Assembly: GCA_020831625.1 (NCBI GenBank) | Contig: JAFIGD010000007.1 | Span: forward strand, 1-64,000 | Origin: Verrucomicrobiota bacterium | GTDB lineage: Bacteria; Verrucomicrobiota; Kiritimatiellia; SS1-B-03-39; UBA6053 | Direction: 5' to 3' | Length of the DNA: 64,000 bases | Shown: piece by piece, positions 1 to 64,000 of the stretch | Position numbering within the stretch: the stretch's first letter is position 1 | How the letters are laid out: each line of letters starts with the position of its first letter | Notes under the pieces: generated by a model | Databases searched by the model: none | Told to the model about the DNA's origin: nothing | The model's input: only the letters and a program-made list of their open reading frames with translations | Position numbers and translations under genes: made by a program

Positions 1-29
1 ACTGCCGGTATTTTCATACCGGCAGTTTT
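1..29 (+). terminator. Rho-independent terminator of an upstream gene
   Basis: A perfect 11-bp inverted repeat (ACTGCCGGTAT at 1-11, ATACCGGCAGT at 16-26) encloses a TTTC loop and runs into a short T run at 26-29. This is a good intrinsic terminator for a plus-strand gene lying left of the window. The T run is short, so the repeat may act in both directions. Confidence 0.75.
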
Positions 30-89
30 ACACCACTTTCATCTCGGCGCTGACAATTCCGGCTGTTCGCCATCACCGCGATCGCTTTC

Positions 90-734
90 TTGACAAGCCC
101 CGTATTCGCCGACTTTTTATTGGTCACCTACACCTTCGAAAATTCATCGAACCGCGATGAGGCGACAAATATTTCACCGTTGCTGACATCGGCGACGGAC
201 ATTTTCCACGTGGGCTACACTCCGGGAACGTCCTCCTCTGTTACGAATGTGGACACGGGCACGGTGAACGGTGGCACCGCCTCTATGGGAACGGCTGAGG
301 GGACCCAAAGACAGGCAAACTACACCTCCAATAGTGCCACCTTCAACAGAAACGAATACATGTCTTTTACGCTCACGCCAGGGGCCGGTGGTATCGAACT
401 GGATTCCATCAGCTTTGATTTTTCGAGAGCGGGCAGTGGTAGTCGCTTTTTTGTGCTTGAATACAGCTTTGATGGGTTCACCACTCCGTTATCGCTTGGA
501 TCGGGAACAAATGGGGTTTCAAATGAATATACCCGGGCGACCTTCAATTTGAACAATACCCTCACCACCTCTCCGGTCGAGTTTCGCTTTTTTGGATACA
601 GAGAGGGCAACACAACCGCAGCCATGCGTTTTGACAACATTCAGGTCACCGCCATCCCCGAGCCGTCCACCCTGGCGTTGCTGGGCCTTGCCGGGTTGGC
701 TGGACTGGTCGGATTCAAACGACGGAATTTGTGA
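90..734 (+). CDS. PEP-CTERM sorting domain protein, 5' end damaged or with unusual start
   Basis: This is a secreted protein of about 210 residues whose C-terminus is a textbook PEP-CTERM signal: the PEP motif (IPEPSTLALLG), a hydrophobic stretch, then a basic FKRR tail. Such proteins are processed by exosortase/archaeosortase and attached to the cell surface or exopolysaccharide. The central part is a beta-rich, Thr/Ser/Asn-rich sequence with no recognisable catalytic motif. The start is a problem. The listed TTG at 90 falls inside the signal peptide, because the preceding in-frame codons 63-89 also read as hydrophobic leader residues (LFAITAIAF), and an in-frame TGA lies at 51-53. No ATG or GTG and no Shine-Dalgarno sequence is present between them. 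Either a CTG at 63 is used, or the 5' end has been lost or frameshifted. The family call is firm; the start is unresolved. Confidence 0.75.
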   Translation: MTSPVFADFLLVTYTFENSSNRDEATNISPLLTSATDIFHVGYTPGTSSSVTNVDTGTVNGGTASMGTAEGTQRQANYTSNSATFNRNEYMSFTLTPGAGGIELDSISFDFSRAGSGSRFFVLEYSFDGFTTPLSLGSGTNGVSNEYTRATFNLNNTLTTSPVEFRFFGYREGNTTAAMRFDNIQVTAIPEPSTLALLGLAGLAGLVGFKRRNL

Positions 735-762
735 TCCGTTTTTTTATTCCATCCATCACGTC

Positions 763-791
763 CCCCGTTCCTTCGCCTGAGCGGGGATTTT
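763..791 (+). terminator. Possible weak terminator after the PEP-CTERM gene
   Basis: CCCCG (763-767) can pair with CGGGG (782-786) across a 14-base loop, followed by ATTTTG. The stem is short and the T run poor. It is listed because it sits directly downstream of the PEP-CTERM gene. Confidence 0.25.
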
Positions 792-813
792 GTTGTTGGG
801 TAGTTGGAGTGAC

Positions 814-905
814 GCGAATTGTCCTTGAGCAAGCGGAGTGAAGAACGACCCGCCTTCGCCAAGGCTACGGCGGGCATGACGGACCTTGCGCCTTTGCCCG
901 TGGTA
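814..905. repeat. Intergenic REP-like repeat with hairpin
   Basis: The centre (849-874) is a hairpin with CCCGCC/GGCGGG outer arms, 3-base internal loops and a GCC-AA-GGC inner stem. The flanks (gcgaattgtccttga and acggacctt) recur in diverged form in the gap at about 9656-9720. This suggests a dispersed non-coding repeat and not a one-off structure. Confidence 0.4.
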
Positions 906-929
906 GCGCAGCCCCCTCGCCTCAAATGA

Positions 930-983
930 TTCAACTAGTAAAATCGTTTTCTGCTTGCCGGGGGGCTGGCGCTGGCGTAGGCA
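930..983 (+). promoter_or_regulatory. Class-2 operator-promoter upstream of the chimeric pseudogene
   Basis: TTCAAC-TA-GTAAAA (930-943) is a variant of the 14-bp site also found at 1623, 40637 and 47834. Ten bases later comes CTTGCC (954-959), then an 18-bp spacer and TAGGCA (978-983). The geometry is identical to the other sites. It now drives only the truncated GH94/LacI remnant, so it is probably a relic. Confidence 0.5.
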
Positions 984-1038
984 TCCGCAGCGTCTTCATT
1001 CCGCCGCGCAGTCTACACTCATGCTCCAGCCCATCATC

Positions 1039-1246
1039 ATGAACCTATACTCTTTCGATGATTCCCAACCCGCCATTGAAATCCATCGACCTGACACGCC
1101 GAATCCGTGGATCAACTATCTTACCAACGGCCGGTTTCATGCATTTGTGTCCCAGGCGGGGGGCGGGTTCGCCTGGTTCGGGTCGGCGGTGACCCGGCGG
1201 CTCACGCGCTATCGTCAATACAATCTCCCCATCGATTCGCCGGGGT
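1039..1246 (+). pseudogene. GH94 5' fragment (duplicate of the gene at 7239)
   Basis: From its ATG at 1039 this segment aligns without gaps to the first 208 bases of the intact GH94 gene at 7239-9635, including the N-terminal motif NPWINYLTNGRFHAFVSQ. About a dozen differences, mostly synonymous, lie in the first ~110 bases; the last ~100 bases are identical. Homology stops abruptly at 1246, where LacI-type coding sequence begins in another frame. The catalytic domain is gone, so this is non-functional. It has its own upstream promoter-like site (930-983), so it was probably once a complete gene. Confidence 0.8.
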
Positions 1247-1403
1247 CACGGGGATTCGTCACCCCTTGGAAGCCCTGGGTGCGGCGGCGGTGGACCTAGT
1301 GGCAGCCCAGATCCAACGCAACGAGCGGGGCGTCCCCCGTCTGGCCAAAGCGGTCATGTTGGAGGGTGAATGGATGGAAGGGAATACCCTGCCGATGCGG
1401 TAG
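1245..1403 (+). pseudogene. LacI-family regulator 3' fragment
   Basis: Read in the frame ending at TAG 1401-1403, this segment encodes about 52 residues typical of the extreme C-terminus of LacI/XylR-type effector domains, with GIRHPLEALG, AAVDLV, QIQRNERGVP and EGEWMEGNTL in order. The same region of the intact regulator at 12321-13388 reads SAVDFLISQIERN. The DNA-binding half is missing, and the fragment is out of frame with the GH94 piece it abuts. It is a remnant of a second, different regulator created by a deletion joining two genes. Confidence 0.75.
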
Positions 1404-1444
1404 GGGGGGGGAGTTGAAGGTTGTCAGTTGTTAGTTCGAAGTCT

Positions 1445-1509
1445 TAATCCTACTCTAATCGAGGAAAGCAAATCGATTATGTTTGCGAGCACGATTACGA
1501 TTAGGATTA
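1445..1509. repeat. AT-rich imperfect inverted repeat with GATTA-type units
   Basis: TAATCCTACTCTAATCG (1445-1461) is nearly the reverse complement of CGATTACGATTAGGATTA (1492-1509). The right arm consists of short GATTAC/GATTAG/GATTAT units. The composition is very different from the GC-rich neighbourhood. No function is evident. Confidence 0.4.
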
Positions 1510-1622
1510 TGATTACGAATAGGAGCGGGAGTCTCTTTCCCCAAAGCTTGCCACGCGGAACGCTTGGTTCGACTCCGTCTTTCAACGCGGGGCTTTCGTC
1601 CCGACTTTCCCCCCGCTCTTCA

Positions 1623-1676
1623 TTTAACAAGTAAAATCAATTGCGACTTGCCACCCGGTCCGACCTGGGTTATCCT
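1623..1676 (+). promoter_or_regulatory. Class-2 operator-promoter of the 1684 operon
   Basis: TTTAAC-AA-GTAAAA (1623-1636) is a 14-bp imperfect inverted repeat. Ten bases later is CTTGCC (1647-1652), then an 18-bp spacer and TATCCT (1671-1676). The ATG of the beta-helix gene is only 7 bases beyond the -10 box, so the transcript may be leaderless, which fits the lack of a Shine-Dalgarno sequence. Confidence 0.6.
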
Positions 1677-1683
1677 TATTTTT

Positions 1684-4600
1684 ATGATGAATCCGACTAA
1701 ATCCCTCCTTCTGACGCTTTCCGCCCTGCTGACCGTTTGCATTCCTCTTTCCGCCGACACCCCGCCGACGGGTTGGGATGTCGCGGCCATTCCCGCCTGG
1801 CCCTCGCCTGTCCATCCCGATGCCGTGGTGACCGAGGGAACGACCGATATTCGGTGGATGCCCCGACCCTATACCTACACGGCGGTTTCGTCGGTGCGCT
1901 ACATCGACTTCGAAAACGGCGACGACCACAACGACGGCGCCACCAAAGAAACGCCCTGGAAGCACCATCCCTGGGATGCCAACGCCGCCGGACAGGCCGC
2001 CGAAGCCCGCGGCGTGCACACCTATGTGTTCAAGGGCGGGGTCACTTACCGCGGCACCCTGCTCGGCGACGAGTCCGGAACCCCGGAGGAACCCATCCGC
2101 CTGACCCGCGATCCGGACTGGGGCGAAGGAAAAGCCATCCTCGCGGGATCCGAAGGCATTGACCAGGGCTGGCGACTCGTCGATGCCGACGCGGCCCGGG
2201 AGGCCGGACTTTCCGAGGAGGCAGCAGGCAATGTCTGGGGGGTGGAGCTCGGAACGGACTTCGAACCCTGGGCCCTTTGGATCGAGGATCGTCACGGGGA
2301 ACGCGAGAGAAAAACCTTGGCCCGCTGGCCGAACTGGGAGCGCGAACATCGGTACAATCACTTTACCCAGTGGCACCGCGTGGAAGACGCGGACACCGAC
2401 GGCTTTCCCCGCGCGCGGATTCAAGCCGACGTGCTCAAGGGCCATGATCCCGACGCCTTTCGCGGGGCCACCATCTGGGTCGACCACTCCAACCGGGGTT
2501 CCGGCTTCACCATCATGGGACCGACACCCTCCAGTGCCGGCGGCTATGATCCGGAAACCGGAACGCTCCGGCCGGAACTCAACCAGCCCCGCCGCCGGCC
2601 GGAGGTCAACAGTCCCTTTTTCCTGGAAAACAAGGCCTGGTTCCTCGATGAGCCCGGAGAGTGGTACTTCGACAAAGACAGCGGCATGCTTTACCTCTGG
2701 ATGACCGACGGACGCGATCCCAACCAGACCGCGGTTGAAGTGGCCCGACACCGGATTACCCTCGACCTGCACGGGGCCCGTCACATTGAAATTTCCGGTC
2801 TCACCTTTATGGGCGGCAACACCATCGATCCCAAAAAGGCGGTGGATGTCGGCGGTTACAATGCCCCGGAACCCTTTGCCGTGATGCCGGCCATTCGCTT
2901 GTTGGGGGACTGTCGGTCCATTCATATCCGTCATATCGAAATTTCCCATACCGCCGGCGGCGGCATCGCCAATTTGGTGACCCATGCCGACGATGTCGTC
3001 AGCGACATTCACATCACCGACAGCCGTTTCACCCATCTGGACAACGACGGCATTTCGCTTTTCCGCGGCTTTTCCTGGCGGCGGACGGAGGCGCAGCCCA
3101 AGGCCCGCCTGACCGACCTCCACATCTATCGCAATTACATGTACGACATCGGCCTCCGCGGCACCTCGCCTCCCTCCGCCGGCAAAGCCATCGACATCAC
3201 CGGACCCGAAGTCGCCGACATCGCCGGCAACGTAATCCGGTATGTCGCCGCCCACGGCATCAATATCAACGGAGGCCGCCCCCTCGACGGATGGATGGGA
3301 ACCGACGCGCCCGCCACCCCCCTCATCCGGATCCAAGTCCGGCAAAACCGCGTGGAGGAGGCCCTGCTGTACAAGACCGACTTCGGAAACATTGAATTCT
3401 GGCAGACCGGTCCCGCCTACATCTACAACAACATCTCCGTTAACCCCATCGGCTACATCCCCCACCGTGACATTTATCATAAAAACGAAGCCTTCTATTT
3501 CGACCACGGGATCAAAGGGTACCTCTTTAACAACATCGGATGGTCCGACAAACTTGAAGACGCGAGCCGGGGGATCATTGGCGACACCTTTTATAAGGAC
3601 GTTCGGACCCACTGGAACATGATGTTCCAGAACACCAGCTACAACTTCCGCACCCACTACGCCCACGAAGGCGCGGCCGGAAACCAACAACAGATCCTTG
3701 GAAATCTGATGATCAGCTCCGCCCCCATTAACGGCTTCATCAGTTACTGGCGGCTTCAGGAAGCCGAGGAAATCGCCATTTCCCGGAATCTCGCCGCCGG
3801 CAGCTATGAAAACTTCTACAACCGTTGGCGCGGGGACACCTTCCGGACGGTGGACGACTTCCGCGAAGCGGTCGCCGACAGCGACAACTTCCTCGCCAAC
3901 CACATCGGCTGGGTGACGGATGACATGCCCGTCCACGATCCCGACGGCCGCGACTTCCGTCCCACCGACGACTCCGCCGCCATTGACCGCGGGGTGAAAG
4001 TTTTTGTTCCCTGGTCCCTCTACGGAACCGTCGGCGAATGGTATTTCCGACTACACCCTCGCAACCCGAATGACGTGCTTTCCTACGATTTGTATCCCCA
4101 GGAGTTCCTTGCGGCCTTCGGCATCATGCAACTCGGAGGGGCGATGCCGGACAACCGGCTCAGCGGCGGGGGCTTTACAGCGGCGGATTATGTTCCCGGC
4201 GTGTTGGAAGACTGGATCGAACAGGGCGCACTGCGATTTGACGGCGTCAAGACGCTCTCGATCCCGAATGAACGACTGGTGCGTGATTTTGAGTTTGAAC
4301 GCCGCAACGACACCATCGAGGTCGCAGGGCGCGACCGGCGCACCGTCCGCATGGGGGAAAACAGTTTTTCGATCGAGGCCGTCCTCCTGTGGGAAGGTGA
4401 GGGGGCGGGGGTGCTCGCCGCCAAAACGGACGGGAAAACCGGGTACGCCTTCGGCCTGACCGGGGACGGCCGGCCCCGGATCCGGCTTCAGGGGGACGGG
4501 CAAACCGCGGATGTCGTCGGGGCGGACGCCTTGTCCGCCCACACCTGGCACCACCTTCTCGCCGAAGTGGACCGCCCCAACGGCACCGTCACCCTGTATC

Positions 4601-5313
4601 TCAACGGCAGCCCCATGGCCGGCGAAGCCTCCGGTCCCATGTTGCCCCCCGGCGTTTCCCTCGACAACGAAGCCGATTTCATCGTCGGCTCCGATTTTGT
4701 CGGCGCCTTGGACTTCATGCGCGTTTCCCGCGGCACCCTGACCGATGCCAAGACCACCATCGGGGAACTGATGAGCTGGCAGTTCAAGGGACCGCATCTG
4801 CACGACTTCACGGGCCGCGCCCCCGTGGGCGAACGACGCGATGTCGGCGCCCTCGAGCATCCCGAAGCAAGCGGACCCCGTCCCATCCGCTACACCCCTC
4901 CCGAAGGACCGGTGGAGGCCGTCGTCGAGGAAGAGGAGGATGCGTTCCTCGACGGAGATGACCGCAATATCCAGCAAACCGATTGGGCCACGATTTCCGC
5001 GCCCAAAGCGGTTGCCCGGGGGGAAAGAGCCCTGGTCCAGGTGGCTTTCCCCACTGAAACCATTCCCAACCGCATGACCCTGCAAATGGACCTGCACGGG
5101 TTCATCGACGGAGAACGCAGGCCCGGACTCGGCCAGCCCCAACCGACCCCCGTCGAACCCGGGGTCACCATCCCCTACGGTGTCTCGGTCGGCATCCCCG
5201 ATCGGGAGGGCCTCAGCCGCGTCAGCGTGGTCATCTACGTGTCCCCGGACGGAACCTACAGCAACCGACTTCACCACACCGAAATCGGCATAGACGTGAT
5301 CGCGCCGGAGTGA
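1684..5313 (+). CDS. Secreted right-handed beta-helix protein with LamG domain (polysaccharide-active, lyase/GH141-like)
   Basis: The 1209-residue protein starts with a clear signal peptide (MMNPTKSLLLTLSALL, then an Ala-Asp cleavage region). Residues about 50-640 form a right-handed parallel beta-helix with an early FKGGVTYRG motif, a GFTFMGGNT-like rung and many Asn-ladder repeats. Residues about 890-1035 are a LamG/concanavalin-like jelly roll (WHHLLAEVDRPNGTVTLYLN), probably carbohydrate-binding, and the last ~130 residues form a further beta-sandwich-like segment. Beta-helix proteins of this type are polysaccharide lyases or GH141/GH28-like hydrolases; the exact activity cannot be read from sequence. 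It is a paralogue of 47929-52098, which has an additional domain. It is first in an operon with 5368 and 7239 and is preceded by a class-2 operator-promoter. The start was chosen at the first ATG after the -10 box; a second ATG follows immediately. Confidence 0.75.
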   Translation: MMNPTKSLLLTLSALLTVCIPLSADTPPTGWDVAAIPAWPSPVHPDAVVTEGTTDIRWMPRPYTYTAVSSVRYIDFENGDDHNDGATKETPWKHHPWDANAAGQAAEARGVHTYVFKGGVTYRGTLLGDESGTPEEPIRLTRDPDWGEGKAILAGSEGIDQGWRLVDADAAREAGLSEEAAGNVWGVELGTDFEPWALWIEDRHGERERKTLARWPNWEREHRYNHFTQWHRVEDADTDGFPRARIQADVLKGHDPDAFRGATIWVDHSNRGSGFTIMGPTPSSAGGYDPETGTLRPELNQPRRRPEVNSPFFLENKAWFLDEPGEWYFDKDSGMLYLWMTDGRDPNQTAVEVARHRITLDLHGARHIEISGLTFMGGNTIDPKKAVDVGGYNAPEPFAVMPAIRLLGDCRSIHIRHIEISHTAGGGIANLVTHADDVVSDIHITDSRFTHLDNDGISLFRGFSWRRTEAQPKARLTDLHIYRNYMYDIGLRGTSPPSAGKAIDITGPEVADIAGNVIRYVAAHGININGGRPLDGWMGTDAPATPLIRIQVRQNRVEEALLYKTDFGNIEFWQTGPAYIYNNISVNPIGYIPHRDIYHKNEAFYFDHGIKGYLFNNIGWSDKLEDASRGIIGDTFYKDVRTHWNMMFQNTSYNFRTHYAHEGAAGNQQQILGNLMISSAPINGFISYWRLQEAEEIAISRNLAAGSYENFYNRWRGDTFRTVDDFREAVADSDNFLANHIGWVTDDMPVHDPDGRDFRPTDDSAAIDRGVKVFVPWSLYGTVGEWYFRLHPRNPNDVLSYDLYPQEFLAAFGIMQLGGAMPDNRLSGGGFTAADYVPGVLEDWIEQGALRFDGVKTLSIPNERLVRDFEFERRNDTIEVAGRDRRTVRMGENSFSIEAVLLWEGEGAGVLAAKTDGKTGYAFGLTGDGRPRIRLQGDGQTADVVGADALSAHTWHHLLAEVDRPNGTVTLYLNGSPMAGEASGPMLPPGVSLDNEADFIVGSDFVGALDFMRVSRGTLTDAKTTIGELMSWQFKGPHLHDFTGRAPVGERRDVGALEHPEASGPRPIRYTPPEGPVEAVVEEEEDAFLDGDDRNIQQTDWATISAPKAVARGERALVQVAFPTETIPNRMTLQMDLHGFIDGERRPGLGQPQPTPVEPGVTIPYGVSVGIPDREGLSRVSVVIYVSPDGTYSNRLHHTEIGIDVIAPE

Positions 5314-5367
5314 GTTGCGGTTGACAGTTGTCATTCCCAATCAAAACCCCTATTCAGGATTTTTCTT

Positions 5368-7218
5368 ATGTTCAAACACCTCCCCCCAAAAAAACCGTTT
5401 CTGCGCCCGCTCATTACCCTTTGTTTGTCCATTGGCTGGGGCGCTCAATCGGCGGATTTTGCCGAGGCCGAAGGCTACGATGCGGCCACCGCCCACGCGC
5501 CCGACTACGAAAACCGCGCGGTCTGGCCGACCCTGACGGGAAAAGAGAAATTCGTCTCCCAGGCCTATGAAGGGGGCCGCGTCATGGAATGGGCTCATCC
5601 CGGAAAGGGCATCGCCGGACGGAGCGGATTGGACGTATGGGATCCGGAGAACTGGCGGGTGGACGGGGAGGTCCCTGATGAAGTGGTGTTCGATGAAAAC
5701 ACGGATCTGCTGCTTCCCGATGCCGACGACGATTATTTCATGGACTTTCTTCGGGTCAGTGGGTGGGAACCGATCTACCGCCACATCACCGTCGGACGCA
5801 ATGCACGGCTCAGGCAGGAGAATGCACGTATTTTCGGTAATATCTGGATCAAAAAAGGAGGGCGCATGGACGGCCGTCACGCGAATTTTTTTCACGGCGG
5901 GTCCACCTTTTTGCGGAATGACAACCGAATCTATGACGATTTCAGCAGCGGCATCATCGGGCAGTACCTGATGATTCGCAAAGACACGCCCGACACCCAT
6001 TTGGAAGTCGTCCACGGCGCCGCGGTGTTTGACCGGGTCCAGGTGATGAACGGCACCTTTATCATCGGAAAAGACAGTTCGTTCTCACTGGGCCGAAACG
6101 TCACTCTGGTGGTCAATGAAGAGGCGACCCTCGCCCTGATGGACGGCGCGATCCTGGCCAAAAATGTCAACCAGATCGGCATGGTCGATTATTCGATTTT
6201 CGGCAATCTTTTCGGCGGACTTCCGGACCGCCCGCTCACCCGTCCCGCCTGGTTGGGCCTTTCGAAGCAAAACACTACCGAGGTTCCTTTCGACATGAGT
6301 CTGTTGCCGGAAGGACACGATCTCGGGCTTCATAAGCGAATCGCTCCGCTTGTGATCACCAGTGATGCCACGGTTCGGAGTCACTCCGCGGCGCCCGAAG
6401 GTTTACTCAATCTGAAATGGAGCGGGGTCGATGCCAGGGACTGGCATCTTTCCGATCAGGTGGCCGGAAATCTCTCCGAGGAACAAAAAGCCTATGTCGC
6501 TGGACAGCTTGATGCGATCCCCTCCCGGGTGACCGCGATTTTTCAGGAAAACAGCACCGTCGACGGTCTGGTGTTCAACGATTTTCATGCCGGGGGCATT
6601 CTGGTCGAGGATTTGGAGGCGGTGAAAAGAGACTGGAAGAACATTCGCCTCGGCGAAAACAACGGGGCCGAGGGCATGGACATGTTCACGCGGATTGCCC
6701 GGGCGACCATCGGCACCCGGGCCAAATCCAGCGCCGGTGATTACCAGGTGGGCATTCCCCGGGTCTTTTTTGAAACCAAACTTGCGCGGGCCGGGGAGTG
6801 GCGGGCCGAGACGCTCAGCGCCACCGTTCCCGAAGAGGCCAAGGGGCGGCGTATCGGCGTTCGTTTCACCCAATGGGGAGGACGGGGTTGGGTCCAGATC
6901 GACGACGTCGAACTGCGCATCGAAGGGGAGAACCGTATTCTAAACGGTTCCTTCTCCGAACCTGAAGCCGCCGGTACCGACCTCGCCCGCCGGAACCTGT
7001 TCATGGTGCCCGGCTGGGAACTCATGGGGTCGGGCACGACCGCAGAGCTTGAACAGGTGGAGGGCGAGTCCCACGTTCGGATGATCAACCAAAATTCCCC
7101 TTTCGGACAGACCACCGACTACGTGGCCCAAGGCGGTGAATCCGTCCAGTTCAACCTGAAAATGCGCTCGGAAGGCTCCGGCACCGTGAAGGCGGAGTTG
7201 TATTATTTGGAAATGTAA
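5368..7218 (+). CDS. Secreted protein of unknown function, beta-helix-like
   Basis: This 616-residue protein has an N-terminal signal peptide (LRPLITLCLSIGWGAQS) and no family I recognise with certainty. The middle (about 130-300) has short beta-strand repeats with regularly spaced Gly/Asn (NARIFGNIWIKKGGRMDG, GAAVFDRVQVMNGTFIIG) that resemble the rungs of a beta-solenoid. About residues 470-610 look like a carbohydrate-binding beta-sandwich (WVQIDDVELRIEGENRILNG) of the kind seen in CBM4/9-like domains. It lies 54 bases after the beta-helix/LamG gene and 20 bases before GH94, so it is almost certainly co-transcribed and acts on or binds the same polysaccharide outside the cytoplasm. AGGA about 10 bases before the ATG supports the start. 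Confidence 0.6.
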   Translation: MFKHLPPKKPFLRPLITLCLSIGWGAQSADFAEAEGYDAATAHAPDYENRAVWPTLTGKEKFVSQAYEGGRVMEWAHPGKGIAGRSGLDVWDPENWRVDGEVPDEVVFDENTDLLLPDADDDYFMDFLRVSGWEPIYRHITVGRNARLRQENARIFGNIWIKKGGRMDGRHANFFHGGSTFLRNDNRIYDDFSSGIIGQYLMIRKDTPDTHLEVVHGAAVFDRVQVMNGTFIIGKDSSFSLGRNVTLVVNEEATLALMDGAILAKNVNQIGMVDYSIFGNLFGGLPDRPLTRPAWLGLSKQNTTEVPFDMSLLPEGHDLGLHKRIAPLVITSDATVRSHSAAPEGLLNLKWSGVDARDWHLSDQVAGNLSEEQKAYVAGQLDAIPSRVTAIFQENSTVDGLVFNDFHAGGILVEDLEAVKRDWKNIRLGENNGAEGMDMFTRIARATIGTRAKSSAGDYQVGIPRVFFETKLARAGEWRAETLSATVPEEAKGRRIGVRFTQWGGRGWVQIDDVELRIEGENRILNGSFSEPEAAGTDLARRNLFMVPGWELMGSGTTAELEQVEGESHVRMINQNSPFGQTTDYVAQGGESVQFNLKMRSEGSGTVKAELYYLEM

Positions 7219-7238
7219 TCCCGCGCCAGTCCCTCTTC

Positions 7239-9635
7239 ATGAACCTATATACCTTCGACGATTCCAAACCCGCCATTGAGATTCATCGCCCGGACACCCC
7301 GAATCCGTGGATCAACTATCTTTCCAATGGCCGGTTTCATGCCTTTGTGTCCCAGGCGGGGGGCGGGTTCGCCTGGTTCGGGTCGGCGGTGACCCGGCGG
7401 CTCACGCGCTATCGTCAATACAATCTCCCCATCGATTCGCCGGGGTTTTACATCTATCTGCGCGAAAAAGACGGCAGCGTGTGGTGTCCCGCCTTTCGTC
7501 CCTGTGAAACACCGCTCGACGCCTGGTCGGCCTTTCATCTTCCGGGCGCCACCCGCTTCCGCGCCCGCAGGGACGGGGTGACCGCGGATCTGGAGGTCTT
7601 CGTGGCTCCGGACCACAATGCGCTGATCTGGGATTTGCACCTCCACAACGGGCGGGGCGGGGAGGTCGAACTGGATGTCTTCGCCTACACCGAGGCCTCC
7701 CAAAACAACTGGCGGGACGAGGCGAGTTGGGGGTACTACACCCGCCACCATCTCGAAGCCCGCTGGCTGCCGGACAGCGAGGCCCTGATCCACTTTATGC
7801 GGCTCCCCGACGCGCCCATTCTTTATTTCGCGGGCTCGCATGCGAACGCGGGACACGACTGCGACCGGCAGGTCTTTATGGGGAACTACCGTTCGGAACG
7901 CAATCCGGTCGCGGTGGAGGAGGGAGCCTGCCGAAATTCGTCCCTTCCCTGCGGCGAAGGCTGTTTGGCCCTGCAACACAAGGTCCGGCTAGCGGACGGT
8001 GCTTCCGAGAGGCTTCACTTTTATCTGGGCGTGACGCGCACCGCCTCGGAACCCTACGCGGAATCGATTCGGGACATGGCGAACACCTTGACGTCCCTGC
8101 GCAAAGAGGGCGGGGTCGCCGAACAGCGGGCCAAAACCGCCGCGTGGTGGACGAAACACCTCGATGTGTTCCGCTGCGCCATTCCCGATGTCGACGCGGA
8201 GCGCCAGATCAATATCTGGAGTCCGGTCAACTCCGTGCACACCGGACGCTACTCGCGTTCGGTCAACACCTGGGCCCCCGGCATTCGCGGGGTCGGCTTT
8301 CGCGACACCTGTCAGGACATGCTGGCCATCGCCTACCGGGACCCGGACTGGGCCGTCAAAACGCTTCGTTTTCTCATGGGACAGCAATACGAGGACGGAC
8401 ACGTGGTTCATTATTGCTATCCGGAGGAGGGGGATCCGCCCACCACCTCGATTCACAGCGACGACCATTTGTGGCCGCCGCTGGTGGCCTACGCCATCGC
8501 CGCCGAAACGGGCGATCTCGCTTTTCTCCGGGAGAAAGTCCCGTTTTTGGGCGAGGATCATGTGTATTCCGCCGGTGGCGCCAGCCTCTGGGAACATCTG
8601 CTGCGGGGCATCCGCTTCACCGAAAATCATCTCGGACGGCACAAGTTGCCGCTAACCTTGAAAAGCGACTGGAACGACATCATTGGACGCTTCAACCGAC
8701 GCGGGGAAGGTCAATCCGTTTTCGCAGGACAGCAGTACGTCTACGCCCTGAATCGTCTCATTCCGCTGGCCAATGCGCTGGGGGACCACAAAAACGCCGA
8801 GTGGCTGACCGACTGCCGCGACCGCATGGCGGCGGCGCTGTTGGCCCATGCCTGGGACGGAAACTGGTGGCGGCGGGGTTTCGATGACGACGGGGCTCCC
8901 GTCGGTTCCCAAAGCAGCGATTTTGGAAACGTGTTCCTGAATCCGCAAAGCTGGGCGGTGCTGGCCGGCATCGGGAGTCGGGAGCAGCAGGAACGCGGCA
9001 TGCAAAGCGCCTTCGAAGAACTGGACACGCCCCTGGGGCTGAAAATCCTTGCGCCCGGATTCAAGACCTGGCCCGAGGTGGACGATCCTTTCTCTCCGTA
9101 CTGCCCGGGCACCGGCGAAAACGGGGCGATTTTTTGTCACGCCAACACCTGGGCCATCATGGCAGAGGCGCGTCTGGGCAACGCGGAGCGCGCCTGGAAG
9201 TATTTTCGTCAACTGATTCCCGCCGTGGCTCAGCGCACCGCCGGCGCGGAACGGTACCGCGCCGAACCTTACGCCTGGGTCAGCAACATTGTCGGACCCG
9301 AAAACGAAAAATCCGGCTGGGCGAATGTCGAGCAGGTGACCGGCACTGCCGCCTGGATGGATGTCGCCGCCACCCAAAGCCTCATCGGCCTGCAGCCGGA
9401 GTTGGACGGCCTGCGCATCGATCCCTGCATTCCGCCCGACTGGAACGGCTTCACCGCCCACCGCGTCTTCCGGGGCTGCCGGGTCATGATCACGGTGGAG
9501 AATCCGAACGGCGTTTCCCGCGGGGTGACCGCGATGGAGGTCAATGGCGAGGCGATAGATCTTAGGCACGGTCCGGTGCTCACCTCCGATCGGTTCAAGC
9601 AATCCGCCACGCTGGATGTGCGGGTGATTTTGTGA
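7239..9635 (+). CDS. GH94 family glycoside phosphorylase-like enzyme
   Basis: The 798-residue protein has no signal peptide and should act in the cytoplasm. GH94 enzymes split beta-linked disaccharides such as cellobiose or chitobiose by phosphorolysis. The N-terminal half is the family's super-sandwich domain (NPWINYLSNGRFHAFVSQ, then GFAWFGSAVTRR). The catalytic (alpha/alpha)6 barrel has GVGFRDTCQDM at about residue 350 and the catalytic-acid region LKSDWNDIIG at about 474-483. Length matches the family (about 800). The substrate is unknown; the DWND motif lacks the usual following Gly, so specificity may differ from classic cellobiose phosphorylase. It is the third gene of the operon starting at 1684. 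A truncated copy of its first 208 bases lies at 1039-1246. No Shine-Dalgarno sequence is seen at the ATG. Confidence 0.8.
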   Translation: MNLYTFDDSKPAIEIHRPDTPNPWINYLSNGRFHAFVSQAGGGFAWFGSAVTRRLTRYRQYNLPIDSPGFYIYLREKDGSVWCPAFRPCETPLDAWSAFHLPGATRFRARRDGVTADLEVFVAPDHNALIWDLHLHNGRGGEVELDVFAYTEASQNNWRDEASWGYYTRHHLEARWLPDSEALIHFMRLPDAPILYFAGSHANAGHDCDRQVFMGNYRSERNPVAVEEGACRNSSLPCGEGCLALQHKVRLADGASERLHFYLGVTRTASEPYAESIRDMANTLTSLRKEGGVAEQRAKTAAWWTKHLDVFRCAIPDVDAERQINIWSPVNSVHTGRYSRSVNTWAPGIRGVGFRDTCQDMLAIAYRDPDWAVKTLRFLMGQQYEDGHVVHYCYPEEGDPPTTSIHSDDHLWPPLVAYAIAAETGDLAFLREKVPFLGEDHVYSAGGASLWEHLLRGIRFTENHLGRHKLPLTLKSDWNDIIGRFNRRGEGQSVFAGQQYVYALNRLIPLANALGDHKNAEWLTDCRDRMAAALLAHAWDGNWWRRGFDDDGAPVGSQSSDFGNVFLNPQSWAVLAGIGSREQQERGMQSAFEELDTPLGLKILAPGFKTWPEVDDPFSPYCPGTGENGAIFCHANTWAIMAEARLGNAERAWKYFRQLIPAVAQRTAGAERYRAEPYAWVSNIVGPENEKSGWANVEQVTGTAAWMDVAATQSLIGLQPELDGLRIDPCIPPDWNGFTAHRVFRGCRVMITVENPNGVSRGVTAMEVNGEAIDLRHGPVLTSDRFKQSATLDVRVIL

Positions 9636-9937
9636 CGCGAAGCGGGGAGGCTTGCGCGAATCGTCCCTGAATGAGCGAAAGAAATTCGGCGTGAACGGAC
9701 CTTACGGCAAAGTGCGCCCGCTTCGTCCCAAGTCTGAGGCGCCCTTCTTCGCACGTGCGGATCGTGCCTCCCTGCGCTTCAGCACGCCCTTTCGGCACGA
9801 ACTTGGGATGCGACAGGGCGGCTTCGCCGTATGTGGACTGCCTTCGGAAAGACTGGGGTAAACGCAGGCATACCCTGTCCTTCGGGGTACGGCCCATTGG
9901 CCTTGACTTGTGATTGCATTCCTCCTATTTCCGCGCC
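9636..9937. other. Intergenic stretch with long inverted repeat, no gene seen
   Basis: This stretch contains the diverged dispersed repeat at about 9656-9720, a pair of inverted arms CGTCCCAAGT (9724-9733) and ACTTGGGATG (9801-9810) that could close a loop of about 67 bases, and a 10-bp perfect palindrome CGCACGTGCG (9750-9759). A CTTGAC at 9902-9907 could be a -35 box for the heparinase-like gene, but no convincing 14-bp operator precedes it. Confidence 0.4.
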
Positions 9938-12196
9938 ATGAACTGTCATTTACCGCCGCATTCCACGCCTTTCCGCGTTTCACCGGGAGACAATATTCCC
10001 CGTTACACGCAAACAGACACAGCCATTTGGTCGCGGATGATTGACTGGCAGTTGGAAGGGCTGGAAACCGGGCGAAACTTGTGGGAACCCGGTGCCGTTG
10101 TTGAAGCGTTACAGGAGGCGGGCGATACGATTCTCGCCAGAATGCGCGCGGAAAAACCCACAAGGGGATCCGATATGGTGTCACATTTTTCCGAGTCGGA
10201 AAAATTGAGACTGGCGGATCAGGCACTGAAGGGAAAAGTCACGTTGCTTCAGCATGGTCCGGTTGAAATCGGAAATCCGATCCGTTGGAACACCCGTGAA
10301 GAGGTTGACGGACAATGGACTGTACACCTCAATTACATGTATTGGATTCAATTTCTTGCCGATGCCTTTCAGATGACCGGTGAGGAGAGGTATGCGGTCC
10401 GTTGGCTGGAGGTGGTGGAGGATTTCCTTCAGCAGAGGCCTTATGGCACGCCCGCATTGCAGTACTGTCCGTCGCGCCCGCCGGTGCTCAATCATGCGAA
10501 AACCTGCAACAACGGTGAAAGCTCCGGCGGGTCGGATGCATGGATCTCCCTGTCCTGTCATTGGCGCACCGACACCTGGCTGTACGGGTTGAGAGCGTTG
10601 TCACGTTCCCGGGCGCTCACCAGCGACCGGCTTTTGAGAATTTTGACCTCTTTGTGCGACGAGCATTTGCATGTGATGGCCGCCAATCCCCGGGAAAACA
10701 CTCCCAACCAGTTTCTCGCCATTGCGGCCTCCATGGTTCGCATCGGGGTTTCGCTGCCGGAGTTCAAGGCGGCCAATGCCGCGTTCAGGATGGGATACGA
10801 ACGCATGCTCCGGGCGATTGGAAATGTGATGCTGCCCGACGGAAGCGACATGGAGCAGTCCGTTAATTACAACATCCGCTTCTGCGACGCCATGGCTGAT
10901 ACCGCAGAGTATCTCCAACGACACGAGCCTGACCGGGCCTTGAACTTTCAAACCGCGGCCCGTATGCGGGCGGTTTTCATTCTGGCACTGGTGACCCCGT
11001 TGGGCAGGACCGTGTCGCTGGCCAAGACCGGAATCCTCCCCATGAAGGAGCGGACCAAGGATTGGGGGAAACGCCTGGATCTGCCCTGGATCGAACATGT
11101 GTTCACAAACGGGCAAACCGGTCCCGAGCCTCCGTTCCGATCCCTGATCTTTCCCCACGGGGGCTATTACACCCTGCGAAGCAGATGGACACGGACATCC
11201 GACTACCTCTTTTTCAAAGCAAGCGCGCACGGACTCGGGCATATGCACGAGGATTGCCTCAGCCTGCACATCACCGCCAACGGGCACGATCTGATCGTGG
11301 ACAGCGGGAATTTCAGTTACACAAAGCTGACCCCGCTGGACGAGGCCATGAACGCGTACAGTTTTCAAAGTGAAAGTCACAGCACCGTTCTCGTGGATGG
11401 TCAGGGGCAGGGACGATTTTCTCTGCGCGCAAACCGTTCGTGGAACCATGACGAGGCCCCGGAAATGCGGGGCTGTGACCAGCCCCCGCTTCCCGCCCGC
11501 GCCTTCGAGGGAAAGGGCTTCGCGTTCCTTGAGGGCACCTATGCCGACGGCTACGGTCACGAAGGAAAAATCCGGGCGGTTCATCACCGGTCCATTCTGT
11601 GGATCCGGCAACTGGGCTGGCTGGTGATCGACCGCCTGACCTCTGACACACCCCGGCGTTACACCGGCGTTTGGCCCCTGGCCCCCGAATTCAGTGCTGA
11701 ACAGACGATCCTTCATGACGGGTTTGTGACAGCATCCTGTGCCAACGGAGGGATGACCCTGTTGCCGGTCGTGAACGGTGAATGCGCGCTCCGCATGTAT
11801 TATGGAAGCGGGGATCCTTTGCGCGGATGGTTTTCCCACGCCTACGGCGAACGAAAACCTAAACCGGATATTCATGCGGAATTTTCATCCACCGGGCGCG
11901 TGACCACGATGGCAACCCTGATTCTCCCCGAACGATTGGAGACGGTTAGAACAACACACCTTCATCAGGATCCGGCATGCGGCCTGGCCGCCCGGATCGA
12001 GCTGAGGTCAAAAGGGCGTTTGACCTTTGAATGCCGCCCGCTTGGGTCAGGAGACGCTGAACTCAGCGTGTGTTGGGAAACAGAGTCTGGCGATAGTCTA
12101 CGCTGCGGAATCCAAGGACAATCCCTTCTGGAAACGCTTAATGGAAAAACGGGTCCACTCAGGCCTCTCCCTGCCGCCGACACGCTGTTTTCCTGA
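9938..12196 (+). CDS. Heparinase II/III family protein (polysaccharide/oligouronate lyase-like)
   Basis: This 752-residue protein has two parts: an N-terminal (alpha/alpha) toroid (about 20-370) with aromatic-rich helices (YMYWIQFLADAFQMTGEERY), and a C-terminal beta-sheet domain with the Heparinase_II_III signature GLGHMHEDCLSLHITANG followed by DSGNFSY. The His-Met-His-Glu-Asp cluster matches the metal/catalytic region of PL12, PL15, PL17 and PL21 relatives. Such enzymes beta-eliminate uronate-containing glycans, but the family also contains oligosaccharide lyases of other specificity, so the substrate is open. No signal peptide is visible, suggesting oligosaccharide cleavage in the cytoplasm. 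The ATG at 9938 is preferred over an upstream TTG. It stands alone, convergent with the LacI-type gene, and no operator of either class was found upstream. Confidence 0.75.
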   Translation: MNCHLPPHSTPFRVSPGDNIPRYTQTDTAIWSRMIDWQLEGLETGRNLWEPGAVVEALQEAGDTILARMRAEKPTRGSDMVSHFSESEKLRLADQALKGKVTLLQHGPVEIGNPIRWNTREEVDGQWTVHLNYMYWIQFLADAFQMTGEERYAVRWLEVVEDFLQQRPYGTPALQYCPSRPPVLNHAKTCNNGESSGGSDAWISLSCHWRTDTWLYGLRALSRSRALTSDRLLRILTSLCDEHLHVMAANPRENTPNQFLAIAASMVRIGVSLPEFKAANAAFRMGYERMLRAIGNVMLPDGSDMEQSVNYNIRFCDAMADTAEYLQRHEPDRALNFQTAARMRAVFILALVTPLGRTVSLAKTGILPMKERTKDWGKRLDLPWIEHVFTNGQTGPEPPFRSLIFPHGGYYTLRSRWTRTSDYLFFKASAHGLGHMHEDCLSLHITANGHDLIVDSGNFSYTKLTPLDEAMNAYSFQSESHSTVLVDGQGQGRFSLRANRSWNHDEAPEMRGCDQPPLPARAFEGKGFAFLEGTYADGYGHEGKIRAVHHRSILWIRQLGWLVIDRLTSDTPRRYTGVWPLAPEFSAEQTILHDGFVTASCANGGMTLLPVVNGECALRMYYGSGDPLRGWFSHAYGERKPKPDIHAEFSSTGRVTTMATLILPERLETVRTTHLHQDPACGLAARIELRSKGRLTFECRPLGSGDAELSVCWETESGDSLRCGIQGQSLLETLNGKTGPLRPLPAADTLFS

Positions 12197-12320
12197 AATT
12201 CTGCTGAAACCTGCCTGTCGCACCAAGGGGCTAATCTTACCGAAACACCGCGTTCACCACGGTTTGCCATGTGGGGAAGCGTTCGGCCTCTGAGCGGGTA
12301 ATGATGACCCGTTCAAAATC

Positions 12321-13388
12321 TCAAGAGATTTCTCTTCTTGTCATGAGGGTTCCGCGAATCGTGATTCTGCGGGGGGTGTCAGGCTCCCCGGTCAGGTTCC
12401 GCTCGATTTGGGAGATGAGAAAGTCCACTGCGGACCGGTAGATCTCATCCCATTCCTCCTCGATCCAGAAACTGGTTTCCTTTTCAATGTTGCCCGTGGG
12501 AGAAGCAACTCTGATATCCTCCGGAATGCGCAGGTTCATTCTGCCCAGCCATTCGATGGAAGGCTGGGGAGTGGCGATCAGCACGTCCATCGGGTGGCGG
12601 GTCATCCAGGCCCGGAAGTCGGCCTCGTCGTAGTCCTCGGGGAGGTGAATCGGGATGCGTTTTTCAGGGGGAATATCCTGCTGCGCCCGCCAGAAGGCGG
12701 CGCTGATTCGGCCGTTGGTCCGGCGGTCGATCAATCCGGGCAGGTATAGGCCAACCCGCAAACCGGGAGTTTCCAGCAGATGCTTGCTTAAGAGGTGGGC
12801 GTTATCAAACTGGGCGGGGCTCACACGGTGCAGGTCCGGGGTTTCCAGGGTGTTGCCGATGGTCACCACCGAAAAACCGGAAAAATCCAAATCCAACCGG
12901 GTCTCCGGTTTTCGCTGCGGCGGCAGCAGAATGCCCCGGATGCCGCGGGAGGCCATGATTTTGAAGATCCGTTCCGGGGTAAGGTCGGGGTCCGCCAAAT
13001 TGAACGTTTCAAAGCGATACCCTTTGTGCGAAGCCCATTCGTTCGCGGTATTGAAGTCGGCCCGGCGTGTTTTTTTGTAGGTGTCGGATTCTTTGGGAAT
13101 ATTGATCAGCCAGGCCAGGGTGCCGTGAAAACTGTCCGTGTGTTCGCGCATGCGGTAGCGGGCCAGCGCCTGCAGCATGGGATCCGGCTCGTAGCCCATT
13201 TTAGCTGCGATTTTCCTTACGCGCTCGCGGGTTTTCGCGGCGATCTGCGGATCGCCGCGAAGGGATCTTGAGACCGTGGTGTAGTGCACCCCCGCAACCC
13301 GCGCCACGTCCTGAAGCGTCTTCCTGGGCTCGTTGCCATGGCCCGATTTCGTGGGTTGTTTCGTTCGCATTTGGAATGTGAATCCCAT
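12321..13388 (-). CDS. LacI-family transcriptional regulator
   Basis: The protein has 355 residues from the chosen ATG at 13388 (an alternative ATG at 13370 leaves a slightly shorter tail). The N-terminal helix-turn-helix is clear: TLQDVARVAGVHYTTVSRSL, followed by the hinge region AKMGYEPDP. The rest is a periplasmic-binding-protein-like effector domain ending in SAVDFLISQIERN. LacI regulators bind inverted-repeat operators and respond to a sugar or sugar derivative. It is divergent from the beta-helix gene at 13577, and the intergenic region contains the perfect class-1 site CGCACA-TG-TGTGCG at 13458-13471. This makes it the best candidate to bind that site family across the window (inference). 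An unusual basic extension (about 25 residues, Lys/Arg/His-rich) precedes the helix-turn-helix. Confidence 0.88.
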   Translation of the reverse strand: MGFTFQMRTKQPTKSGHGNEPRKTLQDVARVAGVHYTTVSRSLRGDPQIAAKTRERVRKIAAKMGYEPDPMLQALARYRMREHTDSFHGTLAWLINIPKESDTYKKTRRADFNTANEWASHKGYRFETFNLADPDLTPERIFKIMASRGIRGILLPPQRKPETRLDLDFSGFSVVTIGNTLETPDLHRVSPAQFDNAHLLSKHLLETPGLRVGLYLPGLIDRRTNGRISAAFWRAQQDIPPEKRIPIHLPEDYDEADFRAWMTRHPMDVLIATPQPSIEWLGRMNLRIPEDIRVASPTGNIEKETSFWIEEEWDEIYRSAVDFLISQIERNLTGEPDTPRRITIRGTLMTRREIS

Positions 13389-13457
13389 AACCTGTTTGTG
13401 AAAGCAAGTCGAAATCAGGGCGTGTGCCCGTATGGATCTTCTGGTGAGTGAAATCGT

Positions 13458-13511
13458 CGCACATGTGTGCGGTTTGTTTACCTTGCCGCAGGTTGGAACT
13501 GTCCGTAGTAT
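13458..13511 (+). promoter_or_regulatory. Class-1 operator-promoter of the 13577 gene, shared with the LacI gene
   Basis: Perfect arms CGCACA-TG-TGTGCG (13458-13471), 10 bases, CTTGCC (13482-13487), 18 bases, TAGTAT (13506-13511). The site lies between the divergent LacI-type regulator and the beta-helix gene, the usual arrangement for a regulator and its own operator. Confidence 0.65.
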
Positions 13512-13576
13512 GCGGAAAACAATGCGGGGGAATCCGCCATCGTATGTCCGCCACAACCCAAAACAATAAGCGATTC

Positions 13577-15289
13577 ATGAAAACATGCTTTCTTCGTAAA
13601 TCTTCAATCCCGCGTTTTATTTTCAACACAGGCGCGTTATTTTTCCTGATGAACGGGTATACGCCCGACGCGGGGGCCGCCGATGTGATCGGTCCCGACG
13701 GCATCTCCTATCCTGATTTCACCCGGGCGGGCATTCCCGGGGGCATTCCCGATGTGAACGTGGTGATCGATGTGACCACCCTGGGAGCGACACCGAACGA
13801 TGGAAAAGACGATTCGGCCGCGATCCAGGCCGCCGTCTACGCGGTGGCCGCACAGGGCGGAGGCGCGGTGTTTCTGCCCGCGGGCGAATACCACATCGAC
13901 CGAACGGTCACGATCAACCGCGACAACGTGGTGATCCGGGGCGAAGACCCGGAGAAGACCGTCATTCGACCGCGGTTCCGGGATGAAAACCACCCCGCCG
14001 GGTGGACCTTCCGTTTCGAGGGCGTGGCGCATCCGCGACGGGTCGACCTCAATATGACCCGGCCGGTCACCCGCGGCGACACCGTGCTGCATGTCAACGG
14101 CACCGGACGTTTGGAAGTCGGGGACGTGGTGACGATTGTCGCCCGCCCGCCCGCCGAAGCCATCGAACTTCTCACCGAAAAGTTGGCGGGGATCGCCACC
14201 GACGGGAGCTATGGCTCCATCTACTCCTGGCAGTATGTCCGGGTCACCGGGCTGGGTGACAACGAAATCCATGTGGACCGGCCCGCCCGCCTTGATCTGT
14301 CTTTGGAGCAACGCCCCCAGGTGCTCATGCACAACCGGCTGCTCAAGGGAGCCGGGATTGAGAATTTGACCATTGAACAGGAGGTGGAAACGCGCGGCAT
14401 CAACGGCGTGCGTTTCTACGCCACCGAGCGGAATTGGATGCGCGGAGTGACCATTCGCCGGATTGGGAACACGCCCGTGAACTGGGTGCGGAGCTTTGAG
14501 TTCGAGGTGCGAGGGTGCACCCTGGACGACATGCGCTCACGGGGGGGCGCTGTCGGATACTTCGGAATCAATTTCAGCAGCGACGGGCTGGTGGAGGACT
14601 GCGACATCCGGCGGCTGCGGCATCTGTCAATCAGCATGGCCAGCAACGGCATCGTGCTGCACCGCTGTCGGCTGTCGAACGTTGACATTAACTTCCACAT
14701 GCACTGGCCGAATGGAAACCTGGTCGACAACTGTGACGTCGACGCCACCACCGAGGCCGACGACGGCGCGACCCGGGGCACCTACAACTGGGGCATCTAC
14801 ACCCCGCGGCACACGGGGGACATGCACAATCCCGCCGGCCCGCACAACACCTTTTTCAACAGCCGGTACACCAGCGCCAAAGACGGAATCATGCTGGGCG
14901 GCGGGGCGACCCGCCACACCCTTATCACCTACAACCACTTTGTCTCGCGCGGCGGCAGCGCCGCGATCCTGCAGGAGGGCAGCGACGACACGGTGCTGAT
15001 CGGCAACAACTTCGTGCTGGATAATCCCGGGGAAACAGCGGGGGGAACCCAGTGGCGCGTACCCTCGCGCACCGTTGAAGAACTGGTCGGGGGCATCATC
15101 CTGGCGGCGGAAATCCCGGGACTCCGGATCATCGGCAACACCTTCACAGGTATTCCGGAGGATCAGATTCTGTTGCATGGCGAAGCGGCGGAAAAACGGG
15201 ACAACACCGTGTCCGACATCCCGCCGGACGCGACCCGGCCCTTTGCACCCTCCCTGCTGGAGTGGCAACGGGAACGGAAGTCCCGGTGA
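13577..15289 (+). CDS. Secreted pectate-lyase-superfamily beta-helix protein
   Basis: From ATG 13577 this is a 570-residue protein with a signal peptide ending near PDAGA. An in-frame ATG at 13544 has a G-rich sequence upstream and is an alternative start. The mature N-terminus carries the motif GPDGISYPDFTRAGIPGGIP, shared with the proteins at 16445 and 34886. Then comes the Pfam pectate_lyase_3-type opening DDSAAIQAAVYAVAAQGGG with FLPAGEYHID, and a long parallel beta-helix with repeated short Asn/Gly turns. The C-terminus ends in PSLLEWQRE, also shared. Proteins of this type are polysaccharide lyases or GH28-like hydrolases; catalytic residues could not be assigned. It is the immediate neighbour of the LacI-type regulator and carries the class-1 operator-promoter. 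Confidence 0.75.
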   Translation: MKTCFLRKSSIPRFIFNTGALFFLMNGYTPDAGAADVIGPDGISYPDFTRAGIPGGIPDVNVVIDVTTLGATPNDGKDDSAAIQAAVYAVAAQGGGAVFLPAGEYHIDRTVTINRDNVVIRGEDPEKTVIRPRFRDENHPAGWTFRFEGVAHPRRVDLNMTRPVTRGDTVLHVNGTGRLEVGDVVTIVARPPAEAIELLTEKLAGIATDGSYGSIYSWQYVRVTGLGDNEIHVDRPARLDLSLEQRPQVLMHNRLLKGAGIENLTIEQEVETRGINGVRFYATERNWMRGVTIRRIGNTPVNWVRSFEFEVRGCTLDDMRSRGGAVGYFGINFSSDGLVEDCDIRRLRHLSISMASNGIVLHRCRLSNVDINFHMHWPNGNLVDNCDVDATTEADDGATRGTYNWGIYTPRHTGDMHNPAGPHNTFFNSRYTSAKDGIMLGGGATRHTLITYNHFVSRGGSAAILQEGSDDTVLIGNNFVLDNPGETAGGTQWRVPSRTVEELVGGIILAAEIPGLRIIGNTFTGIPEDQILLHGEAAEKRDNTVSDIPPDATRPFAPSLLEWQRERKSR

Positions 15290-15324
15290 TGATCCTGACG
15301 AATTTCCATCCCGTACAGGAGCTT

Positions 15325-15378
15325 CGCATATGTGTGCGGAAATTTTCTCTTGTCCGATTCAAGCCTTCTGCGTATAGT
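15325..15378 (+). promoter_or_regulatory. Class-1 operator-promoter of the second PEP-CTERM gene
   Basis: CGCATA-TG-TGTGCG (15325-15338) has one arm mismatch. It is followed after 10 bases by CTTGTC (15349-15354), 18 bases and TATAGT (15373-15378). A half-site CGCACA lies just after the -10 box, near 15384. Confidence 0.65.
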
Positions 15379-15472
15379 AAATTCGCACATCAGACGGGTT
15401 CCGACGATTCCCGCCGAACACAGTCAAACAACTCCAGGCAAACACAACCCCCAACTGAGAAGAGGAAAACCA

Positions 15473-16351
15473 ATGAAGACCAACTCCACACCCCAAACGA
15501 AGAGAGAATACCCTGTGAAAACCATATCAGCACATTTGAAGACGAGCCTACTGTCCGCATTTCTCTTTGCGGGCGTGGCGGGGCAGGCAACGGCAATGCT
15601 CCTTGCGTACGAGGGCTTTGATTATACGGCGGGAAGCCAATTGAGCGGTCAAAATGGCGGCACCGGTTGGGATGGTTCGTGGGGAGTGAGCAACTCCGCC
15701 CGCGCAATTGTTCTGGACGGGGGATTATCATACCTCAACCTAGTGGTTTCCGGTAATTCCGTCGGCAATCCTGACACGACGAGTTCCTTCAGTGTAACCC
15801 GTCTCTTTGATAGTGCGCCTGATTCCGGCACGGTGTATTTCAGTTTTCTCGTACATGGCGACGAAACGGTCACCGGACGATATGGTGCTCTCTTGCGTCC
15901 GGCGGCCGGGGGGACGAGTCCGGTGGCCATGGGGCAGTCGACAAGCCAGTCTCTAGACGGAACAAGTCCCTTTAGTATGCGCGAAAATCAGACAAACCAA
16001 GGCGGGATCAATGGGGCGAATCCGGGAGGAACGAGCATCGTTGGAACGAACTTTTTGGTGGTGGAGTTGAATCTTGACACCAATCAGGCAAGTTACTGGG
16101 CGAATCCCACCAGCCTCGGCGGAGCCGCACCGACTGCCACAGTGTCCGGTGTCTCGTTTACTTCGCCGCCGGCCTTCCTCGAGCAGTTCTACTTCGGCAC
16201 CCAGGATTCCGGATCCGCCAAGGTCATTTACGACGAATTCCGGATCGGCACCACCTACGCCTCGGTGTCACCGATTCCCGAGCCCTCCACCTTGTTGCTG
16301 GTGTTCGGGGCTTTCACGTTTCTTGTCATGATGGGTCGGCGCCGCAAGTAA
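15473..16351 (+). CDS. PEP-CTERM sorting domain protein
   Basis: The protein has 292 residues from ATG 15473, which is preceded by a good AGAAGAGG ribosome-binding sequence. An N-terminal signal peptide (SLLSAFLFAGVAGQATA) leads into a mature domain beginning YEGFDYTAGSQLSGQNGG, which is common at the start of LamG-like PEP-CTERM proteins; the rest is beta-rich. The C-terminus has IPEPSTLLLVF, a hydrophobic segment and a GRRRK tail, the exosortase-dependent surface signal. It stands as its own transcription unit, with a class-1 operator-promoter upstream and a strong terminator downstream. The shared operator suggests that it is made together with the beta-helix enzymes and may help bind or hold the polysaccharide at the cell surface (inference). 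Confidence 0.88.
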   Translation: MKTNSTPQTKREYPVKTISAHLKTSLLSAFLFAGVAGQATAMLLAYEGFDYTAGSQLSGQNGGTGWDGSWGVSNSARAIVLDGGLSYLNLVVSGNSVGNPDTTSSFSVTRLFDSAPDSGTVYFSFLVHGDETVTGRYGALLRPAAGGTSPVAMGQSTSQSLDGTSPFSMRENQTNQGGINGANPGGTSIVGTNFLVVELNLDTNQASYWANPTSLGGAAPTATVSGVSFTSPPAFLEQFYFGTQDSGSAKVIYDEFRIGTTYASVSPIPEPSTLLLVFGAFTFLVMMGRRRK

Positions 16352-16387
16352 CCAAATCGCCATCCCAGCAATCCCAAAGTTCATTCC

Positions 16388-16425
16388 GGGGTCCCGGCAT
16401 TATTCCGCCGGGACCCCGTTTTTTC
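16388..16425 (+). terminator. Strong Rho-independent terminator after the PEP-CTERM gene
   Basis: A perfect 12-bp stem (CGGGGTCCCGGC at 16388-16399 with GCCGGGACCCCG at 16408-16419), an 8-base loop and six T residues (16420-16425). It closes the PEP-CTERM transcription unit. Confidence 0.92.
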
Positions 16426-16444
16426 ATGCCCGTTCCACGTCCCC

Positions 16445-18154
16445 ATGTCTTTGTTCCCACTGAGTCCCTTATGCTGCCCCCCCCTGAACCCGACTCCCGT
16501 GATCCCGCTCCTGATGGCCCTCCTGACGTCCTTCGGGATGGCTGGCACACCTTTGGAGGCCGACATGGAAGGTCCAGACGGCATTCGGTATCCTTTGTTC
16601 GTCTACGCGGGCGTTCCGGGCGGCATACCGGAAATTCCGGTGGCGGTCCGCGCATCTGATTTCGGCCTGCCCGGGGACGGAAAATCCGATGCTTCGCCCG
16701 CAATTCAGGCGGCTCTGGACGCGGCCGCGGAAGCGGGCGGCGGCGCGGTTTTGCTGCCGAAAGGAAGATACCCGATCGATCAAGCCCTGCACTTCCCGTC
16801 CGACGGGGTGGTGCTGCGGGGGGAGGACCGCGCGGACACGGTTCTGCTTCCCCGCTTTGCCGGTTCGGGGGAGGGGACACCTCCGGTTCTGTCGATCGCC
16901 CGCGAGGAAAACCGTCTGCGTCTGGATGTCGCGTTGGACGGGCCGGTCCGGCGGGGGCAAACCCGATTGTCCGTCCCCGATCCCTCCGCGTTTGAAATCG
17001 GTCAACGTGTGGTCCTGACCGCACTGCCTCCGGCTTCGGCCATTGAACTACTGGGCGACGAAGGGCGCGAACATATCGCAAAAGGCACCTACGGCTCCAT
17101 TTACAGCTATCAGCATTTTGTGATTCGCGAAGTGAACGAAAGCGAACTGGTGCTGGACCGCCCGGTCCGCCTGGATCTGACCCGCGAACAAAAGCCCGTC
17201 CTGCGTCGGGTCGATCTGATCACGGGATGCGGGATCGAAAATCTGAGCATTCTGCAGGAAGTCGACAGACGAAACATTCACGGGATCCGGCTGCACAACA
17301 CCGCGGACTGCTGGATTCGGGACGTCACCATGAAACGGATCGGGGACTGGCCGGTCGCCGTCAGCCGCAGCATGAATTTCGAGATCCGCGATTCTGAATT
17401 CGACGAGTCCAGAAGCATGGGCGGGGCCCGCGCGTATTTCGGGCTGTCGTTCGCGTCCGACGGTCTGATCGACAACTGTGTCATCCGTCGGTTCCGGCAC
17501 GTTTCCATTCAGTTGGCTTCGAATGGAAACGTTTTTCGTGACTGTGTGATTGAAAATGCGGACATCAATTTCCACATGCACTGGCCCTATGAAAACCTCA
17601 TTGAGAATTGTCTGCTGGATGCGACGCCCGGACCGGACCCCGACGAGCGGTCGCGCGGATCCTACGGGTTCGGAATTTATCTCCCGGATCACCGGGGAGG
17701 CGGACACAACCCCGGGGGACCCCGGAACACCTTTTTCAACAACCGCGTGATCAGCACCTGGGACGGTATTGCGCTGGGGGGGGGAGCCACCTTCGAAAGC
17801 ATTTTCGCCTACAATGTGTTTGATATCGCTCACAGCACCGCCGCCGTGATCAAACCCGGCAGCGACCGCAGCCTCCTTTTCGGGAACACCTTTCTCCTGC
17901 GGGATCCCCACCGGCGCCGGGCGGGCGGGTTTTACGGAACCCCGGATGCGGGCGAATTGACCGGGGCGGTGATTTTCCCGTCCGGCATGCCGTCGGAACT
18001 TCGGGTGGAGAACAATCTGTTTTACGGGGCGCCGAGTGAGGGACTGTTTTTCCCGGAGGCCCCGGAGTTCGTTCGGGACAACGAAATTCTGTCGCACTGG
18101 ATGCGTCCGGCCGGGCAGCCGCCCGCCGGCGCCGTTTCCCTGGCCGGAACGTGA
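16445..18154 (+). CDS. Pectate-lyase-superfamily beta-helix protein, ended by an in-frame TGA
   Basis: This reading of 569 residues is a close paralogue of the 13577 product: the same mature opening (GPDGIRYPLFVYAGVPGGIP), SPAIQAALDAAAEAGGG, LLPKGRYPID, a GTYGSIYSYQHF motif and the ADINFHMHWPYEN rung near residue 375. A hydrophobic leader (about residues 17-40) suggests secretion, although the preceding residues are Pro/Cys-rich and the true start may be an internal ATG at 16514. The frame stops at TGA 18152-18154 and continues open, in the same frame, from 18155 to 18724 with a galactose-binding-like domain. It was therefore probably one 760-codon gene. Only 19 bases separate the PEP-CTERM terminator from the start, so its promoter is unclear. 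Confidence 0.7.
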   Translation: MSLFPLSPLCCPPLNPTPVIPLLMALLTSFGMAGTPLEADMEGPDGIRYPLFVYAGVPGGIPEIPVAVRASDFGLPGDGKSDASPAIQAALDAAAEAGGGAVLLPKGRYPIDQALHFPSDGVVLRGEDRADTVLLPRFAGSGEGTPPVLSIAREENRLRLDVALDGPVRRGQTRLSVPDPSAFEIGQRVVLTALPPASAIELLGDEGREHIAKGTYGSIYSYQHFVIREVNESELVLDRPVRLDLTREQKPVLRRVDLITGCGIENLSILQEVDRRNIHGIRLHNTADCWIRDVTMKRIGDWPVAVSRSMNFEIRDSEFDESRSMGGARAYFGLSFASDGLIDNCVIRRFRHVSIQLASNGNVFRDCVIENADINFHMHWPYENLIENCLLDATPGPDPDERSRGSYGFGIYLPDHRGGGHNPGGPRNTFFNNRVISTWDGIALGGGATFESIFAYNVFDIAHSTAAVIKPGSDRSLLFGNTFLLRDPHRRRAGGFYGTPDAGELTGAVIFPSGMPSELRVENNLFYGAPSEGLFFPEAPEFVRDNEILSHWMRPAGQPPAGAVSLAGT

Positions 18155-18157
18155 AAG

Positions 18158-18724
18158 GTGGAGGAAACCGTTCGTCTGGAGGGCGTCCCGTCGCCGGAGG
18201 AACGGCATCCGGATCCCGGGATCTCCGAACGGGCCGCGACCCTGGCCCGCGCCCCGGCAGATCATCCGGACTGGAAAAAAATTGAACTGCCGGGTATGTT
18301 CAAAGGAGAGCCGGTGGACTGGGAGCGGTATGACGGGGAGGTCGTTTTGCATCGGGTCTTTGACCTGCGGGAGGAATTGCTCGGACAGGATTTGCTTTTG
18401 TCTTTGGGTGCGATTGATGATTATGACACCACTTGGATCAACGGGGAGGTGGCGGGGTCGAAATCCGACGCGAACGCATGGCGGACCCCTCGGTTTTACC
18501 GGGTGCCGGCCGGCCTCTTGAACGCGCGGGGAAATGAAATCGTCATCCGGGTATGGGACGCGTTCGGCGGCGGCGGGTTTTCGGGAATCGCGGGGGATTT
18601 GTGGATTGGTCCCGAGGACAGCGCGGTTGAGTTGACCGTGCCCGATACACCGGTTCGCCGGGAACCGCCGTTTCCCTCACTCCTGGAATGGCAGCGGTCA
18701 GTTTATTCGGACCTGAAACCGTGA
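18158..18724 (+). pseudogene. Galactose-binding-like C-terminal part of the 16445 gene
   Basis: These 188 codons follow the TGA at 18152-18154 in the same frame, one codon later, beginning with a possible GTG. They encode a jelly-roll of the GH2/sialate-esterase carbohydrate-binding type: LLLSLGAIDDYDTTWINGE, then VPAGLLNARGNEIVIRVWD and GGGGFSG. The same module is built into the C-terminal part of the 47929 protein (LVLSLGAVDDFDDTFWNG). The end, FPSLLEWQRS, matches the C-terminus of the 13577 protein. Together this indicates that the two pieces were a single protein. Alternatives are TGA read-through, a GTG restart coupled to the upstream stop, or a sequencing error. Confidence 0.65.
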
Positions 18725-18916
18725 GATATTTGCTGTGAATCCACACCGCCTCATGGATTGACTGCCTGGTTGACCACCGGTCCACCCGGATCGGGTATCT
18801 CGATCAGTCCCGGTCCCGGGTCACGCAATCAGCGTTCACTTCAGATTGACCTGTCTGCCCGGAGTTTATAGGGAAACGTATACTTGGGCAGGTCCCATGC
18901 GAACGTTTCATGCCTC

Positions 18917-20263
18917 ATGCATCCTCTTTCATCCACTCCGTTTTCCTCCGCGCCTGAAATTCCCCTTCACCTGAAATGGTGGGCGGAGGCGCGGTACGGC
19001 TGGTCCCTGCATTTCGGCTTGTACTCGGTGGCGGCGCGGGGGGAATGGGTGCGGAGTGCGGAGCGATTGACCGACGAACAGTATCAGACCTATTTCGACC
19101 GCTTCAACCCCGAATCAGGCTGGGCGGAGGCCTGGGCGGAGGCGGCGGTGCGCGGCGGCGCGAAATACGCGGTGCTCACCACCAAACACCATGACGGATT
19201 CTGTTTGTTTGATTCGGACTTGACGGAATTCAAGGTGCCCAACACGCCGGCGGGACGCGATCTGGTGAGGGAATGGGTGAATGCGGTGCGCGCGGCCGGT
19301 CTGCGGGTGGGCCTGTATTACTCGCTGGTGGACTGGCATCATCCGGATTGTCCCGCGAAAGGGGACCGTCAGCATCCGCTGCGGGATCATCCCGGCGCGG
19401 CGGAGCGGGACAAGGCGTGCGTCTGGGAACGGTATGTGGACTACATGCACGGTCAGTTGCGGGAGCTGTGCTCCAACTACGGCAGGATCGATTCGCTGGT
19501 GGTCGATTTTTCTTATGGTCCGTACAAAGGAGACATGTGGGGCGCGGAAAAAATACAGCGGGAGTTGCGGGCGCTCCAGCCGGATCTGATTTTCAACGAC
19601 CGCTGGGACAACGAGTCCCGCAAGCGCGTGCCGCGGCCCGTCCACGCGGGGGACTATGAGCAGACGGAGCAGAATCTTCCCCGGCGGTGCCTGACCGATG
19701 ACGCGGGTGCGCCGATGCCCTGGGAAGGATGGTTCACCCTGACCAATTCCTGGAGTCACTCCACCACGGACCATCATTGGAAACGTGCGGAAACCATCAT
19801 CCGCGCCCTGGTGAACTGTGTGTCCAAACACGGGAACCTGCTGCTCAACGTGTCCCCCGACGCGCGCGGACGGATTCCGGCGCGGGCTCTGGAGATCACC
19901 CGGGAGACGGGGGAATGGCTTGAACTAAACGGCGGGTCCATTTACGGCGCGGGCGGCGCCCCGCTGCCCAAACCGGAGTGGGGGCGCTGGACGCAAAAAG
20001 GTGATACGCTCTATGCGCACATCCTTGAACCCGTGATCGGCAATATTTCGCTGGAGGGGTTAAGGAGTAAGGTGTCCAACGCCAGGCTGCTCTCCTGCAA
20101 CGCGGAGGTCATCCTGGCCGACTTTTGGAATCCCGGGGTGCAGACTTTTGACGATCCGGAGGACATTTTTATGAATTTCGCCAAACCCACGGCTTCCACC
20201 TACCCGCTCCCTGATTCACGGGACACCGTGGTGGCTATGGAATGCGTGAAAACGCTTTTTTGA
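18917..20263 (+). CDS. GH29 alpha-L-fucosidase
   Basis: This 448-residue protein has no signal peptide, so it is probably cytoplasmic. GH29 enzymes release terminal alpha-L-fucose by a retaining mechanism. Family landmarks are LKWWAEARYGWSLHFGLYS at the N-terminus, AVLTTKHHDGFCLFDS, GLRVGLYYSLVDWHHPD, the nucleophile region SLVVDFSYGP (Asp about residue 197), TNSWSHSTTDHHW, and NCVSKHGNLLLNVSPDARG. Length matches the family. The ATG at 18917 was chosen because family similarity begins about 15 residues later; an in-frame TTG at 18884 also exists. Its last 29 bases overlap the end of the convergent GH2 gene. Upstream, a TTGACC-like box at 18846 follows a short ACGC/GCGT inverted repeat (18823-18835), which is not one of the two recurrent operator types. 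Confidence 0.9.
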   Translation: MHPLSSTPFSSAPEIPLHLKWWAEARYGWSLHFGLYSVAARGEWVRSAERLTDEQYQTYFDRFNPESGWAEAWAEAAVRGGAKYAVLTTKHHDGFCLFDSDLTEFKVPNTPAGRDLVREWVNAVRAAGLRVGLYYSLVDWHHPDCPAKGDRQHPLRDHPGAAERDKACVWERYVDYMHGQLRELCSNYGRIDSLVVDFSYGPYKGDMWGAEKIQRELRALQPDLIFNDRWDNESRKRVPRPVHAGDYEQTEQNLPRRCLTDDAGAPMPWEGWFTLTNSWSHSTTDHHWKRAETIIRALVNCVSKHGNLLLNVSPDARGRIPARALEITRETGEWLELNGGSIYGAGGAPLPKPEWGRWTQKGDTLYAHILEPVIGNISLEGLRSKVSNARLLSCNAEVILADFWNPGVQTFDDPEDIFMNFAKPTASTYPLPDSRDTVVAMECVKTLF

Positions 20264-22028
20264 GTCGGGCGCGATCGAATTTTTCCCGGCGGTCATAAGT
20301 ATAGATCCCGTTCTGTTCCTGTTCCACGTCGGTGAGCTGGGTGTAACAAAATCCCGCGATGCCGGGATGCCGGATCAGCGCGGCGGTTAGTTCCTCGATC
20401 CGGTGATACACCTCTTCGATATCGTCGGGCCGCTGACCGTAGCCCCAGCTTTTCTGTTGGTCGTCTCCCGGGGCGGGCACCGCGGCGGCATCCCACCAGG
20501 TCCCGCCGTATTCGGCGACCACATAGGGCTGTCCCGTATAGGGAGCGGAGCGTTCTGGCTCGGTGACCGGAGCGGTTTCCGGGTTGGCGGGATCGAGATC
20601 TTTGTACCGGAGCGCGAATTTCGCGGGATCCTGTTCATAGTCATGGATGCTGAAAATATCCGTCTTCACGTGCACATGCCCGCTGGTGTCGTGGCAGGGA
20701 CGGGCGGGATCCAGGGCGCGGGTGAGATCGTAGACCGCCGCCAAAGCCTGCCGATGGGCTTCGGGCGCCTCGCGGGCGCCGCCCATCGTCTCATTAAACG
20801 GGGTCCAGGCAAGAATGGAGGGGTGGTTCATATCCCGGAGCACCACCTCGGTCCACTCGCACTGATGGTTCAGCAGGGCCTGCGGTTTTCGGTAATCGAG
20901 GCCCCAGTCGTGGAATTCGCCCCAAGTCAGGTATCCGAGCCGGTCCGCCCAATAATGAAAGCGTTCCTCAAAAACCTTCTGGTGAAGCCGCGCGCCATTG
21001 AAGCCCACCGCCAGAGATCGTTCGATGTCGGCCTTCAACTCCGCGTCGGACGGCGCGGTCCAGATGCCGTCCGGGTAGAACCCCTGATCCAAAACGAAAC
21101 GCAGGAAAAGCGGTTCATTGTTGAGAAAAAACCGGTTGCCCTCGATATGGATCTTGCGAAGCCCTGCATAACTTTGAACCCGGTCAATCACTTCACCCCC
21201 AGGGTCCAGCAACTCAAAACGAAGATCGTATAGCCAGGGGTCGGACGGCGACCATGGACGCGGGTCCGGGACAGACAGACGGAGGGGCGCGGTGGAGGTG
21301 GCCGGCTGCACTGCGGAGGCCAACTCGCCCGCGTCCGGATCAGAAATCACGGCACGGAAGCGCTGTTGTCCCCGGGGGGCCGCCACAAGGGGTGAGAGCA
21401 CAAAACAGCCGCCATCGAGATCCGGAACCACCCGGACCGATTCGATATGGGAGGCCGGAAGAGCTTCCAGCCAGACCGTCTGCCAGATCCCGGTGGTGCG
21501 GGTGTAATGACAGGTCCGGGACACAAACTCCGGGCATTGTTTTCCCTGTGGGCGTTCCCTGGAGCGGGCATCGTCCTCGGCCCGGACCACCAGTTGATTT
21601 TCACCGTTCTTCAGCAGGGGGGTAATATCGAAATAAAACGAGGAGCCGGCTCCGCGATGCCTCCCGGCCTCACGCCCGTTTATCCACACGGTGCAATCGT
21701 AGTCCACCGCGCCGAAGTGCAGGCGGACATCCCGACCGGCCCAGTTCTCCGGGATCCCGATTTCGCGGTGATACCAGACCGCCCGCATGAAATCCGTGTG
21801 GCCGATTCCCGACAGGGTCGATTCAGGACAAAAGGGAACGAGGATTTTCTCCTCAAAACCCGACAGATCCTCGGGCCATCCCCGCTCCTCGCCGGAGCCG
21901 CCGAAATCAAAGGCGAAATTCCACCGGCCGTTCAGGTTGAGCCAGGCATCCCGTCGGAACTGCGGACGCGGATGTTCGGAGCGGGGGACGGAGTCCGGGG
22001 AAGAAGACGACTGGGGGCAGGTGTTCAT
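20235..22028 (-). CDS. GH2 family glycoside hydrolase
   Basis: This 597-residue enzyme has no signal peptide. The N-terminal sugar-binding sandwich is clear (RDAWLNLNGRWNFAFD, then HFGAVDYDCTVWINGREAG), followed by an immunoglobulin-like domain and a TIM barrel. The acid/base Glu lies in SILAWTPFNET (about residue 413) and the nucleophile Glu in YVVAEYGG (about residue 506). GH2 covers beta-galactosidases, beta-glucuronidases, beta-mannosidases and arabinosidases; at under 600 residues this resembles the short GH2 types, and the substrate cannot be fixed. The ATG at 22028 was chosen because the upstream in-frame extension runs through the operator. It shares its upstream region, with the class-1 site at 22085-22098, with the pseudopilin gene. 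Confidence 0.87.
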   Translation of the reverse strand: MNTCPQSSSSPDSVPRSEHPRPQFRRDAWLNLNGRWNFAFDFGGSGEERGWPEDLSGFEEKILVPFCPESTLSGIGHTDFMRAVWYHREIGIPENWAGRDVRLHFGAVDYDCTVWINGREAGRHRGAGSSFYFDITPLLKNGENQLVVRAEDDARSRERPQGKQCPEFVSRTCHYTRTTGIWQTVWLEALPASHIESVRVVPDLDGGCFVLSPLVAAPRGQQRFRAVISDPDAGELASAVQPATSTAPLRLSVPDPRPWSPSDPWLYDLRFELLDPGGEVIDRVQSYAGLRKIHIEGNRFFLNNEPLFLRFVLDQGFYPDGIWTAPSDAELKADIERSLAVGFNGARLHQKVFEERFHYWADRLGYLTWGEFHDWGLDYRKPQALLNHQCEWTEVVLRDMNHPSILAWTPFNETMGGAREAPEAHRQALAAVYDLTRALDPARPCHDTSGHVHVKTDIFSIHDYEQDPAKFALRYKDLDPANPETAPVTEPERSAPYTGQPYVVAEYGGTWWDAAAVPAPGDDQQKSWGYGQRPDDIEEVYHRIEELTAALIRHPGIAGFCYTQLTDVEQEQNGIYTYDRREKFDRARLKKAFSRIP

Positions 22029-22035
22029 GGGTGGA

Positions 22036-22098
22036 TACGTATCGGATGCCCGGATGTAAACAAGCGAGAAAAATCTTCCGTTTCCGCACATGTGTGCG
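22036..22098 (-). promoter_or_regulatory. Possible minus-strand promoter of GH2 using the shared class-1 operator
   Basis: Read on the minus strand, the class-1 site (22098-22085) is followed after 20 bases by CTTGTT (22064-22059), a 17-bp spacer and TACGTA (22041-22036), only 7 bases before the ATG. The 20-base distance is one helical turn more than at the other sites. The -10 box is weak. Confidence 0.3.
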
Positions 22099-22138
22099 TT
22101 TTGTTTCTCTTTCAAAGAACTCCTCTCCGGTGTATGAT
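22085..22138 (+). promoter_or_regulatory. Class-1 operator-promoter of the pseudopilin gene
   Basis: Perfect arms CGCACA-TG-TGTGCG (22085-22098), 10 bases, CTTTCA (22109-22114), 18 bases, TATGAT (22133-22138). The site sits between the divergent GH2 and pseudopilin genes. Confidence 0.6.
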
Positions 22139-22238
22139 GTGCAAAATACGATGAGCATTAATTCTTCCGAATTTTGACTGCCTAGTTCAACGGCGTTCAC
22201 GGTTTGAACTCAAGTCAATCTCCACAAGGATACAAAAA

Positions 22239-22943
22239 ATGACCCCTTTCAAAAACACATCCCGCCGAATCAAACCGGCCGACCGTGAGAACGTGCAAAT
22301 GATCCCCCCCGGACCGCATGGACAGCGGGAGGCGTTTACCCTGATTGAGATGCTTGTGGTGATTGCCATCCTTGCCTTGTTGGCGGCTCTGATCATTCCT
22401 TCGATTTCCAGAGCGATGGATTCCGCACAGGCAAGAAAATGCATGTCGAATTTGCGAAACATCAATTTGGCCCATCAAATGTACATGACGGAAAACAACG
22501 GGCGCATCGTCTACGGACGGGGGCATGGCGGCCAGCAGTTTTACGATGATCTCGAACCGTATCTGATCAGTGTGACGGCCCAGGGGAAATTGCCCGAGGG
22601 TATATGGCGCTGTCCTTCAACCACTGAACTCCCCCCAGGGAATACCCGCTCGCACTTCGGAAAAAACGGATACATCAATGAAACCACGGATCCGGGATCC
22701 GACCCGACCACCCGGGGGTGGACCCTGTTGATGATCCCGAATCCGGCGGAAATTTTCGCGTTTGGTGAATCAACATTCCGGGAAATCCGGAATTACGGAC
22801 ATATCGCGACCCGGCACCGGGGCCGGGCGAATATGTCGTATTTTGACGGGAGTATCCGCGCGGTGGACCCGGCGGAATTACCCGCCTTTCATCACAGAAG
22901 GCCTCCCTTTCGCCCTGTTACGCAAAAATCCGGTTGGAATTAA
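22239..22943 (+). CDS. Prepilin-type protein with H-X9-DG domain
   Basis: A 234-residue pseudopilin. After a short basic leader comes the prepilin peptidase/methylation site EAFTLIEMLVVIAILALLAA, giving cleavage before Phe and a hydrophobic helix. Near the C-terminus, HRGRANMSYFDG fits the H-X9-DG motif that marks a large pseudopilin family in Planctomycetota, Lentisphaerota and Verrucomicrobiota. Such proteins are thought to be assembled by type II secretion/type IV pilus-like machinery; many copies occur per genome beside enzyme genes. AAGGA upstream of the ATG supports the start. The leader before the cleavage site is unusually long (about 31 residues). Its stop codon overlaps that of the convergent GH4 gene. 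The class-1 operator upstream links it to the polysaccharide regulon. Confidence 0.88.
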   Translation: MTPFKNTSRRIKPADRENVQMIPPGPHGQREAFTLIEMLVVIAILALLAALIIPSISRAMDSAQARKCMSNLRNINLAHQMYMTENNGRIVYGRGHGGQQFYDDLEPYLISVTAQGKLPEGIWRCPSTTELPPGNTRSHFGKNGYINETTDPGSDPTTRGWTLLMIPNPAEIFAFGESTFREIRNYGHIATRHRGRANMSYFDGSIRAVDPAELPAFHHRRPPFRPVTQKSGWN

Positions 22944-24106
22944 TTTTTGAGCAGGGCTTCCCGGCCGGCCAGTGCCTTATCCGCCGCGGCGGCGTTCTCC
23001 CGGGCAGCTTCCACGTTTTTCCGCATGTCGTCCACGCTTTTGGTTTTCAGGCGGGCCGCGCCCCGGGTGGACCGGGTGCCAAGACGTTTTTCGCTGGAAA
23101 AGCGGGATTTGGCCGCGGGAATTTCCCCGGCATATTGCTGCAGCCACTGGGCTTGCGCGATCAACATTTCATCGGTCATCTGCGAGATTTCGTTGGGCAT
23201 GCACACGGCGGACGTGAGCGGGTCCATGAGCATGGCGTGCTTCAATCTCCACTGTTTCAGTTCCCGGGGGCGTTTGCGGTACCAGGCGACGTACTCGGAG
23301 ACGTGACCGTTGGATTCGGTGGTGTAGTATCCGAAGCGGTTCAGCATGTCGATGCGCACCTTTTCGGTTTTCCGGAACACCGGATGTTTCGCGAAACCCT
23401 CCGCCATGCGGTCCGTCCAGTCCATGCCCCGATAGCGAATTTGGGTGTACCAGGTCTGGTGGTTGATGCCCGCGCAGATGATATCCACCTCCTGGAGGGT
23501 CACCGGAACATATCCGTCATCCTCCGGGGATTTTCCTTCATTGATCAGCAATTCGATCACCTCTGCGATTTGTCGGTGGCCGTGCTGCACCCCGTGGCAA
23601 AGCCCCAGGGTGTACACCTCCCCGTATTGGTTGGCGGCCCAGGTGTTCATGGCGTTGGGGTTCGCGTAGTTGAGCAACATACAATTCGGCGCGGCAAGTT
23701 CGCGGATGTCTTTGCAGAAATTGAGGATCACCGGAATGTTCCGCTGACCGTACATGATCCCTCCCGCGCACAGGGTGTCTCCCACACACTGGTCGATGCC
23801 ATACTTCAGGGGGATTTCCACATCCTGCTGAAAAGCCTCCAACCCGCCGATGCGGGTGGTGTTCACCACGAAATCCGCGCCCTCAATGGCATTGCGTCGA
23901 TTCAGGGTGGCCTGAATTTTGGCTTTCAGTCCGTTGGATTTGATATCCCGCCGTCCGAGCTGCGTAATCATGTCCAAATTGGGTTTGCTGATATCGGTGA
24001 ACGCGAATGTTGTGTCACGCAATTCGGGAACGCTGAGAATGTCCTTCATCAGTTTCCGGGTGAATCCAATGCTTCCGGCACCAACGACGGCTATTTTAAT
24101 CGACAT
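22940..24106 (-). CDS. GH4 family NAD-dependent glycosidase (alpha-galactosidase/alpha-glucuronidase-like), apparently shortened
   Basis: The 388 residues start with the nucleotide-binding motif VVGAGSIGFTRKLMKDIL. GH4 enzymes use NAD and a divalent metal to oxidise and eliminate the glycosidic bond; substrates include alpha-galactosides and alpha-glucuronides. Further landmarks are NYANPNAMNTWA, the metal Cys region GLCHGVQHG and the metal His region ICAGINHQTWY. After HVSEYVAWYRKRPRELKQW the sequence jumps directly to LKHAMLMDPLTSAVC. In relatives of about 430-450 residues I expect a further stretch, with an NxxxxNLP-like segment, between these points. The tail after QWLQQYAG is basic and Ala/Glu-rich and not typical. 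An internal in-frame loss is likely, so activity is uncertain. AAGGAG upstream supports the ATG. Confidence 0.75.
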   Translation of the reverse strand: MSIKIAVVGAGSIGFTRKLMKDILSVPELRDTTFAFTDISKPNLDMITQLGRRDIKSNGLKAKIQATLNRRNAIEGADFVVNTTRIGGLEAFQQDVEIPLKYGIDQCVGDTLCAGGIMYGQRNIPVILNFCKDIRELAAPNCMLLNYANPNAMNTWAANQYGEVYTLGLCHGVQHGHRQIAEVIELLINEGKSPEDDGYVPVTLQEVDIICAGINHQTWYTQIRYRGMDWTDRMAEGFAKHPVFRKTEKVRIDMLNRFGYYTTESNGHVSEYVAWYRKRPRELKQWRLKHAMLMDPLTSAVCMPNEISQMTDEMLIAQAQWLQQYAGEIPAAKSRFSSEKRLGTRSTRGAARLKTKSVDDMRKNVEAARENAAAADKALAGREALLKN

Positions 24107-24186
24107 GATATGCTCCTTGCGGTGTGAGAGGTATATGTTAAATCTTCAGATATGTTTGATCGTGACATGATATAATCCGTTGGTAA

Positions 24187-24201
24187 ACAACAGAATGTTG
24201 T
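24187..24201. promoter_or_regulatory. Palindrome upstream of GH4
   Basis: ACAACA-GAA-TGTTGT is a perfect 6-bp inverted repeat with a 3-base centre. On the minus strand it overlaps a possible promoter (TTCTGT, 17 bases, TATCAT) reading toward GH4. It differs from both recurrent operator types and may be the site of another regulator. Confidence 0.3.
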
Positions 24202-24289
24202 ATGTTTGTGCCCTGAATATAAAAATCATGCTTTTTCATTCCGACCTTGAACTCCGCGAAACCGGCTTTCAGCGCATCCGGGCGTTTCG

Positions 24290-24577
24290 ATGTCGGAGAT
24301 TGAAACCGCGGCGGATTGTTCTCGCTATCATCTATCCCGACTCTTTCGCAAAGAAACCGGCTCCAGCCCTTATGCGACACTTCAGGATATCCGCATTCGA
24401 AAGGCGATCCGTCTGCTAAACCACCGGGAGGACTCCGTCAAAGAAATCGCGTGGCAGTGCGGGTATCGCGACACTGCCAATTTCTGCCGCGAGTTCAAGC
24501 GCCGCACCCTAAACACCCCCACCCAGGCGCGCAAACAGACCCAAACGCACAATTTCACTAGTATCCATCAGAGTTGA
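24290..24577 (+). pseudogene. AraC-family regulator remnant (DNA-binding domain only)
   Basis: The 95 codons encode nearly all of an AraC/XylS double helix-turn-helix: SRYHLSRLFRKETGSSPYA for the first unit and SVKEIAWQCGYRDTANFCRE, then FKRRTLNTPTQAR, for the second. The sensing domain expected upstream (about 150-200 residues) is absent, and the bases before 24290 do not continue in the same frame. It lies in the gap between the divergent GH4 gene and the isomerase gene and is probably the tail of a deleted regulator. Expression as a stand-alone DNA-binding domain cannot be excluded. Confidence 0.65.
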
Positions 24578-24584
24578 GGCGCAT

Positions 24585-25433
24585 CTATGACGCGCACATT
24601 GCCCGCAGGCGTCGTCCGTATTCGACATAGGTCTCAAACCGGCTTCCGCAATCCGGATGAACACCGATATGGGGTTCGATGGAAATGAACCCGTCGTAGC
24701 CCGATGCGGACAGAGTCTCCAGCGTCTCGCGAACCCGGCAAACGCCCTGGCCCGGCCAGAGGTGCGTGGGCGTCACCCCCTCCGCGCGTCCGGTGTGGTC
24801 TTTGATGTGCACATGCCGGATATGGGGCATGGCGGCCGTGAACCATTCGGCCATGCGGGCGGGTCCGGGGTGATGGGAGGCCGGGTTTCCCGTGTCGTAC
24901 ACTGCGCACACCGACGGGAGATTGACCAGTTCAAAGAATTTCGAAAAGTTCTCCGGGGTTGCGGCGGCCCAACCCGAACAGTTCTCGACCAGAAGGAACA
25001 TTCCCGCATCGGCGGCGCGCCGTCCCAGTTCACTCAATCGTTTCACGGACTCCGACTGCCAGTCGGCCTCTGAAAGACAGTGGTTGGGATAGGTCATCAC
25101 CCGGATTTGGTCGGTGCCCAGGATGGACGCGTTCCGCATGGCGGACGAGAGTTCCTCCAGAGATTGTTCAAAAGGGTCGGTGATCTTTCGCGCCCCGTTT
25201 CCGACGGGGGATCCCAGGCCCGCCACCCTCATCCCGGCATCAGCAATGGCGGCGGCGAGTTCACGGCACCGCGCCTCCGGGAGAAGCGCCACCTCCTCCC
25301 CGTTCAGCTTGCGGAGTTCCAAATGCGTCCAGCCGAGTTCCCGATGGGCGCGGATTTGTTCCTCAATCGTTGCCCCGGCTTCGTCGGATATTCCGGTAAG
25401 CTTAAAATTCATATGATGTTTCGTTTTTGTCAT
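24585..25433 (-). CDS. Sugar phosphate isomerase/epimerase-like TIM barrel protein
   Basis: The 282-residue cytoplasmic protein belongs to the xylose-isomerase-like (AP endonuclease 2) TIM barrel fold. The four metal-ligand regions are present in order: FLLVENCSGW (Glu), CAVYDTGNPASHH (Asp/His), HIRHVHIKDH (His) and GFISIEPHIG (Glu). The family includes hydroxypyruvate isomerases, tagatose epimerases, inosose dehydratases and keto-sugar isomerases, so the exact reaction is open. In this setting, conversion of a released sugar or uronate into a central intermediate is plausible. The start could also be the ATG at 25412, which is closer to the conserved sequence. It lies 80 bases downstream of the Verru_Chthon accessory gene on the same strand and could belong to that unit. 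Confidence 0.8.
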   Translation of the reverse strand: MTKTKHHMNFKLTGISDEAGATIEEQIRAHRELGWTHLELRKLNGEEVALLPEARCRELAAAIADAGMRVAGLGSPVGNGARKITDPFEQSLEELSSAMRNASILGTDQIRVMTYPNHCLSEADWQSESVKRLSELGRRAADAGMFLLVENCSGWAAATPENFSKFFELVNLPSVCAVYDTGNPASHHPGPARMAEWFTAAMPHIRHVHIKDHTGRAEGVTPTHLWPGQGVCRVRETLETLSASGYDGFISIEPHIGVHPDCGSRFETYVEYGRRLRAMCAS

Positions 25434-25513
25434 GGTTGGTCAATTATGTCTTGATTGAATTGAAGAAAGCCCGTCTGAAAGCGGTTGCACAAAAGCTAAT
25501 TACGGATCGTCGG

Positions 25514-26221
25514 TTACCTTTCAGTTTCTTCAACAGGATCCCCGAATTCTTTGGCCTCGGAAGGGGTTTCGGTGATGACTCTCAGGCGGACCGCTCTTTT
25601 TTTGGGGGTATACTCCGTTACAAAGCACAAATATCTTGCCTGTTCGTAATGGCGGTTGCTGGTGGTGAAGGCGAGGATCAATTCCTCGTTATGTCTGGCG
25701 ACGATTTGGATGGCACATTTCGCTCTATCCGCCGTGTCCGGTTCAATTGCTTTGATTTCCTGAGGGTTTAAACTGAATTTTTCAGTGTCGTGCAACACCA
25801 CAAGCTGTCTTTCGGTCAAATTGAAATATTTGTACGTTCCAAAATCGAAAGTCTCAAGGGAATCATCCATTACAAAGAAGCTTGGGACGTCATCCCCGTC
25901 CGATACCAGAAGTAAAATCCGGGTGGACTTCCCCTGAACGGGATATTGCCAGATGGGGCGATAGGTCTGCTCCCCTTCTATCACCTCTCCCGGTGTGAAA
26001 AGCTCCAGAGGCTGCTCACCCTTGTAGCGGTATAGCGGAGAGCGGGCAATATTCTGCACTGGAATCCGGTGAAACGCACCCTCCTGATCGATAAAGCCGA
26101 TCGGAATATTCGGAGGACGGCCGATTCCCAGGACGGTGAATTCCACACTGCCCGCAAACGAAAAATGGGATGCAAGCAGCATCCCGACAAAAACCAGTCG
26201 TTTCATATAATCATGTTTCAT
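25514..26221 (-). CDS. Secreted accessory protein of Verru_Chthon cassette A (copy 1)
   Basis: This 235-residue protein has a signal peptide (RLVFVGMLLASHFSFAGS) and should be exported. It is beta-rich with no enzyme motif. It shares features with the 55142 product: an early beta segment, a YRYKGEQPLELF element corresponding to YTYKGPIPLRFY there, an LLLVSDGDD/LLLFDRPRG strand, and a LVVLHDT/LAVYNTT element. Both lie directly downstream of a Verru_Chthon cassette A gene (3 and 9 bases away), so the pair is a conserved unit whose products probably work together at the envelope. A start at the internal ATG 26206 would give a tidier signal peptide. Function unknown. Confidence 0.6.
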   Translation of the reverse strand: MKHDYMKRLVFVGMLLASHFSFAGSVEFTVLGIGRPPNIPIGFIDQEGAFHRIPVQNIARSPLYRYKGEQPLELFTPGEVIEGEQTYRPIWQYPVQGKSTRILLLVSDGDDVPSFFVMDDSLETFDFGTYKYFNLTERQLVVLHDTEKFSLNPQEIKAIEPDTADRAKCAIQIVARHNEELILAFTTSNRHYEQARYLCFVTEYTPKKRAVRLRVITETPSEAKEFGDPVEETER

Positions 26222-26224
26222 AAA

Positions 26225-29200
26225 TTAAATGTCATCCTCTGAAAGCCAACGAAAGCGCACGATGCGGTATTTCCGACCGAAGGTTTGGGCGGTTTGGTCT
26301 GAGGGGTTCAATTCCGCCGCCGGATCATTCGGATCGGCCGCACCGGGTTCCAGCGGTTCTGGTGTACGCTGTACCACGGCTTCACACCAGGCGGCAGCCT
26401 CCGTTTTACCCGTGGATTCATTCAACACCTCCCCATAAGCACGAACCACAAAGGTATCGGAACGCACCGCGATGATCGATCCTATTTTCTGGAGAACATC
26501 TCCCTGCAGCACAAATCCAGCCGCGCCGGATCCGGTGGAACCGTAGAGGTTGTCGGAGTAGGGAACGACTGCGGATGCACCCAGCCTGTAATTCGAAGAA
26601 TTCTTCCATGCCTCGGGAGCCAGCTTAAATTCATCATACATGTCATTAATCGATGTCTCATCAATGGCACGCTGCAGCAGTCCGGCCTTCGCTTCCGGCG
26701 GCACTGTGGACGGCAGGGGGGCGGGCAGCTCCCGATTCACGAACTCGGACAGAGAAAGGACCGGTCTTCCGAGGCGGCTTGCCCGCTCCTGAATCAGTTC
26801 CACAACCTTCTCCGCCAAAATGTTGACCTGATCGTCCGTCAGCGAGGCCATCCCTCCCCAGGCATCGTGGTCATAATAATCATTTCCTCTGTCGGCCGCC
26901 GTCGGCCGGGTCAGGCGGCCGATTCGGGTGTTCTGATGATCCGCAGGAAATCCGGCATCCGCCTGCTGAAGTCCCGAATCCTCGTAATAAAACGGGGTCC
27001 CTTTGTCGGAGCCCAACACGGCGGCCCATGCTTTTGCGGAAACGGAGTTTACATTAAACATGCCCTCGGCGTTTAAACCGGCCGCTGCGGTACGGAAATC
27101 CGACAGACGGCTCTGGAGGTCTTGAATGGGGATTCCCTTCGCCGGGACATGGCGGGGATTCCTCAAAGTGCCCGAGCCGTCGACAAAGTCCTGCACCACT
27201 TGATCGATCGTGCGATTGACCGCGTCCCCATAACTGCTGGATTCGGGACTGATGGAGGAAAAGAAATACCCGTCCCACAACGTTTCATTCGCCAGATACG
27301 AAATGTCATAGGCCAACCGTGCCTGGGATCCACTTACCAATGCCTGCATCGTCTTGTCAGCCCGTACCCAGGGACTGGCAAAGGAATTTGAGATGGCCAG
27401 TGAGGGTTGATACCCCAACTTCGCGATATTCGCATGCTGGAGCTGGCCGAGAGACAGCAGGGGCGATGTGGGCAGTTCCAGCATGACCGGATAGGATGTG
27501 GAAGGCTCTTTCGAAGGTCCCCAATAAGCACGTCCTCCATCGTTCTGAATCACATCCGTAAAGCCGGCCGGCTTACGCCACCAAGGCATAATCCCCGGGG
27601 TGGCATCATTAAACGTTTTGCTGGCAACTGTTTGCCTCTGTTGAGTGACCGCGAGCGGATTCATGCGGCTGTAGGGGGGGAAAGCACGGCTCCCGCCGGA
27701 ACGGCCGGCTTCATAATCCCCCGGGGTTAAATTGAGCACCTCCCAGGCATAAAGCGGTGTGGGTATGGCCCATTGGTCCGCACGCCGTGTCAATGACCCC
27801 GGATTGTTGATCGTGTCTTGCCCCCCTTCCACGAAGGCGGCGGAAATTTGGCCTTCCATGCGGGACATGACACTTCCCATATAGTCCCGGTGGAAGCCGG
27901 GGTCATCGTCCATCAAGGCCTCGTCTCCAGTGGAATCTATAGCCAACAAGGCCCCTGCACGAAGACTCAGATTATGTGAAAAAGTGATTTCATCATTGTC
28001 ATCGTAGGGAATCGTAACCCATTTTGCCGCATATTGGTTAGTCGGGTTGTCCATGTTCTTTATCAGAGCAATCAAAGGAAAATAAAATCCGCCGGCCGGG
28101 TCATATCCCTCTTTCAGCTTTACCTGACCCTTGACCAGAGGGAGGGGGTCGCCATGTACATCGGGGAGAACAGATAATATCTTCACCTCCCCGGGGGCAA
28201 ATTCCCCCATGGAACCCTGAAAATCCACCTCCAGATTCATGAATCTCGAGTAGGGCTGCGCCCCGTCGAATGCCGGATCCTCAATACTGCGTAAATCCCA
28301 GAGCCTTGCTTGGAATCCCTGTAAAGATGTCCCCAAATCGTGCTTATAATTCTGTGTATAATCGTTATTCGTATCGGGCATATAAGGTTCATGAGGGTAA
28401 TGGCCTGCCGGGAAGCGCTGGTTGGAGGAAAATTCCAGCATAATCGAAGTGATCTGTGTAATGGAAATCGCCATTCTCCGGACCTTGAGGTTCACATTGT
28501 ATGGGTTGTGCACCACAAAGACCGGATTCATGATAATCCGGCCCTCCAGCTTGCCGGCATCATTCCAATGCGGGGCGGTCTGAAAGCTGACCAATAGAAA
28601 CTGCCGTACGACAACCGGACCGATGTTGGGGCGCTCAAACTGGTAAACTTCCGGCATCTCAATCGTTACGTTACCATGGGACTTTCTTACCCCGTTGGGG
28701 GTCGTCTCGGGATCCTGATCGGCGCTAAACATGCTGCTGACATTCCAAAATTCATGCATGGCACTTCCCCGGGGAACTCCCGAAGCGGTGGCGAGTTCCA
28801 GCATCTGCTGGTGATTCGGGAAATACCCATGCGCGATATAGCCGGGAGTCGCTCCACTGCGGTCCATATTCTTATAAATATTATAGTAATGCCGCAGGAC
28901 CTGCCAGGTTGGACCATACAGCGTCGGGCCAATATTATTTGAAATCCGCTCAGAGGACGGAACCTCTTTCCGGAAAAGGAAGGAAACCGGACGCCCCCAG
29001 TCGATCGTTTTTCCTCCCCATACCCCACTCTGGTTCCAGATGTAATCTCCATTTTCATCCAGGGGCGGGAACGGACTCCCCGTGCCGAACCAGGAGGTGT
29101 CGAAATCGTTGTCGCTCATCTCGAAGGCCAGCGACAGATCCCGTTTAAGCCCGCCGTTCCTGGCGTCGGTCAGAACACCCGAACTGACGGTGCTCAGGTC

Positions 29201-30049
29201 GAAAAAAAACTTTTTCGCAGCAGAATTTCCGGGATCATTCAGTGCCAGGGGCACATCTGCGATCGAATTCATACGCTGAAGTATCCCGGCATCCAAATCC
29301 GAATACGCCTCCAAATCCGTCAGCAACCAGGTTCCTGACCGGGAGGGAGCGGTCAATACGGAGTTCACCACCGTTTCAGTACTGGAGTCTTTCCGCTCAT
29401 CTGCCAGATTGATCCGGGCCTTCACCCCCTCGTCCCCCACCCACCAGGCAAAATAATGTGAAAGCGCTGAAGATCCGCCGGAGTACAACGGGACCTTGGG
29501 GACCCGCACCTCAAGGGGATTGGGATTTGTCGGATCCACATCCGCATCCGCACTGCCGCTGCCGACCAGGAGAATTTCGTCCCCGCCCGACGGAGTGGTT
29601 CGTATCGCGTCCCGGGCTGCGGCATTTGAGTGGCTCAAATCGGCGCCCGAAGCCAGCCAGCCAAGAAAGTGGCCGTACCCGGGATTTGGGGCTCCCGATG
29701 GCAGAGTTTCCGCCGAGTCCCAGACCCCGGTCAGGTAACGTCGATCCAGCGAGGTGGGGTTCGTCGCCGCTTTCGAAAAAAGATCTGCCGTGGCGGTCAC
29801 GCGTTGATCCGCCCCGGCATGCTTCTGCAGCTCACTGATCGCCACCACCACCCCCACTTTGGCATTTGCCCGGGCCCTGGCCAGGTTCACCCTCAGCTGA
29901 CTTTCCCTCAACGCCAAGCGCACCATGACCACAAAACTCAGCACGATGACCAGTAATATGGCAACCACCATGATTGTGAGGAGCAGTGCTGATCCGTTTT
30001 TCCGTGTTGAACGCTGTTTATTCTTTGTCTTGCAATTGTGTTGATTCAT
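26225..30049 (-). CDS. Verru_Chthon cassette protein A (PilX-like giant pseudopilin), copy 1
   Basis: This 1274-residue protein has an N-terminal PilX-like membrane anchor (GSALLLTIMVVAILLVIVLS, then VVMVRLALRESQ) preceded by a basic cytoplasmic tail. The motif ARARANAKVGVVVAISELQKHAG follows immediately, as in the family. The large exported part is Asn/Gly-rich without known catalytic motifs. The C-terminus (FVVRAYGE, AAAWCEAVVQRTPEP, RYRIVRFRWLSEDD) is matched almost motif for motif by the 52139 product. Family members are confined to Verrucomicrobia and close relatives and are believed to be part of a pseudopilus-like export or surface apparatus; the usual partner genes B, C and D are not next to this copy. 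The ATG at 30049 was chosen because it places the basic tail and anchor correctly and follows a GGAG. A class-1 operator lies about 85 bases upstream. Confidence 0.85.
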   Translation of the reverse strand: MNQHNCKTKNKQRSTRKNGSALLLTIMVVAILLVIVLSFVVMVRLALRESQLRVNLARARANAKVGVVVAISELQKHAGADQRVTATADLFSKAATNPTSLDRRYLTGVWDSAETLPSGAPNPGYGHFLGWLASGADLSHSNAAARDAIRTTPSGGDEILLVGSGSADADVDPTNPNPLEVRVPKVPLYSGGSSALSHYFAWWVGDEGVKARINLADERKDSSTETVVNSVLTAPSRSGTWLLTDLEAYSDLDAGILQRMNSIADVPLALNDPGNSAAKKFFFDLSTVSSGVLTDARNGGLKRDLSLAFEMSDNDFDTSWFGTGSPFPPLDENGDYIWNQSGVWGGKTIDWGRPVSFLFRKEVPSSERISNNIGPTLYGPTWQVLRHYYNIYKNMDRSGATPGYIAHGYFPNHQQMLELATASGVPRGSAMHEFWNVSSMFSADQDPETTPNGVRKSHGNVTIEMPEVYQFERPNIGPVVVRQFLLVSFQTAPHWNDAGKLEGRIIMNPVFVVHNPYNVNLKVRRMAISITQITSIMLEFSSNQRFPAGHYPHEPYMPDTNNDYTQNYKHDLGTSLQGFQARLWDLRSIEDPAFDGAQPYSRFMNLEVDFQGSMGEFAPGEVKILSVLPDVHGDPLPLVKGQVKLKEGYDPAGGFYFPLIALIKNMDNPTNQYAAKWVTIPYDDNDEITFSHNLSLRAGALLAIDSTGDEALMDDDPGFHRDYMGSVMSRMEGQISAAFVEGGQDTINNPGSLTRRADQWAIPTPLYAWEVLNLTPGDYEAGRSGGSRAFPPYSRMNPLAVTQQRQTVASKTFNDATPGIMPWWRKPAGFTDVIQNDGGRAYWGPSKEPSTSYPVMLELPTSPLLSLGQLQHANIAKLGYQPSLAISNSFASPWVRADKTMQALVSGSQARLAYDISYLANETLWDGYFFSSISPESSSYGDAVNRTIDQVVQDFVDGSGTLRNPRHVPAKGIPIQDLQSRLSDFRTAAAGLNAEGMFNVNSVSAKAWAAVLGSDKGTPFYYEDSGLQQADAGFPADHQNTRIGRLTRPTAADRGNDYYDHDAWGGMASLTDDQVNILAEKVVELIQERASRLGRPVLSLSEFVNRELPAPLPSTVPPEAKAGLLQRAIDETSINDMYDEFKLAPEAWKNSSNYRLGASAVVPYSDNLYGSTGSGAAGFVLQGDVLQKIGSIIAVRSDTFVVRAYGEVLNESTGKTEAAAWCEAVVQRTPEPLEPGAADPNDPAAELNPSDQTAQTFGRKYRIVRFRWLSEDDI

Positions 30050-30084
30050 AAACGGAGATCTCCAAGGCTTACACTGTCTATGAC

Positions 30085-30147
30085 AGGATATGCTCCACTT
30101 GCCTTGACGCAATTGATATTGCAACCGGGGTGTCGCACACCTGTGCG
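30085..30147 (-). promoter_or_regulatory. Class-1 operator with possible promoter of Verru_Chthon A copy 1
   Basis: Perfect arms CGCACA-GG-TGTGCG read on the minus strand (30147-30134). Twenty bases later is ATTGCG (30113-30108), a 17-bp spacer and TATCCT (30090-30085). The distance is 20 bases where other sites have 10, so the promoter part is less certain than the operator. Confidence 0.45.
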
Positions 30148-30160
30148 AGACTTTGAGGGG

Positions 30161-32638
30161 TCAATCAAGTTGACGGCTGGTTTCGGTGCCGTCGTAATCG
30201 ATCGTAACGACGGGGACCGATTCTGCCCCTGTGTATCCCGCTCCAGGCGTGATGCGCAGAAGGTGTAGTTTGCGATGAGGGCATATACCCGCGAATGCTC
30301 CCCGACGTTCAGAGACTTTCAGAGTGGCTTCTTTGTCGTTCCAATTAAGGTCGAAAGCGGCGAAAGCACCTTTTTCATAATTGTAATTATCTCCTTCGTC
30401 TTCGTACACGTTGAAGGACGCATCTGCACCAGGATAGACCGCGAGCGTCCAGTCGCCGTGCGGATCGGCGTCGGCGAATTGAACGGCGGGACCGAAGGGG
30501 ACGATGCTGCCGGCGCGGACATAGACGGGCAGCGTTTCCAGGGGCGCGTCGGCGGTGATGGTTTGGCCGCCCTCATATCGCTCGCCGGTCCAGAAGTCGA
30601 CCCAGTCACAGCCTGCAGGCAGGTAGACCTCGCGGGTTTTGGCGACGCCCTCCAGGGGACGGGATCCGGACTCATAATACATGGGTTCGGTGACCGGGCA
30701 GACCATGAACGCGGGACCGAACATAAACTGGTCGGTAACCTGCAGGGCCTTTGGATCCGACCTGAAATCGAAGGCCAGCATGCGGAACAGGGTATAGTGC
30801 TCGTTGGCCTCCCGGGCGGCGGTGGCGTAGATATAGGGCAGCAGCCGGTACCGCAGGTGGAGAAATTTGACCAGGGTGTCATAAAATTGCGTTCCCGGTT
30901 CCCCGAAACGCCAGACCTCCCGGGGGGCGTCCATGCCGTGCGAACGGAACATGGGCAGGAACGCGCCGAACTGAAACCAGCGGGTGTAGAGTTCGCGGTA
31001 GCCGAGATCCCCGCATCCGTCGGGATAGCGGCTTTGCCGGAACCAGCGCGGGGCGGGTTTGACAAAGAATCCCCCGATATCGAAGGTCCAGCGCGGGTTG
31101 CCGGTGACGGTGAAGTTCAGCCCGTCCGCGATTTGGTTGCGGAGCCGTTTCCAGTTGGCGTCGATGTCCCCGGACCAGGTGATGGTCCCGTATCGTTGCT
31201 GGCCGGGATAGGCGGAGCGGTTGAGATTGACCACCCGCTTGGCATCGGTGGTTTTCCGCTGGCCCTCGTAGATGCATTTTGATTGCTCCAGAGAGTATGC
31301 GTTCAACAATCCGGGATCGATAAATTTTTTGGTTTCCGCGGTGTTCAACTGCAGCCGGATTTCCGGTTCATATTTGACGGTTCCCTGCCAGTCGCCTTTG
31401 AAAGGTTCGGTCGCATCGCTCCACCAGGCATCGACCCCGTGTTGGAGGTAGGCCTGTTCCGCCTGTCTCCAGTAGATGTCGCGGGCGCAGGGTGAGAAAA
31501 CGTTCAAGGTGGACTGGTCGCCCAGGAGTTCACCCGCTTCGCGCAGTTCCTCGAGATCGGGGTTGGCGTCGCCGCGCATGTTCGGCCAGAGCGAGACCAT
31601 GAGCCGGGTGTTCGCGGCATGGAGATCCTCACACAGTTGCCGCGGGTCCGGGAAGCGTTCGGCATCGAAGGTTTTAAATCCCCACTGTCCCTCCGGCCAG
31701 GTGCACCAGTCCTGGACGATGCAGTCCAGGGGCAGTTCACGCCTGCGGTATTCTCCGACCACCTCCAGCAGCTCTTGTTGGCTTTTGTACCGCTCCTTGG
31801 ACTGGATATAACCGTAGGTCCAGCGCGGAAACAGGGGCGGGGCGCCGGTCAGATGGCGAATGCCGGCGACAATGCGGTCGAAATCGGGACCGAGGATAAA
31901 GTAGTAGTCGAGTTCCGGCACGACCTCGGTCCAGAGATAGGAACCATATTGGTTGTCGCGGAAGATGCACAGTGAAGTGCTGTCCAGCAGGCACCCGTAG
32001 CCCCGGCTGGAGACCAGGACCGGCATGGCGACTTTTAAATTGTGCTGATAGAGGTGTTGGGTGCCGCCCCGGTAATTGAGGACACCCTCCTCGTGCTGGC
32101 CGAGGCCGAAGATGGCTTCATCCTCCGAAAATTCAAAACGCAGTTTGGCGGAGTAGGCCATGCGGTCGAAAACCTGTTTGCCTCCGCTGGCGCGGGTTTT
32201 TTCGCCGTCCTCGGTTTTCTCCGACGCGAATTTGGTGTCCGTGCCCCATTCCGTGCGGTTCACGGTAATCTCCTCGAGGGTTTTCCCGCCTTCCGCCGGT
32301 TCCCGGGTCAGGAGGTTCCCATCTTTGTCGAACCATGTGAACGCTCCGGTGTCCCGGTTGATCTCGAGGCGGATTTCGGAGGTGGACAACACCAGCGAGT
32401 TTTCCTCCTCCAGCACTTGCAGCCGTCCCTTTGTCTCGGTCGGCAGGACGATCAAGCTTTCCCGGGAAGCGAACTCCGCCTCCACGGTGTGGCGGACCCG
32501 GATGATGGCATCGGTGACAGCGATGATGGACAATTGATTGGCGGCTTTGTTGACCAGGGTGTGCGTGGACAGTTCAACGACGATTTCACCGGGGCTGACT
32601 TGCCGCCAGCGTTGGACAGGAGTGGAGAGTGGATTCAT
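30161..32638 (-). CDS. GH31 family glycoside hydrolase (alpha-xylosidase/alpha-glucosidase-like)
   Basis: The 825-residue protein lacks a signal peptide. It has the N-terminal beta-sandwich (about 1-250, with FGLGQHEEGVLNYRG), a TIM barrel and C-terminal sandwiches. The nucleophile Asp lies in DAWWSDATEPF (about residue 410) and the acid/base Asp in TITWSGDIDANW (about residue 491), both intact. The WWSDATEP form is common in alpha-xylosidases and relatives. The start at 32638 is 7 bases after the stop of the second GH31 gene, so the two are co-transcribed. The class-1 operator at 30134 lies downstream of its stop and serves the next gene. Confidence 0.88.
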   Translation of the reverse strand: MNPLSTPVQRWRQVSPGEIVVELSTHTLVNKAANQLSIIAVTDAIIRVRHTVEAEFASRESLIVLPTETKGRLQVLEEENSLVLSTSEIRLEINRDTGAFTWFDKDGNLLTREPAEGGKTLEEITVNRTEWGTDTKFASEKTEDGEKTRASGGKQVFDRMAYSAKLRFEFSEDEAIFGLGQHEEGVLNYRGGTQHLYQHNLKVAMPVLVSSRGYGCLLDSTSLCIFRDNQYGSYLWTEVVPELDYYFILGPDFDRIVAGIRHLTGAPPLFPRWTYGYIQSKERYKSQQELLEVVGEYRRRELPLDCIVQDWCTWPEGQWGFKTFDAERFPDPRQLCEDLHAANTRLMVSLWPNMRGDANPDLEELREAGELLGDQSTLNVFSPCARDIYWRQAEQAYLQHGVDAWWSDATEPFKGDWQGTVKYEPEIRLQLNTAETKKFIDPGLLNAYSLEQSKCIYEGQRKTTDAKRVVNLNRSAYPGQQRYGTITWSGDIDANWKRLRNQIADGLNFTVTGNPRWTFDIGGFFVKPAPRWFRQSRYPDGCGDLGYRELYTRWFQFGAFLPMFRSHGMDAPREVWRFGEPGTQFYDTLVKFLHLRYRLLPYIYATAAREANEHYTLFRMLAFDFRSDPKALQVTDQFMFGPAFMVCPVTEPMYYESGSRPLEGVAKTREVYLPAGCDWVDFWTGERYEGGQTITADAPLETLPVYVRAGSIVPFGPAVQFADADPHGDWTLAVYPGADASFNVYEDEGDNYNYEKGAFAAFDLNWNDKEATLKVSERRGAFAGICPHRKLHLLRITPGAGYTGAESVPVVTIDYDGTETSRQLD

Positions 32639-32645
32639 ATATTTC

Positions 32646-34865
32646 TCAATTGGTGGATGTTTCAAACAAGATTTTAACGTCAACAGCGGATTGCAAAGAT
32701 GCAGGATTGAATTCGATGATATTCGTGGCGGTCTCCTTTTCATACTCAAAAGCGGACTGGCATCCGGGGAAAAGCACTTCCTGCGCCTTCGGGGAGCAAG
32801 GCAGTTCGATCCGGCATCTTTTTATAGGGGTTTGACCGGGGAATCCGCCTTTTTGCGGGCCGATTTTGATAATCACTTCGTTCTCACGTTCTTCGTAGGC
32901 CAATTCCATTTGGGTGTATTCGCCATTAAGATACCCCTCGGTTTGTCCATCGTCCTGATAGAGACTCGACGTGTCGGACGCGCCGGGGTAACAGCGGATG
33001 ATCAGGGTTTCCAGGGGAGTGGTGGTCATTCGCGGCGAACAGGGTTGCATGGGGATGGGTGTCCCGGCCCGCGCGAACAGGGGAATGTCATCGATTCCGA
33101 CCTCCATTTCCCGCTCACAGTCGCCCTCGATGCATTCGCCCGTGAAGAAATTGAACCATTTTCCCGCGGGGAACCAGATTTTCAGTTTCACCGTGCCCGT
33201 GTCGTGGTTCAGGGGAGTCACGACAGGCGCCACCAGAAGATCGTTTCCGAGCATATACTGGAGATCGTATTCATAGGCCCGTTCATTTTCCGGATGGTCC
33301 AGATACATAGGACGCAGCAGCGGGAGGCTGTGGTCGTGGCATTGCCGGACGGCGGTGTACAGGTACGGCATCAATTGCGCACGCAGGCGAAAGGCGTCCC
33401 GCATCGCCTTTTCCTCCGTATCGCCCCACAGCCAGGGCCTGCGGTCCAGATGGGTGCCGGTGGAATGAAGCCGCAGCGCGGCGGACAGGGCTCCGAACTG
33501 AACCCATCGCACGTAGAGTTCCGGGTCGCGTTCGCCATGGAAACCACCAATGTCATGGGCCCAGAAGAAACAGCCCGAATTTCCGGATGCGAGCGTGAAG
33601 CGAATTTCGAAGGGCAGCATCTCCCAGTTGGCGGCGGCGTCGCCGGAAAAGTGGATGGGATGGCGGTGATCCCCCCAGCCGCCCCAGCGGCTGAAGCCCT
33701 GTCCGCGCCGTCCGTCTTTTTGTGAATGGTGATAGTACAGGTGATTCAACCAGGGCAGGTGAGGGAGGTAAGGCACGCCTCTCACATAGGGATAGATATA
33801 ATCCTGCTGCCAGTCCAGCCACCAGAAATCAACCCCCTGCTTCTCCACCGGCGCGTGCGCGGATGTGAAAAAGGCCTTCATGTAGTCCCGGTCGCCGGCA
33901 TCGAAGGGGATGCAGGTACGGTTCCGCTCCCGGGAAGTTTGAAGGTGTTTCAGAAACAGCGGGTAATTTTCCTCGTGCGCTCTCATGCCGTCGCAGGGAT
34001 GGTCGTTGAGCACGGTGAAAATGCCGTCCTCTTTGAATTCACGCAGCAGTTTCTCCGGCTCCGGAATCAATTCCCGGTTCCAGGTGTAACCGGTCCAGCC
34101 CAGATTCCGCGCGTGGCCGTAGCCAAGGCGGGCGTCCCGGGTGGTGTGCCAATCCATGTCCATCACCATGATGTCGAGCGGAAAATCGTGTTCGCGGTAG
34201 CCGTCGGCCAATTGACGGAAATCATCCGCGCTGTAGGGATACCAGCGACAATACCAGGAGCCGAACACATGCTTCCTGGGCAAAGGAACTTTCCCGGAAA
34301 GGGTGGTCAGATCGACCAGAGCGGATTTGTAATCAAGACCATACCCGAAGAAATACCAGTCCAGTCCCGTTCTCCCTTTTTGAGGCCGCTGCTCGATCCA
34401 CTGGTCCACCAGAATCGGTTTGGCCGAGTCGTCGATCAGGTGCCACCCATCCCGGGCCAGCAGTCCCTCCGGCAGGGGCACGGCCTTCGACACCTTGTCC
34501 AAAGTCGCCATGGCGCCCCCCAGGTTCGCGGTGCTCGCCATGCCCGGCACCCATTCGCCCGACTCTCCGCCCCGTTCAAAACGTATGTGGAGGTTGTCTT
34601 TGTGAAAGGGTTTGCCGTCTTCCCGGTAAGTGAGGGTCATGCGGTCTGTCCGAATGACCAGGGTGTCACCCTGGTCGATAAACGCTGCGTCAGGGCATCG
34701 CGCATGACGATTGGCGGCGAAAAGGGTGGGCTCGTCAATGAAATTTCCGTGCTCACAATATTCCATTCGCACGCAAGAAGGGGTGATCACGGTAAAACGG
34801 GCGGCGTGTTTTAAGCGCACCGTTTTCTGATCGGTCGGTGCGGGGGAGAGTGACAGTGTGTTCAT
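32646..34865 (-). CDS. GH31 family glycoside hydrolase, second type
   Basis: The 739-residue enzyme has no signal peptide. The barrel motifs are DIMVMDMDWHTTRDARLGYG, nucleophile region VDFWWLDWQQD (Asp about residue 351) and acid/base region HFSGDAAANW (about residue 406). The LDWQQ variant differs from the SDATEP of the neighbouring GH31, placing it in another GH31 branch, so the pair probably removes two different alpha-linked sugars. It lies between the large beta-helix gene (20 bases upstream) and the first GH31 gene, in one minus-strand operon starting at the promoter near 37779-37832. Confidence 0.87.
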   Translation of the reverse strand: MNTLSLSPAPTDQKTVRLKHAARFTVITPSCVRMEYCEHGNFIDEPTLFAANRHARCPDAAFIDQGDTLVIRTDRMTLTYREDGKPFHKDNLHIRFERGGESGEWVPGMASTANLGGAMATLDKVSKAVPLPEGLLARDGWHLIDDSAKPILVDQWIEQRPQKGRTGLDWYFFGYGLDYKSALVDLTTLSGKVPLPRKHVFGSWYCRWYPYSADDFRQLADGYREHDFPLDIMVMDMDWHTTRDARLGYGHARNLGWTGYTWNRELIPEPEKLLREFKEDGIFTVLNDHPCDGMRAHEENYPLFLKHLQTSRERNRTCIPFDAGDRDYMKAFFTSAHAPVEKQGVDFWWLDWQQDYIYPYVRGVPYLPHLPWLNHLYYHHSQKDGRRGQGFSRWGGWGDHRHPIHFSGDAAANWEMLPFEIRFTLASGNSGCFFWAHDIGGFHGERDPELYVRWVQFGALSAALRLHSTGTHLDRRPWLWGDTEEKAMRDAFRLRAQLMPYLYTAVRQCHDHSLPLLRPMYLDHPENERAYEYDLQYMLGNDLLVAPVVTPLNHDTGTVKLKIWFPAGKWFNFFTGECIEGDCEREMEVGIDDIPLFARAGTPIPMQPCSPRMTTTPLETLIIRCYPGASDTSSLYQDDGQTEGYLNGEYTQMELAYEERENEVIIKIGPQKGGFPGQTPIKRCRIELPCSPKAQEVLFPGCQSAFEYEKETATNIIEFNPASLQSAVDVKILFETSTN

Positions 34866-34885
34866 ATTTTTTACAGGATTAGAGG

Positions 34886-37735
34886 TTATTCCACGGCCTT
34901 GAAGATCCGAATGAACTGGATCTGCAGGCGGTTCGAACCCGGTGCCGGTTCGAGGACCAGGCGGTTCTCCGTGTCTTCACCCACCTTAACCACGGCGTGA
35001 TGCACATCGTAACGGTCCATGTGCCCGTCGCGGTCTTTCAACAACTTGCCGTTGACCAGGATGTGATTCACGGCGAAGAAAGTCGTCCTTTCCTGGAAGG
35101 CGTCCAAACCGCCCCAGTTTGGATACCTCGGATTGCCCAGGGCAATCTCCACTTCGTACGTTCCGGCCGGAAGCTCAATTGACCAGGCATGGTCGGGACC
35201 GGGATCAAAGCGATTGTTGGTGTCATAGAGAAAGGTGCCGGGGTCGCGTCCCGCGCGGTGGAGGCGGTCCTGGGCGGCGGGTGTGTTCCACCCATAGCGG
35301 TGGCCGCCGTTCCGGTCGCCGAAGACCTCTCCGGTCTCGGGCATCCAGTCCTCCGGATTCTCCCTGAGGTCGCGGGCCCTCAGGAAATTGACCTGTGCGA
35401 CCAATTCACCGAGGTTCCGAAACTGATCCGGTTCGCCCCCGTAGTCCGGATCCGGGTTGTACACGGGGGTGTCCACCGGCGTCATGCCCTCGGGATGGGC
35501 TCTCTGGGCCTCGAAAATCGAGGGGAACGGCGGCACCGGCCGGGGGGCGCCGTTGTCCGGCGGCAGGATCCGGTTGCCATGGCTGCGGCGCAGCGGGGTT
35601 TGCGCGTAATCCGATTCGGCCCAGCCGTCACTGAGTCGGTTGTTCGAACCGTGAATGGTGTTTGCGATTATTTCAATCCCGTGATTGTGGACGGCCAACT
35701 CCGCGTTGGCGCGGTGCGCTGCGGGCGTGTCGGATCCCCGGCCCTGTGCGCCATGGCGGAGAACCGGCGAGAACAGATCCTCCATAATGACGGTGTTGCC
35801 GATGATCAGGTGGTCGGTCTGGCGGTCCCGCATTGAAAACGCCGGACCCCGTTCGACGTGTATGCGGTTGTAGGCGAAGATCCAGCCCTGCTGGTAGCCC
35901 CCCAAATGCATCCCGCCCGTCGGACCGTAAATATCGGAGTTCCAAATCACGTTGCGCGGGCCGGGAGGCGAGTGCATCTCATTGCCCGTGTCCGGCGTGT
36001 GCAGTGCCCGTCCATAGGATCCCCCGAAGGTGTTGTCGCCCACGGCAACATTTTCCACGAGGTGCTCGACCCCGTAGCCGTTGTGCCATTGCAGGTCGCT
36101 GCCCGAGAAATTCGAATTGCGCACCACGTTCCCGGCTCCCCCGTGGAAATCGGGCGCGTGACGCTGTCCGACGCCGACCACATTCTCCATCAGACTGTCG
36201 AAAGAACCCGCGAAACCGATATAGGCCGTTCCCCCGGACTTCGGCCAGTGCGCGCCGATGAATTCACAGTCGCGGATCTCGCCGTTTTTCACGCCCGTCA
36301 TAAATCCGGCGTATTGGCCCACGTCGATCACGCGCACGTCCCGCATCCAGAAATTCCGGGCATGGGTGGTCATCACCGCGCTGTACCAGTCCTTCCGGTT
36401 GGGAAACTGAATCACCAGATCCTCAAGGCCGACGGAATCAATGGGGAATTGGGGCTGGGTATAACTGACACCTTCCTCATCCCCCTCTATCACCGGGAAG
36501 GTTATCCGCAACGGCTGGTCGATTTCCACGCGATGACCGTCAATGGCCACGATGGACACCAATTGCTCCCGGGGGTGCCCCCCGCGCGTCCGCTTTTTTA
36601 AATAATCGGTGTTTCTCGCTTGAACATTCAACATGTCGCCGGCTTGCAGGCCGCCGTGTTCATCGAGGGTGAGATCGTTTTCAAAAACGAGCACGGTGTC
36701 CCCCCGGTGCGCGGTCTCCGCCAATAGTTGGCGGTTGTTCCGTTGAGACCACTGATCACCGATAAACATGAAGGCGGCCCGCAATTGGGCGTGTCCGCCC
36801 AGTCGCCGGTTGGGGCGGCGCAGCCCCGGCACGGGTTCCCGATCCCAGTCGATATTCTTGACCTCAAAGATGTCTCCCTCGATGATGTCGCCGTCCTGGT
36901 ATTCAATCCAGGGCTGTAACCAGGCGGTCTCTTGATCCCGAAACGCCTCCCCGAAATTCCGGGCGTCCCACTGTCGGAAATAGGCCTGCTGGGTCACGCC
37001 ATCCCAGAACTGGGCGCGGTCGCGAATGATGTCTCCGTCCGCATCCAGGGCCCGCAGGCCGTACTGGCGGATGGTCCGGTTGGGCTGAACCGGATCGTCC
37101 GGATTATTGAAGCGATACCGGGCGTCACCGAAGACCATAATGACACTGTCTTGAGTCAATTTTCCGTCGAACCGGTGGATCGCCAGCCAGGGTTTGCTGT
37201 CCTCCGGACGGTCAAACGCGAACATCAGCCGGGTAACGCCGGTTCCGGGTCCCGCCTGTCCTTTTCCCATTCCCCGGATGACGACCCCGTCATACACAAC
37301 AGTGACCGGTGCGGAAATGGTGAAGGTGCCCTGCGGCAGGAGGACCACCCCGCCCGGCAAGCCCTCTTCCAGCACCCTCCGGCCGGCGGCGTCGACCGCA
37401 GCCTGCAGTTCTTCAGTGATGTCTCTTGCGCCGGGGAACCACCGGACCATCTCCACCACCGGCCAGTCATCCGAGGGGATGCCCCCGACCACCCCGGCCC
37501 GGTCCCAGCGGGGATAAACAATGCCGTCGGGCCCCACCCAGTCCGCAGCCGTCAGTTGCCCTGTGTTGCGGAAATCTTTTCGGGAAACATCGGGATAGGT
37601 GGCTGACTCGTCCGCTTGAAGGACGGAGTACGTTTGGAGTATTGCCGGTAAAAATATCGTAAGAGCAAATCGTTGAATGAAGTGAGAGGACAGTAAACGG
37701 AAAGAGAAATTATTTGAAAAACAGGATTGGCTCAT
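34886..37735 (-). CDS. Large secreted beta-helix protein, pectate-lyase superfamily, with C-terminal malectin-like domain
   Basis: The 949-residue protein has an N-terminal signal peptide (RFALTIFLPAILQTYSVLQA). The mature part has the shared opening VGPDGIVYPRWDRAGVVGGIP seen in the 13577 and 16445 products, a VLLPQGTFTIS strand, a long beta-helix (GLEDLVIQFPN, NVVRNSNFSGSDLQWHNGYG) and a linker containing PPFPSIFEAQRAH, a variant of the PSLLEWQR end of its paralogues. The last ~160 residues (FRNLGELVAQVNF to LQIQFIRIFKA) resemble malectin/CBM-like modules with YEVEIALGNPR. It probably cleaves or binds the same polysaccharide outside the cell; catalytic residues are not assigned. It is first in the operon with the two GH31 genes and has the class-1 operator-promoter at the standard spacing. 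Confidence 0.78.
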   Translation of the reverse strand: MSQSCFSNNFSFRLLSSHFIQRFALTIFLPAILQTYSVLQADESATYPDVSRKDFRNTGQLTAADWVGPDGIVYPRWDRAGVVGGIPSDDWPVVEMVRWFPGARDITEELQAAVDAAGRRVLEEGLPGGVVLLPQGTFTISAPVTVVYDGVVIRGMGKGQAGPGTGVTRLMFAFDRPEDSKPWLAIHRFDGKLTQDSVIMVFGDARYRFNNPDDPVQPNRTIRQYGLRALDADGDIIRDRAQFWDGVTQQAYFRQWDARNFGEAFRDQETAWLQPWIEYQDGDIIEGDIFEVKNIDWDREPVPGLRRPNRRLGGHAQLRAAFMFIGDQWSQRNNRQLLAETAHRGDTVLVFENDLTLDEHGGLQAGDMLNVQARNTDYLKKRTRGGHPREQLVSIVAIDGHRVEIDQPLRITFPVIEGDEEGVSYTQPQFPIDSVGLEDLVIQFPNRKDWYSAVMTTHARNFWMRDVRVIDVGQYAGFMTGVKNGEIRDCEFIGAHWPKSGGTAYIGFAGSFDSLMENVVGVGQRHAPDFHGGAGNVVRNSNFSGSDLQWHNGYGVEHLVENVAVGDNTFGGSYGRALHTPDTGNEMHSPPGPRNVIWNSDIYGPTGGMHLGGYQQGWIFAYNRIHVERGPAFSMRDRQTDHLIIGNTVIMEDLFSPVLRHGAQGRGSDTPAAHRANAELAVHNHGIEIIANTIHGSNNRLSDGWAESDYAQTPLRRSHGNRILPPDNGAPRPVPPFPSIFEAQRAHPEGMTPVDTPVYNPDPDYGGEPDQFRNLGELVAQVNFLRARDLRENPEDWMPETGEVFGDRNGGHRYGWNTPAAQDRLHRAGRDPGTFLYDTNNRFDPGPDHAWSIELPAGTYEVEIALGNPRYPNWGGLDAFQERTTFFAVNHILVNGKLLKDRDGHMDRYDVHHAVVKVGEDTENRLVLEPAPGSNRLQIQFIRIFKAVE

Positions 37736-37778
37736 GAGTGGTCCGGGTCAGGGGTGAAAGGGAATCTGAGAAGTTTCG

Positions 37779-37832
37779 ACTATGTATCGAAAACATGGAT
37801 GCAACAAGACAGATCTTCCGCACACATATGCG
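37779..37832 (-). promoter_or_regulatory. Class-1 operator-promoter of the beta-helix/GH31 operon
   Basis: On the minus strand: CGCATA-TG-TGTGCG (37832-37819), 10 bases, CTTGTT (37808-37803), 18 bases, CATAGT (37784-37779). The operator is identical to the one at 15325, and its distance to the -35 box is the same. Confidence 0.62.
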
Positions 37833-37934
37833 AAAAATGAAAAGGACATTACGCACAAAAAAAACCGGCAGTTGGACTGAAAACCCAATAAAAAAACGGA
37901 GGGTGAAGCAAGAGATGGGCAACCCTAAAAATGT

Positions 37935-38304
37935 CTCCGGTGGTGCGTTTTCCGGGCGGCACGGATGTCGACAAGATGAACTGGACCGACATGATCGACA
38001 ACGCTCCCGACCGGGAGAGTCCGGAGCGGCCGGTATCCATCGGCGGACACGGGGACGTGGTCACCAACCGATTCGGGTTTGATGAATTTTCCGGCTGCGG
38101 GACACGCTTGACTTTGAAATCATTCTGGTGGGAAATTTACGGCAGGCGCTTTACAAAGAGCGCACCTTTCAAGATGCGGCCCGGCACCGTGCCCGTGCGG
38201 AATCCCTGGAACGGCTCTATGACGTCCAAAACCGCGATCACACTGCCGCCCCCCATTCTCTCTCCATTGTTGAAATCACCAGGCCTGATGCGGCAAAACC
38301 CTGA
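37935..38304 (+). pseudogene. GH51 pseudogene (duplicate of 40702, truncated, frameshifted and internally deleted)
   Basis: Bases 37935-38181 match the 5' part of the GH51 gene (RFPGGTDVDKMNWTDMIDN) beginning about 90 codons in, so the signal peptide and start are missing. A T run has four Ts where the intact gene has five (TTTTCCGGCTG versus TTTTTCCGGCTG), shifting the frame. At about 38182 the homology jumps to the last ~120 bases of the gene and ends in the original stop TGA (38302-38304). The central part with both catalytic Glu residues is absent. The 5' part is clearly closer to the intact copy than the 3' part. Confidence 0.8.
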
Positions 38305-38338
38305 ACGAGTTTCATCGGGAAGATTGGCCTGTGGAAAC

Positions 38339-40546
38339 TCAGAATGGGACAACACGTTCCAGAATTTCACCTGAGGGAATCTCGATATCCGAAGTATGTC
38401 GGTCGGAATCGGTTTCGATCAGGATGCGGACCCGGGCAGGGAAGGGGGTGGGGTTGTGAATTCGCAGGGCGCGGCGGGCGTCTTCCATCCAGTCGGCCTC
38501 GACCGCGTCCAGACACCAGATGTCACCGGTGTCGGGCCGGGCGTACACGCCCGGAAGTTCGGCGCAGGTGAGCGCCAGCGAGACTTCGCTCCAGCAGGAG
38601 TAATAAAACACTTCGCCGATCCTCTCGTCGCCTCCCCACTGGGTGACGTTCACGCGCTCGCACATCCAGCCCGGTTTGAGATGCCGGATGTCCGGTGATT
38701 CGGGCGGGTTGTAGGGGATTTTCCAGGGAATGGGGCGATCCTCCCGCGACATGTACTGGGGAAGGGCGCGGGCAATGTCGCGGAGCAGGTCCAGATGAAA
38801 CGGATTGTGCGAGAGCCGGTACAGGCGGAGGAGGGAAAGGCCCGAATGGGTGCAGATGCCGGGGGCGCTGTGTTTGTTCTGCACATTGGCGAGCACCGTG
38901 CCGGCACTGAGCATGTCCATCTGCCCGAAGGCGCTGTCGGGCGGGAAAGCGGCGTCGTAGCTGAAGACCCAACTGGCGGCCTGCGCGGCGCAACGTGCGG
39001 CGGCGTCCACCCAGCGGGCTTCCCCGGTTTCTTCGGCGAGAGTGACCAGGCTTTCGAGTAGACCCGCGACCGATTCACTGTCGGGACACTGTGCGATTTC
39101 GCCGGGTCCGCCGTTGGTGAGCCCCTTGCGCAAATAGTCGCGGTCATAGTGCTCCGCGGCGGCAACGGCCACGCGCAAGCAGTCGTCCGCGCGGTCGGGA
39201 TACGCGCGGGCGGCGAGCACCAGACCGGCCGGAGCGATGCCGGCGCTCAACGAACCGGACACCAGCAGTTCGCCGGTGTTGTGATCCACGAACTGGCCGA
39301 ACTGACCACAGGTGCCCCACAAACGCACGAAGGCGTCCGCGCATTTTTGAAAGCCGTCCCTCCAGGAGGGTTTGATCTCTTTTTCGGGCATGGCCGCGAG
39401 GGTGGAGAGACCGTAGAACAGCACATCCGCACTTTTGCGGAGAAGATGCCAGGGGGCGGTATCATCGCGGTAATGATCGCCGAACGGGCGGCCTTCATGG
39501 ATTACCCCGTAATAGAATCCCGAAGGCGCCTGGCCGTGTGTGAATAGAAAATCGAAATTGCGCCGCACCCGCTCTTTGGAGCGTTCGTCACCCCGCAGGT
39601 ACAGGGAGTGGGTGTGGATCATGCCGCCCACCCAGCCCGTCTGCCAGTCCTGATGCATGGAGCGGCTGCGCATGGGTTCGACCCCCACCGAGTAGTAGCC
39701 CCCGTCCTCCACCCAGTTCTCGCGGTTGAATTTCTCCTCCAGGATCTCCCAGGCCGCGGACAACGGAAAATCGCAGCGCCGGCGGGGCGGGGGCACCATG
39801 GTGTTGCGGAGCGGGATCAGGGTCTCGTACAAATCCTGTATCGAGTCGCAGGGCTGATCGACACAGAGCATGGAAATTTCGATCCGTTCGCCCGCGCGCA
39901 GATCCGCCGGCTGATCCGGGGAGGGGCCCTGGTCATTGGTCATGGTATAGGCCGCCTCGCGGACGCAGGGGGAGCTGATCCGCAGCCGGGCTTCACTCCG
40001 GTCCCCGTTTTCTTCGAGGGTGTAGCCGAAACATCCGAGGGTGTTCCGCTCCGGGGTGAGGATCCACACGCAGCGTTTTTGATCCGGGAACCAAAAGCCG
40101 ATGCCGGGCACGGCGGGGTCGATGGAGGGAATTTCGAAGCGGGAGGGACCGGGTTCGGCGGACAGTCGCGGCACACGGCTGATGCGCGGACGTTGATCGG
40201 GATCGTCGGCTGTGCGCAGGGGAGGCAGCGGAGGATACCTGTCCGGGATGACGGGAAAGCGGTTGCCGTTGACGATGGCGCCGGGCGATAACACATACAC
40301 GTCCTCCGACCAGTCCGGAAAATGAAGATCCAGGCTCAGGGACACCTGGCGGGCTTCGCCCTCCGTCACTTCCGCCTCCAGACGGTACTGCCGTTGATGG
40401 ATCGCCGGAGAGGTTTCCTCCAAACGGAAGCGCCAAAGGGCCTCCGACTGCTTCAAATCACCCTCCGGCAAGGGGAGGAGCTGCGAATGAATTCGGAGGG
40501 TCCGGCGGTGGGAATGCAGATGTGCGGAAAGATGTTTTGTTTGCAT
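38339..40546 (-). CDS. Protein of unknown function, probable alpha/alpha toroid glycan enzyme
   Basis: The protein has 735 residues from ATG 40546 (further in-frame ATGs at 40600 and 40693 are possible). There is no signal peptide. Residues 1 to about 250 are beta-rich; about 280-640 contain many amphipathic helices with conserved aromatic residues (MHQDWQTGWVGGMIHTH, GFYYGVIHEGRPFGDHYRDD, WHLLRKSADVLFYGL), as in (alpha/alpha)6 barrels of GH88/GH105/GH127-like enzymes and polysaccharide lyases. The final ~100 residues return to beta structure. I cannot assign a family. It is divergent from the GH51 operon and probably acts on the same glycan. It ends 34 bases from the GH51 remnant. Confidence 0.55.
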   Translation of the reverse strand: MQTKHLSAHLHSHRRTLRIHSQLLPLPEGDLKQSEALWRFRLEETSPAIHQRQYRLEAEVTEGEARQVSLSLDLHFPDWSEDVYVLSPGAIVNGNRFPVIPDRYPPLPPLRTADDPDQRPRISRVPRLSAEPGPSRFEIPSIDPAVPGIGFWFPDQKRCVWILTPERNTLGCFGYTLEENGDRSEARLRISSPCVREAAYTMTNDQGPSPDQPADLRAGERIEISMLCVDQPCDSIQDLYETLIPLRNTMVPPPRRRCDFPLSAAWEILEEKFNRENWVEDGGYYSVGVEPMRSRSMHQDWQTGWVGGMIHTHSLYLRGDERSKERVRRNFDFLFTHGQAPSGFYYGVIHEGRPFGDHYRDDTAPWHLLRKSADVLFYGLSTLAAMPEKEIKPSWRDGFQKCADAFVRLWGTCGQFGQFVDHNTGELLVSGSLSAGIAPAGLVLAARAYPDRADDCLRVAVAAAEHYDRDYLRKGLTNGGPGEIAQCPDSESVAGLLESLVTLAEETGEARWVDAAARCAAQAASWVFSYDAAFPPDSAFGQMDMLSAGTVLANVQNKHSAPGICTHSGLSLLRLYRLSHNPFHLDLLRDIARALPQYMSREDRPIPWKIPYNPPESPDIRHLKPGWMCERVNVTQWGGDERIGEVFYYSCWSEVSLALTCAELPGVYARPDTGDIWCLDAVEADWMEDARRALRIHNPTPFPARVRILIETDSDRHTSDIEIPSGEILERVVPF

Positions 40547-40636
40547 GGGGCGCTCGAATCGGGGAACGTTGAAGGATATAAAAACGGGAGTTCTGTTCAT
40601 AACAGACCCGGAGATTCTGAACAAGCGTCCATCGAG

Positions 40637-40689
40637 GTTAACAAGTAAAATTATTAAAGGCTTGCCCTGGGCATATCTCTTGGTATCTT
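40637..40689 (+). promoter_or_regulatory. Class-2 operator-promoter of the GH51 operon
   Basis: GTTAAC-AA-GTAAAA (40637-40650), 10 bases, CTTGCC (40661-40666), 17 bases, TATCTT (40684-40689). The GH51 ATG follows 12 bases later, so the transcript has a very short or no leader. No Shine-Dalgarno sequence is seen. Confidence 0.62.
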
Positions 40690-40701
40690 TCATTTCACCG
40701 T

Positions 40702-42450
40702 ATGAAGGTATTACCTCTAATATTTGTGCTCACCTCCGCCATGACCGCCATTTCCAGTGCCAAAGACCTCCATCCGCTTTCTTCGGAAACCGGCCCCGTG
40801 CTTCGTATTGGCGACAGGGTGACCGGGAAGATCGACGAACGCATTTTCGGGCAGTTTTTGGAGCGCCCGTCCTGGGGCGGCGAAACTGGCCCAGAGGCTG
40901 TTGTCGATGACGGGGGCAACCTGCCGCAGGAGGTGATGGAGATGCTGGCCGGGCTTCGTCCGCCGGTGATCCGTTTTCCAGGGGGCACGGATGTCGACAA
41001 AATGAACTGGACGGATATGATCGACAACGCCCCCGACCGGGAGAGTCCGGAGCGGCCGGTTTCCATCGGCGGACACGGGGGCGAGGTCACAAACCTCTTT
41101 GGATACGATGAATTTTTCCGGCTGCGGGACACGCTTGATTTTGAAATCATTCTGGTGGGAAATCTGCGGCAGGCGCTATACAAAGAGCGAACCCTTCAAG
41201 ATGCGGCTCTGCACGAGGCTGGTCTGCTGGCATACGCCCGGGCGGAAGCGGGCGCGGGTCTTCCGGAGGGTATGTCGGACTGGGGGGCAATTCGCGCGCG
41301 GAACGGCCGCGCCGAACCGGTTCCGGTCCGCTACTTCATGGTTGGCAACGAGAGCTTTTTTTTCTGGCCGCCGCAAAAACCGGAACAATTCGACGAACTC
41401 GGTCTGGCGGATGTGGACGCGGCCTGGGACTGGTTCCGGGAATGTCTGATCGCCTATGGCCGTGCCCTCAAGGCGGTTGATCCCGAGGTGATCCTGATTC
41501 TCGACGGCTTCCACGACCCCTTCAATCCCAGGAATGACGTACCCAATGCCGCCCGGCGGGAACTTTACCTCGATCCTGAGATCCGTGCCCTGTACACTTT
41601 GCTCGGCGCCCATCACTACGCCCCCATGGGTTTCCACGGTTCGCGACTCAAGGGGGAGGGCATTCCCCCCGCCGACATGACCGATGTGCAAATCTGGTAC
41701 GGACTCCTTGCGGCTCCCGGACTTTTTGATGAAAAAGGTCAAAACATCGCTGTTGGCGACACCTACGATGAAATGTTGGAGGCGGGGTATCGCATTTCTT
41801 TCACGGAATGGAATTTCAATGCCTGGAATGAATCCCGGGTACTGGAGGAGCGTCCCTTCCGGATCGAAGTCCCCGCCCGGCTCGCGACCGCAGGTTTTCT
41901 GCACGGCATCCTGCGGCACGGCGATGATGTGGCTTTGGCAACGCAGTCCATGCTGCTTGGAACGAGCTGGAACATCACCGCAATCCGCGCCGACACCAAA
42001 GGCGAGCAGCCGCCGTATTGGCTGCCCCAGGGGCAGGTCGCCCGTTTTTACCGTCACCTTACCGGATCTAAACTGGTGGAAAGCACCCTCGAAAATCCGC
42101 CTCTTTTCGAACATCCGGCCCAACTCACCCCCTGGTGGCCTGCGGCGGAAGCCATCGGGCTGCTGGACGTGGTGGTGACCCGTGGTGAAGGGACACTTTA
42201 TATCCATGTCATCAACCGGAGTCTGGATCAGAGTTTCCCACTAGAGGTAGACCTTCCCTCCGAATTTCAAAACGGCCGGGCGACGCAACACCTGCTTCAA
42301 ACCGATCCGGATCTGCCCTTTGAACGGGACAGTACCGTACCCGTGCAGAGACCTTGGAGCGGTGACTTTGTTCCGGGCACTTCGATTAGGCTTCCGCCCC
42401 ATTCCCTGTGCATTCTTGAAATCACCAAGCCCGGCGAAGCGAAGCAATAA
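40702..42450 (+). CDS. GH51 alpha-L-arabinofuranosidase-like, secreted
   Basis: The 582 residues start with a signal peptide (MKVLPLIFVLTSAMTAISSA), so the enzyme acts outside the cytoplasm. GH51 enzymes release alpha-L-arabinofuranose from arabinoxylan, arabinan and related side chains by retention. Landmarks are GKIDERIFGQFLE, PPVIRFPGGTDVDKMNW, the acid/base region YFMVGNESFFFW (Glu about residue 217), the nucleophile region ISFTEWNFNAWNE (Glu about residue 369), and a C-terminal beta-sandwich with HVINRSLDQSFPLEVDL. It is first in an operon with GH141-like, GH3 and GH39 genes, with a 1-base gap to the next gene. A damaged duplicate lies at 37935-38304. Confidence 0.88.
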   Translation: MKVLPLIFVLTSAMTAISSAKDLHPLSSETGPVLRIGDRVTGKIDERIFGQFLERPSWGGETGPEAVVDDGGNLPQEVMEMLAGLRPPVIRFPGGTDVDKMNWTDMIDNAPDRESPERPVSIGGHGGEVTNLFGYDEFFRLRDTLDFEIILVGNLRQALYKERTLQDAALHEAGLLAYARAEAGAGLPEGMSDWGAIRARNGRAEPVPVRYFMVGNESFFFWPPQKPEQFDELGLADVDAAWDWFRECLIAYGRALKAVDPEVILILDGFHDPFNPRNDVPNAARRELYLDPEIRALYTLLGAHHYAPMGFHGSRLKGEGIPPADMTDVQIWYGLLAAPGLFDEKGQNIAVGDTYDEMLEAGYRISFTEWNFNAWNESRVLEERPFRIEVPARLATAGFLHGILRHGDDVALATQSMLLGTSWNITAIRADTKGEQPPYWLPQGQVARFYRHLTGSKLVESTLENPPLFEHPAQLTPWWPAAEAIGLLDVVVTRGEGTLYIHVINRSLDQSFPLEVDLPSEFQNGRATQHLLQTDPDLPFERDSTVPVQRPWSGDFVPGTSIRLPPHSLCILEITKPGEAKQ

Positions 42451-42451
42451 C

Positions 42452-44584
42452 ATGAAACTCCACGTCTCCCCCCTCGGTAACGACTCTTGGTCCGGCCGGT
42501 ATCCCGATCCCGCCCCGGACGGCGATGACGGTCCGTTGAAAACAATCGGCAAGGCGCAACGTCTGCTCAGCGACGCCGGCCGTCCCCATCACAAAGATCC
42601 GGAGTTTGCCCGCAGTGCCGCGCAGGGCAACAGCCCCGCCACGATGGTGCTGCGGGAGGGACGGTACCTGCTGGAAGAGCCCTTGACCTTCCGCGCCACG
42701 GACCGGCGACCGCTCACGATCGCGGCGGCGGAGGGCGAAACCGCCCGCATCAGCGGCGGATGCCGATTGACCGGCTGGAAAGAGACTGCGCATCAGGGAC
42801 ACCGCTCTTGGGAACTGGATCTGCCCGAGGTGCGGGCGGGTCTTTGGTCTTTCGATCAACTGTGGGTCAACGACCGCCGCGCGGAACGTCCGCGTTTTCC
42901 CGAAACCGGCACCTGCCGCATTGAGGACGCCTTTCTCAACGGCCAAAGCTGGGGGGGCAGGGGCAGTGACCGTTTCATTGCCAAAGCGGGTGACTTCCAG
43001 CCGTTTCACAACCTGGGCGATGTCGAGGTGGTGGTGCTGCATTTTTGGATTGAGGAACGCATGCCCGTGGAAAGCTACGATCCCGAATCGCGCCTGGTGG
43101 TCAGTCGGTATATCAGCCACGCTCCGCTGAGCTGGAGTTTTGGCACCACCCCGGCGCCGTACTACATCGACAATGTCTACGAAGCGTTCCGCAAACCCGG
43201 TCAATGGTATTTGGACCGACCCGCCGGACGGCTCATGTACCTGCCGCGAGAGGGGGAGCAACTTGACAGCGCCGAGATTTTCGCGCCGGTGCTGGAGCAG
43301 TTGGTGGTCATCGAAGGCGATCCCGAAAAAGGCCACTATGTCGAGAATTTGAATTTCGAGGGCATCACCTTTGAGCACACCACCTCTCCGCGCCCCCAAA
43401 TCGTGGACGTTCCCGGAGGCGGTCCCCAGCACGAACCTCTTCCGCCCCGCGACAAGCCGCGCGCCGCCGCGCCCCAGGCCGCCTATCATGTGCCCGGCGC
43501 CCTTGTCGCCTCCGGCGTGCGGCAGAGCGGATTCCGGCACTGCGTGTTTAAGCATCTCGGCGGCTACGGACTCGATTTCGGCTGTGGCTGCAGCCACATC
43601 GAATTCGTTCACAACGAAATCACCGACACCGGCGCCGGCGGCGTCAAAATCGGCGGCGGCAAAGTCGAGGATCCCCTCTGGCAGCGGACCGGATTTTTCC
43701 GCATCACCGACAACCATGTGCATGCGGGCGGACAAATCCACCATTGCGGCACCGGCATCCAGCTCCGTCACGCCGGAGACTGTCTGGTGGCCCACAATCA
43801 TATTCACGATTACTACTATTCCGCCATCTCCGTGGGCTGGACCTGGGGATATCATCCCACCGTCTCCCACAACAACCTCATCGAATTCAACCATATCCAC
43901 GACATCGGCAAAGGACTTCTCAGCGACATGGGCGGGATTTACCTGCTCGGGGTGGCCCCCGGCACCGTGGTGCGCAACAACCTCATTCATGGTGTCCGCT
44001 CCGCCCACTACGGCGGCTGGGGCATCTATCCCGACGAAGGCAGTTCTCATTTGCTGATCGAAAACAACCTTTGTTACGATACCCAATGTCCGCCGTTTCA
44101 TCAGCATTTCGGACGTGAAAACATCGTGCGCAACAACATTTTCGCCTTCGGATGCGAGGCGGTGTTCGCGTTTTCCCGCAGCGAAGCCTGCCGGGGGCTT
44201 TCGGTGTACCACAACATTTTTCTCGGCAAGGGCGTCCCCATGTTCACCAGCGGCTACGCGAACAATTTTGGGCGGGACCGTCACGCCTTTGGCAGCGACC
44301 TCAACCTCTTCTGGGATCTGGAAGGCGTTCCGGTTCTCTGCCGCGAAAAAGCCCACACCACCGCTGCGCTCGACAACGAAAGCGTCGATTTCGCCACTTG
44401 GCAATCATACGGCTTCGATCTGCACAGCGTGATCGCCGACCCCGGTTTCGCCGATCCCGAATCCGGCGACTTCACCCTGCCGGAGGATTCCCCCGCTTTC
44501 GACATCGGCTTTAAAGCGTTGGATGTATCCAAGGTGGGAATTCGTCCGGCCCAACCCGAACCCTCCGAACCCACAAAGTCCTGA
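42452..44584 (+). CDS. GH141-like beta-helix glycoside hydrolase
   Basis: This 710-residue right-handed beta-helix protein begins LHVSPLGNDSWSG, a typical opening of this group, with LRTI-like (LKTIGKAQRLL), VLREGRYLLEEPLTF and then LWVNDRRAERPRFP. Later rungs are rich in NNLIHGV-, HNHIHDYYYSAIS- and EFNHIHDIG-type repeats with alternating His/Asn. GH141 includes alpha-L-fucosidase and xylanase activities from gut and soil bacteria. No signal peptide is evident, which is odd for a beta-helix enzyme and suggests cytoplasmic action on imported oligosaccharides. ATG 42452 lies 1 base after the GH51 stop and 7 bases separate its stop from the GH3 start, so translation is tightly coupled. Confidence 0.72.
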   Translation: MKLHVSPLGNDSWSGRYPDPAPDGDDGPLKTIGKAQRLLSDAGRPHHKDPEFARSAAQGNSPATMVLREGRYLLEEPLTFRATDRRPLTIAAAEGETARISGGCRLTGWKETAHQGHRSWELDLPEVRAGLWSFDQLWVNDRRAERPRFPETGTCRIEDAFLNGQSWGGRGSDRFIAKAGDFQPFHNLGDVEVVVLHFWIEERMPVESYDPESRLVVSRYISHAPLSWSFGTTPAPYYIDNVYEAFRKPGQWYLDRPAGRLMYLPREGEQLDSAEIFAPVLEQLVVIEGDPEKGHYVENLNFEGITFEHTTSPRPQIVDVPGGGPQHEPLPPRDKPRAAAPQAAYHVPGALVASGVRQSGFRHCVFKHLGGYGLDFGCGCSHIEFVHNEITDTGAGGVKIGGGKVEDPLWQRTGFFRITDNHVHAGGQIHHCGTGIQLRHAGDCLVAHNHIHDYYYSAISVGWTWGYHPTVSHNNLIEFNHIHDIGKGLLSDMGGIYLLGVAPGTVVRNNLIHGVRSAHYGGWGIYPDEGSSHLLIENNLCYDTQCPPFHQHFGRENIVRNNIFAFGCEAVFAFSRSEACRGLSVYHNIFLGKGVPMFTSGYANNFGRDRHAFGSDLNLFWDLEGVPVLCREKAHTTAALDNESVDFATWQSYGFDLHSVIADPGFADPESGDFTLPEDSPAFDIGFKALDVSKVGIRPAQPEPSEPTKS

Positions 44585-44591
44585 ACCCTTT

Positions 44592-46226
44592 ATGAACACC
44601 CTTCCCGAAACCGATGCCGCCGTCTGGGTGGAAACCACTCTGGCCTCCATGAGCCTGTCCGAAAAAATCGGGCATTTGATGTGTCCCTCCCTCGGCAACC
44701 GCAGCGAAGCCGAGTTGGCGGCGATTCTGGAGAAAATTCCCCTGGGGTCGGCGTTTTTCAGCGATTGGGATTCCGAGGCCGCCGGGCGCGGCATTGACAT
44801 CCTGCAAAAGCATTCGCGCATTCCCGTGCTGATTGCCGCCGACATGGAGGCCGGGGCCGGATTCGGGACGGTTTTTCCGAACGCAATGGGCTGCAGCGCG
44901 GCGGGGGCGGAGGAGGCCATGTACGAGCGGGGGCGGATCACCGCCCGGGAGGCGCGCTCGGCCGGGTTTCACTGGTCTTTCGCTCCGTGCGTGGATATCA
45001 ATTACAATTTCCGCAACGTCGAGACCGGACTGCGGTCCTGGGGCGACACGCCCGAGCAGGTCATGCGCATGGTCCTGCCGCTGATTCGCGGGATGCAGGA
45101 GGGGGGACTCCTCGCCGCCACCGCCAAGCATTTCCCGGGCACGGGCGTGGACGACCGCGATCAACATCTCTGCACCGCCGTGAACCCTCTCAAGGTCGGG
45201 GACTGGATGGACACTTACGGAAAAGTGTGGTCCGCCTGCTTTGAGGCCGGGGTGATGTCGGTGATGCCCGGCCATATTTCCCTGCCGGACTGGGAAGGGC
45301 TTGGCCACGCGCCCGCGGAGGCGATGCCCGCCACCTTGAACGCCGCCCTTCAGAAAGACCTGCTCCGCGACAAACTTGGTTTTGACGGCGTGATCGTGTC
45401 CGACGCCGGGGTGATGATCGGCTGTTCCAGCCGCATCCCCGCCGAGCACATGATGTTGCGCAATTTGCAGACCGGCGGGGATGTGTTTCTGTTTCCCGAC
45501 CTGGAACGGGATTTCGACCGCATGCTCCGGGCCGTCGAAGAAGGGGAACTGACCGAGTCGCGGATCGATGAATCCGTGCGCCGCGTCCTGCACATGAAGC
45601 ACCGTCTGGGGCTGCATCGGTCCGTCCGGTGTGACCCGCCCGACGAAGCCGCGAAGGCCGGGGCCGCCGAACGGGTCCGGAACATCAGTGAGAACAGCGT
45701 CACCCTCCTCCGCAATGACGGCACCCTGCCGATTCAATTGCCGAAAAACGCCCGCGTGCTCACGGTGACGATCAAAAACAACACCGATGTCCGGGAGCCC
45801 CACCGCTGTCCGCCCCTCGACATTGTCGACGAGGAATTGCGGGCCCGCGGGCATGAGGTCGATCACTGGGACACCCCCGAACACAGTGCTTTGAAACAGG
45901 CGGTGGAGGCGTACGACTGGATTTTCATCAACCTGCACAATCCCATGCATTCCATGATCGGCAACATGCGGTTGATTCATCGCATGGCCATGTGTTTCTG
46001 GGAGGCATTTTGGGTCGGCCACCCCAAGGTCACCTGGACCAGTTTTGCCAATCCCTACCACCTTTACGAATTCCCCCACTGGCCGAACATGGTGCTGACC
46101 TGGGGGCACAGCCCGTGGAGTCAGCGCGCGGTGGTCAAGGTCTGGCTGGGTGAAATGGAGGCCAAGGGGCGGTGCCCGGTGGCCATGCCTCCCGAAGCGG
46201 GCCCCTGCGAAAACCTTCAACGCTAA
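44592..46226 (+). CDS. GH3 family glycoside hydrolase
   Basis: A 544-residue GH3 enzyme without signal peptide. The N-terminal barrel has LIAADMEAGAGFG, GLLAATAKHFPGTGVDDRD (the KHFPG signature), PGHISLPDWEG and the nucleophile region GFDGVIVSDAGVMIG (Asp about residue 271). The second domain starts SENSVTLLRNDGTLPI and is present but the enzyme lacks the third, fibronectin-like domain of many GH3 beta-glucosidases, so it is of the two-domain type. Substrates may be beta-glucosides, beta-xylosides or N-acetylglucosaminides; with GH39 and GH51 neighbours a xylose-related role is the best guess. Confidence 0.87.
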   Translation: MNTLPETDAAVWVETTLASMSLSEKIGHLMCPSLGNRSEAELAAILEKIPLGSAFFSDWDSEAAGRGIDILQKHSRIPVLIAADMEAGAGFGTVFPNAMGCSAAGAEEAMYERGRITAREARSAGFHWSFAPCVDINYNFRNVETGLRSWGDTPEQVMRMVLPLIRGMQEGGLLAATAKHFPGTGVDDRDQHLCTAVNPLKVGDWMDTYGKVWSACFEAGVMSVMPGHISLPDWEGLGHAPAEAMPATLNAALQKDLLRDKLGFDGVIVSDAGVMIGCSSRIPAEHMMLRNLQTGGDVFLFPDLERDFDRMLRAVEEGELTESRIDESVRRVLHMKHRLGLHRSVRCDPPDEAAKAGAAERVRNISENSVTLLRNDGTLPIQLPKNARVLTVTIKNNTDVREPHRCPPLDIVDEELRARGHEVDHWDTPEHSALKQAVEAYDWIFINLHNPMHSMIGNMRLIHRMAMCFWEAFWVGHPKVTWTSFANPYHLYEFPHWPNMVLTWGHSPWSQRAVVKVWLGEMEAKGRCPVAMPPEAGPCENLQR

Positions 46227-46254
46227 TTCCAACCTCATTGTATAGAGCCATCCC

Positions 46255-47814
46255 ATGATAACTTTCAGTCTTCCTGCCCCCGACATTTCCAAATCCCTCC
46301 GCAAGCCCTGGGCGAACTGCATCGCCGTGGGTCATGCCGCCGAATTGCTCCGGGAGGATGTGCTCGCCCACCTCGAAACCGCCCAGAAGGCGGTGGGCTG
46401 GCGCTATCTTCGCTTCCATGCGGTGTTTTCGGATCAGATGAACTGCGTGACCCGCATGGAGGATGGCACGCTGCGGTTTCAGTGGAATCACCTCGACAAG
46501 GTCTATGACCGGATTCTGGGCATGGGCCTGAAACCTTTCGTGGAACTCAACCCCATGCCCACGGTTCTGGCCAGCACGGAGCAAACGATTTTCGCGTTCA
46601 AGATGAACGTCAGTCCGCCCGCCGACTATGGCGAATGGGGGCAGTTGGTGGAGGCCTTTACGCGCCATTGCGTGGACCGCTACGGACGGACCGAAGTGCG
46701 GAGCTGGTATTTCGAGGTGTGGAACGAACCCAACCTTCCCGGATTCTGGGGGGGAAGCCAGGCGGATTACTGGAAGCTCTATGAAACTTCCGCCCAAGCA
46801 GTGAAAGGCGTCGATCCGCAACTCCGCATCGGCGGACCCGCCAGCGCGGCCGCCGCCTGGGTCGGGGAAATGATTGCCCACTGTCACAGCCGGGGGATAC
46901 CCCTCGACTTTGTTTCCACCCACCGCTATCCGCAGGATGAATACTCCGCCCAGCCCGACAGCAGCCTGCATACCCACGCCCGCGGGCACTTCTTCGGGGA
47001 CGAAGTCAAACGCATTCACGACCTCGTCCGCGCCTCCGTCATGCCGGATCTTGAAATCCACTGGACGGAATGGAACACCCAGTCCGCCACGGACAACATT
47101 CCGGTTACCTGGTCGGCGAACCGCTTTGTCGACAGTTCCTTTGCGGGTTCTTTCATTGTGAAACACTGCCTGGAACTCGACGAATTTTCCGACAGCTTCG
47201 CCTGGTGGGTGGTCAGCGATGTGTTTGAAGAACCCGGCTTTCAGCAGGCTCCTTTTTCCTGCACTTATGGACTGATTACGGTCGACGGCATCCCCAAGTC
47301 GAGTTTCCACGCGTTTCGATTTCTCGCCAAGCTGCGGGGGAATTCGCTGAGTGTGGCAGGCGGGGACACGCCGCCTGATGGCTGTGGCGTTTACGCCTGT
47401 GAAGAGGCCGGGGTCCTCCGCGGACTCGCCTGGAATCATCCGCCGCTGGAAGCCGCCGACAAGCCGGACTGGAACGCAGACATTGACCTGCCTTGGCAGG
47501 AGGTTGCGGGGGAACCGGCCCTGACCACGGCCACCGTGAAACCCGGCGCGGGCAGTGCCTGGGAGAGCTGGTGCGCGATGGGGCGGCCTCACGGAGTTTC
47601 CGAATCAGAGCTGGACCTGCTCCGGGCCCATGCCGAACCGGAATGGGAGGCGCATCGTCCCCCGTATTCCGACGGACGAACCCGCTTTGGTCTCCAGCTC
47701 GAACCCTATACGTTCCTGTATTTCGAATGCCGCCCCGCCTGGATCACAGCCCACGGAAAAGGTGCCGCCATCGACGCGAACCTCGCCGTGCTCGAAAAGC
47801 AACTCATGGTGTGA
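46255..47814 (+). CDS. GH39 family glycoside hydrolase (beta-xylosidase-like)
   Basis: The 519-residue enzyme has no signal peptide. GH39 enzymes are retaining beta-xylosidases, alpha-L-iduronidases or beta-galactosidases. The sequence has AVGWRYLRFHAVFSDQM, the acid/base region SWYFEVWNEPNLPGFWGG (Glu about residue 158), DFVSTHRYPQDEYS, the nucleophile region EIHWTEWNTQS (Glu about residue 272) and DSFAWWVVSDVFEE. Length matches bacterial XynB-type enzymes. It is last in the GH51-GH141-GH3-GH39 operon, 28 bases after the GH3 gene. Its tail runs into the class-2 operator-promoter of the next gene. Confidence 0.88.
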   Translation: MITFSLPAPDISKSLRKPWANCIAVGHAAELLREDVLAHLETAQKAVGWRYLRFHAVFSDQMNCVTRMEDGTLRFQWNHLDKVYDRILGMGLKPFVELNPMPTVLASTEQTIFAFKMNVSPPADYGEWGQLVEAFTRHCVDRYGRTEVRSWYFEVWNEPNLPGFWGGSQADYWKLYETSAQAVKGVDPQLRIGGPASAAAAWVGEMIAHCHSRGIPLDFVSTHRYPQDEYSAQPDSSLHTHARGHFFGDEVKRIHDLVRASVMPDLEIHWTEWNTQSATDNIPVTWSANRFVDSSFAGSFIVKHCLELDEFSDSFAWWVVSDVFEEPGFQQAPFSCTYGLITVDGIPKSSFHAFRFLAKLRGNSLSVAGGDTPPDGCGVYACEEAGVLRGLAWNHPPLEAADKPDWNADIDLPWQEVAGEPALTTATVKPGAGSAWESWCAMGRPHGVSESELDLLRAHAEPEWEAHRPPYSDGRTRFGLQLEPYTFLYFECRPAWITAHGKGAAIDANLAVLEKQLMV

Positions 47815-47833
47815 CACATACACACACCGGTAA

Positions 47834-47887
47834 TTTAACAAGTAAAATACAATTCCGCTTTACGTGAAGTGAGGCGATGGGTAGGGT
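47834..47887 (+). promoter_or_regulatory. Class-2 operator-promoter of the 47929 gene
   Basis: TTTAAC-AA-GTAAAA (47834-47847), identical to the site at 1623, then 10 bases, CTTTAC (47858-47863), 18 bases and TAGGGT (47882-47887). The -10 box is poor but the geometry matches the other sites. Confidence 0.52.
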
Positions 47888-47928
47888 GTATAGATGAAGA
47901 GGACTTCAGAATATTGTTAAACACCCCT

Positions 47929-50900
47929 ATGAACCCTATGATACACCAAACGCCGATTTCCGCCGATTTGCGATTCCGACTTTTCCGGGGCGCTGCAACT
48001 GTGCTCACGTTTTTTTCGGGACTGATGGTTTGTTTTGTTCTTTTCTCACCGGCACGGGCCGGCGAGGCGGCCTGGTCGGGCCGGAATTTCCCGGCGTTTC
48101 CCTCGCCGGTGAACCCGGAGGCCTTTGTCGTGGAGGGGACGACGGAAATCAGGTGGATGCCGGAGGCGTATGTGTACCGGGCGGGGACCTCGACGTTTTA
48201 CATCGATTACGACGAAGGGGATGACTCCGCCGACGGCCGCAGTCCGGAGACCGCCTGGAAGCACCATCCTTGGGATGTGAACGCCACCGGCAATTCCGCG
48301 GGGACCGAGGGCGTTCACACCTATGTGTTCAAAGGCGGGGTCACCTATCGGGGCGCGCTGAAAGGGCGGGAGTCCGGCACCCCGGAAGAACCGATCCGGC
48401 TGACCCGCGATCCGTCCTGGGGCGAGGGACCGGCCACGCTTTCCGGGTCGGTTTTGCTCCGGGACTGGGAACGGGTGAGCGACGAAGAGGCTTTGGCGGC
48501 GGGGATTCCGGAGGTTTCCCATGGAAAAGTATGGTCCGTGACCCTGGATGGAGATTTCGCCCCGTGGGCGGGATGGATTCCGGGAGCGGACGGCGGCCGG
48601 GAGCGGGTCCCCTTGGCGCGCTGGCCCAACTGGGAGATCGAACATCCCTACAATCATTTCACCCAGTGGTTCCGGGTGGAGGAAGCCGACAGCGAGCGCG
48701 GCAGCCGTTGGCCGCGGACCAAAATTTCCGCCGAGGTGCTGAAAGGCTTTGAACCGGACGCGTTTGACGGCGCGACGATCTGGATCAATCATGTGAGTCC
48801 CGGAGGCAACATTGCCATTATCGGGCCGTTTCCGGGCGATATTCACCGTTACAACCCGGAGGAGGGCAGTCTGATGATTCCCCTCACGCATCCGAACCGA
48901 TATCCGCAAATTCAAAGCCCGTTTTTTCTCGAAAATCTGCCCCGGTTTCTCGATATCGACGGGGAATGGACTTTTGTGCCCGATACCCGGAAAGTGTATC
49001 TCCGGATGCCCGGGGACCGGGACCCGAATGAGACCGGTTTTGAAGTGGCGCGTCACAAGGTGGTGCTCGATTTGGTGGACCCGCATCATGTCGAGGTGTC
49101 GGGTTTGCATTTCACCGGTGGCAATGTGGGGAATTTGCACCGGGCGGCCCGCGGAGTCGAAGAGCGGGACGACTTATACAGCCGCCCCGAAGGTTTCGCC
49201 CAAATGCCTGCGGTTCGCTTGAGGGGTGATACCCGTAATGTTCACCTGCGCCATTTGATCATCCATGACAGCGCGGGTGGCGGCATTGCCAACTTTATTC
49301 ACGCCCCGGAAGATGTCATTGACGGGGTGACGGTCTCGGACAGCGAGTTGTTCAATCTCGACAATGACGGGATCTATTTTCACCACCATGCGGGACCGGT
49401 CGGGTTTCCGAACGGACGCATTCTCAATCTGGATATTCTCCGTAACCGCATTGAAAACATCGGACTTCGCTCGAGTTCGGTGCAGGGGGGGCGCGGCATC
49501 AACGTCAACAACATGGAAGTCGGCGAAATCGCCGGCAACGTGATTCACCGCGTGGCCGCCATGGGCATCAATGTCGTGGGGGCGCGGGGGCCTCTGAACC
49601 GGATTCTAATTCACGGAAACCAGGTTTCTGAGGGTCTGTTGCACAAAAACGACTTTGGCAATATCGAGTTCTGGGGGCATGGTCCGGTGTATGTCTACAA
49701 CAATGTCACATTTGATCCGGTTGGTTTTTTCGCCAACCTGGGCGCCTACCACAAAGGCGAGGCGATTTATTTTGACCACGGCATCAAAGGCTTTGTGTTC
49801 AACAACATCGGCTGGTCCCGGAATTGGCCGGACGCCCGGCACGGGGTGATGGGACAATCCTTCTTCAAAGAGGTGCGCAACCGCTGGAATCAGGCCTTTC
49901 ACAACACCGCCTACAATTTCCGGGTGATGCAGGCCATGGAGGGTGTCCACGGGGACCAGCAGCATTATCTCTCCAACCTGTTTATTCAGCGTCACGTGTC
50001 CACCTCTTTTTTCAATCATTGGGGACTGAATGACGCGCAGGGCATCGGTTATGCGCGCAATGTGTTGTCCGGACCGCACGGCGCGGTGTTCAGCCACGGG
50101 CGGGGGGAACAGTATCAGCGTCCCGAGGACTTCCAGGCCCACATTGAGACCCTGGAAAATCACGTGTCCACGGAGACGGCGGCGGTGGGCAGCGAAGCGC
50201 TGCCGGTAATCGATCCGGAGGCGCGGGATTTCCGCCTGACAGACGACTCCGCCGCCATCGACATGGGGTCACGGGTGTTTGTTCCCTGGAGTCTCTACGG
50301 CAATGTGGGCGAATGGTTTTTCCGGCATGAACCCCGCGACCCCAACACCGTGCTGGCCTATGACCTGCTTGGACAGTCCATGTTTCCCCGCAGCGCGGTG
50401 CCGGAGGGAATTCCCGATAACGAACTGGAGGGCGAAGGGTTTACCGCCGAAGATTACGTCCCCGGGATTCTGGAAGACTGGAATCATGGCGCCCTGGTGT
50501 TTGACGGCGAAAAGACGATGCGGATTCCCCAGGAGCGTCTGGTGAAAGACATGGTGACGGAACGCCGCAACCGGGACCCTCTGGTGACGGACGGCAGGGA
50601 ACGCCTCACGGTTCGCATGACCGACAATAATTTTCTTGTTGAGGCGGTGCTCCGGACGGAACCCGGTGTCGGCGGCGGGGTCATTGCGGGCAAAATGGAG
50701 AACGGCACCGGCTATCAGTTCGGGTTGGATGAATCCGGGCGTTTGCTGCTGCGGATGGGGGTCGGGGACGGGAACCGGTCTGTCCACACTTCCGAATCCG
50801 CCGTTCACGACGGCCGCTGGCATCATGTCATCGCGGAAGTGGACCGGGCGGAGTCCACGGTGCGCTTTTATCTGAACGGGGACGAAGTGCCCGTTTCGGT

Positions 50901-52098
50901 GGAAGGGCAGGCGCCCGCCCCGGACGTTTCCCTCGACAACGAGGCCGATTTTGTCGTCGGCGAGGGTTTCCGGGGGGCTCTGGACTATCTGCGGGTGAGC
51001 CGGGGGACCCTGGCCGACGCGCGCACCGACATCGACGAGTTGATGAGCTGGCAGTTTAACGGACCCCATCTGCATGATTTCCTCGGGCGGCCCCCCACGG
51101 GCGGGGTGCGGGATGCCGGGGCGCTGGAGCACCCGACCGTGTCCGGCCTTCAGGACGTGGAGCCCTTGAGTTACGACTGGGGGGTTGAGGACGTGCCCTG
51201 GCACACCCGAATGCTGGGCGAGGTCTGGAAGGCCCGCATGATCACCCCGCTTCCCCCTGCAAACCATCCCCAGTCGGGGCATACGGACCCCGGCATCACC
51301 GGGGAGGCCCTGGCGGCGGTGCGGCCGGAAGTGGACGATGCGGAATGGGACGATTATGCGCCGATCCCGAACATCATGTGGGACGGTTATGAAGGGACGG
51401 ACGGCGAGGCGGTGTTCCGTCAGGTCTTTGAGGTTCCCGAGGAATGGGCCGGTCAGGATTTGGTGCTGTCGCTGGGCGCGGTGGATGATTTTGACGACAC
51501 CTTTTGGAACGGACAACCTGTCGGAAGCACCACCATCGACACCCCCGGGTTCTGGCAGTTTCCCAGAGTCTATACGATTCTCGGCGAACAGGTGGAGGCG
51601 GGCCCCGCCGTGATCGGGGTGCGGGTGTTCGACCGCTACGGCAGCGGCGGATTCAGCGCCATGCGCGAGGAGATGTTTATCCGGCTTAAGGATGTGGAAA
51701 CCGCCGAGGGCGTGATTCAGGAGGAGGACGGCTGGCTGACGGGTGCGGCCCGCAATGTGCGTTCCTTCAATTGGGGCGCGATCTCGGTTCCCCTTCAGGC
51801 CGGAGCGGGAGACCGCATCACCGCGCAAATCAGTTTCGGGGTGGAGACGCTCCAGGGCACACCGGAGCCGATTCATCTGCGGGTGAAGGTTTACGCGGAC
51901 GGAGAAAACCTCGCCGTCGACACCGACCCGGAACTGCACCGGGTCACGCCAATGGACCCCAGTCCCTATTCCTTTGGAATCGAATTGCCGGAGCTTCCCG
52001 GCGCGGAGGAAGTGAAGGCGGTCTTTCATGTTTTCCCCGGCGGGTCGCCGGAGCAGCCGTATATGACCGGTGAGGCGGTTATTCGAATGGAGAAGTGA
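47929..52098 (+). CDS. Large secreted beta-helix protein with LamG and galactose-binding-like domains
   Basis: The 1389-residue protein is a paralogue of 1684-5313, with the same motif order (VEGTTEIRWMPEAYVYRAG, WKHHPWDVN, FKGGVTYRGALKGRESG, GLHFTGGNVG). After an N-terminal hydrophobic leader (TVLTFFSGLMVCFVLF, ending PARAGEA) come a long beta-helix (about 50-800), a LamG domain (about 900-1044, WHHVIAEVDRAESTVRFYLNG), a galactose-binding-like domain (about 1077-1254, LVLSLGAVDDFDDTFWNG) and a C-terminal beta segment. The galactose-binding-like part is the same module found after the TGA at 18158. It probably binds and cuts the target polysaccharide at the cell surface. Only 40 bases separate it from the Verru_Chthon A gene, so the promoter at 47834-47887 may drive a long unit. 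ATG 47938 is a possible alternative start. Confidence 0.76.
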   Translation: MNPMIHQTPISADLRFRLFRGAATVLTFFSGLMVCFVLFSPARAGEAAWSGRNFPAFPSPVNPEAFVVEGTTEIRWMPEAYVYRAGTSTFYIDYDEGDDSADGRSPETAWKHHPWDVNATGNSAGTEGVHTYVFKGGVTYRGALKGRESGTPEEPIRLTRDPSWGEGPATLSGSVLLRDWERVSDEEALAAGIPEVSHGKVWSVTLDGDFAPWAGWIPGADGGRERVPLARWPNWEIEHPYNHFTQWFRVEEADSERGSRWPRTKISAEVLKGFEPDAFDGATIWINHVSPGGNIAIIGPFPGDIHRYNPEEGSLMIPLTHPNRYPQIQSPFFLENLPRFLDIDGEWTFVPDTRKVYLRMPGDRDPNETGFEVARHKVVLDLVDPHHVEVSGLHFTGGNVGNLHRAARGVEERDDLYSRPEGFAQMPAVRLRGDTRNVHLRHLIIHDSAGGGIANFIHAPEDVIDGVTVSDSELFNLDNDGIYFHHHAGPVGFPNGRILNLDILRNRIENIGLRSSSVQGGRGINVNNMEVGEIAGNVIHRVAAMGINVVGARGPLNRILIHGNQVSEGLLHKNDFGNIEFWGHGPVYVYNNVTFDPVGFFANLGAYHKGEAIYFDHGIKGFVFNNIGWSRNWPDARHGVMGQSFFKEVRNRWNQAFHNTAYNFRVMQAMEGVHGDQQHYLSNLFIQRHVSTSFFNHWGLNDAQGIGYARNVLSGPHGAVFSHGRGEQYQRPEDFQAHIETLENHVSTETAAVGSEALPVIDPEARDFRLTDDSAAIDMGSRVFVPWSLYGNVGEWFFRHEPRDPNTVLAYDLLGQSMFPRSAVPEGIPDNELEGEGFTAEDYVPGILEDWNHGALVFDGEKTMRIPQERLVKDMVTERRNRDPLVTDGRERLTVRMTDNNFLVEAVLRTEPGVGGGVIAGKMENGTGYQFGLDESGRLLLRMGVGDGNRSVHTSESAVHDGRWHHVIAEVDRAESTVRFYLNGDEVPVSVEGQAPAPDVSLDNEADFVVGEGFRGALDYLRVSRGTLADARTDIDELMSWQFNGPHLHDFLGRPPTGGVRDAGALEHPTVSGLQDVEPLSYDWGVEDVPWHTRMLGEVWKARMITPLPPANHPQSGHTDPGITGEALAAVRPEVDDAEWDDYAPIPNIMWDGYEGTDGEAVFRQVFEVPEEWAGQDLVLSLGAVDDFDDTFWNGQPVGSTTIDTPGFWQFPRVYTILGEQVEAGPAVIGVRVFDRYGSGGFSAMREEMFIRLKDVETAEGVIQEEDGWLTGAARNVRSFNWGAISVPLQAGAGDRITAQISFGVETLQGTPEPIHLRVKVYADGENLAVDTDPELHRVTPMDPSPYSFGIELPELPGAEEVKAVFHVFPGGSPEQPYMTGEAVIRMEK

Positions 52099-52138
52099 TG
52101 AACCTTTTGACGCATATTGTGTATACTGTGAGGTACCC

Positions 52139-55132
52139 ATGAAAAAGACTTCCCGTTCCGGTTCCGCACTCTTGGTCACTATCCTGGTGGTCAGTCTTTT
52201 GCTGGTGGTCACGCTCGCGATGGTGGCGGTAGTGCGTATGGAATTGCGTACAGTTTCAACTCATCATGATCACCTCATCGCCCGTGCAAACGCCAAACTG
52301 GGCGCGGAGATAGCCATCGCCCGCCTGCAGGAGCTGGCGGGACGGGACGGACGGATCACGGCGACCTCCGCTCTGTACAACACGGCCCTGGGGCAGGATC
52401 GATGGACAGGGGTCTGGGATGCCTCAACAGAGGACTTTTTAGGGTGGCTGGTTTCCGGTGAAAATATGAACCCCGCGGTTTCTGCGGGGGACGGGCCGGA
52501 TGCCCCCCCCGTTTGGCTGGTGGACCGGGGCAACCGGAACACGTACGGTGTGGTGGTACAATCGGTGTCGACCGGGACGGGTCGGTATGCCTTTTGGGTC
52601 AGCGATGAAAACACCAAGGCGGGTTTGCCGCCGGCGGGTACGAAGCCTATGATCGAATTTCCGCAGAGGCGTGGTTTGGCATGGGGAGGGTGGGGAAGCG
52701 TGGCCGATCCCGCCGAGGAGGGAAGGCTTCGAATTGCCGCCCAGCGCGGCACGCTATCCCCCGCCATGCCTTTGTTGGATGACTTGGGAATGGGGACGGA
52801 GGTGATGGACAGTGCCGAGGGACGGGAAAGACTTCAACGTATGGTTTCCGAAGCGCAAATCCCTCTGTTAGGTGGTAATCTCACTCCCGGGCAGGATTGG
52901 TTCCATGACCTGACTTTGTATTCCCGCAGCTTACTGGTGGATGTTCCCCGTGACAGCCTGCGATACGATTTCACGGCCCGGCAAGTTCCCTCTGGTATCG
53001 GCTATCCCGGAAATGGCCGGGTCCAGGGAGGCGCGCTGTTTACAGCCTGGTCTCAAAAAGGAGGCTGGTTAACCGCTCCTGTGGACGGGGGGGCGGTTTT
53101 TACCCGGATCACGCCTTCCGAACATTTACTGACGGAGGTCTCCATCCGATTTTCTGTTTTCGCATTGCCTCCCGAAGGCGGAGAGACTGAAACCCCTTTG
53201 GTGGTCCGGTACCAAGTCCAGGCCGAAACATGGAATTCTTCCCACATGCAGTTTGGCTTCCACACCCAAAGTAACGCACTGGCACTGCGGTTCCGGGGGT
53301 TGCCACCCTTGAGGGTGTCAGGAGTGGATGGGAATGGAATTCCTTTTTCGCTTCCCCCCATTAACCTGGAACATTTGGTTAGCCGGGTGGACGGTTCGGA
53401 GGATGTTGAAGTCGCCCATCTTATTCCTTTTAATCCGCAATCGCCGTTTTTCGGAACGTTGCTTTACCGGTCGGGCGAGATCCGCCTTGCTGTCTCCGCC
53501 GATGGCGGCAACGACCTCACCACTTGGAATCGGGAGCGGGGAGGAAAGCTTCGGCGGGTCTTTCCGGTTCGTGACAGCGAGCTGGGCGCGGCAGGCTGGA
53601 TCGAACATGTTTTTGAGGACCGTATGGTTCCAACCACCGCATCCAGTCTGAACGTCGCCCTGGAAGGAACCGACACGATGAAAGTCTACGTGAGCACAGG
53701 TCAAAATTTAAATCCCGGCAGTGATTTATTTTTTAACAATCCTGATGACCTTGCCACGGTCATTCAGGAATTCCAGCCCCAACCGAGCTTTCAGGGAGGC
53801 GACATCGATAAACCGCGGGATGACGAATCCTTCGTCTTTGGATTCGGGGTGGAATTGAGGAAGAACCTGTCGGAACTCCTTCAAGTTCAGGGTATTCGCA
53901 AGTCTGAGTACCCCCCGGAAATGTTTGAACCGCTTGGTGCTGCGGACACATACTCCCCTGATCCGTTTGAAAACCGTGCCGGGATTTTTCAGACCACTGA
54001 TGGACGTGATTATTTTTATCGAACCTCCCAGGGTGTGTCCATTTTTGACGGGTACGTGGATTTTCCTGTTTCAGTCGGAGGCTTGCGGAACATCGAACTT
54101 GTGCGGGATCAACGGATTGGGAGTCCGTGGCCAATCGACGAAGCGGATCAGGGTGTACCTTCAGACAACTGGGTGTTTGACCGCGGCTTCTACTCCACAC
54201 TGCCTGAGCGGAATGCTGATACCCCGTCTCCTCATGTTTATTATACCGAGCAGCTGAAGGGGAGGCGACTTGCCAATTCATACCTTGAACTTTATGAGGA
54301 TGAAAATCTGCCACTGGCTCCGGAACACGCCCGCATGCAAAATATTTCACTGGGTCTGGGAGATCCGAGGGAGGCGGCTCTGCATCTCTGGGTTCAGCAT
54401 GGATTCAATCTGAACAGCCTGAATGTTCGGGCCTGGGAAAGTCTCTTCCGGGCGCACCGACTTTCCGATTGGACCTTCGCGGAGGGTCAAATGGATTTGG
54501 ATGCGGTGTTTTTCCGTTTCCCCGGCTCGGCTCAGAATGCCGAGGAGGTCTACTATGAACAGGAACTGCGGAACTTGGATGAGGAGGGAATACGTCAAAT
54601 GGCGTTCCGGCAGCCCTTTCGCGGGCTGCTGACCGAAGGCGGGGTCAACGAGCCCCGGCTATTGGCGGAGCGGTTGGTGGCCCGATTGCGGGCCCGCAGC
54701 CGGCCACTGTTCTCCGTTCAGGAGTTTGTGGACGAGGGAATCCTGGCGGATTTACTGGACCCGGACAAACCTGGTGCGGTCAGCAGCATTAATCAGGTGT
54801 TTGCGGACTATAAACAAGCCCCCATTTACCTCTCCCAAGCGGATATCATGGAGGCCCTGGCGCCTCTGGCTACCGTTCGGGGCGACACCTTCGTGGTAAG
54901 GGGATATGGTCAAAGCGGCCCGTCCCCGGATTCCAGGGGTGCGAGAGCCTATTGTGAAGTCATTGTTCAGCGCATACCCACCCCTATGGAGGTGCCGGCC
55001 GGATTGGAAACCTTGGAGGATTTCAGGAACATTAAACGCACGCAGTGGCACAACCTGTCCGCCGCCGGTCATCCCTTCGGCCGGCGTTTTAAAGTAATCG
55101 GCTTTCGCTGGTTGTCTGAAGATGAAATTTAA
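52139..55132 (+). CDS. Verru_Chthon cassette protein A (PilX-like giant pseudopilin), copy 2
   Basis: A 997-residue paralogue of 26225-30049. The N-terminus has a basic tail (MKKTSRSGS) and anchor (ALLVTILVVSLLLVVTLAMV), then RANAKLGAEIAIARLQELAG, the family signature region. The C-terminal motifs FVVRGYGQSG, AYCEVIVQRIPTPME and FKVIGFRWLSEDE parallel the other copy, although the central part has diverged widely, suggesting recognition of different partners. It is followed after 9 bases by the accessory gene, exactly as in copy 1. The ATG at 52139 was chosen because it begins the expected basic tail. It may be co-transcribed with the beta-helix gene upstream and with the genes up to 63346. 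Confidence 0.87.
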   Translation: MKKTSRSGSALLVTILVVSLLLVVTLAMVAVVRMELRTVSTHHDHLIARANAKLGAEIAIARLQELAGRDGRITATSALYNTALGQDRWTGVWDASTEDFLGWLVSGENMNPAVSAGDGPDAPPVWLVDRGNRNTYGVVVQSVSTGTGRYAFWVSDENTKAGLPPAGTKPMIEFPQRRGLAWGGWGSVADPAEEGRLRIAAQRGTLSPAMPLLDDLGMGTEVMDSAEGRERLQRMVSEAQIPLLGGNLTPGQDWFHDLTLYSRSLLVDVPRDSLRYDFTARQVPSGIGYPGNGRVQGGALFTAWSQKGGWLTAPVDGGAVFTRITPSEHLLTEVSIRFSVFALPPEGGETETPLVVRYQVQAETWNSSHMQFGFHTQSNALALRFRGLPPLRVSGVDGNGIPFSLPPINLEHLVSRVDGSEDVEVAHLIPFNPQSPFFGTLLYRSGEIRLAVSADGGNDLTTWNRERGGKLRRVFPVRDSELGAAGWIEHVFEDRMVPTTASSLNVALEGTDTMKVYVSTGQNLNPGSDLFFNNPDDLATVIQEFQPQPSFQGGDIDKPRDDESFVFGFGVELRKNLSELLQVQGIRKSEYPPEMFEPLGAADTYSPDPFENRAGIFQTTDGRDYFYRTSQGVSIFDGYVDFPVSVGGLRNIELVRDQRIGSPWPIDEADQGVPSDNWVFDRGFYSTLPERNADTPSPHVYYTEQLKGRRLANSYLELYEDENLPLAPEHARMQNISLGLGDPREAALHLWVQHGFNLNSLNVRAWESLFRAHRLSDWTFAEGQMDLDAVFFRFPGSAQNAEEVYYEQELRNLDEEGIRQMAFRQPFRGLLTEGGVNEPRLLAERLVARLRARSRPLFSVQEFVDEGILADLLDPDKPGAVSSINQVFADYKQAPIYLSQADIMEALAPLATVRGDTFVVRGYGQSGPSPDSRGARAYCEVIVQRIPTPMEVPAGLETLEDFRNIKRTQWHNLSAAGHPFGRRFKVIGFRWLSEDEI

Positions 55133-55141
55133 GGAACATCC

Positions 55142-55939
55142 ATGATTTTTAAGTTAAACGTTTTTCTGTTGATATTTGGTGGTTTGGCCTGGCTGCCTGC
55201 ACCCGTCCGGTTGGCGGCCCAACAGTTGGATGGAGAAAATATCGCGGAGTTCACCTTCACCACCGCTTTGGTGAGTCGGTCACCCGGCCAACTTTTTTAT
55301 CGGCCTGATGCGGAGGAGGATCTTGTTCCGGTGAAGTTCAACCGCATCTATCGATCCGAACTCTACACGTACAAGGGGCCGATTCCTCTGCGGTTTTACC
55401 GGGAGTCGGGCCGGGATGACCAGGGAAATCCCCAATACGAAGTCGTCGCGTCTGTCTCCGGCATGACCGGCGGATCCCGTTGGCTGTTGTTGTTTGATCG
55501 TCCACGCGGCTCTGAAAGTTGGCGGGTGGATGTGATTCCAGATGATATAATAAATTTACCCGTGAACACCTTGGCGGTTTATAACACCACTTCGGAGCCA
55601 TTGGCGGCGATGGTGGGGGACCGTGTGATCCCCCTGCCGGTTGGAATGAGCCGGCCGGTGGATATTAGCAGGTTTCAGGAACAGCACAAGATCCTGCAAA
55701 CGACTGTGGAGGTGTCGGACATGGTCTATGAAACCCGTGAAGTGGAGACGGTGAACCGCGCGGTCACCCTCATCGTCGTTTATCAAACCCCGGAACAGGT
55801 CCACCGCCTGTATGAATCCAGTCAGATGGTGTCGCCCGGGCATCGGTATCTGATGCTGTTCCTGCCCCCGATTGCCGAAGGCTCCACCCGTTTCCGCAGC
55901 AAGATGTTGAGCGAGAGAGTTGAGGAACCGCAACCTTGA
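55142..55939 (+). CDS. Secreted accessory protein of Verru_Chthon cassette A (copy 2)
   Basis: A 265-residue exported protein with signal peptide (LNVFLLIFGGLAWLPAP, then VRLAA). AAGGAA just before the ATG gives a good ribosome-binding site. The mature part is beta-rich with YTYKGPIPLRFY, WLLLFDRPRG and NTLAVYNTTSEPL, the same sequence of elements as the 25514 product. No enzyme signature. It is placed 9 bases after Verru_Chthon A and 6 bases before the metallophosphoesterase, so it joins these genes in one unit. It probably stabilises or displays the giant pseudopilin (inference). Confidence 0.6.
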   Translation: MIFKLNVFLLIFGGLAWLPAPVRLAAQQLDGENIAEFTFTTALVSRSPGQLFYRPDAEEDLVPVKFNRIYRSELYTYKGPIPLRFYRESGRDDQGNPQYEVVASVSGMTGGSRWLLLFDRPRGSESWRVDVIPDDIINLPVNTLAVYNTTSEPLAAMVGDRVIPLPVGMSRPVDISRFQEQHKILQTTVEVSDMVYETREVETVNRAVTLIVVYQTPEQVHRLYESSQMVSPGHRYLMLFLPPIAEGSTRFRSKMLSERVEEPQP

Positions 55940-55945
55940 AAATTC

Positions 55946-57958
55946 ATGACCGATAAGCACCTCCAGAGGGGCGCCTGGGAATGGACGTCCACATATCCGG
56001 ACGGCTCCCGCGGTCCGGCGGCGTCACGGCTGGCCGATGCCCTGGCACCGGTTCCGTTGCCTTGGGTCCGTTGTTCGCGTTGGCCCCGCGCATGGACTGT
56101 GTTCGCGACGGAGGAACCCAGGCGGATTCTGCGCGCCTGCGGGCTGAAATACGCGGTTGAGGCGCCCCCCCACACGGATCACATCCCGGAAGAACTGGAG
56201 CATTCGGGCAGAACCTGGCGGCGGCGGGTGTTGGAGGCGGATGAGCGGGGCGTTTTGGATCTTGCCGACGCGTTTGGACAGGCGTTTGACGGACGGACGG
56301 CGTTTCTTTATGCGGAACTTCCGTTGGACGCGCCTGTGGAGCTCCGGGTGCACGCCGGCGCGGATTACCGAATGGAATGGTGGATCGACGGGCAACGAGG
56401 TTATGACACTTTGAAAGGCGGTAACGGTTCGCCGGTGACGGGCAGATCGCATGCGTTTGATCTGAACCTGGAGGCGGGCCGTCATTTGTTCATGGTTCGG
56501 GTGGTGAGCGGGAGCGGAGGATGGGGTTTTGCCAGTGAAGCTTTGCAGCGGGTCGGCGGGGAGCTGTCGGAGTCTTTCGGTCTGGAGGCGCGACGGCGTT
56601 TTGTGGTGGAGGATCCGGAGCAGCTCATCTCCCTGACCCTGGAAGACGGGAACGATCCCGGACTTCGCCTGAACGGCGAACCTGTTCCTGTTCCCTTGCC
56701 AGGAATGCGTTACCGGGATATCCCCGGCATCCCGGTCTCGTGTCTGCGTCCGGGAGAAAATCTATTGAGCCGTTCGTGGCGTCCGGAAGAGGTGTGGCAA
56801 GTGCGGGAGGACTTGGCGCTTGAAGTGTTCTCCGCGACCGCCGCCGGGGAGCTGCCCCGCGTTTCCGGCACACCCCGGGGCGTCGGGCCGCGGGAGGTTT
56901 GTCTGCAAACCGCGCCGGTGTTGGGATGGGCCACAGCGTCAAGCCTTACCATGGCCTGCCGCACCAACGCCCCGGTGTCCCTTCACGTGGACATCGACGG
57001 ACATCGCCATCACTCCGCCACCGGCCTGGTTCATCATTTTGTTTGCGACGGTTTGCAGGGCGGAACCGACTATGCCTACCGGGTGAGTTGGACGGATGAC
57101 TCCGGTGACGAGACGGTCTTGTTCAAGGGACAGGCCAAAACCCTGCCGGAGGGTGCGGATCATTTTTTTGTGTTCATGGGAGACGTGTATCCGTTTGACG
57201 ACACCTGGGAACGGGTCTCCGGGGCGGTGGTTGACGAGGGGCCGGACGCGGTTTTTTTCAGTGGCGACATGGTCTTGGACGGCAGTCAGGATGCGGAATG
57301 GGACGAGGGATTTTTTCATCCGGCTCAAACGCTGTTGGCCTCCGTTCCGTTCTACGCGGTCATTGGCAACCATGAAAACAACGGTGCCTTGTTTGATCAA
57401 CTTTTTCTCACCCCCGAAGTTCGAAACTGGGAACAACGCATCGGCGCCATGAACATCATCGGGATTGACGGCACCCGGGACTGGACTCCGGGAGGCGCGG
57501 ATCACGAGTGGCTGGAGGAGGTGCTGCGCTCCAGCGATGCGCCCTTTGTGTTTCTCATGACCCACTATCCGCCCTTTTCCTCCGGCGGACACGGGCGGGT
57601 GGATGAGGCGGGCCGTCCCAAGGAGGAGCCGATCCGGCAGGCGCGGGATTTTCTGATGCCGTTGCTGACCCGGCACGCGGTGACCGCCGTGGTGAGCGGA
57701 CATGATCACTTTTACGAGCGCTCCGAACTTCCGGGCGGGGTCACCGGACTGGTCTCCGCCGGTGCGGGCTCCCGTCTGTATTCTAAAACCACCAATCCAC
57801 TTCAAAATCCCCACTCCGTCTTTTGGCAGAGCGATTACCATTTTTGCCGGGTCCGGGTGAGGCCGGAGACCTGCACGCTGCAAGCGGTTCTGTTGGACGG
57901 CAGCGTGATCGATGAGCGCACCTGGGAACCTCGGAATTGCCCGAACGGAAAGCATTGA
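55946..57958 (+). CDS. Calcineurin-like metallophosphoesterase (purple-acid-phosphatase-like layout)
   Basis: A 670-residue protein. The C-terminal third has the complete dinuclear metal set: FVFMGDVYP (about residue 410), AVFFSGDMVLDGS (about 437), VIGNHENNG (about 473), MTHYPPFSSGG (about 538) and VVSGHDHFYERSE (about 584). About 330-400 is a fibronectin-III-like domain (HHFVCDGLQGGTDYAYRVSW), as precedes the catalytic part of purple acid phosphatases. The first ~300 residues look like beta-sandwich carbohydrate-binding modules (MEWWIDGQRGYDT). No signal peptide is visible: the protein starts MTDKHLQRGAWEW. It is therefore predicted to be cytoplasmic unless the start is further upstream. 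Six bases separate it from the accessory gene and 34 from the beta-propeller gene. Confidence 0.78.
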   Translation: MTDKHLQRGAWEWTSTYPDGSRGPAASRLADALAPVPLPWVRCSRWPRAWTVFATEEPRRILRACGLKYAVEAPPHTDHIPEELEHSGRTWRRRVLEADERGVLDLADAFGQAFDGRTAFLYAELPLDAPVELRVHAGADYRMEWWIDGQRGYDTLKGGNGSPVTGRSHAFDLNLEAGRHLFMVRVVSGSGGWGFASEALQRVGGELSESFGLEARRRFVVEDPEQLISLTLEDGNDPGLRLNGEPVPVPLPGMRYRDIPGIPVSCLRPGENLLSRSWRPEEVWQVREDLALEVFSATAAGELPRVSGTPRGVGPREVCLQTAPVLGWATASSLTMACRTNAPVSLHVDIDGHRHHSATGLVHHFVCDGLQGGTDYAYRVSWTDDSGDETVLFKGQAKTLPEGADHFFVFMGDVYPFDDTWERVSGAVVDEGPDAVFFSGDMVLDGSQDAEWDEGFFHPAQTLLASVPFYAVIGNHENNGALFDQLFLTPEVRNWEQRIGAMNIIGIDGTRDWTPGGADHEWLEEVLRSSDAPFVFLMTHYPPFSSGGHGRVDEAGRPKEEPIRQARDFLMPLLTRHAVTAVVSGHDHFYERSELPGGVTGLVSAGAGSRLYSKTTNPLQNPHSVFWQSDYHFCRVRVRPETCTLQAVLLDGSVIDERTWEPRNCPNGKH

Positions 57959-57992
57959 CCCGCGTCGCAATCCCTTTAACGATTCAAACGAA

Positions 57993-59687
57993 ATGGAAAA
58001 CACAATGACAACACTGACACTTCTTCCTGATTCCCTGGCTGTCGTCCCCATCCTGGTGAACACCGGAGCCGCTTTGTTGCCCGCGGCGGTGGCCGCGCTG
58101 GCCAGCGCGGTGGCGCTGATCTTCAAACCGCGCGAACTGTTCCGGGTGTGCAGGGCCAAGCCGCATGTGCCGTTGATTCTTCTGCTGGTTGTGCTGGGGG
58201 GATTCGGGCTCATTCGCTGGTTTGCGGGGGGCGAAGACGCGCCGCAGGCGGGCCGTCAGGCGGTCGTGGCCTCCGCGGGGACGGGCAACGCAAGCCAAAG
58301 CGACTGGACGCAAGTGGCGCTTCAACTGATTCGCGAGGAGTCGCGGCGCGGCCGGGTTCAGGCCGAAACCGCTCCTGTCGTTGCCGACGCCACCCGGGCG
58401 GCGGAACAAAGTTTAATTTACCGCGGGGACTCCACCCGCATCGGATATGACGGAGGCGGGTCCCCCCTCGATCTTTCATTGGACTGGGAATATCATGCCG
58501 AGGATTTTTCCATGGTGATTTCCTCGCCGCTTCCGCACGGCGGGCGGGTGTTCGGGGCCTCCACGGTGCTGGATCCTCCCAACACGTTCGGCGCGGTGTT
58601 TATGCTGGATGTGGAGACCGGAGAGCGGATCTGGCAGGTGGACACCCTCCCTTCGGGCGATGATTTGAGGGGCTTTTTCAGTTCACCCGCAGTCACCGCC
58701 GACGGACGACGCCTGATCATCGGACAGGGCCTGCATGATGACGCGGACTGCGAACTGATCTGCATCGACACCGAAACCGGGGAGATTGTCTGGACCGTCT
58801 CCACCCCCATCCATATTGAAAGTTCCCCCGCGATCTCCGGCGACATCGTGGTGGTGGGCGCGGGCGCCATCGAGGTGGGGCCCGACCGGAAACCTGAGGG
58901 CCCGGTCGACGGGCGGGGCAATCCGGGTTATGTTTTTGCGGTGCGGATCAGCACCGGCGAGGAACTCTGGCAGTATCAGGTCAACGATCCGGAAAGCTCT
59001 CCGGCCATTGACGGAGACGTGGTGTTCATCGGGTCGGGCGTCAACGGCAATGCGGTGGTGGCCCTGCGCCTGAAGGAAACCGATGAGGAGCTGGCCGAAC
59101 AGGGGCTCGACCGGCTGCTGTGGCGGACGGAAACCCCGTATCCCGCCGTGGGTGCGGTGACGCTGTATGACGATCTGGTTTTGATCGGCTGCGGAAACAG
59201 CGATTTCGTGTTTGCCGCCCCCGACCCCGCCGGGCTGGTTCTGGCCCTGGACCGGGAAACCGGGGAGGAGCGGTGGCGTCTGGATCTGCCGGACAGTGTG
59301 CTGGGATCCATTGCGGTCCTTGACGGCAAAGCGGTGGCGCCGGTTCGCAGCGGGGAACATGAGGGACGGCGCACGGGCCGGGTCGTGGCCTTTGATCTGG
59401 AGCGCAACGGGGAGCTGATCTGGGAGCATTCCCTGCGCCGAAACGCCTTGATGCTCGGAGGTGTTTCCTTGACCCCTTCGCATGTGTACGCGCTGAGTTC
59501 GGACGGGTATCTGCTGGTGTTGGATGCCGAAACCGGTGAACTCGTCGAGGAGCATTATGCCAACCAGACCGGCCGTCCCGGGGAACTGGGGCTCACCATC
59601 GGCTCTCCGTTTGTGAGCGGCGGACGGGTATTTGTCGGCACCGAAACCGGCGGCTTGCGCGCCTATGAGGGAACGGTGGGACCATGA
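57993..59687 (+). CDS. Membrane-anchored PQQ-like beta-propeller protein
   Basis: The 564 residues have two hydrophobic segments near the N-terminus (ALLPAAVAALASAVALIF at about 26-43 and VPLILLLVVLGGFGLIRWF at about 59-77) followed by a beta-propeller (about 140-560). The propeller blades carry repeated PQQ/BamB-type motifs: GAVFMLDVETGERIWQVDT, ELICIDTETGEIVWTVST, GYVFAVRISTGEELWQYQV and LVLALDRETGEERWRLDL. Such propellers usually act as sensors or protein-protein platforms in the periplasm; no cofactor is certain. The start at ATG 57993 is the first that gives this topology. Its stop overlaps the next start by 4 bases (ATGA at 59684-59687), so the two proteins are made together. Confidence 0.75.
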   Translation: MENTMTTLTLLPDSLAVVPILVNTGAALLPAAVAALASAVALIFKPRELFRVCRAKPHVPLILLLVVLGGFGLIRWFAGGEDAPQAGRQAVVASAGTGNASQSDWTQVALQLIREESRRGRVQAETAPVVADATRAAEQSLIYRGDSTRIGYDGGGSPLDLSLDWEYHAEDFSMVISSPLPHGGRVFGASTVLDPPNTFGAVFMLDVETGERIWQVDTLPSGDDLRGFFSSPAVTADGRRLIIGQGLHDDADCELICIDTETGEIVWTVSTPIHIESSPAISGDIVVVGAGAIEVGPDRKPEGPVDGRGNPGYVFAVRISTGEELWQYQVNDPESSPAIDGDVVFIGSGVNGNAVVALRLKETDEELAEQGLDRLLWRTETPYPAVGAVTLYDDLVLIGCGNSDFVFAAPDPAGLVLALDRETGEERWRLDLPDSVLGSIAVLDGKAVAPVRSGEHEGRRTGRVVAFDLERNGELIWEHSLRRNALMLGGVSLTPSHVYALSSDGYLLVLDAETGELVEEHYANQTGRPGELGLTIGSPFVSGGRVFVGTETGGLRAYEGTVGP

Positions 59688-62600
59688 GCGGGATTTCCGG
59701 CACTTCACCCTTTCTGCTGCCGATCCGGCAAAGCCTCGATGCCGCCCTCGTGGGCGGTAAGGCGGTTAATCTCGCGAAAATGCTGAACGCCGGATTTCCG
59801 GTTCCAGACGGCTTTGTGTTGACGACCTCGGCCTACCGCCACGCATCCGCCCGAAAAGAAGGGGGGCTGCCCCCGGAACTTGTCGGGGAAATTTCAGCCG
59901 TGTATGAGCGGATGGGAAGTCCCGTGGTCGCCGTCCGTTCCTCCGCCACCGCCGAGGACCGCGACGATGCGTCGATGGCCGGGCAATATGAAACGATCCT
60001 GAATGTCAGCGGGAAAGAGGCACTGCTGGACGCGGTGGCCCGGTGCTGGGCGAGTTTGGATTCCCCGCGGACGCGGAGTTATTTGGCCCAACTCGGATTG
60101 CGGCCCGATCAGGTGGATATGGGGGTGGTGGTGCAGGAGCAGGTCGCGGCCGAAGTGGCCGGCGTGTTGTTCACCGCAAATCCCCGCGGGGCCGTGCGCG
60201 CCGGAAACCGCGCCCGGGATGAAATGTTGCTGGAGGCGAGTTGGGGACTCGGGGAAAGCGTGGTCAGCGGCACGGTGCAGCCGGACACCCTGGTCCTGGA
60301 GGCGTCCACCGGAAAAATTCTGTCGTCTGTCATTGGAGAAAAGGCCACCCAAATGGCAGCCCTGGGGGGAACCGGGGACATTTCCGATGACATGCGGGGT
60401 CGATCCTGCCTGGATTCCCGCAGGGTGCATCAACTGTGGCAGTTGGGGCGGAGCGTGGAATGTCACTACCGGATTCCCCAGGATCTGGAGTGGGCCTTTG
60501 CAGACGGGAAACTGTATTTGCTGCAATCCCGCGCCGTGACCACCCTGGGGCCTGTCGAGGACCGCGAGCACTGTTTGACGCAGACCCGGGAGCAGCTTGG
60601 CAAAGCGATGGAAGAGGGCAGGGGGCCCTGGATTCAGCACAATCTGGGGGAAACGCTTCCCGCGCCCACCCCCTTGACCTGGGAACTCGTCCGCCGCTTC
60701 ATGAGCGGGGCGGGCGGCTTCGGAAACCTGTATCGGGCGGTGGGATTCGAACCCTCCCCGAAGGCCTGCGAAGCGGGCTTTTTGGATCTGGTGGCCGGTC
60801 GGGTGTACATGGATTTGAGCCGCGCGCCGGAGATGTTTTTCGAGGGGTTTCCCTTTGCGTACGATCCGGAACTCCTGAGAGGAAATCCGGGCGCGGCCCA
60901 GGAACCGCCCACGGTTCCCTCCGGTTCAAGTATGGACATCCTTCGGGTGGGAAAACGCCTGGCCAAGGTCGGAAAAAAACTGGATGAACTTTCTGAGAAC
61001 TTCGACAAGACCTACCAAAAGGAAATTCTCCCGTCCTTTGAAAACTGGATTCGCGAGGAGAAGGCCCGGGACCTGAAAAATCTTTCCTCCGCGGAATGGC
61101 TGGCGCTTTGGCGGGAACGGGAGGCCAAGGTGCTCGATGCGTTTGCACCGCAATCGTTGTTGTCGGGGTTCGTGGTGACGCATTTGCTGCAACAACTCCA
61201 CGCCTTCATCGCTCAAAACTTTTGGAACGAGGATCCGGATGAGATCACGCCGCTGTTGGCGAGCGGAGGACACCCCGATCTCACCGCCCAGTCCACCCGG
61301 CTTCTCCACGAGGTGGGGCGGGGACAGGCCGATTTGGAAACGTGGCTGGAACGGTTCGGGCATCGGGCGCCGGCCGAATTCGATCTCGCCACCCCACGCT
61401 GGCGGGAACGTCCTGAAGAAGTGCGGAAAATGGCGGCACGGCTTGCCGAAGGTCCCGATCCGAGCGAACGTCAGCAGGAACAGGCCACGGCGGCCCGGGC
61501 CTGTTTGGAAAAACTCGCCGGGGAACTGGACGCCGAAAAAACCGGGGAACTTGAGGTGCTCGTTTCGAAGGTTCACCGCTATCTCCCGTATCGGGAAGAC
61601 GGAAAATATGCGCTGATGCTGGGATACGATCTGCTCCGGGATTTGGTCCTGGAGGCCCGCCGCCGTCTGGGTGTCGGTGACGAACTCTGTTTGTTGTCCC
61701 TGGAGGAATTGGTGGAGGCCCTTGAATCCGGATTTGTCCCCCTCGGGGTGTTGGAGGAACGTCAACGCCTGCGTGCCGCCCAAGCGGCGGTGTCGATTCC
61801 CTCACTGGTGGACGGGGATGCCTTGGCCACGCTGGGCGAACCGCCGGAAGTTTCAGGCGGGTCTGAATTTACGGGACTGGCGGTGGGGAACGGGGTCTGC
61901 GAAGGTCCGGTCCGCATTGTGCACAGTCCCGAAACCGCCGGGGACCTGGGGCAGGGGTATGTGTTGGTTTGTCCCAGCACTGACCCCAACTGGACCCCGT
62001 TGTTTGTGGGCGCGTCCGGATTGATTCTGGAATGCGGGGGCTCGCTGTCACACGGCGCGGTTGTGGCCCGGGAAATGGGACTGCCCGCGGTGGTGATTCC
62101 CCAAGCCACGAAGATTTTCGAGGAAGGGGAAACCCTGCGGGTCGACGGACGCCGCGGACGGGTGCTGCGGGGCGATGCGTCGGAGTCCGCCGACAGCGAA
62201 GCGGAGACCTATCCGGAAATCCCCCGGGAATACCGTCCCCCCGTGCCCGGACCCAAAGAAGCGTGGGGGGCCAGGCTACGCAATCGCTTTTTGCTGATTT
62301 GGGCCGTCTTTTTCGCGGCGTATTATGCGCTGCCCGCCGCGTGGGTCGAGTTGCCGGTCACCCGGGCCATGGACGAGTTGCTGCTTCCCTGGGTCGCGCG
62401 CCTGGGGGCTCCCGCCGCCGTGGCGGGCATTGCCTTCTTTTATGCCGCGATCTGTATGGCGGGGCAACGACTTCTCACCGACGTTCCGCGCCTGCGTGAG
62501 GCCTCCCGCCGGGTCAAAGTCTTTCGGAAACGGTTGAAAGGCGTCCCGGCCTCGCATCCGCATCAGGCGGTGATGGCCGGCTGGACAAAAGAGGTCACCC

Positions 62601-63346
62601 AACGCAACCTTCAGGCCTCTTTTGTTCCGATCGCGGTGCTTCTGGGACCGATGATCCTGACGTTCTTTTGGTTTCCGGAGCGGGTGGAGCCCGGCTGGCG
62701 GAACGCGCCGCCCGGATCCACCGTGTTTGTGTCCGTCGAGGTGGACGGGGAGCACCTGACTCCGGTGGAGGTGCGGGTGCCCGACGGCTGGGAGGTCGAT
62801 GGCGGGACGCTTCGGGAAAATCCCCGCGTTCGCCCCGTGCTGGAGCGGCAGTATCGAAATTGGAATCAGCGGCCGGACTTGTCACAATATCACTCCTGGG
62901 AGGCGCAGGCTGCGGCCCTGCGGGCCCGCGAGGAGATGCTTTCGGATTTAAGGCGGTATTTGGACGGGAAAATTCCTCCGCAAACCCTGGCGTGGGTGGT
63001 GAGACCTCCGTCCGACGCGGTCGGCCGCTTTCCGATTCGCGTTGTGACAGAAGATGACTCGGAACTCGGAAGCGTGATGGTGCTGGGGACCCGCGCCGCG
63101 CCCGAACCCCGGGAAATCACCGATCCCTCCCGTCCTCCCATGCAGGTCGTGGCCGGCGCCGGCGATCAACCCCTCCGCGAACTGCGGATCAGTTATGCTC
63201 AGACGCACGAGCGGGACGGCCTGGTGTTCTGGAAACCCGTGGAGCGCTTCGTGCGTCCCCCTCTGCTCTCGGGCTGGCTGCTGGTGTATCTGCTGGCCTA
63301 TGTGCCCGGCATGTACTTGATGCGATTTATCCTGCGGGTGCCCTGA
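59684..63346 (+). CDS. Rifampin-phosphotransferase/PEP-synthase-like enzyme fused to an EMC3/DUF106-like membrane domain
   Basis: A 1220-residue protein of unusual design. Residues 1 to about 300 are a PPDK_N/ATP-grasp domain: LVGGKAVNLAKMLNAGFPVP, VAVRSSATAEDRDDASMAGQ, VGVLFTANP-like (VAGVLFTANPRGAVRAG), LLEASWGLGESVVSGTVQPD and DLEWAFADGKLYLLQSRAV. A helical linker (about 300-720) takes the place where rifampin phosphotransferase binds its acceptor. A swivelling phospho-His domain follows (CGGSLSHGAVVAREMGLPAV; His790). No PEP/pyruvate TIM barrel is present. From about 863 on it becomes a membrane protein: FLLIWAVFFAAYYALPAAWV, then AVAGIAFFYAAICMAG, the Arg/Lys-rich VPRLREASRRVKVFRKRLKG, SFVPIAVLLGPMILTFFWF, a beta domain of about 180 residues and a last helix. 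This helix-coil-helix order resembles EMC3/TMCO1 (DUF106) of the Oxa1/YidC superfamily. Confidence 0.75.
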   Translation: MSGISGTSPFLLPIRQSLDAALVGGKAVNLAKMLNAGFPVPDGFVLTTSAYRHASARKEGGLPPELVGEISAVYERMGSPVVAVRSSATAEDRDDASMAGQYETILNVSGKEALLDAVARCWASLDSPRTRSYLAQLGLRPDQVDMGVVVQEQVAAEVAGVLFTANPRGAVRAGNRARDEMLLEASWGLGESVVSGTVQPDTLVLEASTGKILSSVIGEKATQMAALGGTGDISDDMRGRSCLDSRRVHQLWQLGRSVECHYRIPQDLEWAFADGKLYLLQSRAVTTLGPVEDREHCLTQTREQLGKAMEEGRGPWIQHNLGETLPAPTPLTWELVRRFMSGAGGFGNLYRAVGFEPSPKACEAGFLDLVAGRVYMDLSRAPEMFFEGFPFAYDPELLRGNPGAAQEPPTVPSGSSMDILRVGKRLAKVGKKLDELSENFDKTYQKEILPSFENWIREEKARDLKNLSSAEWLALWREREAKVLDAFAPQSLLSGFVVTHLLQQLHAFIAQNFWNEDPDEITPLLASGGHPDLTAQSTRLLHEVGRGQADLETWLERFGHRAPAEFDLATPRWRERPEEVRKMAARLAEGPDPSERQQEQATAARACLEKLAGELDAEKTGELEVLVSKVHRYLPYREDGKYALMLGYDLLRDLVLEARRRLGVGDELCLLSLEELVEALESGFVPLGVLEERQRLRAAQAAVSIPSLVDGDALATLGEPPEVSGGSEFTGLAVGNGVCEGPVRIVHSPETAGDLGQGYVLVCPSTDPNWTPLFVGASGLILECGGSLSHGAVVAREMGLPAVVIPQATKIFEEGETLRVDGRRGRVLRGDASESADSEAETYPEIPREYRPPVPGPKEAWGARLRNRFLLIWAVFFAAYYALPAAWVELPVTRAMDELLLPWVARLGAPAAVAGIAFFYAAICMAGQRLLTDVPRLREASRRVKVFRKRLKGVPASHPHQAVMAGWTKEVTQRNLQASFVPIAVLLGPMILTFFWFPERVEPGWRNAPPGSTVFVSVEVDGEHLTPVEVRVPDGWEVDGGTLRENPRVRPVLERQYRNWNQRPDLSQYHSWEAQAAALRAREEMLSDLRRYLDGKIPPQTLAWVVRPPSDAVGRFPIRVVTEDDSELGSVMVLGTRAAPEPREITDPSRPPMQVVAGAGDQPLRELRISYAQTHERDGLVFWKPVERFVRPPLLSGWLLVYLLAYVPGMYLMRFILRVP

Positions 63347-63531
63347 TTCCAACCCCACCGAAAGGGCGGCCTCACACAGAGTTGGTGCCACGCTGGCGCA
63401 AAGTTATGGCTAAGCCCGGTGGCAACCTATTTCTGCAAAGCCCGAACATGAAAGTCCACATAAATGATTAAATACAAATCGGTTATACCCCTTAGTTTGA
63501 CGTGTATGCCTGGAGGGGTTTGAGCGGATAG

Positions 63532-63565
63532 CCCGGGGGCAGCGACGAAGGAGTGCAGCCTCGGG
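63532..63565. repeat. Imperfect hairpin repeat (REP-like)
   Basis: CCCGGGGGCA (63532-63541) and TGCAGCCTCGGG (63554-63565) pair imperfectly around a loop containing GCGACGAAGGAG. The flanks also carry GTTTG (about 63495) and CAAAC (about 63577) as outer arms. It sits between the fusion gene and the convergent M16C gene and has the look of a dispersed REP-type element. It could also help end transcription from either side. Confidence 0.4.
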
Positions 63566-63613
63566 AAAAAGAGACAAACCCATCAGCAAAACCCCGTTCC
63601 GCTTTGACGGGTG

Positions 63614-64000
63614 TCACCCCATAATTTCGCGGAGGTTGAGTGCGAGGCGGGGCGGGTTGAGGCGGTTGCGGGAGCCGAGGACGCAGACGCGGGCGTCGGC
63701 TTCGAGGGCGGCGGTGAGTTCCTCGCCGGTGCGGCGGAGGTCGGCGGCGGTGGTGGCGCGGACTTCGTCCCATTGCTGTTGACGGAGTTCGCCTGTGAGG
63801 CCGATGAGATGGCGGATGAGGGCGGAGTGGCTTTGCTGCGCGGGATGGTGCGGGCGGCTGAGGGTGCCGAGGGTACCGATGACGGCCTGTTCGAGATCGT
63901 TGTCGCTGAGATCGATGCCGGCGAGCCATTGGGCGGACTGGCGGTAGGTTTCGAGGCTTTGCTCGACGTGGGGGTCCCGGTAACTGGTGAAGGAGAAGAC
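63614..64000 (-). CDS. Peptidase M16C, PreP-like, C-terminal part (continues beyond the window)
   Basis: The stop TGA is at 63614-63616 on the minus strand and the reading frame is open to the window edge (128 residues visible). The sequence matches the C-terminus of presequence-protease-like M16C metallopeptidases: FTSYRDPHVEQSLETYRQSA, SDNDLEQAVIGTLGTLSRP, ALIRHLIGLTGELRQQQWDE, ADLRRTGEELTAALE and ARVCVLGSRNRLN. These zinc peptidases degrade peptides within a closed chamber; the HxxEH catalytic domain lies outside the window. The gene is convergent with the fusion gene and is likely a core gene marking the edge of the polysaccharide region. Confidence 0.85.
   Translation of the reverse strand, partial: VFSFTSYRDPHVEQSLETYRQSAQWLAGIDLSDNDLEQAVIGTLGTLSRPHHPAQQSHSALIRHLIGLTGELRQQQWDEVRATTAADLRRTGEELTAALEADARVCVLGSRNRLNPPRLALNLREIMG

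Follow-up and report, generated by a model that had tools for sequence, protein, structure and literature searches.

Candidate sites of a LacI-type protein in a glycan-degradation cluster

The Verrucomicrobiota are notable degraders of polysaccharides, and in the open-access literature that we searched we found no study of how their polysaccharide clusters are switched. The question is raised by one stretch of 64,000 bp (here called the window; positions 1 to 64000 of contig C73 in a 4.89-Mb draft genome), in which a gene for a LacI-type protein adjoins a cluster encoding GH2, GH4, GH29-like, GH94, and heparinase-type enzymes and two of type GH31. We asked where this protein would bind, which genes it would control, and in which direction. 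The complete GH94 gene lies at 7239-9635; a 114-aa open reading frame (ORF) at 955-1299 on the plus strand matches the GH94 supersandwich domain over its first 49 positions only and is probably a gene remnant.

The original prediction had described five copies of a palindrome with CGCACA and TGTGCG arms in intergenic positions, and all five were confirmed (Table 1). As predicted, three of them (13458, 22085, and 30134) have perfect 6-bp arms, and those at 15325 and 37819 (minus reading) share the same single mismatch, CGCATA-TG-TGTGCG. Each copy lies upstream of a likely start codon, which follows 72 to 140 bp past the site. The window has three perfect and two one-mismatch matches, where about 0.0055 and 0.20 are expected from its order-2 Markov model, and no second 14-bp palindrome of the same form was found to be repeated in the window. 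When two mismatches were allowed, the six matches in the window against 3.2 expected were at chance level. This count and the shortness of the motif, just 14 bp, are what speak for chance palindromes of a GC-rich genome without regulatory role, a reading to which we return with the promoter alignment.

Table 1. Regulator, palindromic sites, candidate promoters, and target genes in the window
Feature	Position	Strand	Remarks
LacI-family regulator, 355 aa	12321-13388	-	PF00356, 1.8e-15; PDB matches are LacI-family proteins
Site 1	13458-13471	+	CGCACATGTGTGCG; divergent region between lacI and beta-helix gene
Promoter for site 1	TTGCCG 13483-13488, 17 bp, TAGTAT 13506-13511	+	fixed offset
Beta-helix (pectate-lyase-like) protein	13544-15289	+	PF12708, PF13229
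Site 2	15325-15338	+	CGCATATGTGTGCG
Promoter for site 2	TTGTCC 15350-15355, 17 bp, TATAGT 15373-15378	+	
PEP-CTERM protein, 292 aa	15473-16351	+	TIGR02595; C terminus PEPSTL...RRRK
Site 3	22085-22098	+	CGCACATGTGTGCG; between GH2 (minus) and pseudopilin gene (plus)
Promoter for site 3	TTTCAA 22110-22115, 17 bp, TATGAT 22133-22138	+	
Pseudopilin, prepilin N terminus	22239-22943	+	PF07963, TIGR01710-like
Large protein, 1274 aa, pilin-like N terminus	26225-30049	-	site 30134; G001 homologue also with a site
Site 4	30134-30147	-	CGCACAGGTGTGCG read on minus strand; centre GG, promoter spacing deviant
949-aa secreted protein	34886-37735	-	site 37819; 88% identical orthologue in G001, under a site
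Promoter for site 5	TTGTTG 37807-37802, 17 bp, CATAGT 37784-37779	-	
Site 5	37819-37832	-	CGCATATGTGTGCG read on minus strand

Distribution of the sites in the genome and in its relatives

The 4.89-Mb genome has six exact copies of CGCAYANNTGTGCG, five of them in the window cluster and the sixth within an ORF. The remainder of contig C73 adds no site unless two or more mismatches are allowed. Elsewhere in the genome, one-mismatch matches were no commoner than those of a reversed control pattern and fell mostly within long ORFs. The motif is thus not equally frequent in coding regions or far from genes genome-wide, the distribution that the original prediction had named as counting against it.

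Among 346 genomes of the class, LacI relatives with more than 40% identity were found only in one genome of the same genus (G001, 6 Mb). Its orthologue, about 82 to 83% identical, is on a 25-kb contig (C171), assigned in the LacI search of named genomes to Verrucomicrobia bacterium isolate BM_Day0_Bin.15. All four exact CGCAYANNTGTGCG matches of G001 are on this contig, which has a fifth site at one further mismatch. The two clusters have orthologues in common for the heparinase-type protein (76%), GH2 (84%), and a sugar isomerase (87%), in a rearranged gene order. Sites are kept in both next to lacI and before the genes for the 949-aa, large pilin-like, and PEP-CTERM proteins, the last two being distant homologues (about 31%) that each stand under a site in both genomes. 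In the divergent region beside lacI the site is kept although the adjoining gene differs, and in the promoter of the 949-aa gene the palindrome, -35, and -10 elements stand out amid diverged DNA. As in a local LacI regulon, the sites are confined to the regulator-bearing cluster and conserved with it.

Two further observations concern G001. A second LacI copy (C170:500-1267) is 78% identical over residues 1 to 212 only and is probably truncated; its contig has no sites. In addition, a 55-bp stretch (18494-18548 in the window, C171:21168-21222 in G001) is 87% identical between the genomes. In the window it lies within a small ORF (18158-18724), and in G001 it occupies the gap that precedes a site; both copies may be remnants of a single gene.

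Exact CGCAYATGTGTGCG was found in only 6 of 58 relatives, namely, G000, G001, G006, and three genomes of a second genus, g3 (G007, G008, and G010). The single match in G006 has no promoter-like sequence downstream, and each of the other five genomes has its matches near a LacI gene. Of the 11 genomes of the family, five have promoter-linked sites, and precisely these five encode one or the other of two LacI types; such sites are absent from the six genomes without either type. The combination of CGCACATGTGTGCG and a TTG 10 to 12 bases further on was found, among all 346 genomes of the class, in the same five. The g3 LacI proteins are mutual orthologues (77 to 84%), are only 25 to 27% identical to the window protein, and differ from it at residues 15/16 (YT versus HP between the types). 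A quick tree of 81 proteins did not place the two types as sisters, yet a single clade for both was not rejected (AU p 0.30); the operator may thus be shared or convergent. A separate observation is that in all three g3 genomes a two-mismatch palindrome lies about 220 to 230 bp inside a sulfatase gene (L097:9346, L098:11365, and L099:10160), which may reflect coding conservation or an auxiliary site.

Fixed promoter spacing and polarity

Sixteen sites were aligned on their palindromes in the direction of the gene. The layout was palindrome-N11-TTG-N20-TATRAT, resembling a sigma70 promoter. TTG stood exactly 11 bp past the palindrome at 10 of the 16 sites, and at 10 a -10 hexamer with no more than two mismatches from TATAAT began exactly 34 bp past it; neither count was reached in 20,000 shuffles. 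The -35 position was within three mismatches of TTGACA at 15 of the 16. Sequence between the palindrome and the promoter elements was unconserved, which indicates that the spacing itself is what is kept, and the 11-bp gap to the -35 element recurred in two genera. If the last base of the -10 element is taken as -7, the site centre would be at -53.5 from the predicted start. Site 30134 has no -10 element at the common distance; TATCCT, about 9 bases further downstream, is a possible one.

The sites are also polar. The seven asymmetric copies all have their mismatches in the half away from the promoter, and TG is the central step, read in the direction of the gene, at 14 of 16 sites (counting one in G007, at 15056, that was oriented without a clear target gene). 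The other two are GG at window site 30134 and the canonical CG at one G010 site, CGCACAC-GTGTGCG. Polarity and the fixed distance from a sigma70-like promoter are new here; like the conservation in a second genus, they had been missed in the original prediction.

A chance origin of the palindromes was rejected on the Markov expectation, the clustering in the genome, the relatives, and the fixed spacing. It is contradicted by the clustering, by conservation in two genera, by the polarity, and by a promoter spacing that is held despite unrelated sequence in between, and we give it a negligible probability.

A LacI-type protein as candidate binder

The protein encoded at 12321-13388 has an N-terminal LacI-type helix-turn-helix (PF00356, 56.9 bits versus a cut-off of 27) and a match to the sensor domain resembling periplasmic binding proteins that scored under the cut-off (PF13377, 20.0 versus 26.5 bits). 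A low-confidence structure model (pLDDT 55) matched full-length LacI, PurR, CcpA, and RbsR. The recognition residues are Y15 and T16, followed by TVSR at positions 17 to 20; R20 of this group and the hinge Leu (in YEPDPMLQAL) are both present. The PurR operator of Escherichia coli, CGCAAACGTTTGCG, is likewise an even palindrome of 14 bp whose outer arms read CGCA....TGCG, and PurR also has T at residue 16. Its operator differs in having a CG centre where the sites here read CGCACA-TG-TGTGCG, and PurR mostly represses.

In the published specificity rules, R20 is paired with G at NT-6 and residues 15/16 with NT-5/-4 (PMC2978694); with the half-site written C-7 G-6 C-5 A-4, the register fits R20 to the G at NT-6. 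Within the same rules, CGCACAN/NTGTGCG has the form of a LacI-type operator, an even palindrome with G at NT-6. The usual central CG step of LacI operators is replaced by TG. Among 1303 known LacI motifs, 49 have another fixed centre and 29 a degenerate one (PMC4052901), and a TG centre therefore does not exclude a LacI site.

We also considered that some other transcription factor binds the palindrome and that the LacI genes are its neighbours for another reason. LacI genes are numerous in the family, and one will therefore lie near many places by chance; moreover, the two LacI types are far apart in sequence and were not united by the quick tree, and the G008 cluster of g3 also carries an AraC-type gene. 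This explanation is opposed by the window cluster, where Pfam scans found no other regulator, and by the confinement of the sites in five genomes to LacI-bearing clusters, with none in the six genomes that lack both types. The palindrome itself is LacI-like (14 bp, even, G at NT-6), and the single LacI clade is unrejected. We regard another factor as quite improbable and retain the LacI-type protein as the candidate binder.

Target genes

The original prediction of a local regulon tied to the adjoining LacI-type gene found good support in clustering in the genome, by the same-genus genome, and by the second genus; the membership that it proposed fits in part. The PEP-CTERM, 949-aa, large pilin-like, and first beta-helix proteins each have a site of their own. 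The enzymes would belong at best through operons or as divergent neighbours. The pseudopilin at 22239 has a site in the window, but in the relatives none of the sites was seen to precede a pseudopilin gene. The name Verru_Chthon A for the 26225-30049 protein was unsupported by NCBIfam, and its pilin-like N terminus is present. The 949-aa protein had no Pfam match, and its orthologue is only distantly similar (24 to 27%) to the beta-helix proteins of the window.

Across the genomes, PEP-CTERM/LamG surface proteins are the recurring target. A PEP-CTERM protein directly follows 8 of the 16 sites, and this was seen in all five site-bearing genomes, which have 54 to 107 PEP-CTERM matches each. Other sites precede genes for proteins of the beta-helix-like, pilin-like, and LamG kinds, and one site in G010 has a sulfatase-lacI operon on its opposite side.

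Mode of action

The sites, their clustering, their co-occurrence with LacI genes, and their fixed spacing and polarity come from sequence comparison, and the regulon is strongly supported. Binding by the 12321-13388 protein, activation, and control by a sugar are what we infer. The joint explanation that we prefer, with a probability of roughly 0.6, is that this protein binds the sites and probably activates its own glycan cluster. A LacI dimer would bind CGCAYA-TG-TGTGCG at four or five promoters of the cluster, with TG reading towards the gene, the site centre about 53.5 bp before the predicted start, and a gap of 11 bp to a sigma70-type -35 element. The bound protein would most likely contact RNA polymerase and activate transcription of the PEP-CTERM, beta-helix, 949-aa, and pseudopilin genes, as well as the large pilin-like gene with its different spacing. 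The enzymes would be activated through operons, and the signal would be a sugar. Against this explanation stand site 30134, which breaks the spacing, the TG in place of the CG common at LacI sites, and the divergence of the two LacI types, which are only 25 to 27% identical and differ at residues 15/16, though the same site is predicted for both.

The original prediction called the sites operators. The repression which that term implies is probably wrong; a fixed position upstream of the -35 element favours activation or another mode of contact. In the classic LacI repressor layout the site, or a loop partner of it, lies over the promoter or the start, whereas none of the sites here overlaps a -35 element, a -10 element, or a start; in the common layout they end 11 bp upstream of the -35 position. 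A fixed helical position upstream of -35 is a trait of class-I-type activators, and for a site that is fixed, polar, upstream, and nonoverlapping, activation by contact fits best. There is precedent within the LacI family, in which both CcpA and GalR can activate from a centre near -53.5: CcpA activates genes that have a cre upstream of -35, with helical-phase dependence reported (PMC3463425). At ackA, pta, and ilvB of Bacillus subtilis the likeness extends to a palindrome upstream of the -35 element; CcpA differs in being global, in needing HPr-Ser-P, and in a cre with a central CG, whereas here four or five clustered sites are local and have a polar TG. GalR on OE of the E. coli gal operon is also a LacI-family dimer just upstream of a promoter, and at this single upstream operator it represses gal P1 and activates gal P2 while contacting RNA polymerase, a contact that acts either way by phase (PMC4693257). 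In contrast to the single site per promoter at a fixed distance found here, gal has two overlapping promoters, a second operator, and looping.

The gal system is also the model for the main rival that remains, in which the same LacI protein represses, either by a contact that blocks open-complex formation, as with GalR at gal P1, or by looping distant sites, until released by a sugar. In its favour, repression is the mode of most characterised LacI-family proteins. By contact from -60.5, GalR represses P1 (PMC4693257), and several sites within one cluster could loop. The -35 and -10 elements are fairly good unaided, and a contact repressor is therefore possible. Repression is opposed by the absence of any site over the -35, -10, or start, by the 11-bp gap kept in two genera, by intersite spacings of about 2 to 8 kb that are unconserved, and by the usually activating effect of LacI-family sites upstream of -35 (PMC3463425). 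We judge repression unlikely and favour activation by the LacI-type protein.

Two further systems resemble the proposed regulon in part. Local LacI sugar regulons of the RegPrecise type (PMC4052901) likewise have the regulator in or beside sugar genes, an even palindrome, and an autoregulatory position; different here are the fixed, activator-like position, the TG centre, and the mostly PEP-CTERM targets. PEP-CTERM genes under RpoN (PMC9850573) are similar in that a PEP-CTERM surface protein is regulated, but the promoters here are of the sigma70 type and go with a LacI-type protein.

LacI genes and PEP-CTERM genes in the family

In G008, which is a single contig, a PEP-CTERM gene lies no more than 2.5 kb away from 14 of the 23 LacI genes, against 1.8 expected; one of 5000 rotations reached this value. 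In G008 (L156-L164) and in its family relatives the two kinds of gene adjoin each other well above chance, mostly as divergent pairs. Other LacI genes have different half-sites at the same distance from TTG, among them GTCAACGGTTGAC, GCTCAATTGTGTGAGC, ATGCATTGATATGCAT, TTGTATAGTTACAA, AATTCAATAGTATGAATT, and TTCTAATGTTGGAA. Upstream of four lacI genes of another LacI group (L114, L121, L135, and L191) we noted GTCAACGGTTGAC, 11 bp, TTG, 20 bp, and a TAT-like hexamer, so that the layout recurs around another palindrome. A first look at repeated palindromes upstream of other LacI genes revealed no comparable multisite local regulon.

In an exploratory test of other LacI genes, the signal was strong, with a value of 6.44 versus 4.38 +/- 0.31 (0 of 3000). 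In 5 of 29 ortholog groups a palindrome was conserved with its centre at -18.5 relative to TTG, compared with a mean of 0.70 and a maximum of 3 at other offsets; the CGCACA sites had set this offset and were excluded, and the regions overlap the exploratory set. A stricter hold-out of about 60 further LacI genes, with the -10 criterion of the exploratory test, failed, 4299 of 5000 random draws reaching its value, and after correction of start codons 1153 of 2000 draws did so. With TTG as the only anchor, -18.5 and -18.0 each led the offsets of its parity across the full set of 142 regions, but only weakly in the hold-out. A promoter-offset scan of the loci peaked at the same offset, mainly from the CGCACA sites. 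Given the hold-out failure and the overlapping regions, a spacing rule beyond the CGCACA sites is a promising lead and not settled. We therefore put forward only tentatively, as rather less probable than the activation of the window cluster, that many LacI regulators of the family form a modular set of activators, each with its own glycan cluster and half-site and often with a PEP-CTERM neighbour, and all binding at one common place whose centre lies about 18.5 bp before the -35 element.

The window offers a concrete and testable unit of regulator, site, and promoter, in which PEP-CTERM surface proteins and enzymes are linked to a LacI-type sensor. Should the fixed upstream position indicate activation, it would be a mistake, for a whole group of regulators, to equate a LacI gene with a repressor, and the start sites and inducers of many clusters could be predictable from sequence.

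Follow-up and report, generated by a model that had tools for sequence, protein, structure and literature searches.

An operator layout at LacI-family loci of Kiritimatiellota and Verrucomicrobiota and its probable role in activation

LacI is the textbook repressor, and the arrangement found beside a LacI-family gene in the DNA analysed here (a stretch of 64,000 nucleotides from a Verrucomicrobiota bacterium, referred to as the window) raises the question of whether its regulator could act in the opposite sense. From position 13458 to 13511 a short operator-like site stands upstream of a candidate promoter. The original prediction held that two classes of such sites stand exactly 10 bp before a CTTG or CTTT box at seven places, and took this as the layout of an activator working at a promoter with a weak -35 box.

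Two operator classes and one offset in the window and its relatives

All seven places exist, four of them with class A sites (CGCAYATGTGTGCG) and three with class B sites (TTAACAAGTAAAA), two unrelated operator classes that share one geometry. The boxes read CTTGCC, CTTGTC, CTTTCA, CTTGTT, CTTGCC, CTTGCC and CTTTAC, each followed by TAnnnT or CATAGT; two of the seven promoters (those at 22085 and 47835) thus have TTT and not TTG. The predicted sites and promoters, together with the proposed class A regulator, are the following:

12321..13373, minus strand: LacI-family regulator gene, proposed class A regulator; recognition residues HYTT, hinge PDPMLQALARYR
13458..13471, plus strand: class A operator CGCACATGTGTGCG, between lacI and a beta-helix (pectate-lyase-like) gene; kept in the same-genus genome G001, where the flanks have diverged
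13483..13511, plus strand: promoter after the 13458 site; -35 TTGCCG (13483-13488), N17, -10 TAGTAT (13506-13511)
15325..15338, plus strand: class A operator CGCATATGTGTGCG, preceding the gene in ORF 15332-16351; conserved in G001
15350..15378, plus strand: promoter after the 15325 site; -35 TTGTCC, N17, -10 TATAGT
22085..22098, plus strand: class A operator CGCACATGTGTGCG, preceding the pilin-like gene 22239
22110..22138, plus strand: promoter after the 22085 site; -35 TTTCAA, N17, -10 TATGAT
37819..37832, minus strand: class A operator CGCATATGTGTGCG, preceding the large lyase-like gene 34886-37735
37779..37807, minus strand: promoter after the 37819 site; -35 TTGTTG, N17, -10 CATAGT
1624..1636, plus strand: class B operator TTAACAAGTAAAA, preceding a GH141-like gene (ORF 1564-5313)
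1648..1676, plus strand: promoter after the 1624 site; -35 TTGCCA, N17, -10 TATCCT
40638..40650, plus strand: class B operator TTAACAAGTAAAA, preceding gene 40702
40662..40689, plus strand: promoter after the 40638 site; -35 TTGCCC, N16, -10 TATCTT
47835..47847, plus strand: class B operator TTAACAAGTAAAA, preceding gene 47869-52098, which is sequence-similar to the GH141-like gene at 1564
47859..47887, plus strand: promoter after the 47835 site; -35 TTTACG, N17, -10 TAGGGT
931..943, plus strand: eighth, degenerate class B site TCAACTAGTAAAA; N10 and CTTGCC as at other sites, no good -10; precedes a GH94 remnant
30134..30147, minus strand: one-mismatch class A-like site with TTG at +28, a geometry that found no support (see below)

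The product of ORF 15332-16351 appears PEP-CTERM-like by eye, and a Pfam search with it returned no match.

The distance of 10 bp is present at all seven places but depends on which end of the site is chosen, and the invariant in both classes is the 18 bp that separate the operator centre from the first T of the -35 hexamer. Similarly, each box becomes an ordinary -35 hexamer when read from its second base (TTGCCG, TTGTCC and so on), so that the 17-18 bp described between box and -10 become spacers of 16-17 bp. With a 17-bp spacer, the 18-bp offset puts the operator centre at about -53.5. The cores of both classes are asymmetric (TG in class A, an A-rich half in class B) and keep one constant orientation relative to the promoter. 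The recurrence exceeds what chance would give, CTT[GT] being found at 0.6% of window positions. Searching five genomes with nothing but the site sequences gave 30 class A and B sites; 18 of these have TTG at +18, and at no other offset do more than 2 have it (P about 5e-24, the sites being partly non-independent).

The four exact class A sites of the 4.9-Mb genome all lie inside the window. Of its four exact class B sites the window has three; the fourth is on contig C19, amid a cluster of one-mismatch class B copies. On this contig the class B sites are followed by N10 and then by GTTGCC, GTTGCC, GTTGTT, GTTGTC and ATTGCC. In genome G001 five class A sites lie around an 84% identical orthologue of the window's LacI; three have N10-CTTGTT or CTTGTC and TATGAT or CATAAT, and the other two have CTCGAC and CGTGAC at the equivalent position. 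Alignment of two orthologous promoters of the window and G001 showed that the operator, the CTTG box and the -10 have been retained and that the rest has diverged. Class A sites are found in another genus too (genomes G007, G008 and G010), mostly with N10-CTTGCC or ATTGCC/ATTGCT, and there they flank a LacI that is just 25-28% identical to that of the window; the class A regulators of the two genera have different recognition residues (YT vs HP). No class B sites were found in 8 relative genomes, so class B has no phylogenetic footprint and takes its support from C19. A class A-like operator, CGCACCAGTGTGCG, with TTGCCG at the 18-bp offset, was also seen in Verrucomicrobia subdivision 3 (L286:1189), near a LacI with the recognition pair HT, and G001 has on another contig a second, partial class A LacI orthologue (C170:545-1162, 80% identical to the window's), perhaps through strain variation or assembly.

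It had also been proposed that two further sites, before the GH2 gene (22085, minus strand) and a Verru_Chthon A gene (30134, minus strand), lie 20 bp away, one helical turn further upstream. This part found no support, as the family-wide scan shows no peak at +28 (6 vs a mean of 5.6) and the GH2 gene of G001 has no class A site immediately before it.

The offset near LacI genes of the phylum

The same distance emerges from scans that are blind to site sequence, in which palindrome position was recorded relative to candidate promoters (TTGNNN N16-18 TANNNT) in stretches around LacI genes and in positional control stretches. Among family relatives, with classes A and B removed, palindromes with at least 4 of 6 pairs numbered 42 at offset 18 against 21.8 +/- 4.9 at other offsets, those with at least 5 pairs 10 against 3.45, and those with 6 pairs 4 against 0.33. 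An offset-18 peak was likewise present in named Verrucomicrobiota LacI loci (16 vs 5.6), and for 40 LacI regions belonging to other classes of the phylum a pre-specified replication yielded 13 vs 4.1, 7 vs 0.49 and 3 vs 0.06. When the LacI loci of Kiritimatiellota and Verrucomicrobiota were combined (975-987 candidate promoters), 33 palindromes with at least 5 of 6 pairs were found at offset 18, against 5.6 +/- 2.3 elsewhere and 12-13 at the next highest offset, and 12 perfect palindromes against 0.5. This combined scan revealed no palindrome excess over the -35, the spacer, the -10, the start or the early transcribed region. A search that started from the sites agreed: next to 247 LacI genes there are 64 perfect palindromes, and TTG stands at +18 in 16 of these, the other offsets having 1.7 +/- 1.4. 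Odd-centred palindromes peak at no offset. There was no offset-18 peak in the LacI loci of Actinomycetota, Bacillota and others (20 vs 18.4), nor in a 400-kb sample of G008 selected by position to avoid LacI genes (19 vs 21.3); beside the 33 palindromes of the combined scan, these two controls gave 1 each.

We consider these data strong evidence that the 18-bp layout is a general rule, at the level of genomes, for LacI regulators of Kiritimatiellota and Verrucomicrobiota. A recognisable site is lacking at offset 18 in most LacI loci, so other layouts may coexist with it. Chance, or the duplication of one ancestral promoter in front of several genes, is an extremely improbable source of the pattern: some window genes are indeed paralogues (repeats D1 and D3) that could share an ancestral promoter, but the copies show no relatedness in linker, spacer or flank, and about 20 or more different operators across many genomes have this offset. 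As a full explanation, this possibility is refuted by the unbiased scans.

The regulators and their operators

The protein encoded at 12321-13373 begins with a LacI-type helix-turn-helix (PF00356, 56.9 bits against a cut-off of 27). Its periplasmic-binding-protein-like sensor domain scores below the cut-off with Peripla_BP_3 alone (20 bits against 26.5), but is covered by the family profile, whose alignment with full-length CcpA, Cra, PurR and LacI-family structures extends to about their position 306-327. The canonical hinge helix (Ala-x-x-Leu type, A50) is absent from this protein. This is common in the phylum, since Ala is found at hinge position 50 in 4 of 247 LacIs compared with 31 of 39 in other phyla, whereas the hinge Leu (L53) is kept. 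As the hinge varies within the LacI family, the difference marks a subgroup rather than an exclusion from it. The LacIs of the loci of the phylum (L069-L093, L148-L156, L177-L256, L278-L317 and L357-L420) mostly have a P-x-P-x-[LV]-S hinge, and their operators have no central CG. The window operators are even palindromes with TG (class A) or AA/TA (class B) at the centre, and none of the 33 offset-18 palindromes is CG-centred. We infer that the absent central CG and the altered hinge belong together.

Several observations point to LacI as the protein that would occupy these sites. The sites stand at the start of lacI, serving the divergent gene, or directly after its stop codon, serving the next one, and a class B site is found directly 3' of the C19 LacI gene (71592-72632; residues MM). 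Half-sites follow the recognition residues, being TGTTCC for H[MI], CATTAC for KN, TTGTAT for PM and CGCAC for [HY][TP], and a related VM regulator elsewhere has the operator TTTTACAAGTAAAA. LacI pairs with common recognition residues share 5.1 of 6 half-site positions, compared with 2.5 after permutation (0 of 2000 permutations reached this; orthologous pairs contribute). Since the operator sequence tracks the recognition residues, the protein at the predicted sites is very probably LacI. It is quite improbable that another regulator encoded near the LacI genes, for instance an AraC-type or CRP-like activator, owns the sites, although cupin-type proteins, possibly AraC-like by eye, also occur in g3 loci and class A operators are identical in genera whose recognition residues differ. 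This explanation is opposed by the tracking of residues by half-sites and by the position of the sites relative to lacI; moreover, the class A site of subdivision 3 adjoins a LacI with the related HT pair, and no enrichment is seen away from LacI genes.

Activation, contact repression and known systems

One fixed distance and one helical phase across unrelated operators argue for contact with RNA polymerase, and distance and phase to the -35 are fixed at many promoters, as would be expected of a contact activator. The layout that had been predicted is upheld in part, as one geometry upstream of the -35 that extends across the phylum, with no palindrome excess at the usual repressor positions; its helical-turn variants found no support, and activation is its predicted effect. 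In the window's family the -35 departs from TTGACA, 17 of 22 promoters having TTGYY (23% in the background, P = 2e-7). TTGYY had to be rejected as a general mark of the -35, as only 3 of 13 promoters in other classes of the phylum have it. Upstream regions of G008 gave too weak a signal to establish a native -35 consensus, and non-consensus here means a departure from TTGACA. The 10-bp linker is A/T-rich in the middle (A at position 3, T at positions 6-8), a composition that resembles a site for the alpha C-terminal domain.

We propose that class A operators would be bound by the LacI of 12321-13373 and class B operators by the C19 LacI of 71592-72632, as a dimer centred 18 bp before the -35 with fixed position and helical phase. 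From there LacI would make contact with RNA polymerase, the likeliest partners being the alpha C-terminal domain lying in the A/T-rich linker, sigma region 4, or both. Recruitment of the enzyme to a promoter whose -35 is non-consensus would then activate polysaccharide-degradation genes. If these LacIs activate catabolic genes, the effector should promote their binding or activity, which would be the reverse of lac repressor allostery. Judged from sequence, LacI-type operators with a LacI dimer at -53.5 that activates through RNA polymerase offer the best explanation of the data, and a probable one; activation, binding and contact surface are predicted features of it. Activation is favoured by the fixed geometry, the A/T-rich linker, the TTGYY -35 in the window's family and the existence of activating members of the LacI family.

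The same position could in principle serve contact repression, in which LacI at -53.5 would lock RNA polymerase in an inactive complex until released by a sugar, like GalR at gal P1 from -60.5. GalR, itself of the LacI family, represses gal P1 by contact while bound upstream at a similar position and on the same helical face (PMC4693257), contact repression likewise needs fixed spacing, and LacI proteins are mostly repressors (PMC2329647). We nevertheless find this alternative unlikely, as an entire phylum would have to use the rarer mode throughout, promoters with the non-consensus -35 of the window's family would be weak with no need for such a brake, and palindromes are not in excess at classical repressor positions.

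Activation by upstream LacI-family dimers has precedents. Sites of the cre type upstream of the -35 activate (PMC3463425), and in L. lactis CcpA does so from -21 or -31, counted from the -35 sequence (PMC2329647), distances close to the 18 bp found here. As in our case, CcpA (Firmicutes ackA, pta and ilvB; L. lactis) is a LacI-family dimer that uses an even palindrome upstream of the -35 in a helix-face-dependent manner; however, it is a single global regulator that mostly represses from CG-centred cre sites, whereas here many local regulators and many non-CG operators share one offset. Cra/FruR of enterobacteria, another LacI-family protein, also activates gluconeogenic genes (PMC4052901), but it is a dual global regulator, and the comparison with it concerns activation. 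GalR at gal OE (-60.5) inhibits P1 by contact and activates P2 (PMC4693257); it is an upstream LacI-family dimer that contacts RNA polymerase directly, although it binds 7 bp further upstream, at one operon, and cooperates with a second operator and looping. The local sugar repressors of RegPrecise resemble those described here in adjoining their targets and in having even palindromes, but they are mostly CG-centred (1173 of 1251 even motifs, with 78 of 1251 lacking a clear CG), and the classical hinge Ala is missing in 243 of the 247 proteins studied here. The paper describing that survey makes no mention of Verrucomicrobia.

More tentatively, the whole phylum-wide LacI subfamily with a Pro-x-Pro hinge and non-CG operators may consist essentially of dedicated activators with one -53.5 contact geometry and inverted allostery, in which the sugar leads to binding or activation and not to release, a generalisation that we regard as possible but somewhat doubtful. 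The LacIs concerned are many, and they occur in polysaccharide-degrading and poorly understood Verrucomicrobiota and Kiritimatiellota. If they were activators with one geometry, regulon prediction would become simple, a palindrome 18 bp before TTG leading to the regulator beside it; the recognition residues would provide a reading rule for the operator, and dozens of natural LacI activators would be available for studying the switch between repression and activation in one fold.

Some minor features of the class B loci were also observed. At two class B genes (regions 1671-1690 and 40684-40704) the predicted start lies ~0-6 bases before the ATG (1684 and 40702), so that the mRNAs would be leaderless or nearly so; class A genes have longer leaders than these two. 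For the third class B promoter, transcription is predicted to begin at the ATG of an 8-codon mini-ORF (47894-47920; ATG AAG AGG ACT TCA GAA TAT TGT TAA), ahead of the point near 47931 where the gene itself probably starts. The segment 1023-1246, which follows the degenerate class B site at 931, is 92% identical to 7223-7446 and is the clipped remnant of a GH94 gene start. A partial copy of gene 40702 is found 3 kb upstream of it (37937-38187 vs 40963-41214, 88-92% identical), within ORF 37931-38374, which is apparently a gene remnant. Finally, two class B operators stand back to back on contig C19 at 53181-53207 (G000, locus L076) and serve two divergent promoters, one each, at the 18-bp offset.

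Follow-up and report, generated by a model that had tools for sequence, protein, structure and literature searches.

Giant GspK-like prepilins and a small beta-sandwich partner: a candidate two-gene tip unit in Verrucomicrobiota

A 64,000-nucleotide stretch of DNA from a Verrucomicrobiota bacterium, the whole of which was analysed and is called the window here, holds two copies of a gene pair in which a very large prepilin-like protein, termed A, is followed by a small protein, termed the partner. The locus raises the question of what A is, whether the partner belongs to it, and what such a pair might do. The initial annotation had described two copies with the same gene order, close spacing (3 nt between A and partner in unit 1, 9 nt in unit 2), matched ends and divergent centres, and the coordinates (Table 1) and alignments agree with this description. 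Using BLASTP, the A proteins of copy 1 and copy 2 were found to align at both ends (C-terminal block, E 2e-21; N-terminal block, E 3e-16), with scarcely any alignment of their centres. Both have the motif GSALL..T close to the N-terminus and FGR..RWLSED.I at the C-terminal end, and the two partners show a weak pairwise likeness only (E 3e-4). The standard cassette partners B, C and D stand beside neither copy, as first described; no pilin-like gene is found among the adjacent genes.

Table 1. Features of the two window units and their neighbours (window positions), and head segments in the genus g41 (positions within each locus)
Feature	Position	Strand	Remarks
A gene, copy 1	26225..30049	-	1274 aa; prepilin of GspK-like type carrying a giant insertion (fold deduced from the copy 2 model)
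Copy 1 N-terminal pilin head	29411..30049	-	213 aa; cleavage-type motif KNG/SALLLT (slash at the cleavage position); +5 not Glu
Copy 1 inserted centre	27116..29410	-	765 aa; almost unalignable between paralogues
Copy 1 C-terminal core	26225..27115	-	end is FGRKYRIVRFRWLSEDDI
Partner gene, copy 1	25514..26221	-	235 aa; signal-like stretch at N-terminus
A gene, copy 2	52139..55132	+	997 aa; AF2 model matches XcpX/GspK
Copy 2 N-terminal pilin head	52139..52633	+	residues 1-165; long helix 9-67 in the model
Copy 2 inserted centre	52634..54325	+	residues 166-729
Copy 2 C-terminal core	54326..55132	+	helices, then beta hairpin; FGRRFKVIGFRWLSEDEI
Partner gene, copy 2	55142..55939	+	265 aa; AF2 model with two tandem beta-sandwich domains
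Neighbour, glycoside hydrolase family 31	30161..32749	-	
Neighbour, xylose-isomerase-like TIM barrel	24585..25433	-	
Laminin-G / weak beta-helix protein, 1409 aa	47869..52098	+	40 nt upstream of copy 2
Calcineurin-like phosphoesterase	55946..57958	+	6 nt downstream of partner 2
Apparently invertible 1.2-kb head segment between two A bodies	L110 3587-10731; L111 3951-11127; L117 4307-11485; L119 4367-11533; L120 3861-11380; L127 1-4160		

The identity of A was approached through an AF2 model of the copy 2 protein, built on a 43-row alignment, with a mean pLDDT of 67.8, a pTM of 0.74 and a centre often below 50. In this model, an N-terminal helix of 59 residues is accompanied by strands close to both ends. 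Using VIA-align, it was matched to XcpX (6utu_C; Z 13.2, rmsd 3.1, 229 of 261 residues), XcpK (9a1f_T; Z 12.7, rmsd 3.2, 260 of 295 residues) and GspK (3ci0_K; Z 12.2, rmsd 3.5, 247 of 280 residues). These GspK-family matches span model residues 9-997 and the next chain reaches Z 4.2; beta-sandwich rows matching the centre, at Z 4.2 or less, were left uninterpreted. Judged by these matches, the model of copy 2 has the GspK fold, which is defined by a long helix, a split pilin sheet and an alpha domain. Foldseek on the whole A model returned nothing at E 0.001 or below, so the GspK match draws on one aligner and a model with a weak centre. A is called GspK-like, and is not filed as GspK, because no sequence profile scores over its cut-off: the two window copies reach 16.1 and 13.5 bits with NF037980, where the cut-off is 130, and A has no T2SSK match. 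Pfam and PDB-chain sequence searches with A and with the partner gave nothing useful.

All 18 A proteins of the genome that holds the window (its own genome, described below) and 43/43 aligned A proteins carry the cleavage-type Gly and have a residue other than Glu at +5. A GspK-like protein of 334 aa is encoded elsewhere in the same genome, and a profile comparison of A with this protein covers the head only. The family f32 has GspK-sized relatives of A, of 411-446 aa, which have the ends of A but lack the insertion; these give weak matches to the GspK profile NF037980 (best 2.5e-8) and have the end motif in common with A. With the model as its basis, A is read as a GspK-like tip pilin in which an insertion of about 550-1030 residues lies between the N-terminal head and the C-terminal core. 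In the cited passages of PMC8179133, GspK sits at the tip of the T2SS and a bulky modular pilin is modelled only at a tip. A resembles GspK, XcpX and PilK in the modelled fold of its head and C-terminal core, in the Gly cleavage-type motif without Glu at +5, and in an additional domain set into the pilin sheet (described for GspK in the same passages; PMC8179133). It differs from them in length, with 997-1556 aa in the own genome compared with about 300, in having no GspI/J neighbours, and in its 18 paralogues, each with a private, putatively secreted partner. The modular pilins PilB and PilC of S. sanguinis likewise carry a large functional module on a pilin and are expected at the tip, as far as the cited passages go (PMC8179133); the insertion of A, however, lies between head and C-terminal core, is far larger and holds no Pfam domain.

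The partner belongs to no Pfam family that could be found. The AF2 model of the copy 2 partner (pLDDT 80.3, pTM 0.74) consists of two tandem beta-sandwich domains, and its best fold matches are PepT extracellular domains (Foldseek E 7e-6 to 2e-5 in the top rows). The PepT2 extracellular domain is matched at Z 11.1-11.2 over 177 residues; a single domain of the model matches the HGSNAT luminal domain and AlgF at about Z 8-9, and transthyretin is also among the fold matches. These model-based matches are taken as a common beta-sandwich arrangement, from which no function is read. The partner N-termini are signal-like by eye, and a lipobox is absent in 18/18 partners of the own genome.

The genome that holds the window (4.89 Mb, 111 contigs) was searched with TIGR02600, giving 22 matches, none of them over the cut-off. 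From these, 18 distinct long A genes were read, 16 of them beyond the window pair, all with a prepilin head and a C-terminal end in a variant of GR.+.I..F.+L. Every one of the 18 has a partner directly downstream on the same strand, 221-295 aa long and with a signal-like start. The gap between A and partner ranges from -25 to +18 nt over the 18 loci, a range that depends on the starts chosen (one of which is a TTG). Since 18/18 A genes carry a partner, the pairing is not chance. A leave-one-out profile made from 17 partners recovers the remaining one in 18/18 cases, at E 1.2e-18 or better. Pilin-like genes (B, C, D or GspH/I/J) were looked for by eye beside the 18 loci and none was found except at L024, where two A-partner pairs stand in tandem (8348-18842, minus strand). 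In another locus (L026, just upstream of 12693, minus strand), the head of A is preceded by none of ATG, GTG and TTG, and the upstream frame is a short tandem repeat (TRHSSLD).

The partner profile, run against the own genome, gave the 18 paired partners, one solo partner and one marginal match (E 0.1). The solo partner, of 241 aa, lies on contig C3 (G000:C3; L229 4708-5433, minus strand) with no A neighbour, flanked by genes that by eye resemble those for pseudouridine synthase and SAICAR synthetase. An explanation for this copy was sought and none was found.

In other species, 88 A open frames were collected in 80 loci, among the matches listed (80 of 518 relatives). Seven of these frames, with no complete C-terminus or less than 600 nt of room, were dropped, and 81 were counted. 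Among the matches listed, a partner match lies within 1200 nt in 65 of the 81 A genes, mostly within 50 nt or overlapping, and in the remaining 16 no partner was seen by eye. A recurrent minimal two-gene unit, as first proposed, is thus borne out by 18/18 pairs in the own genome and 65/81 elsewhere among the matches listed. The same counts contradict the initial claim that A is always paired: 16/81 A genes elsewhere among the matches listed are unpaired, and so are 5/5 of the short A forms (411-446 aa) without the insertion. Of 194 sampled genomes of the phylum, 53 have the A family (E 1e-5) and 27, all of them within those 53, have partner matches. Of the 26 genomes with A and no partner match, 16 belong to the genus g41 and 8 to the family f32. 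The genus g41 has a diverged partner behind one A body, which was missed by the partner profile, and most A copies in this Akkermansia-like genus were read without a partner directly behind.

Two side observations concern the distribution of A. At L109 (3331-11179, minus strand), two tandem A genes with near-identical ends and no partner adjoin a gene that by eye is hemC-like. Within the class of the window, the family is represented among the matches only by the window's own family (f1, 6 genomes), and the other carriers belong to other classes; the class distribution of A carriers hints at transfer or loss.

To relate the partner to the parts of A, the divergence of each was compared over pairs. 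Over the 18 own pairs, partner divergence correlates with that of the inserted centre at rho 0.62, of the C core at 0.43 and of the N core at 0.33; with both cores controlled for, the centre keeps a partial rho of 0.48, and the C core, controlled for the rest, has one of -0.01. In other species, 58 pairs were available, 17 of which were dropped for unrecognisable block motifs. For the 41 that remained, among the matches listed, the values are 0.44 (centre), 0.29 (C core) and 0.30 (N core), with partials of 0.27, 0.04 and 0.19, respectively. With local alignment scores and length controls, the partial is 0.31 for the centre and 0.25 for the C core, and the lead of the centre shrinks. By these sequence comparisons, the partner co-diverges with the unit, and probably most with the insertion; for a putative contact between A and partner, this counts as indirect support.

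The pair finds a parallel in two known systems. According to the cited parts of two reports, the minor tip pilins TcpB and CofB bind the cognate secreted proteins TcpF and CofJ, without cross-reaction between the pairs (PMC9565799, PMC10191384). The likeness, in the same parts of these reports, would be that a tip-type minor pilin and a cognate Sec-exported protein are encoded together and pair specifically (PMC9565799, PMC10191384). The A units differ in consisting of two genes without other adjacent pilus genes, and in occurring as many pairs per genome. By analogy, we infer that A and its partner may work in the manner of TcpB-TcpF or CofB-CofJ, as a minor tip pilin and its cognate secreted protein. 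The A-partner pairs look like a multiplied version of the TcpB/CofB principle on a GspK-like pilin; the likeness is one of principle, without a claim of homology.

The proposed mechanism is as follows. A would be a minor prepilin of the GspK/XcpX kind that forms the tip of a type 4 filament, either a T2SS pseudopilus or a type IV pilus. The own genome gives 6 secretin matches, 11 T2SSE matches and 1 prepilin peptidase match, and the peptidase would cut A before SALL. The missing Glu at +5 and the bulk of the insertion would confine A to the tip. The partner would leave by the Sec route, fold into its two tandem beta-sandwiches and bind the insertion of its own A, and the filament would display the complex or push it through the secretin, in the way suggested for TcpB-TcpF and CofB-CofJ. 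The paralogous pairs would be interchangeable tips, through which one or a few filament machines might gain different surface or substrate specificities, each tip having a putative ligand, and tip pairs would often adjoin the genes for a particular glycan. Of the surface fibre or export tip suggested at first, the export tip fits the match of the A model to the tip pseudopilin GspK/XcpX. That an enlarged prepilin of this kind displays or pushes out a private beta-sandwich partner, with paralogous pairs as interchangeable tips, is a reading for which the chances of being right and wrong seem to us about equal.

Alternatively, the partner could be a periplasmic chaperone or assembly factor dedicated to folding the giant insertion of A, and would then stay outside the displayed structure. 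The order of A then partner with touching or overlapping ends, the tracking of the inserted centre by partner divergence, and the existence of short A forms without a partner would all agree with such a role. The size of the partner (two beta-sandwich domains, about 230 aa) is presumably reminiscent of periplasmic chaperones and counts in the same direction. Some full-length A genes, however, have no partner, and the fold matches are to PepT, HGSNAT, AlgF and transthyretin with no PapD-type chaperone among the rows listed, a point that excludes nothing. A chaperone role is considered unlikely.

The setting of the units bears on another possibility, that A is a substrate-choosing T2SS tip, each copy of which recruits one glycan-degrading enzyme of its own locus with the partner as adaptor. 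The initial annotation had the units embedded in glycan loci, and this is often so: in 9 of the 12 loci scanned, out of 18, a neighbour is GH31, GH42, GH43, an alginate lyase or a beta-helix-type protein, a fraction biased upward by the choice of neighbours by eye. These glycosidases, lyases and beta-helix proteins, the GspK fold of the A model and the presence of several secretins and T2SSE ATPases in the genome speak for the substrate-choosing tip. The further expectation that copy number follows the number of glycan loci was not supported when sulfatases were used as a proxy. Partner count and sulfatase count show no clear relation over 27 genomes (Spearman 0.33, p 0.09; partial value 0.25 with genome size controlled) or over the 14 genomes with at least 5 copies (Spearman 0.09). 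Moreover, one genome has 18 partners but 7 sulfatase candidates, and some pairs adjoin what by eye are housekeeping genes. Recruitment of one enzyme per locus is judged distinctly improbable.

The family name Verru_Chthon cassette A, given to the gene at first, was rejected. Against the NCBIfam profile TIGR02600, the window A proteins score 14.5 and 23.2 bits, more than 300 bits under the cut-off of 332.3, and the match is limited to the first 62 positions. True Verru_Chthon_A proteins over the cut-off occur in 4 of the 194 sampled genomes, none of which is among the 53 with the A family at E 1e-5. A profile-profile comparison with five true members (hhalign) covers the first 70 columns only, with a probability of 94.5, so that detected homology ends after the head. 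At the canonical cassette L115, three prepilin genes follow its A, where the A units have the beta-sandwich partner, and no partner match is found. That the unit is a true Verru_Chthon cassette after loss of B, C and D is very improbable on these scores, separate genomes and gene contents, even though A and the cassette protein have a similar head, a similar length and a phylum in common. As an observation apart, an 823-aa protein with a PEP-CTERM-like end precedes the true cassette at L115 (1618-10245) and three prepilins follow, which resembles a full tip set of K plus H/I/J next to a surface protein.

The genus g41, which its family and the inverton motif, among others, suggest is Akkermansia-like, has a different arrangement of A. 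Its A locus consists of two bodies in opposite orientation, and the spacer between them, of 1211-1220 nt, contains the pilin head together with the region upstream of it. When the spacer was inverted by script, the head joined the other body in frame in 6/6 loci tried, including L111 with one frameshifted body, L120 where both frames overrun the usual end, and L127, which is cut by contig ends. The 1.2-kb segment is found in both orientations among g41 genomes: the head is on the side of the partner in L110 and, judged from the transporter opposite, in L111, and on the side of the transporter in L117, L119 and L120. The segment edges are CCGAATTTAGAATCCG / CGGATTCTAAATTCGG, exact on both sides in 4/6 loci (L111, L119, L120, L127), and in L110 and L117 one edge deviates from the repeat. 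These sequences suggest that in g41 the head-bearing DNA of A may be switched, by inversion, from one of two alternative bodies to the other.

The published Akkermansia inverton motif, in the cited part of its report, is CGGATT..AATCCG (PMC13343947), and the 16-bp inverted repeat at the head-segment edges fits it. The cases published in that part are capsule-locus and promoter-like switches (PMC13343947), whereas in g41 a 1.2-kb coding head would move between two protein bodies. Scanning of 110 other loci, including the window, gave no head inversion with a spacer of about 1.2 kb. Inverted repeats of at least 150 nt occur in 2 of these 110, a 152-nt palindrome-like stretch at L185 and a 470-nt pair of 70% identity at L191. 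In the literature searched, outside which most subscription journals lie, the exact phrase 'Verru_Chthon cassette' was not found, and titles and abstracts held no description of a Verrucomicrobiota pseudopilin expansion or of an Akkermansia head switch. A wider proposal, offered tentatively and thought somewhat doubtful as a whole, is that up to about 20 giant GspK-like tips may serve one or a few filament machines, each with a private partner on its fast-evolving insertion, and that g41 may pick the body by site-specific DNA inversion of a shared head.

For the large A family, which has no Pfam domain and is present in 53 of the 194 phylum genomes sampled, these results supply both a cognate partner and a putative identity, that of giant GspK-like tip pilins. 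The biology of the T2SS and of pili has yet to explain how a single filament machine can handle many substrates or surfaces, and a genome with 18 natural tip-partner pairs would be a direct test bed for this question of filament specificity. Should the head switch in Akkermansia prove real, the pilus tip of an important gut commensal would be phase-variable.
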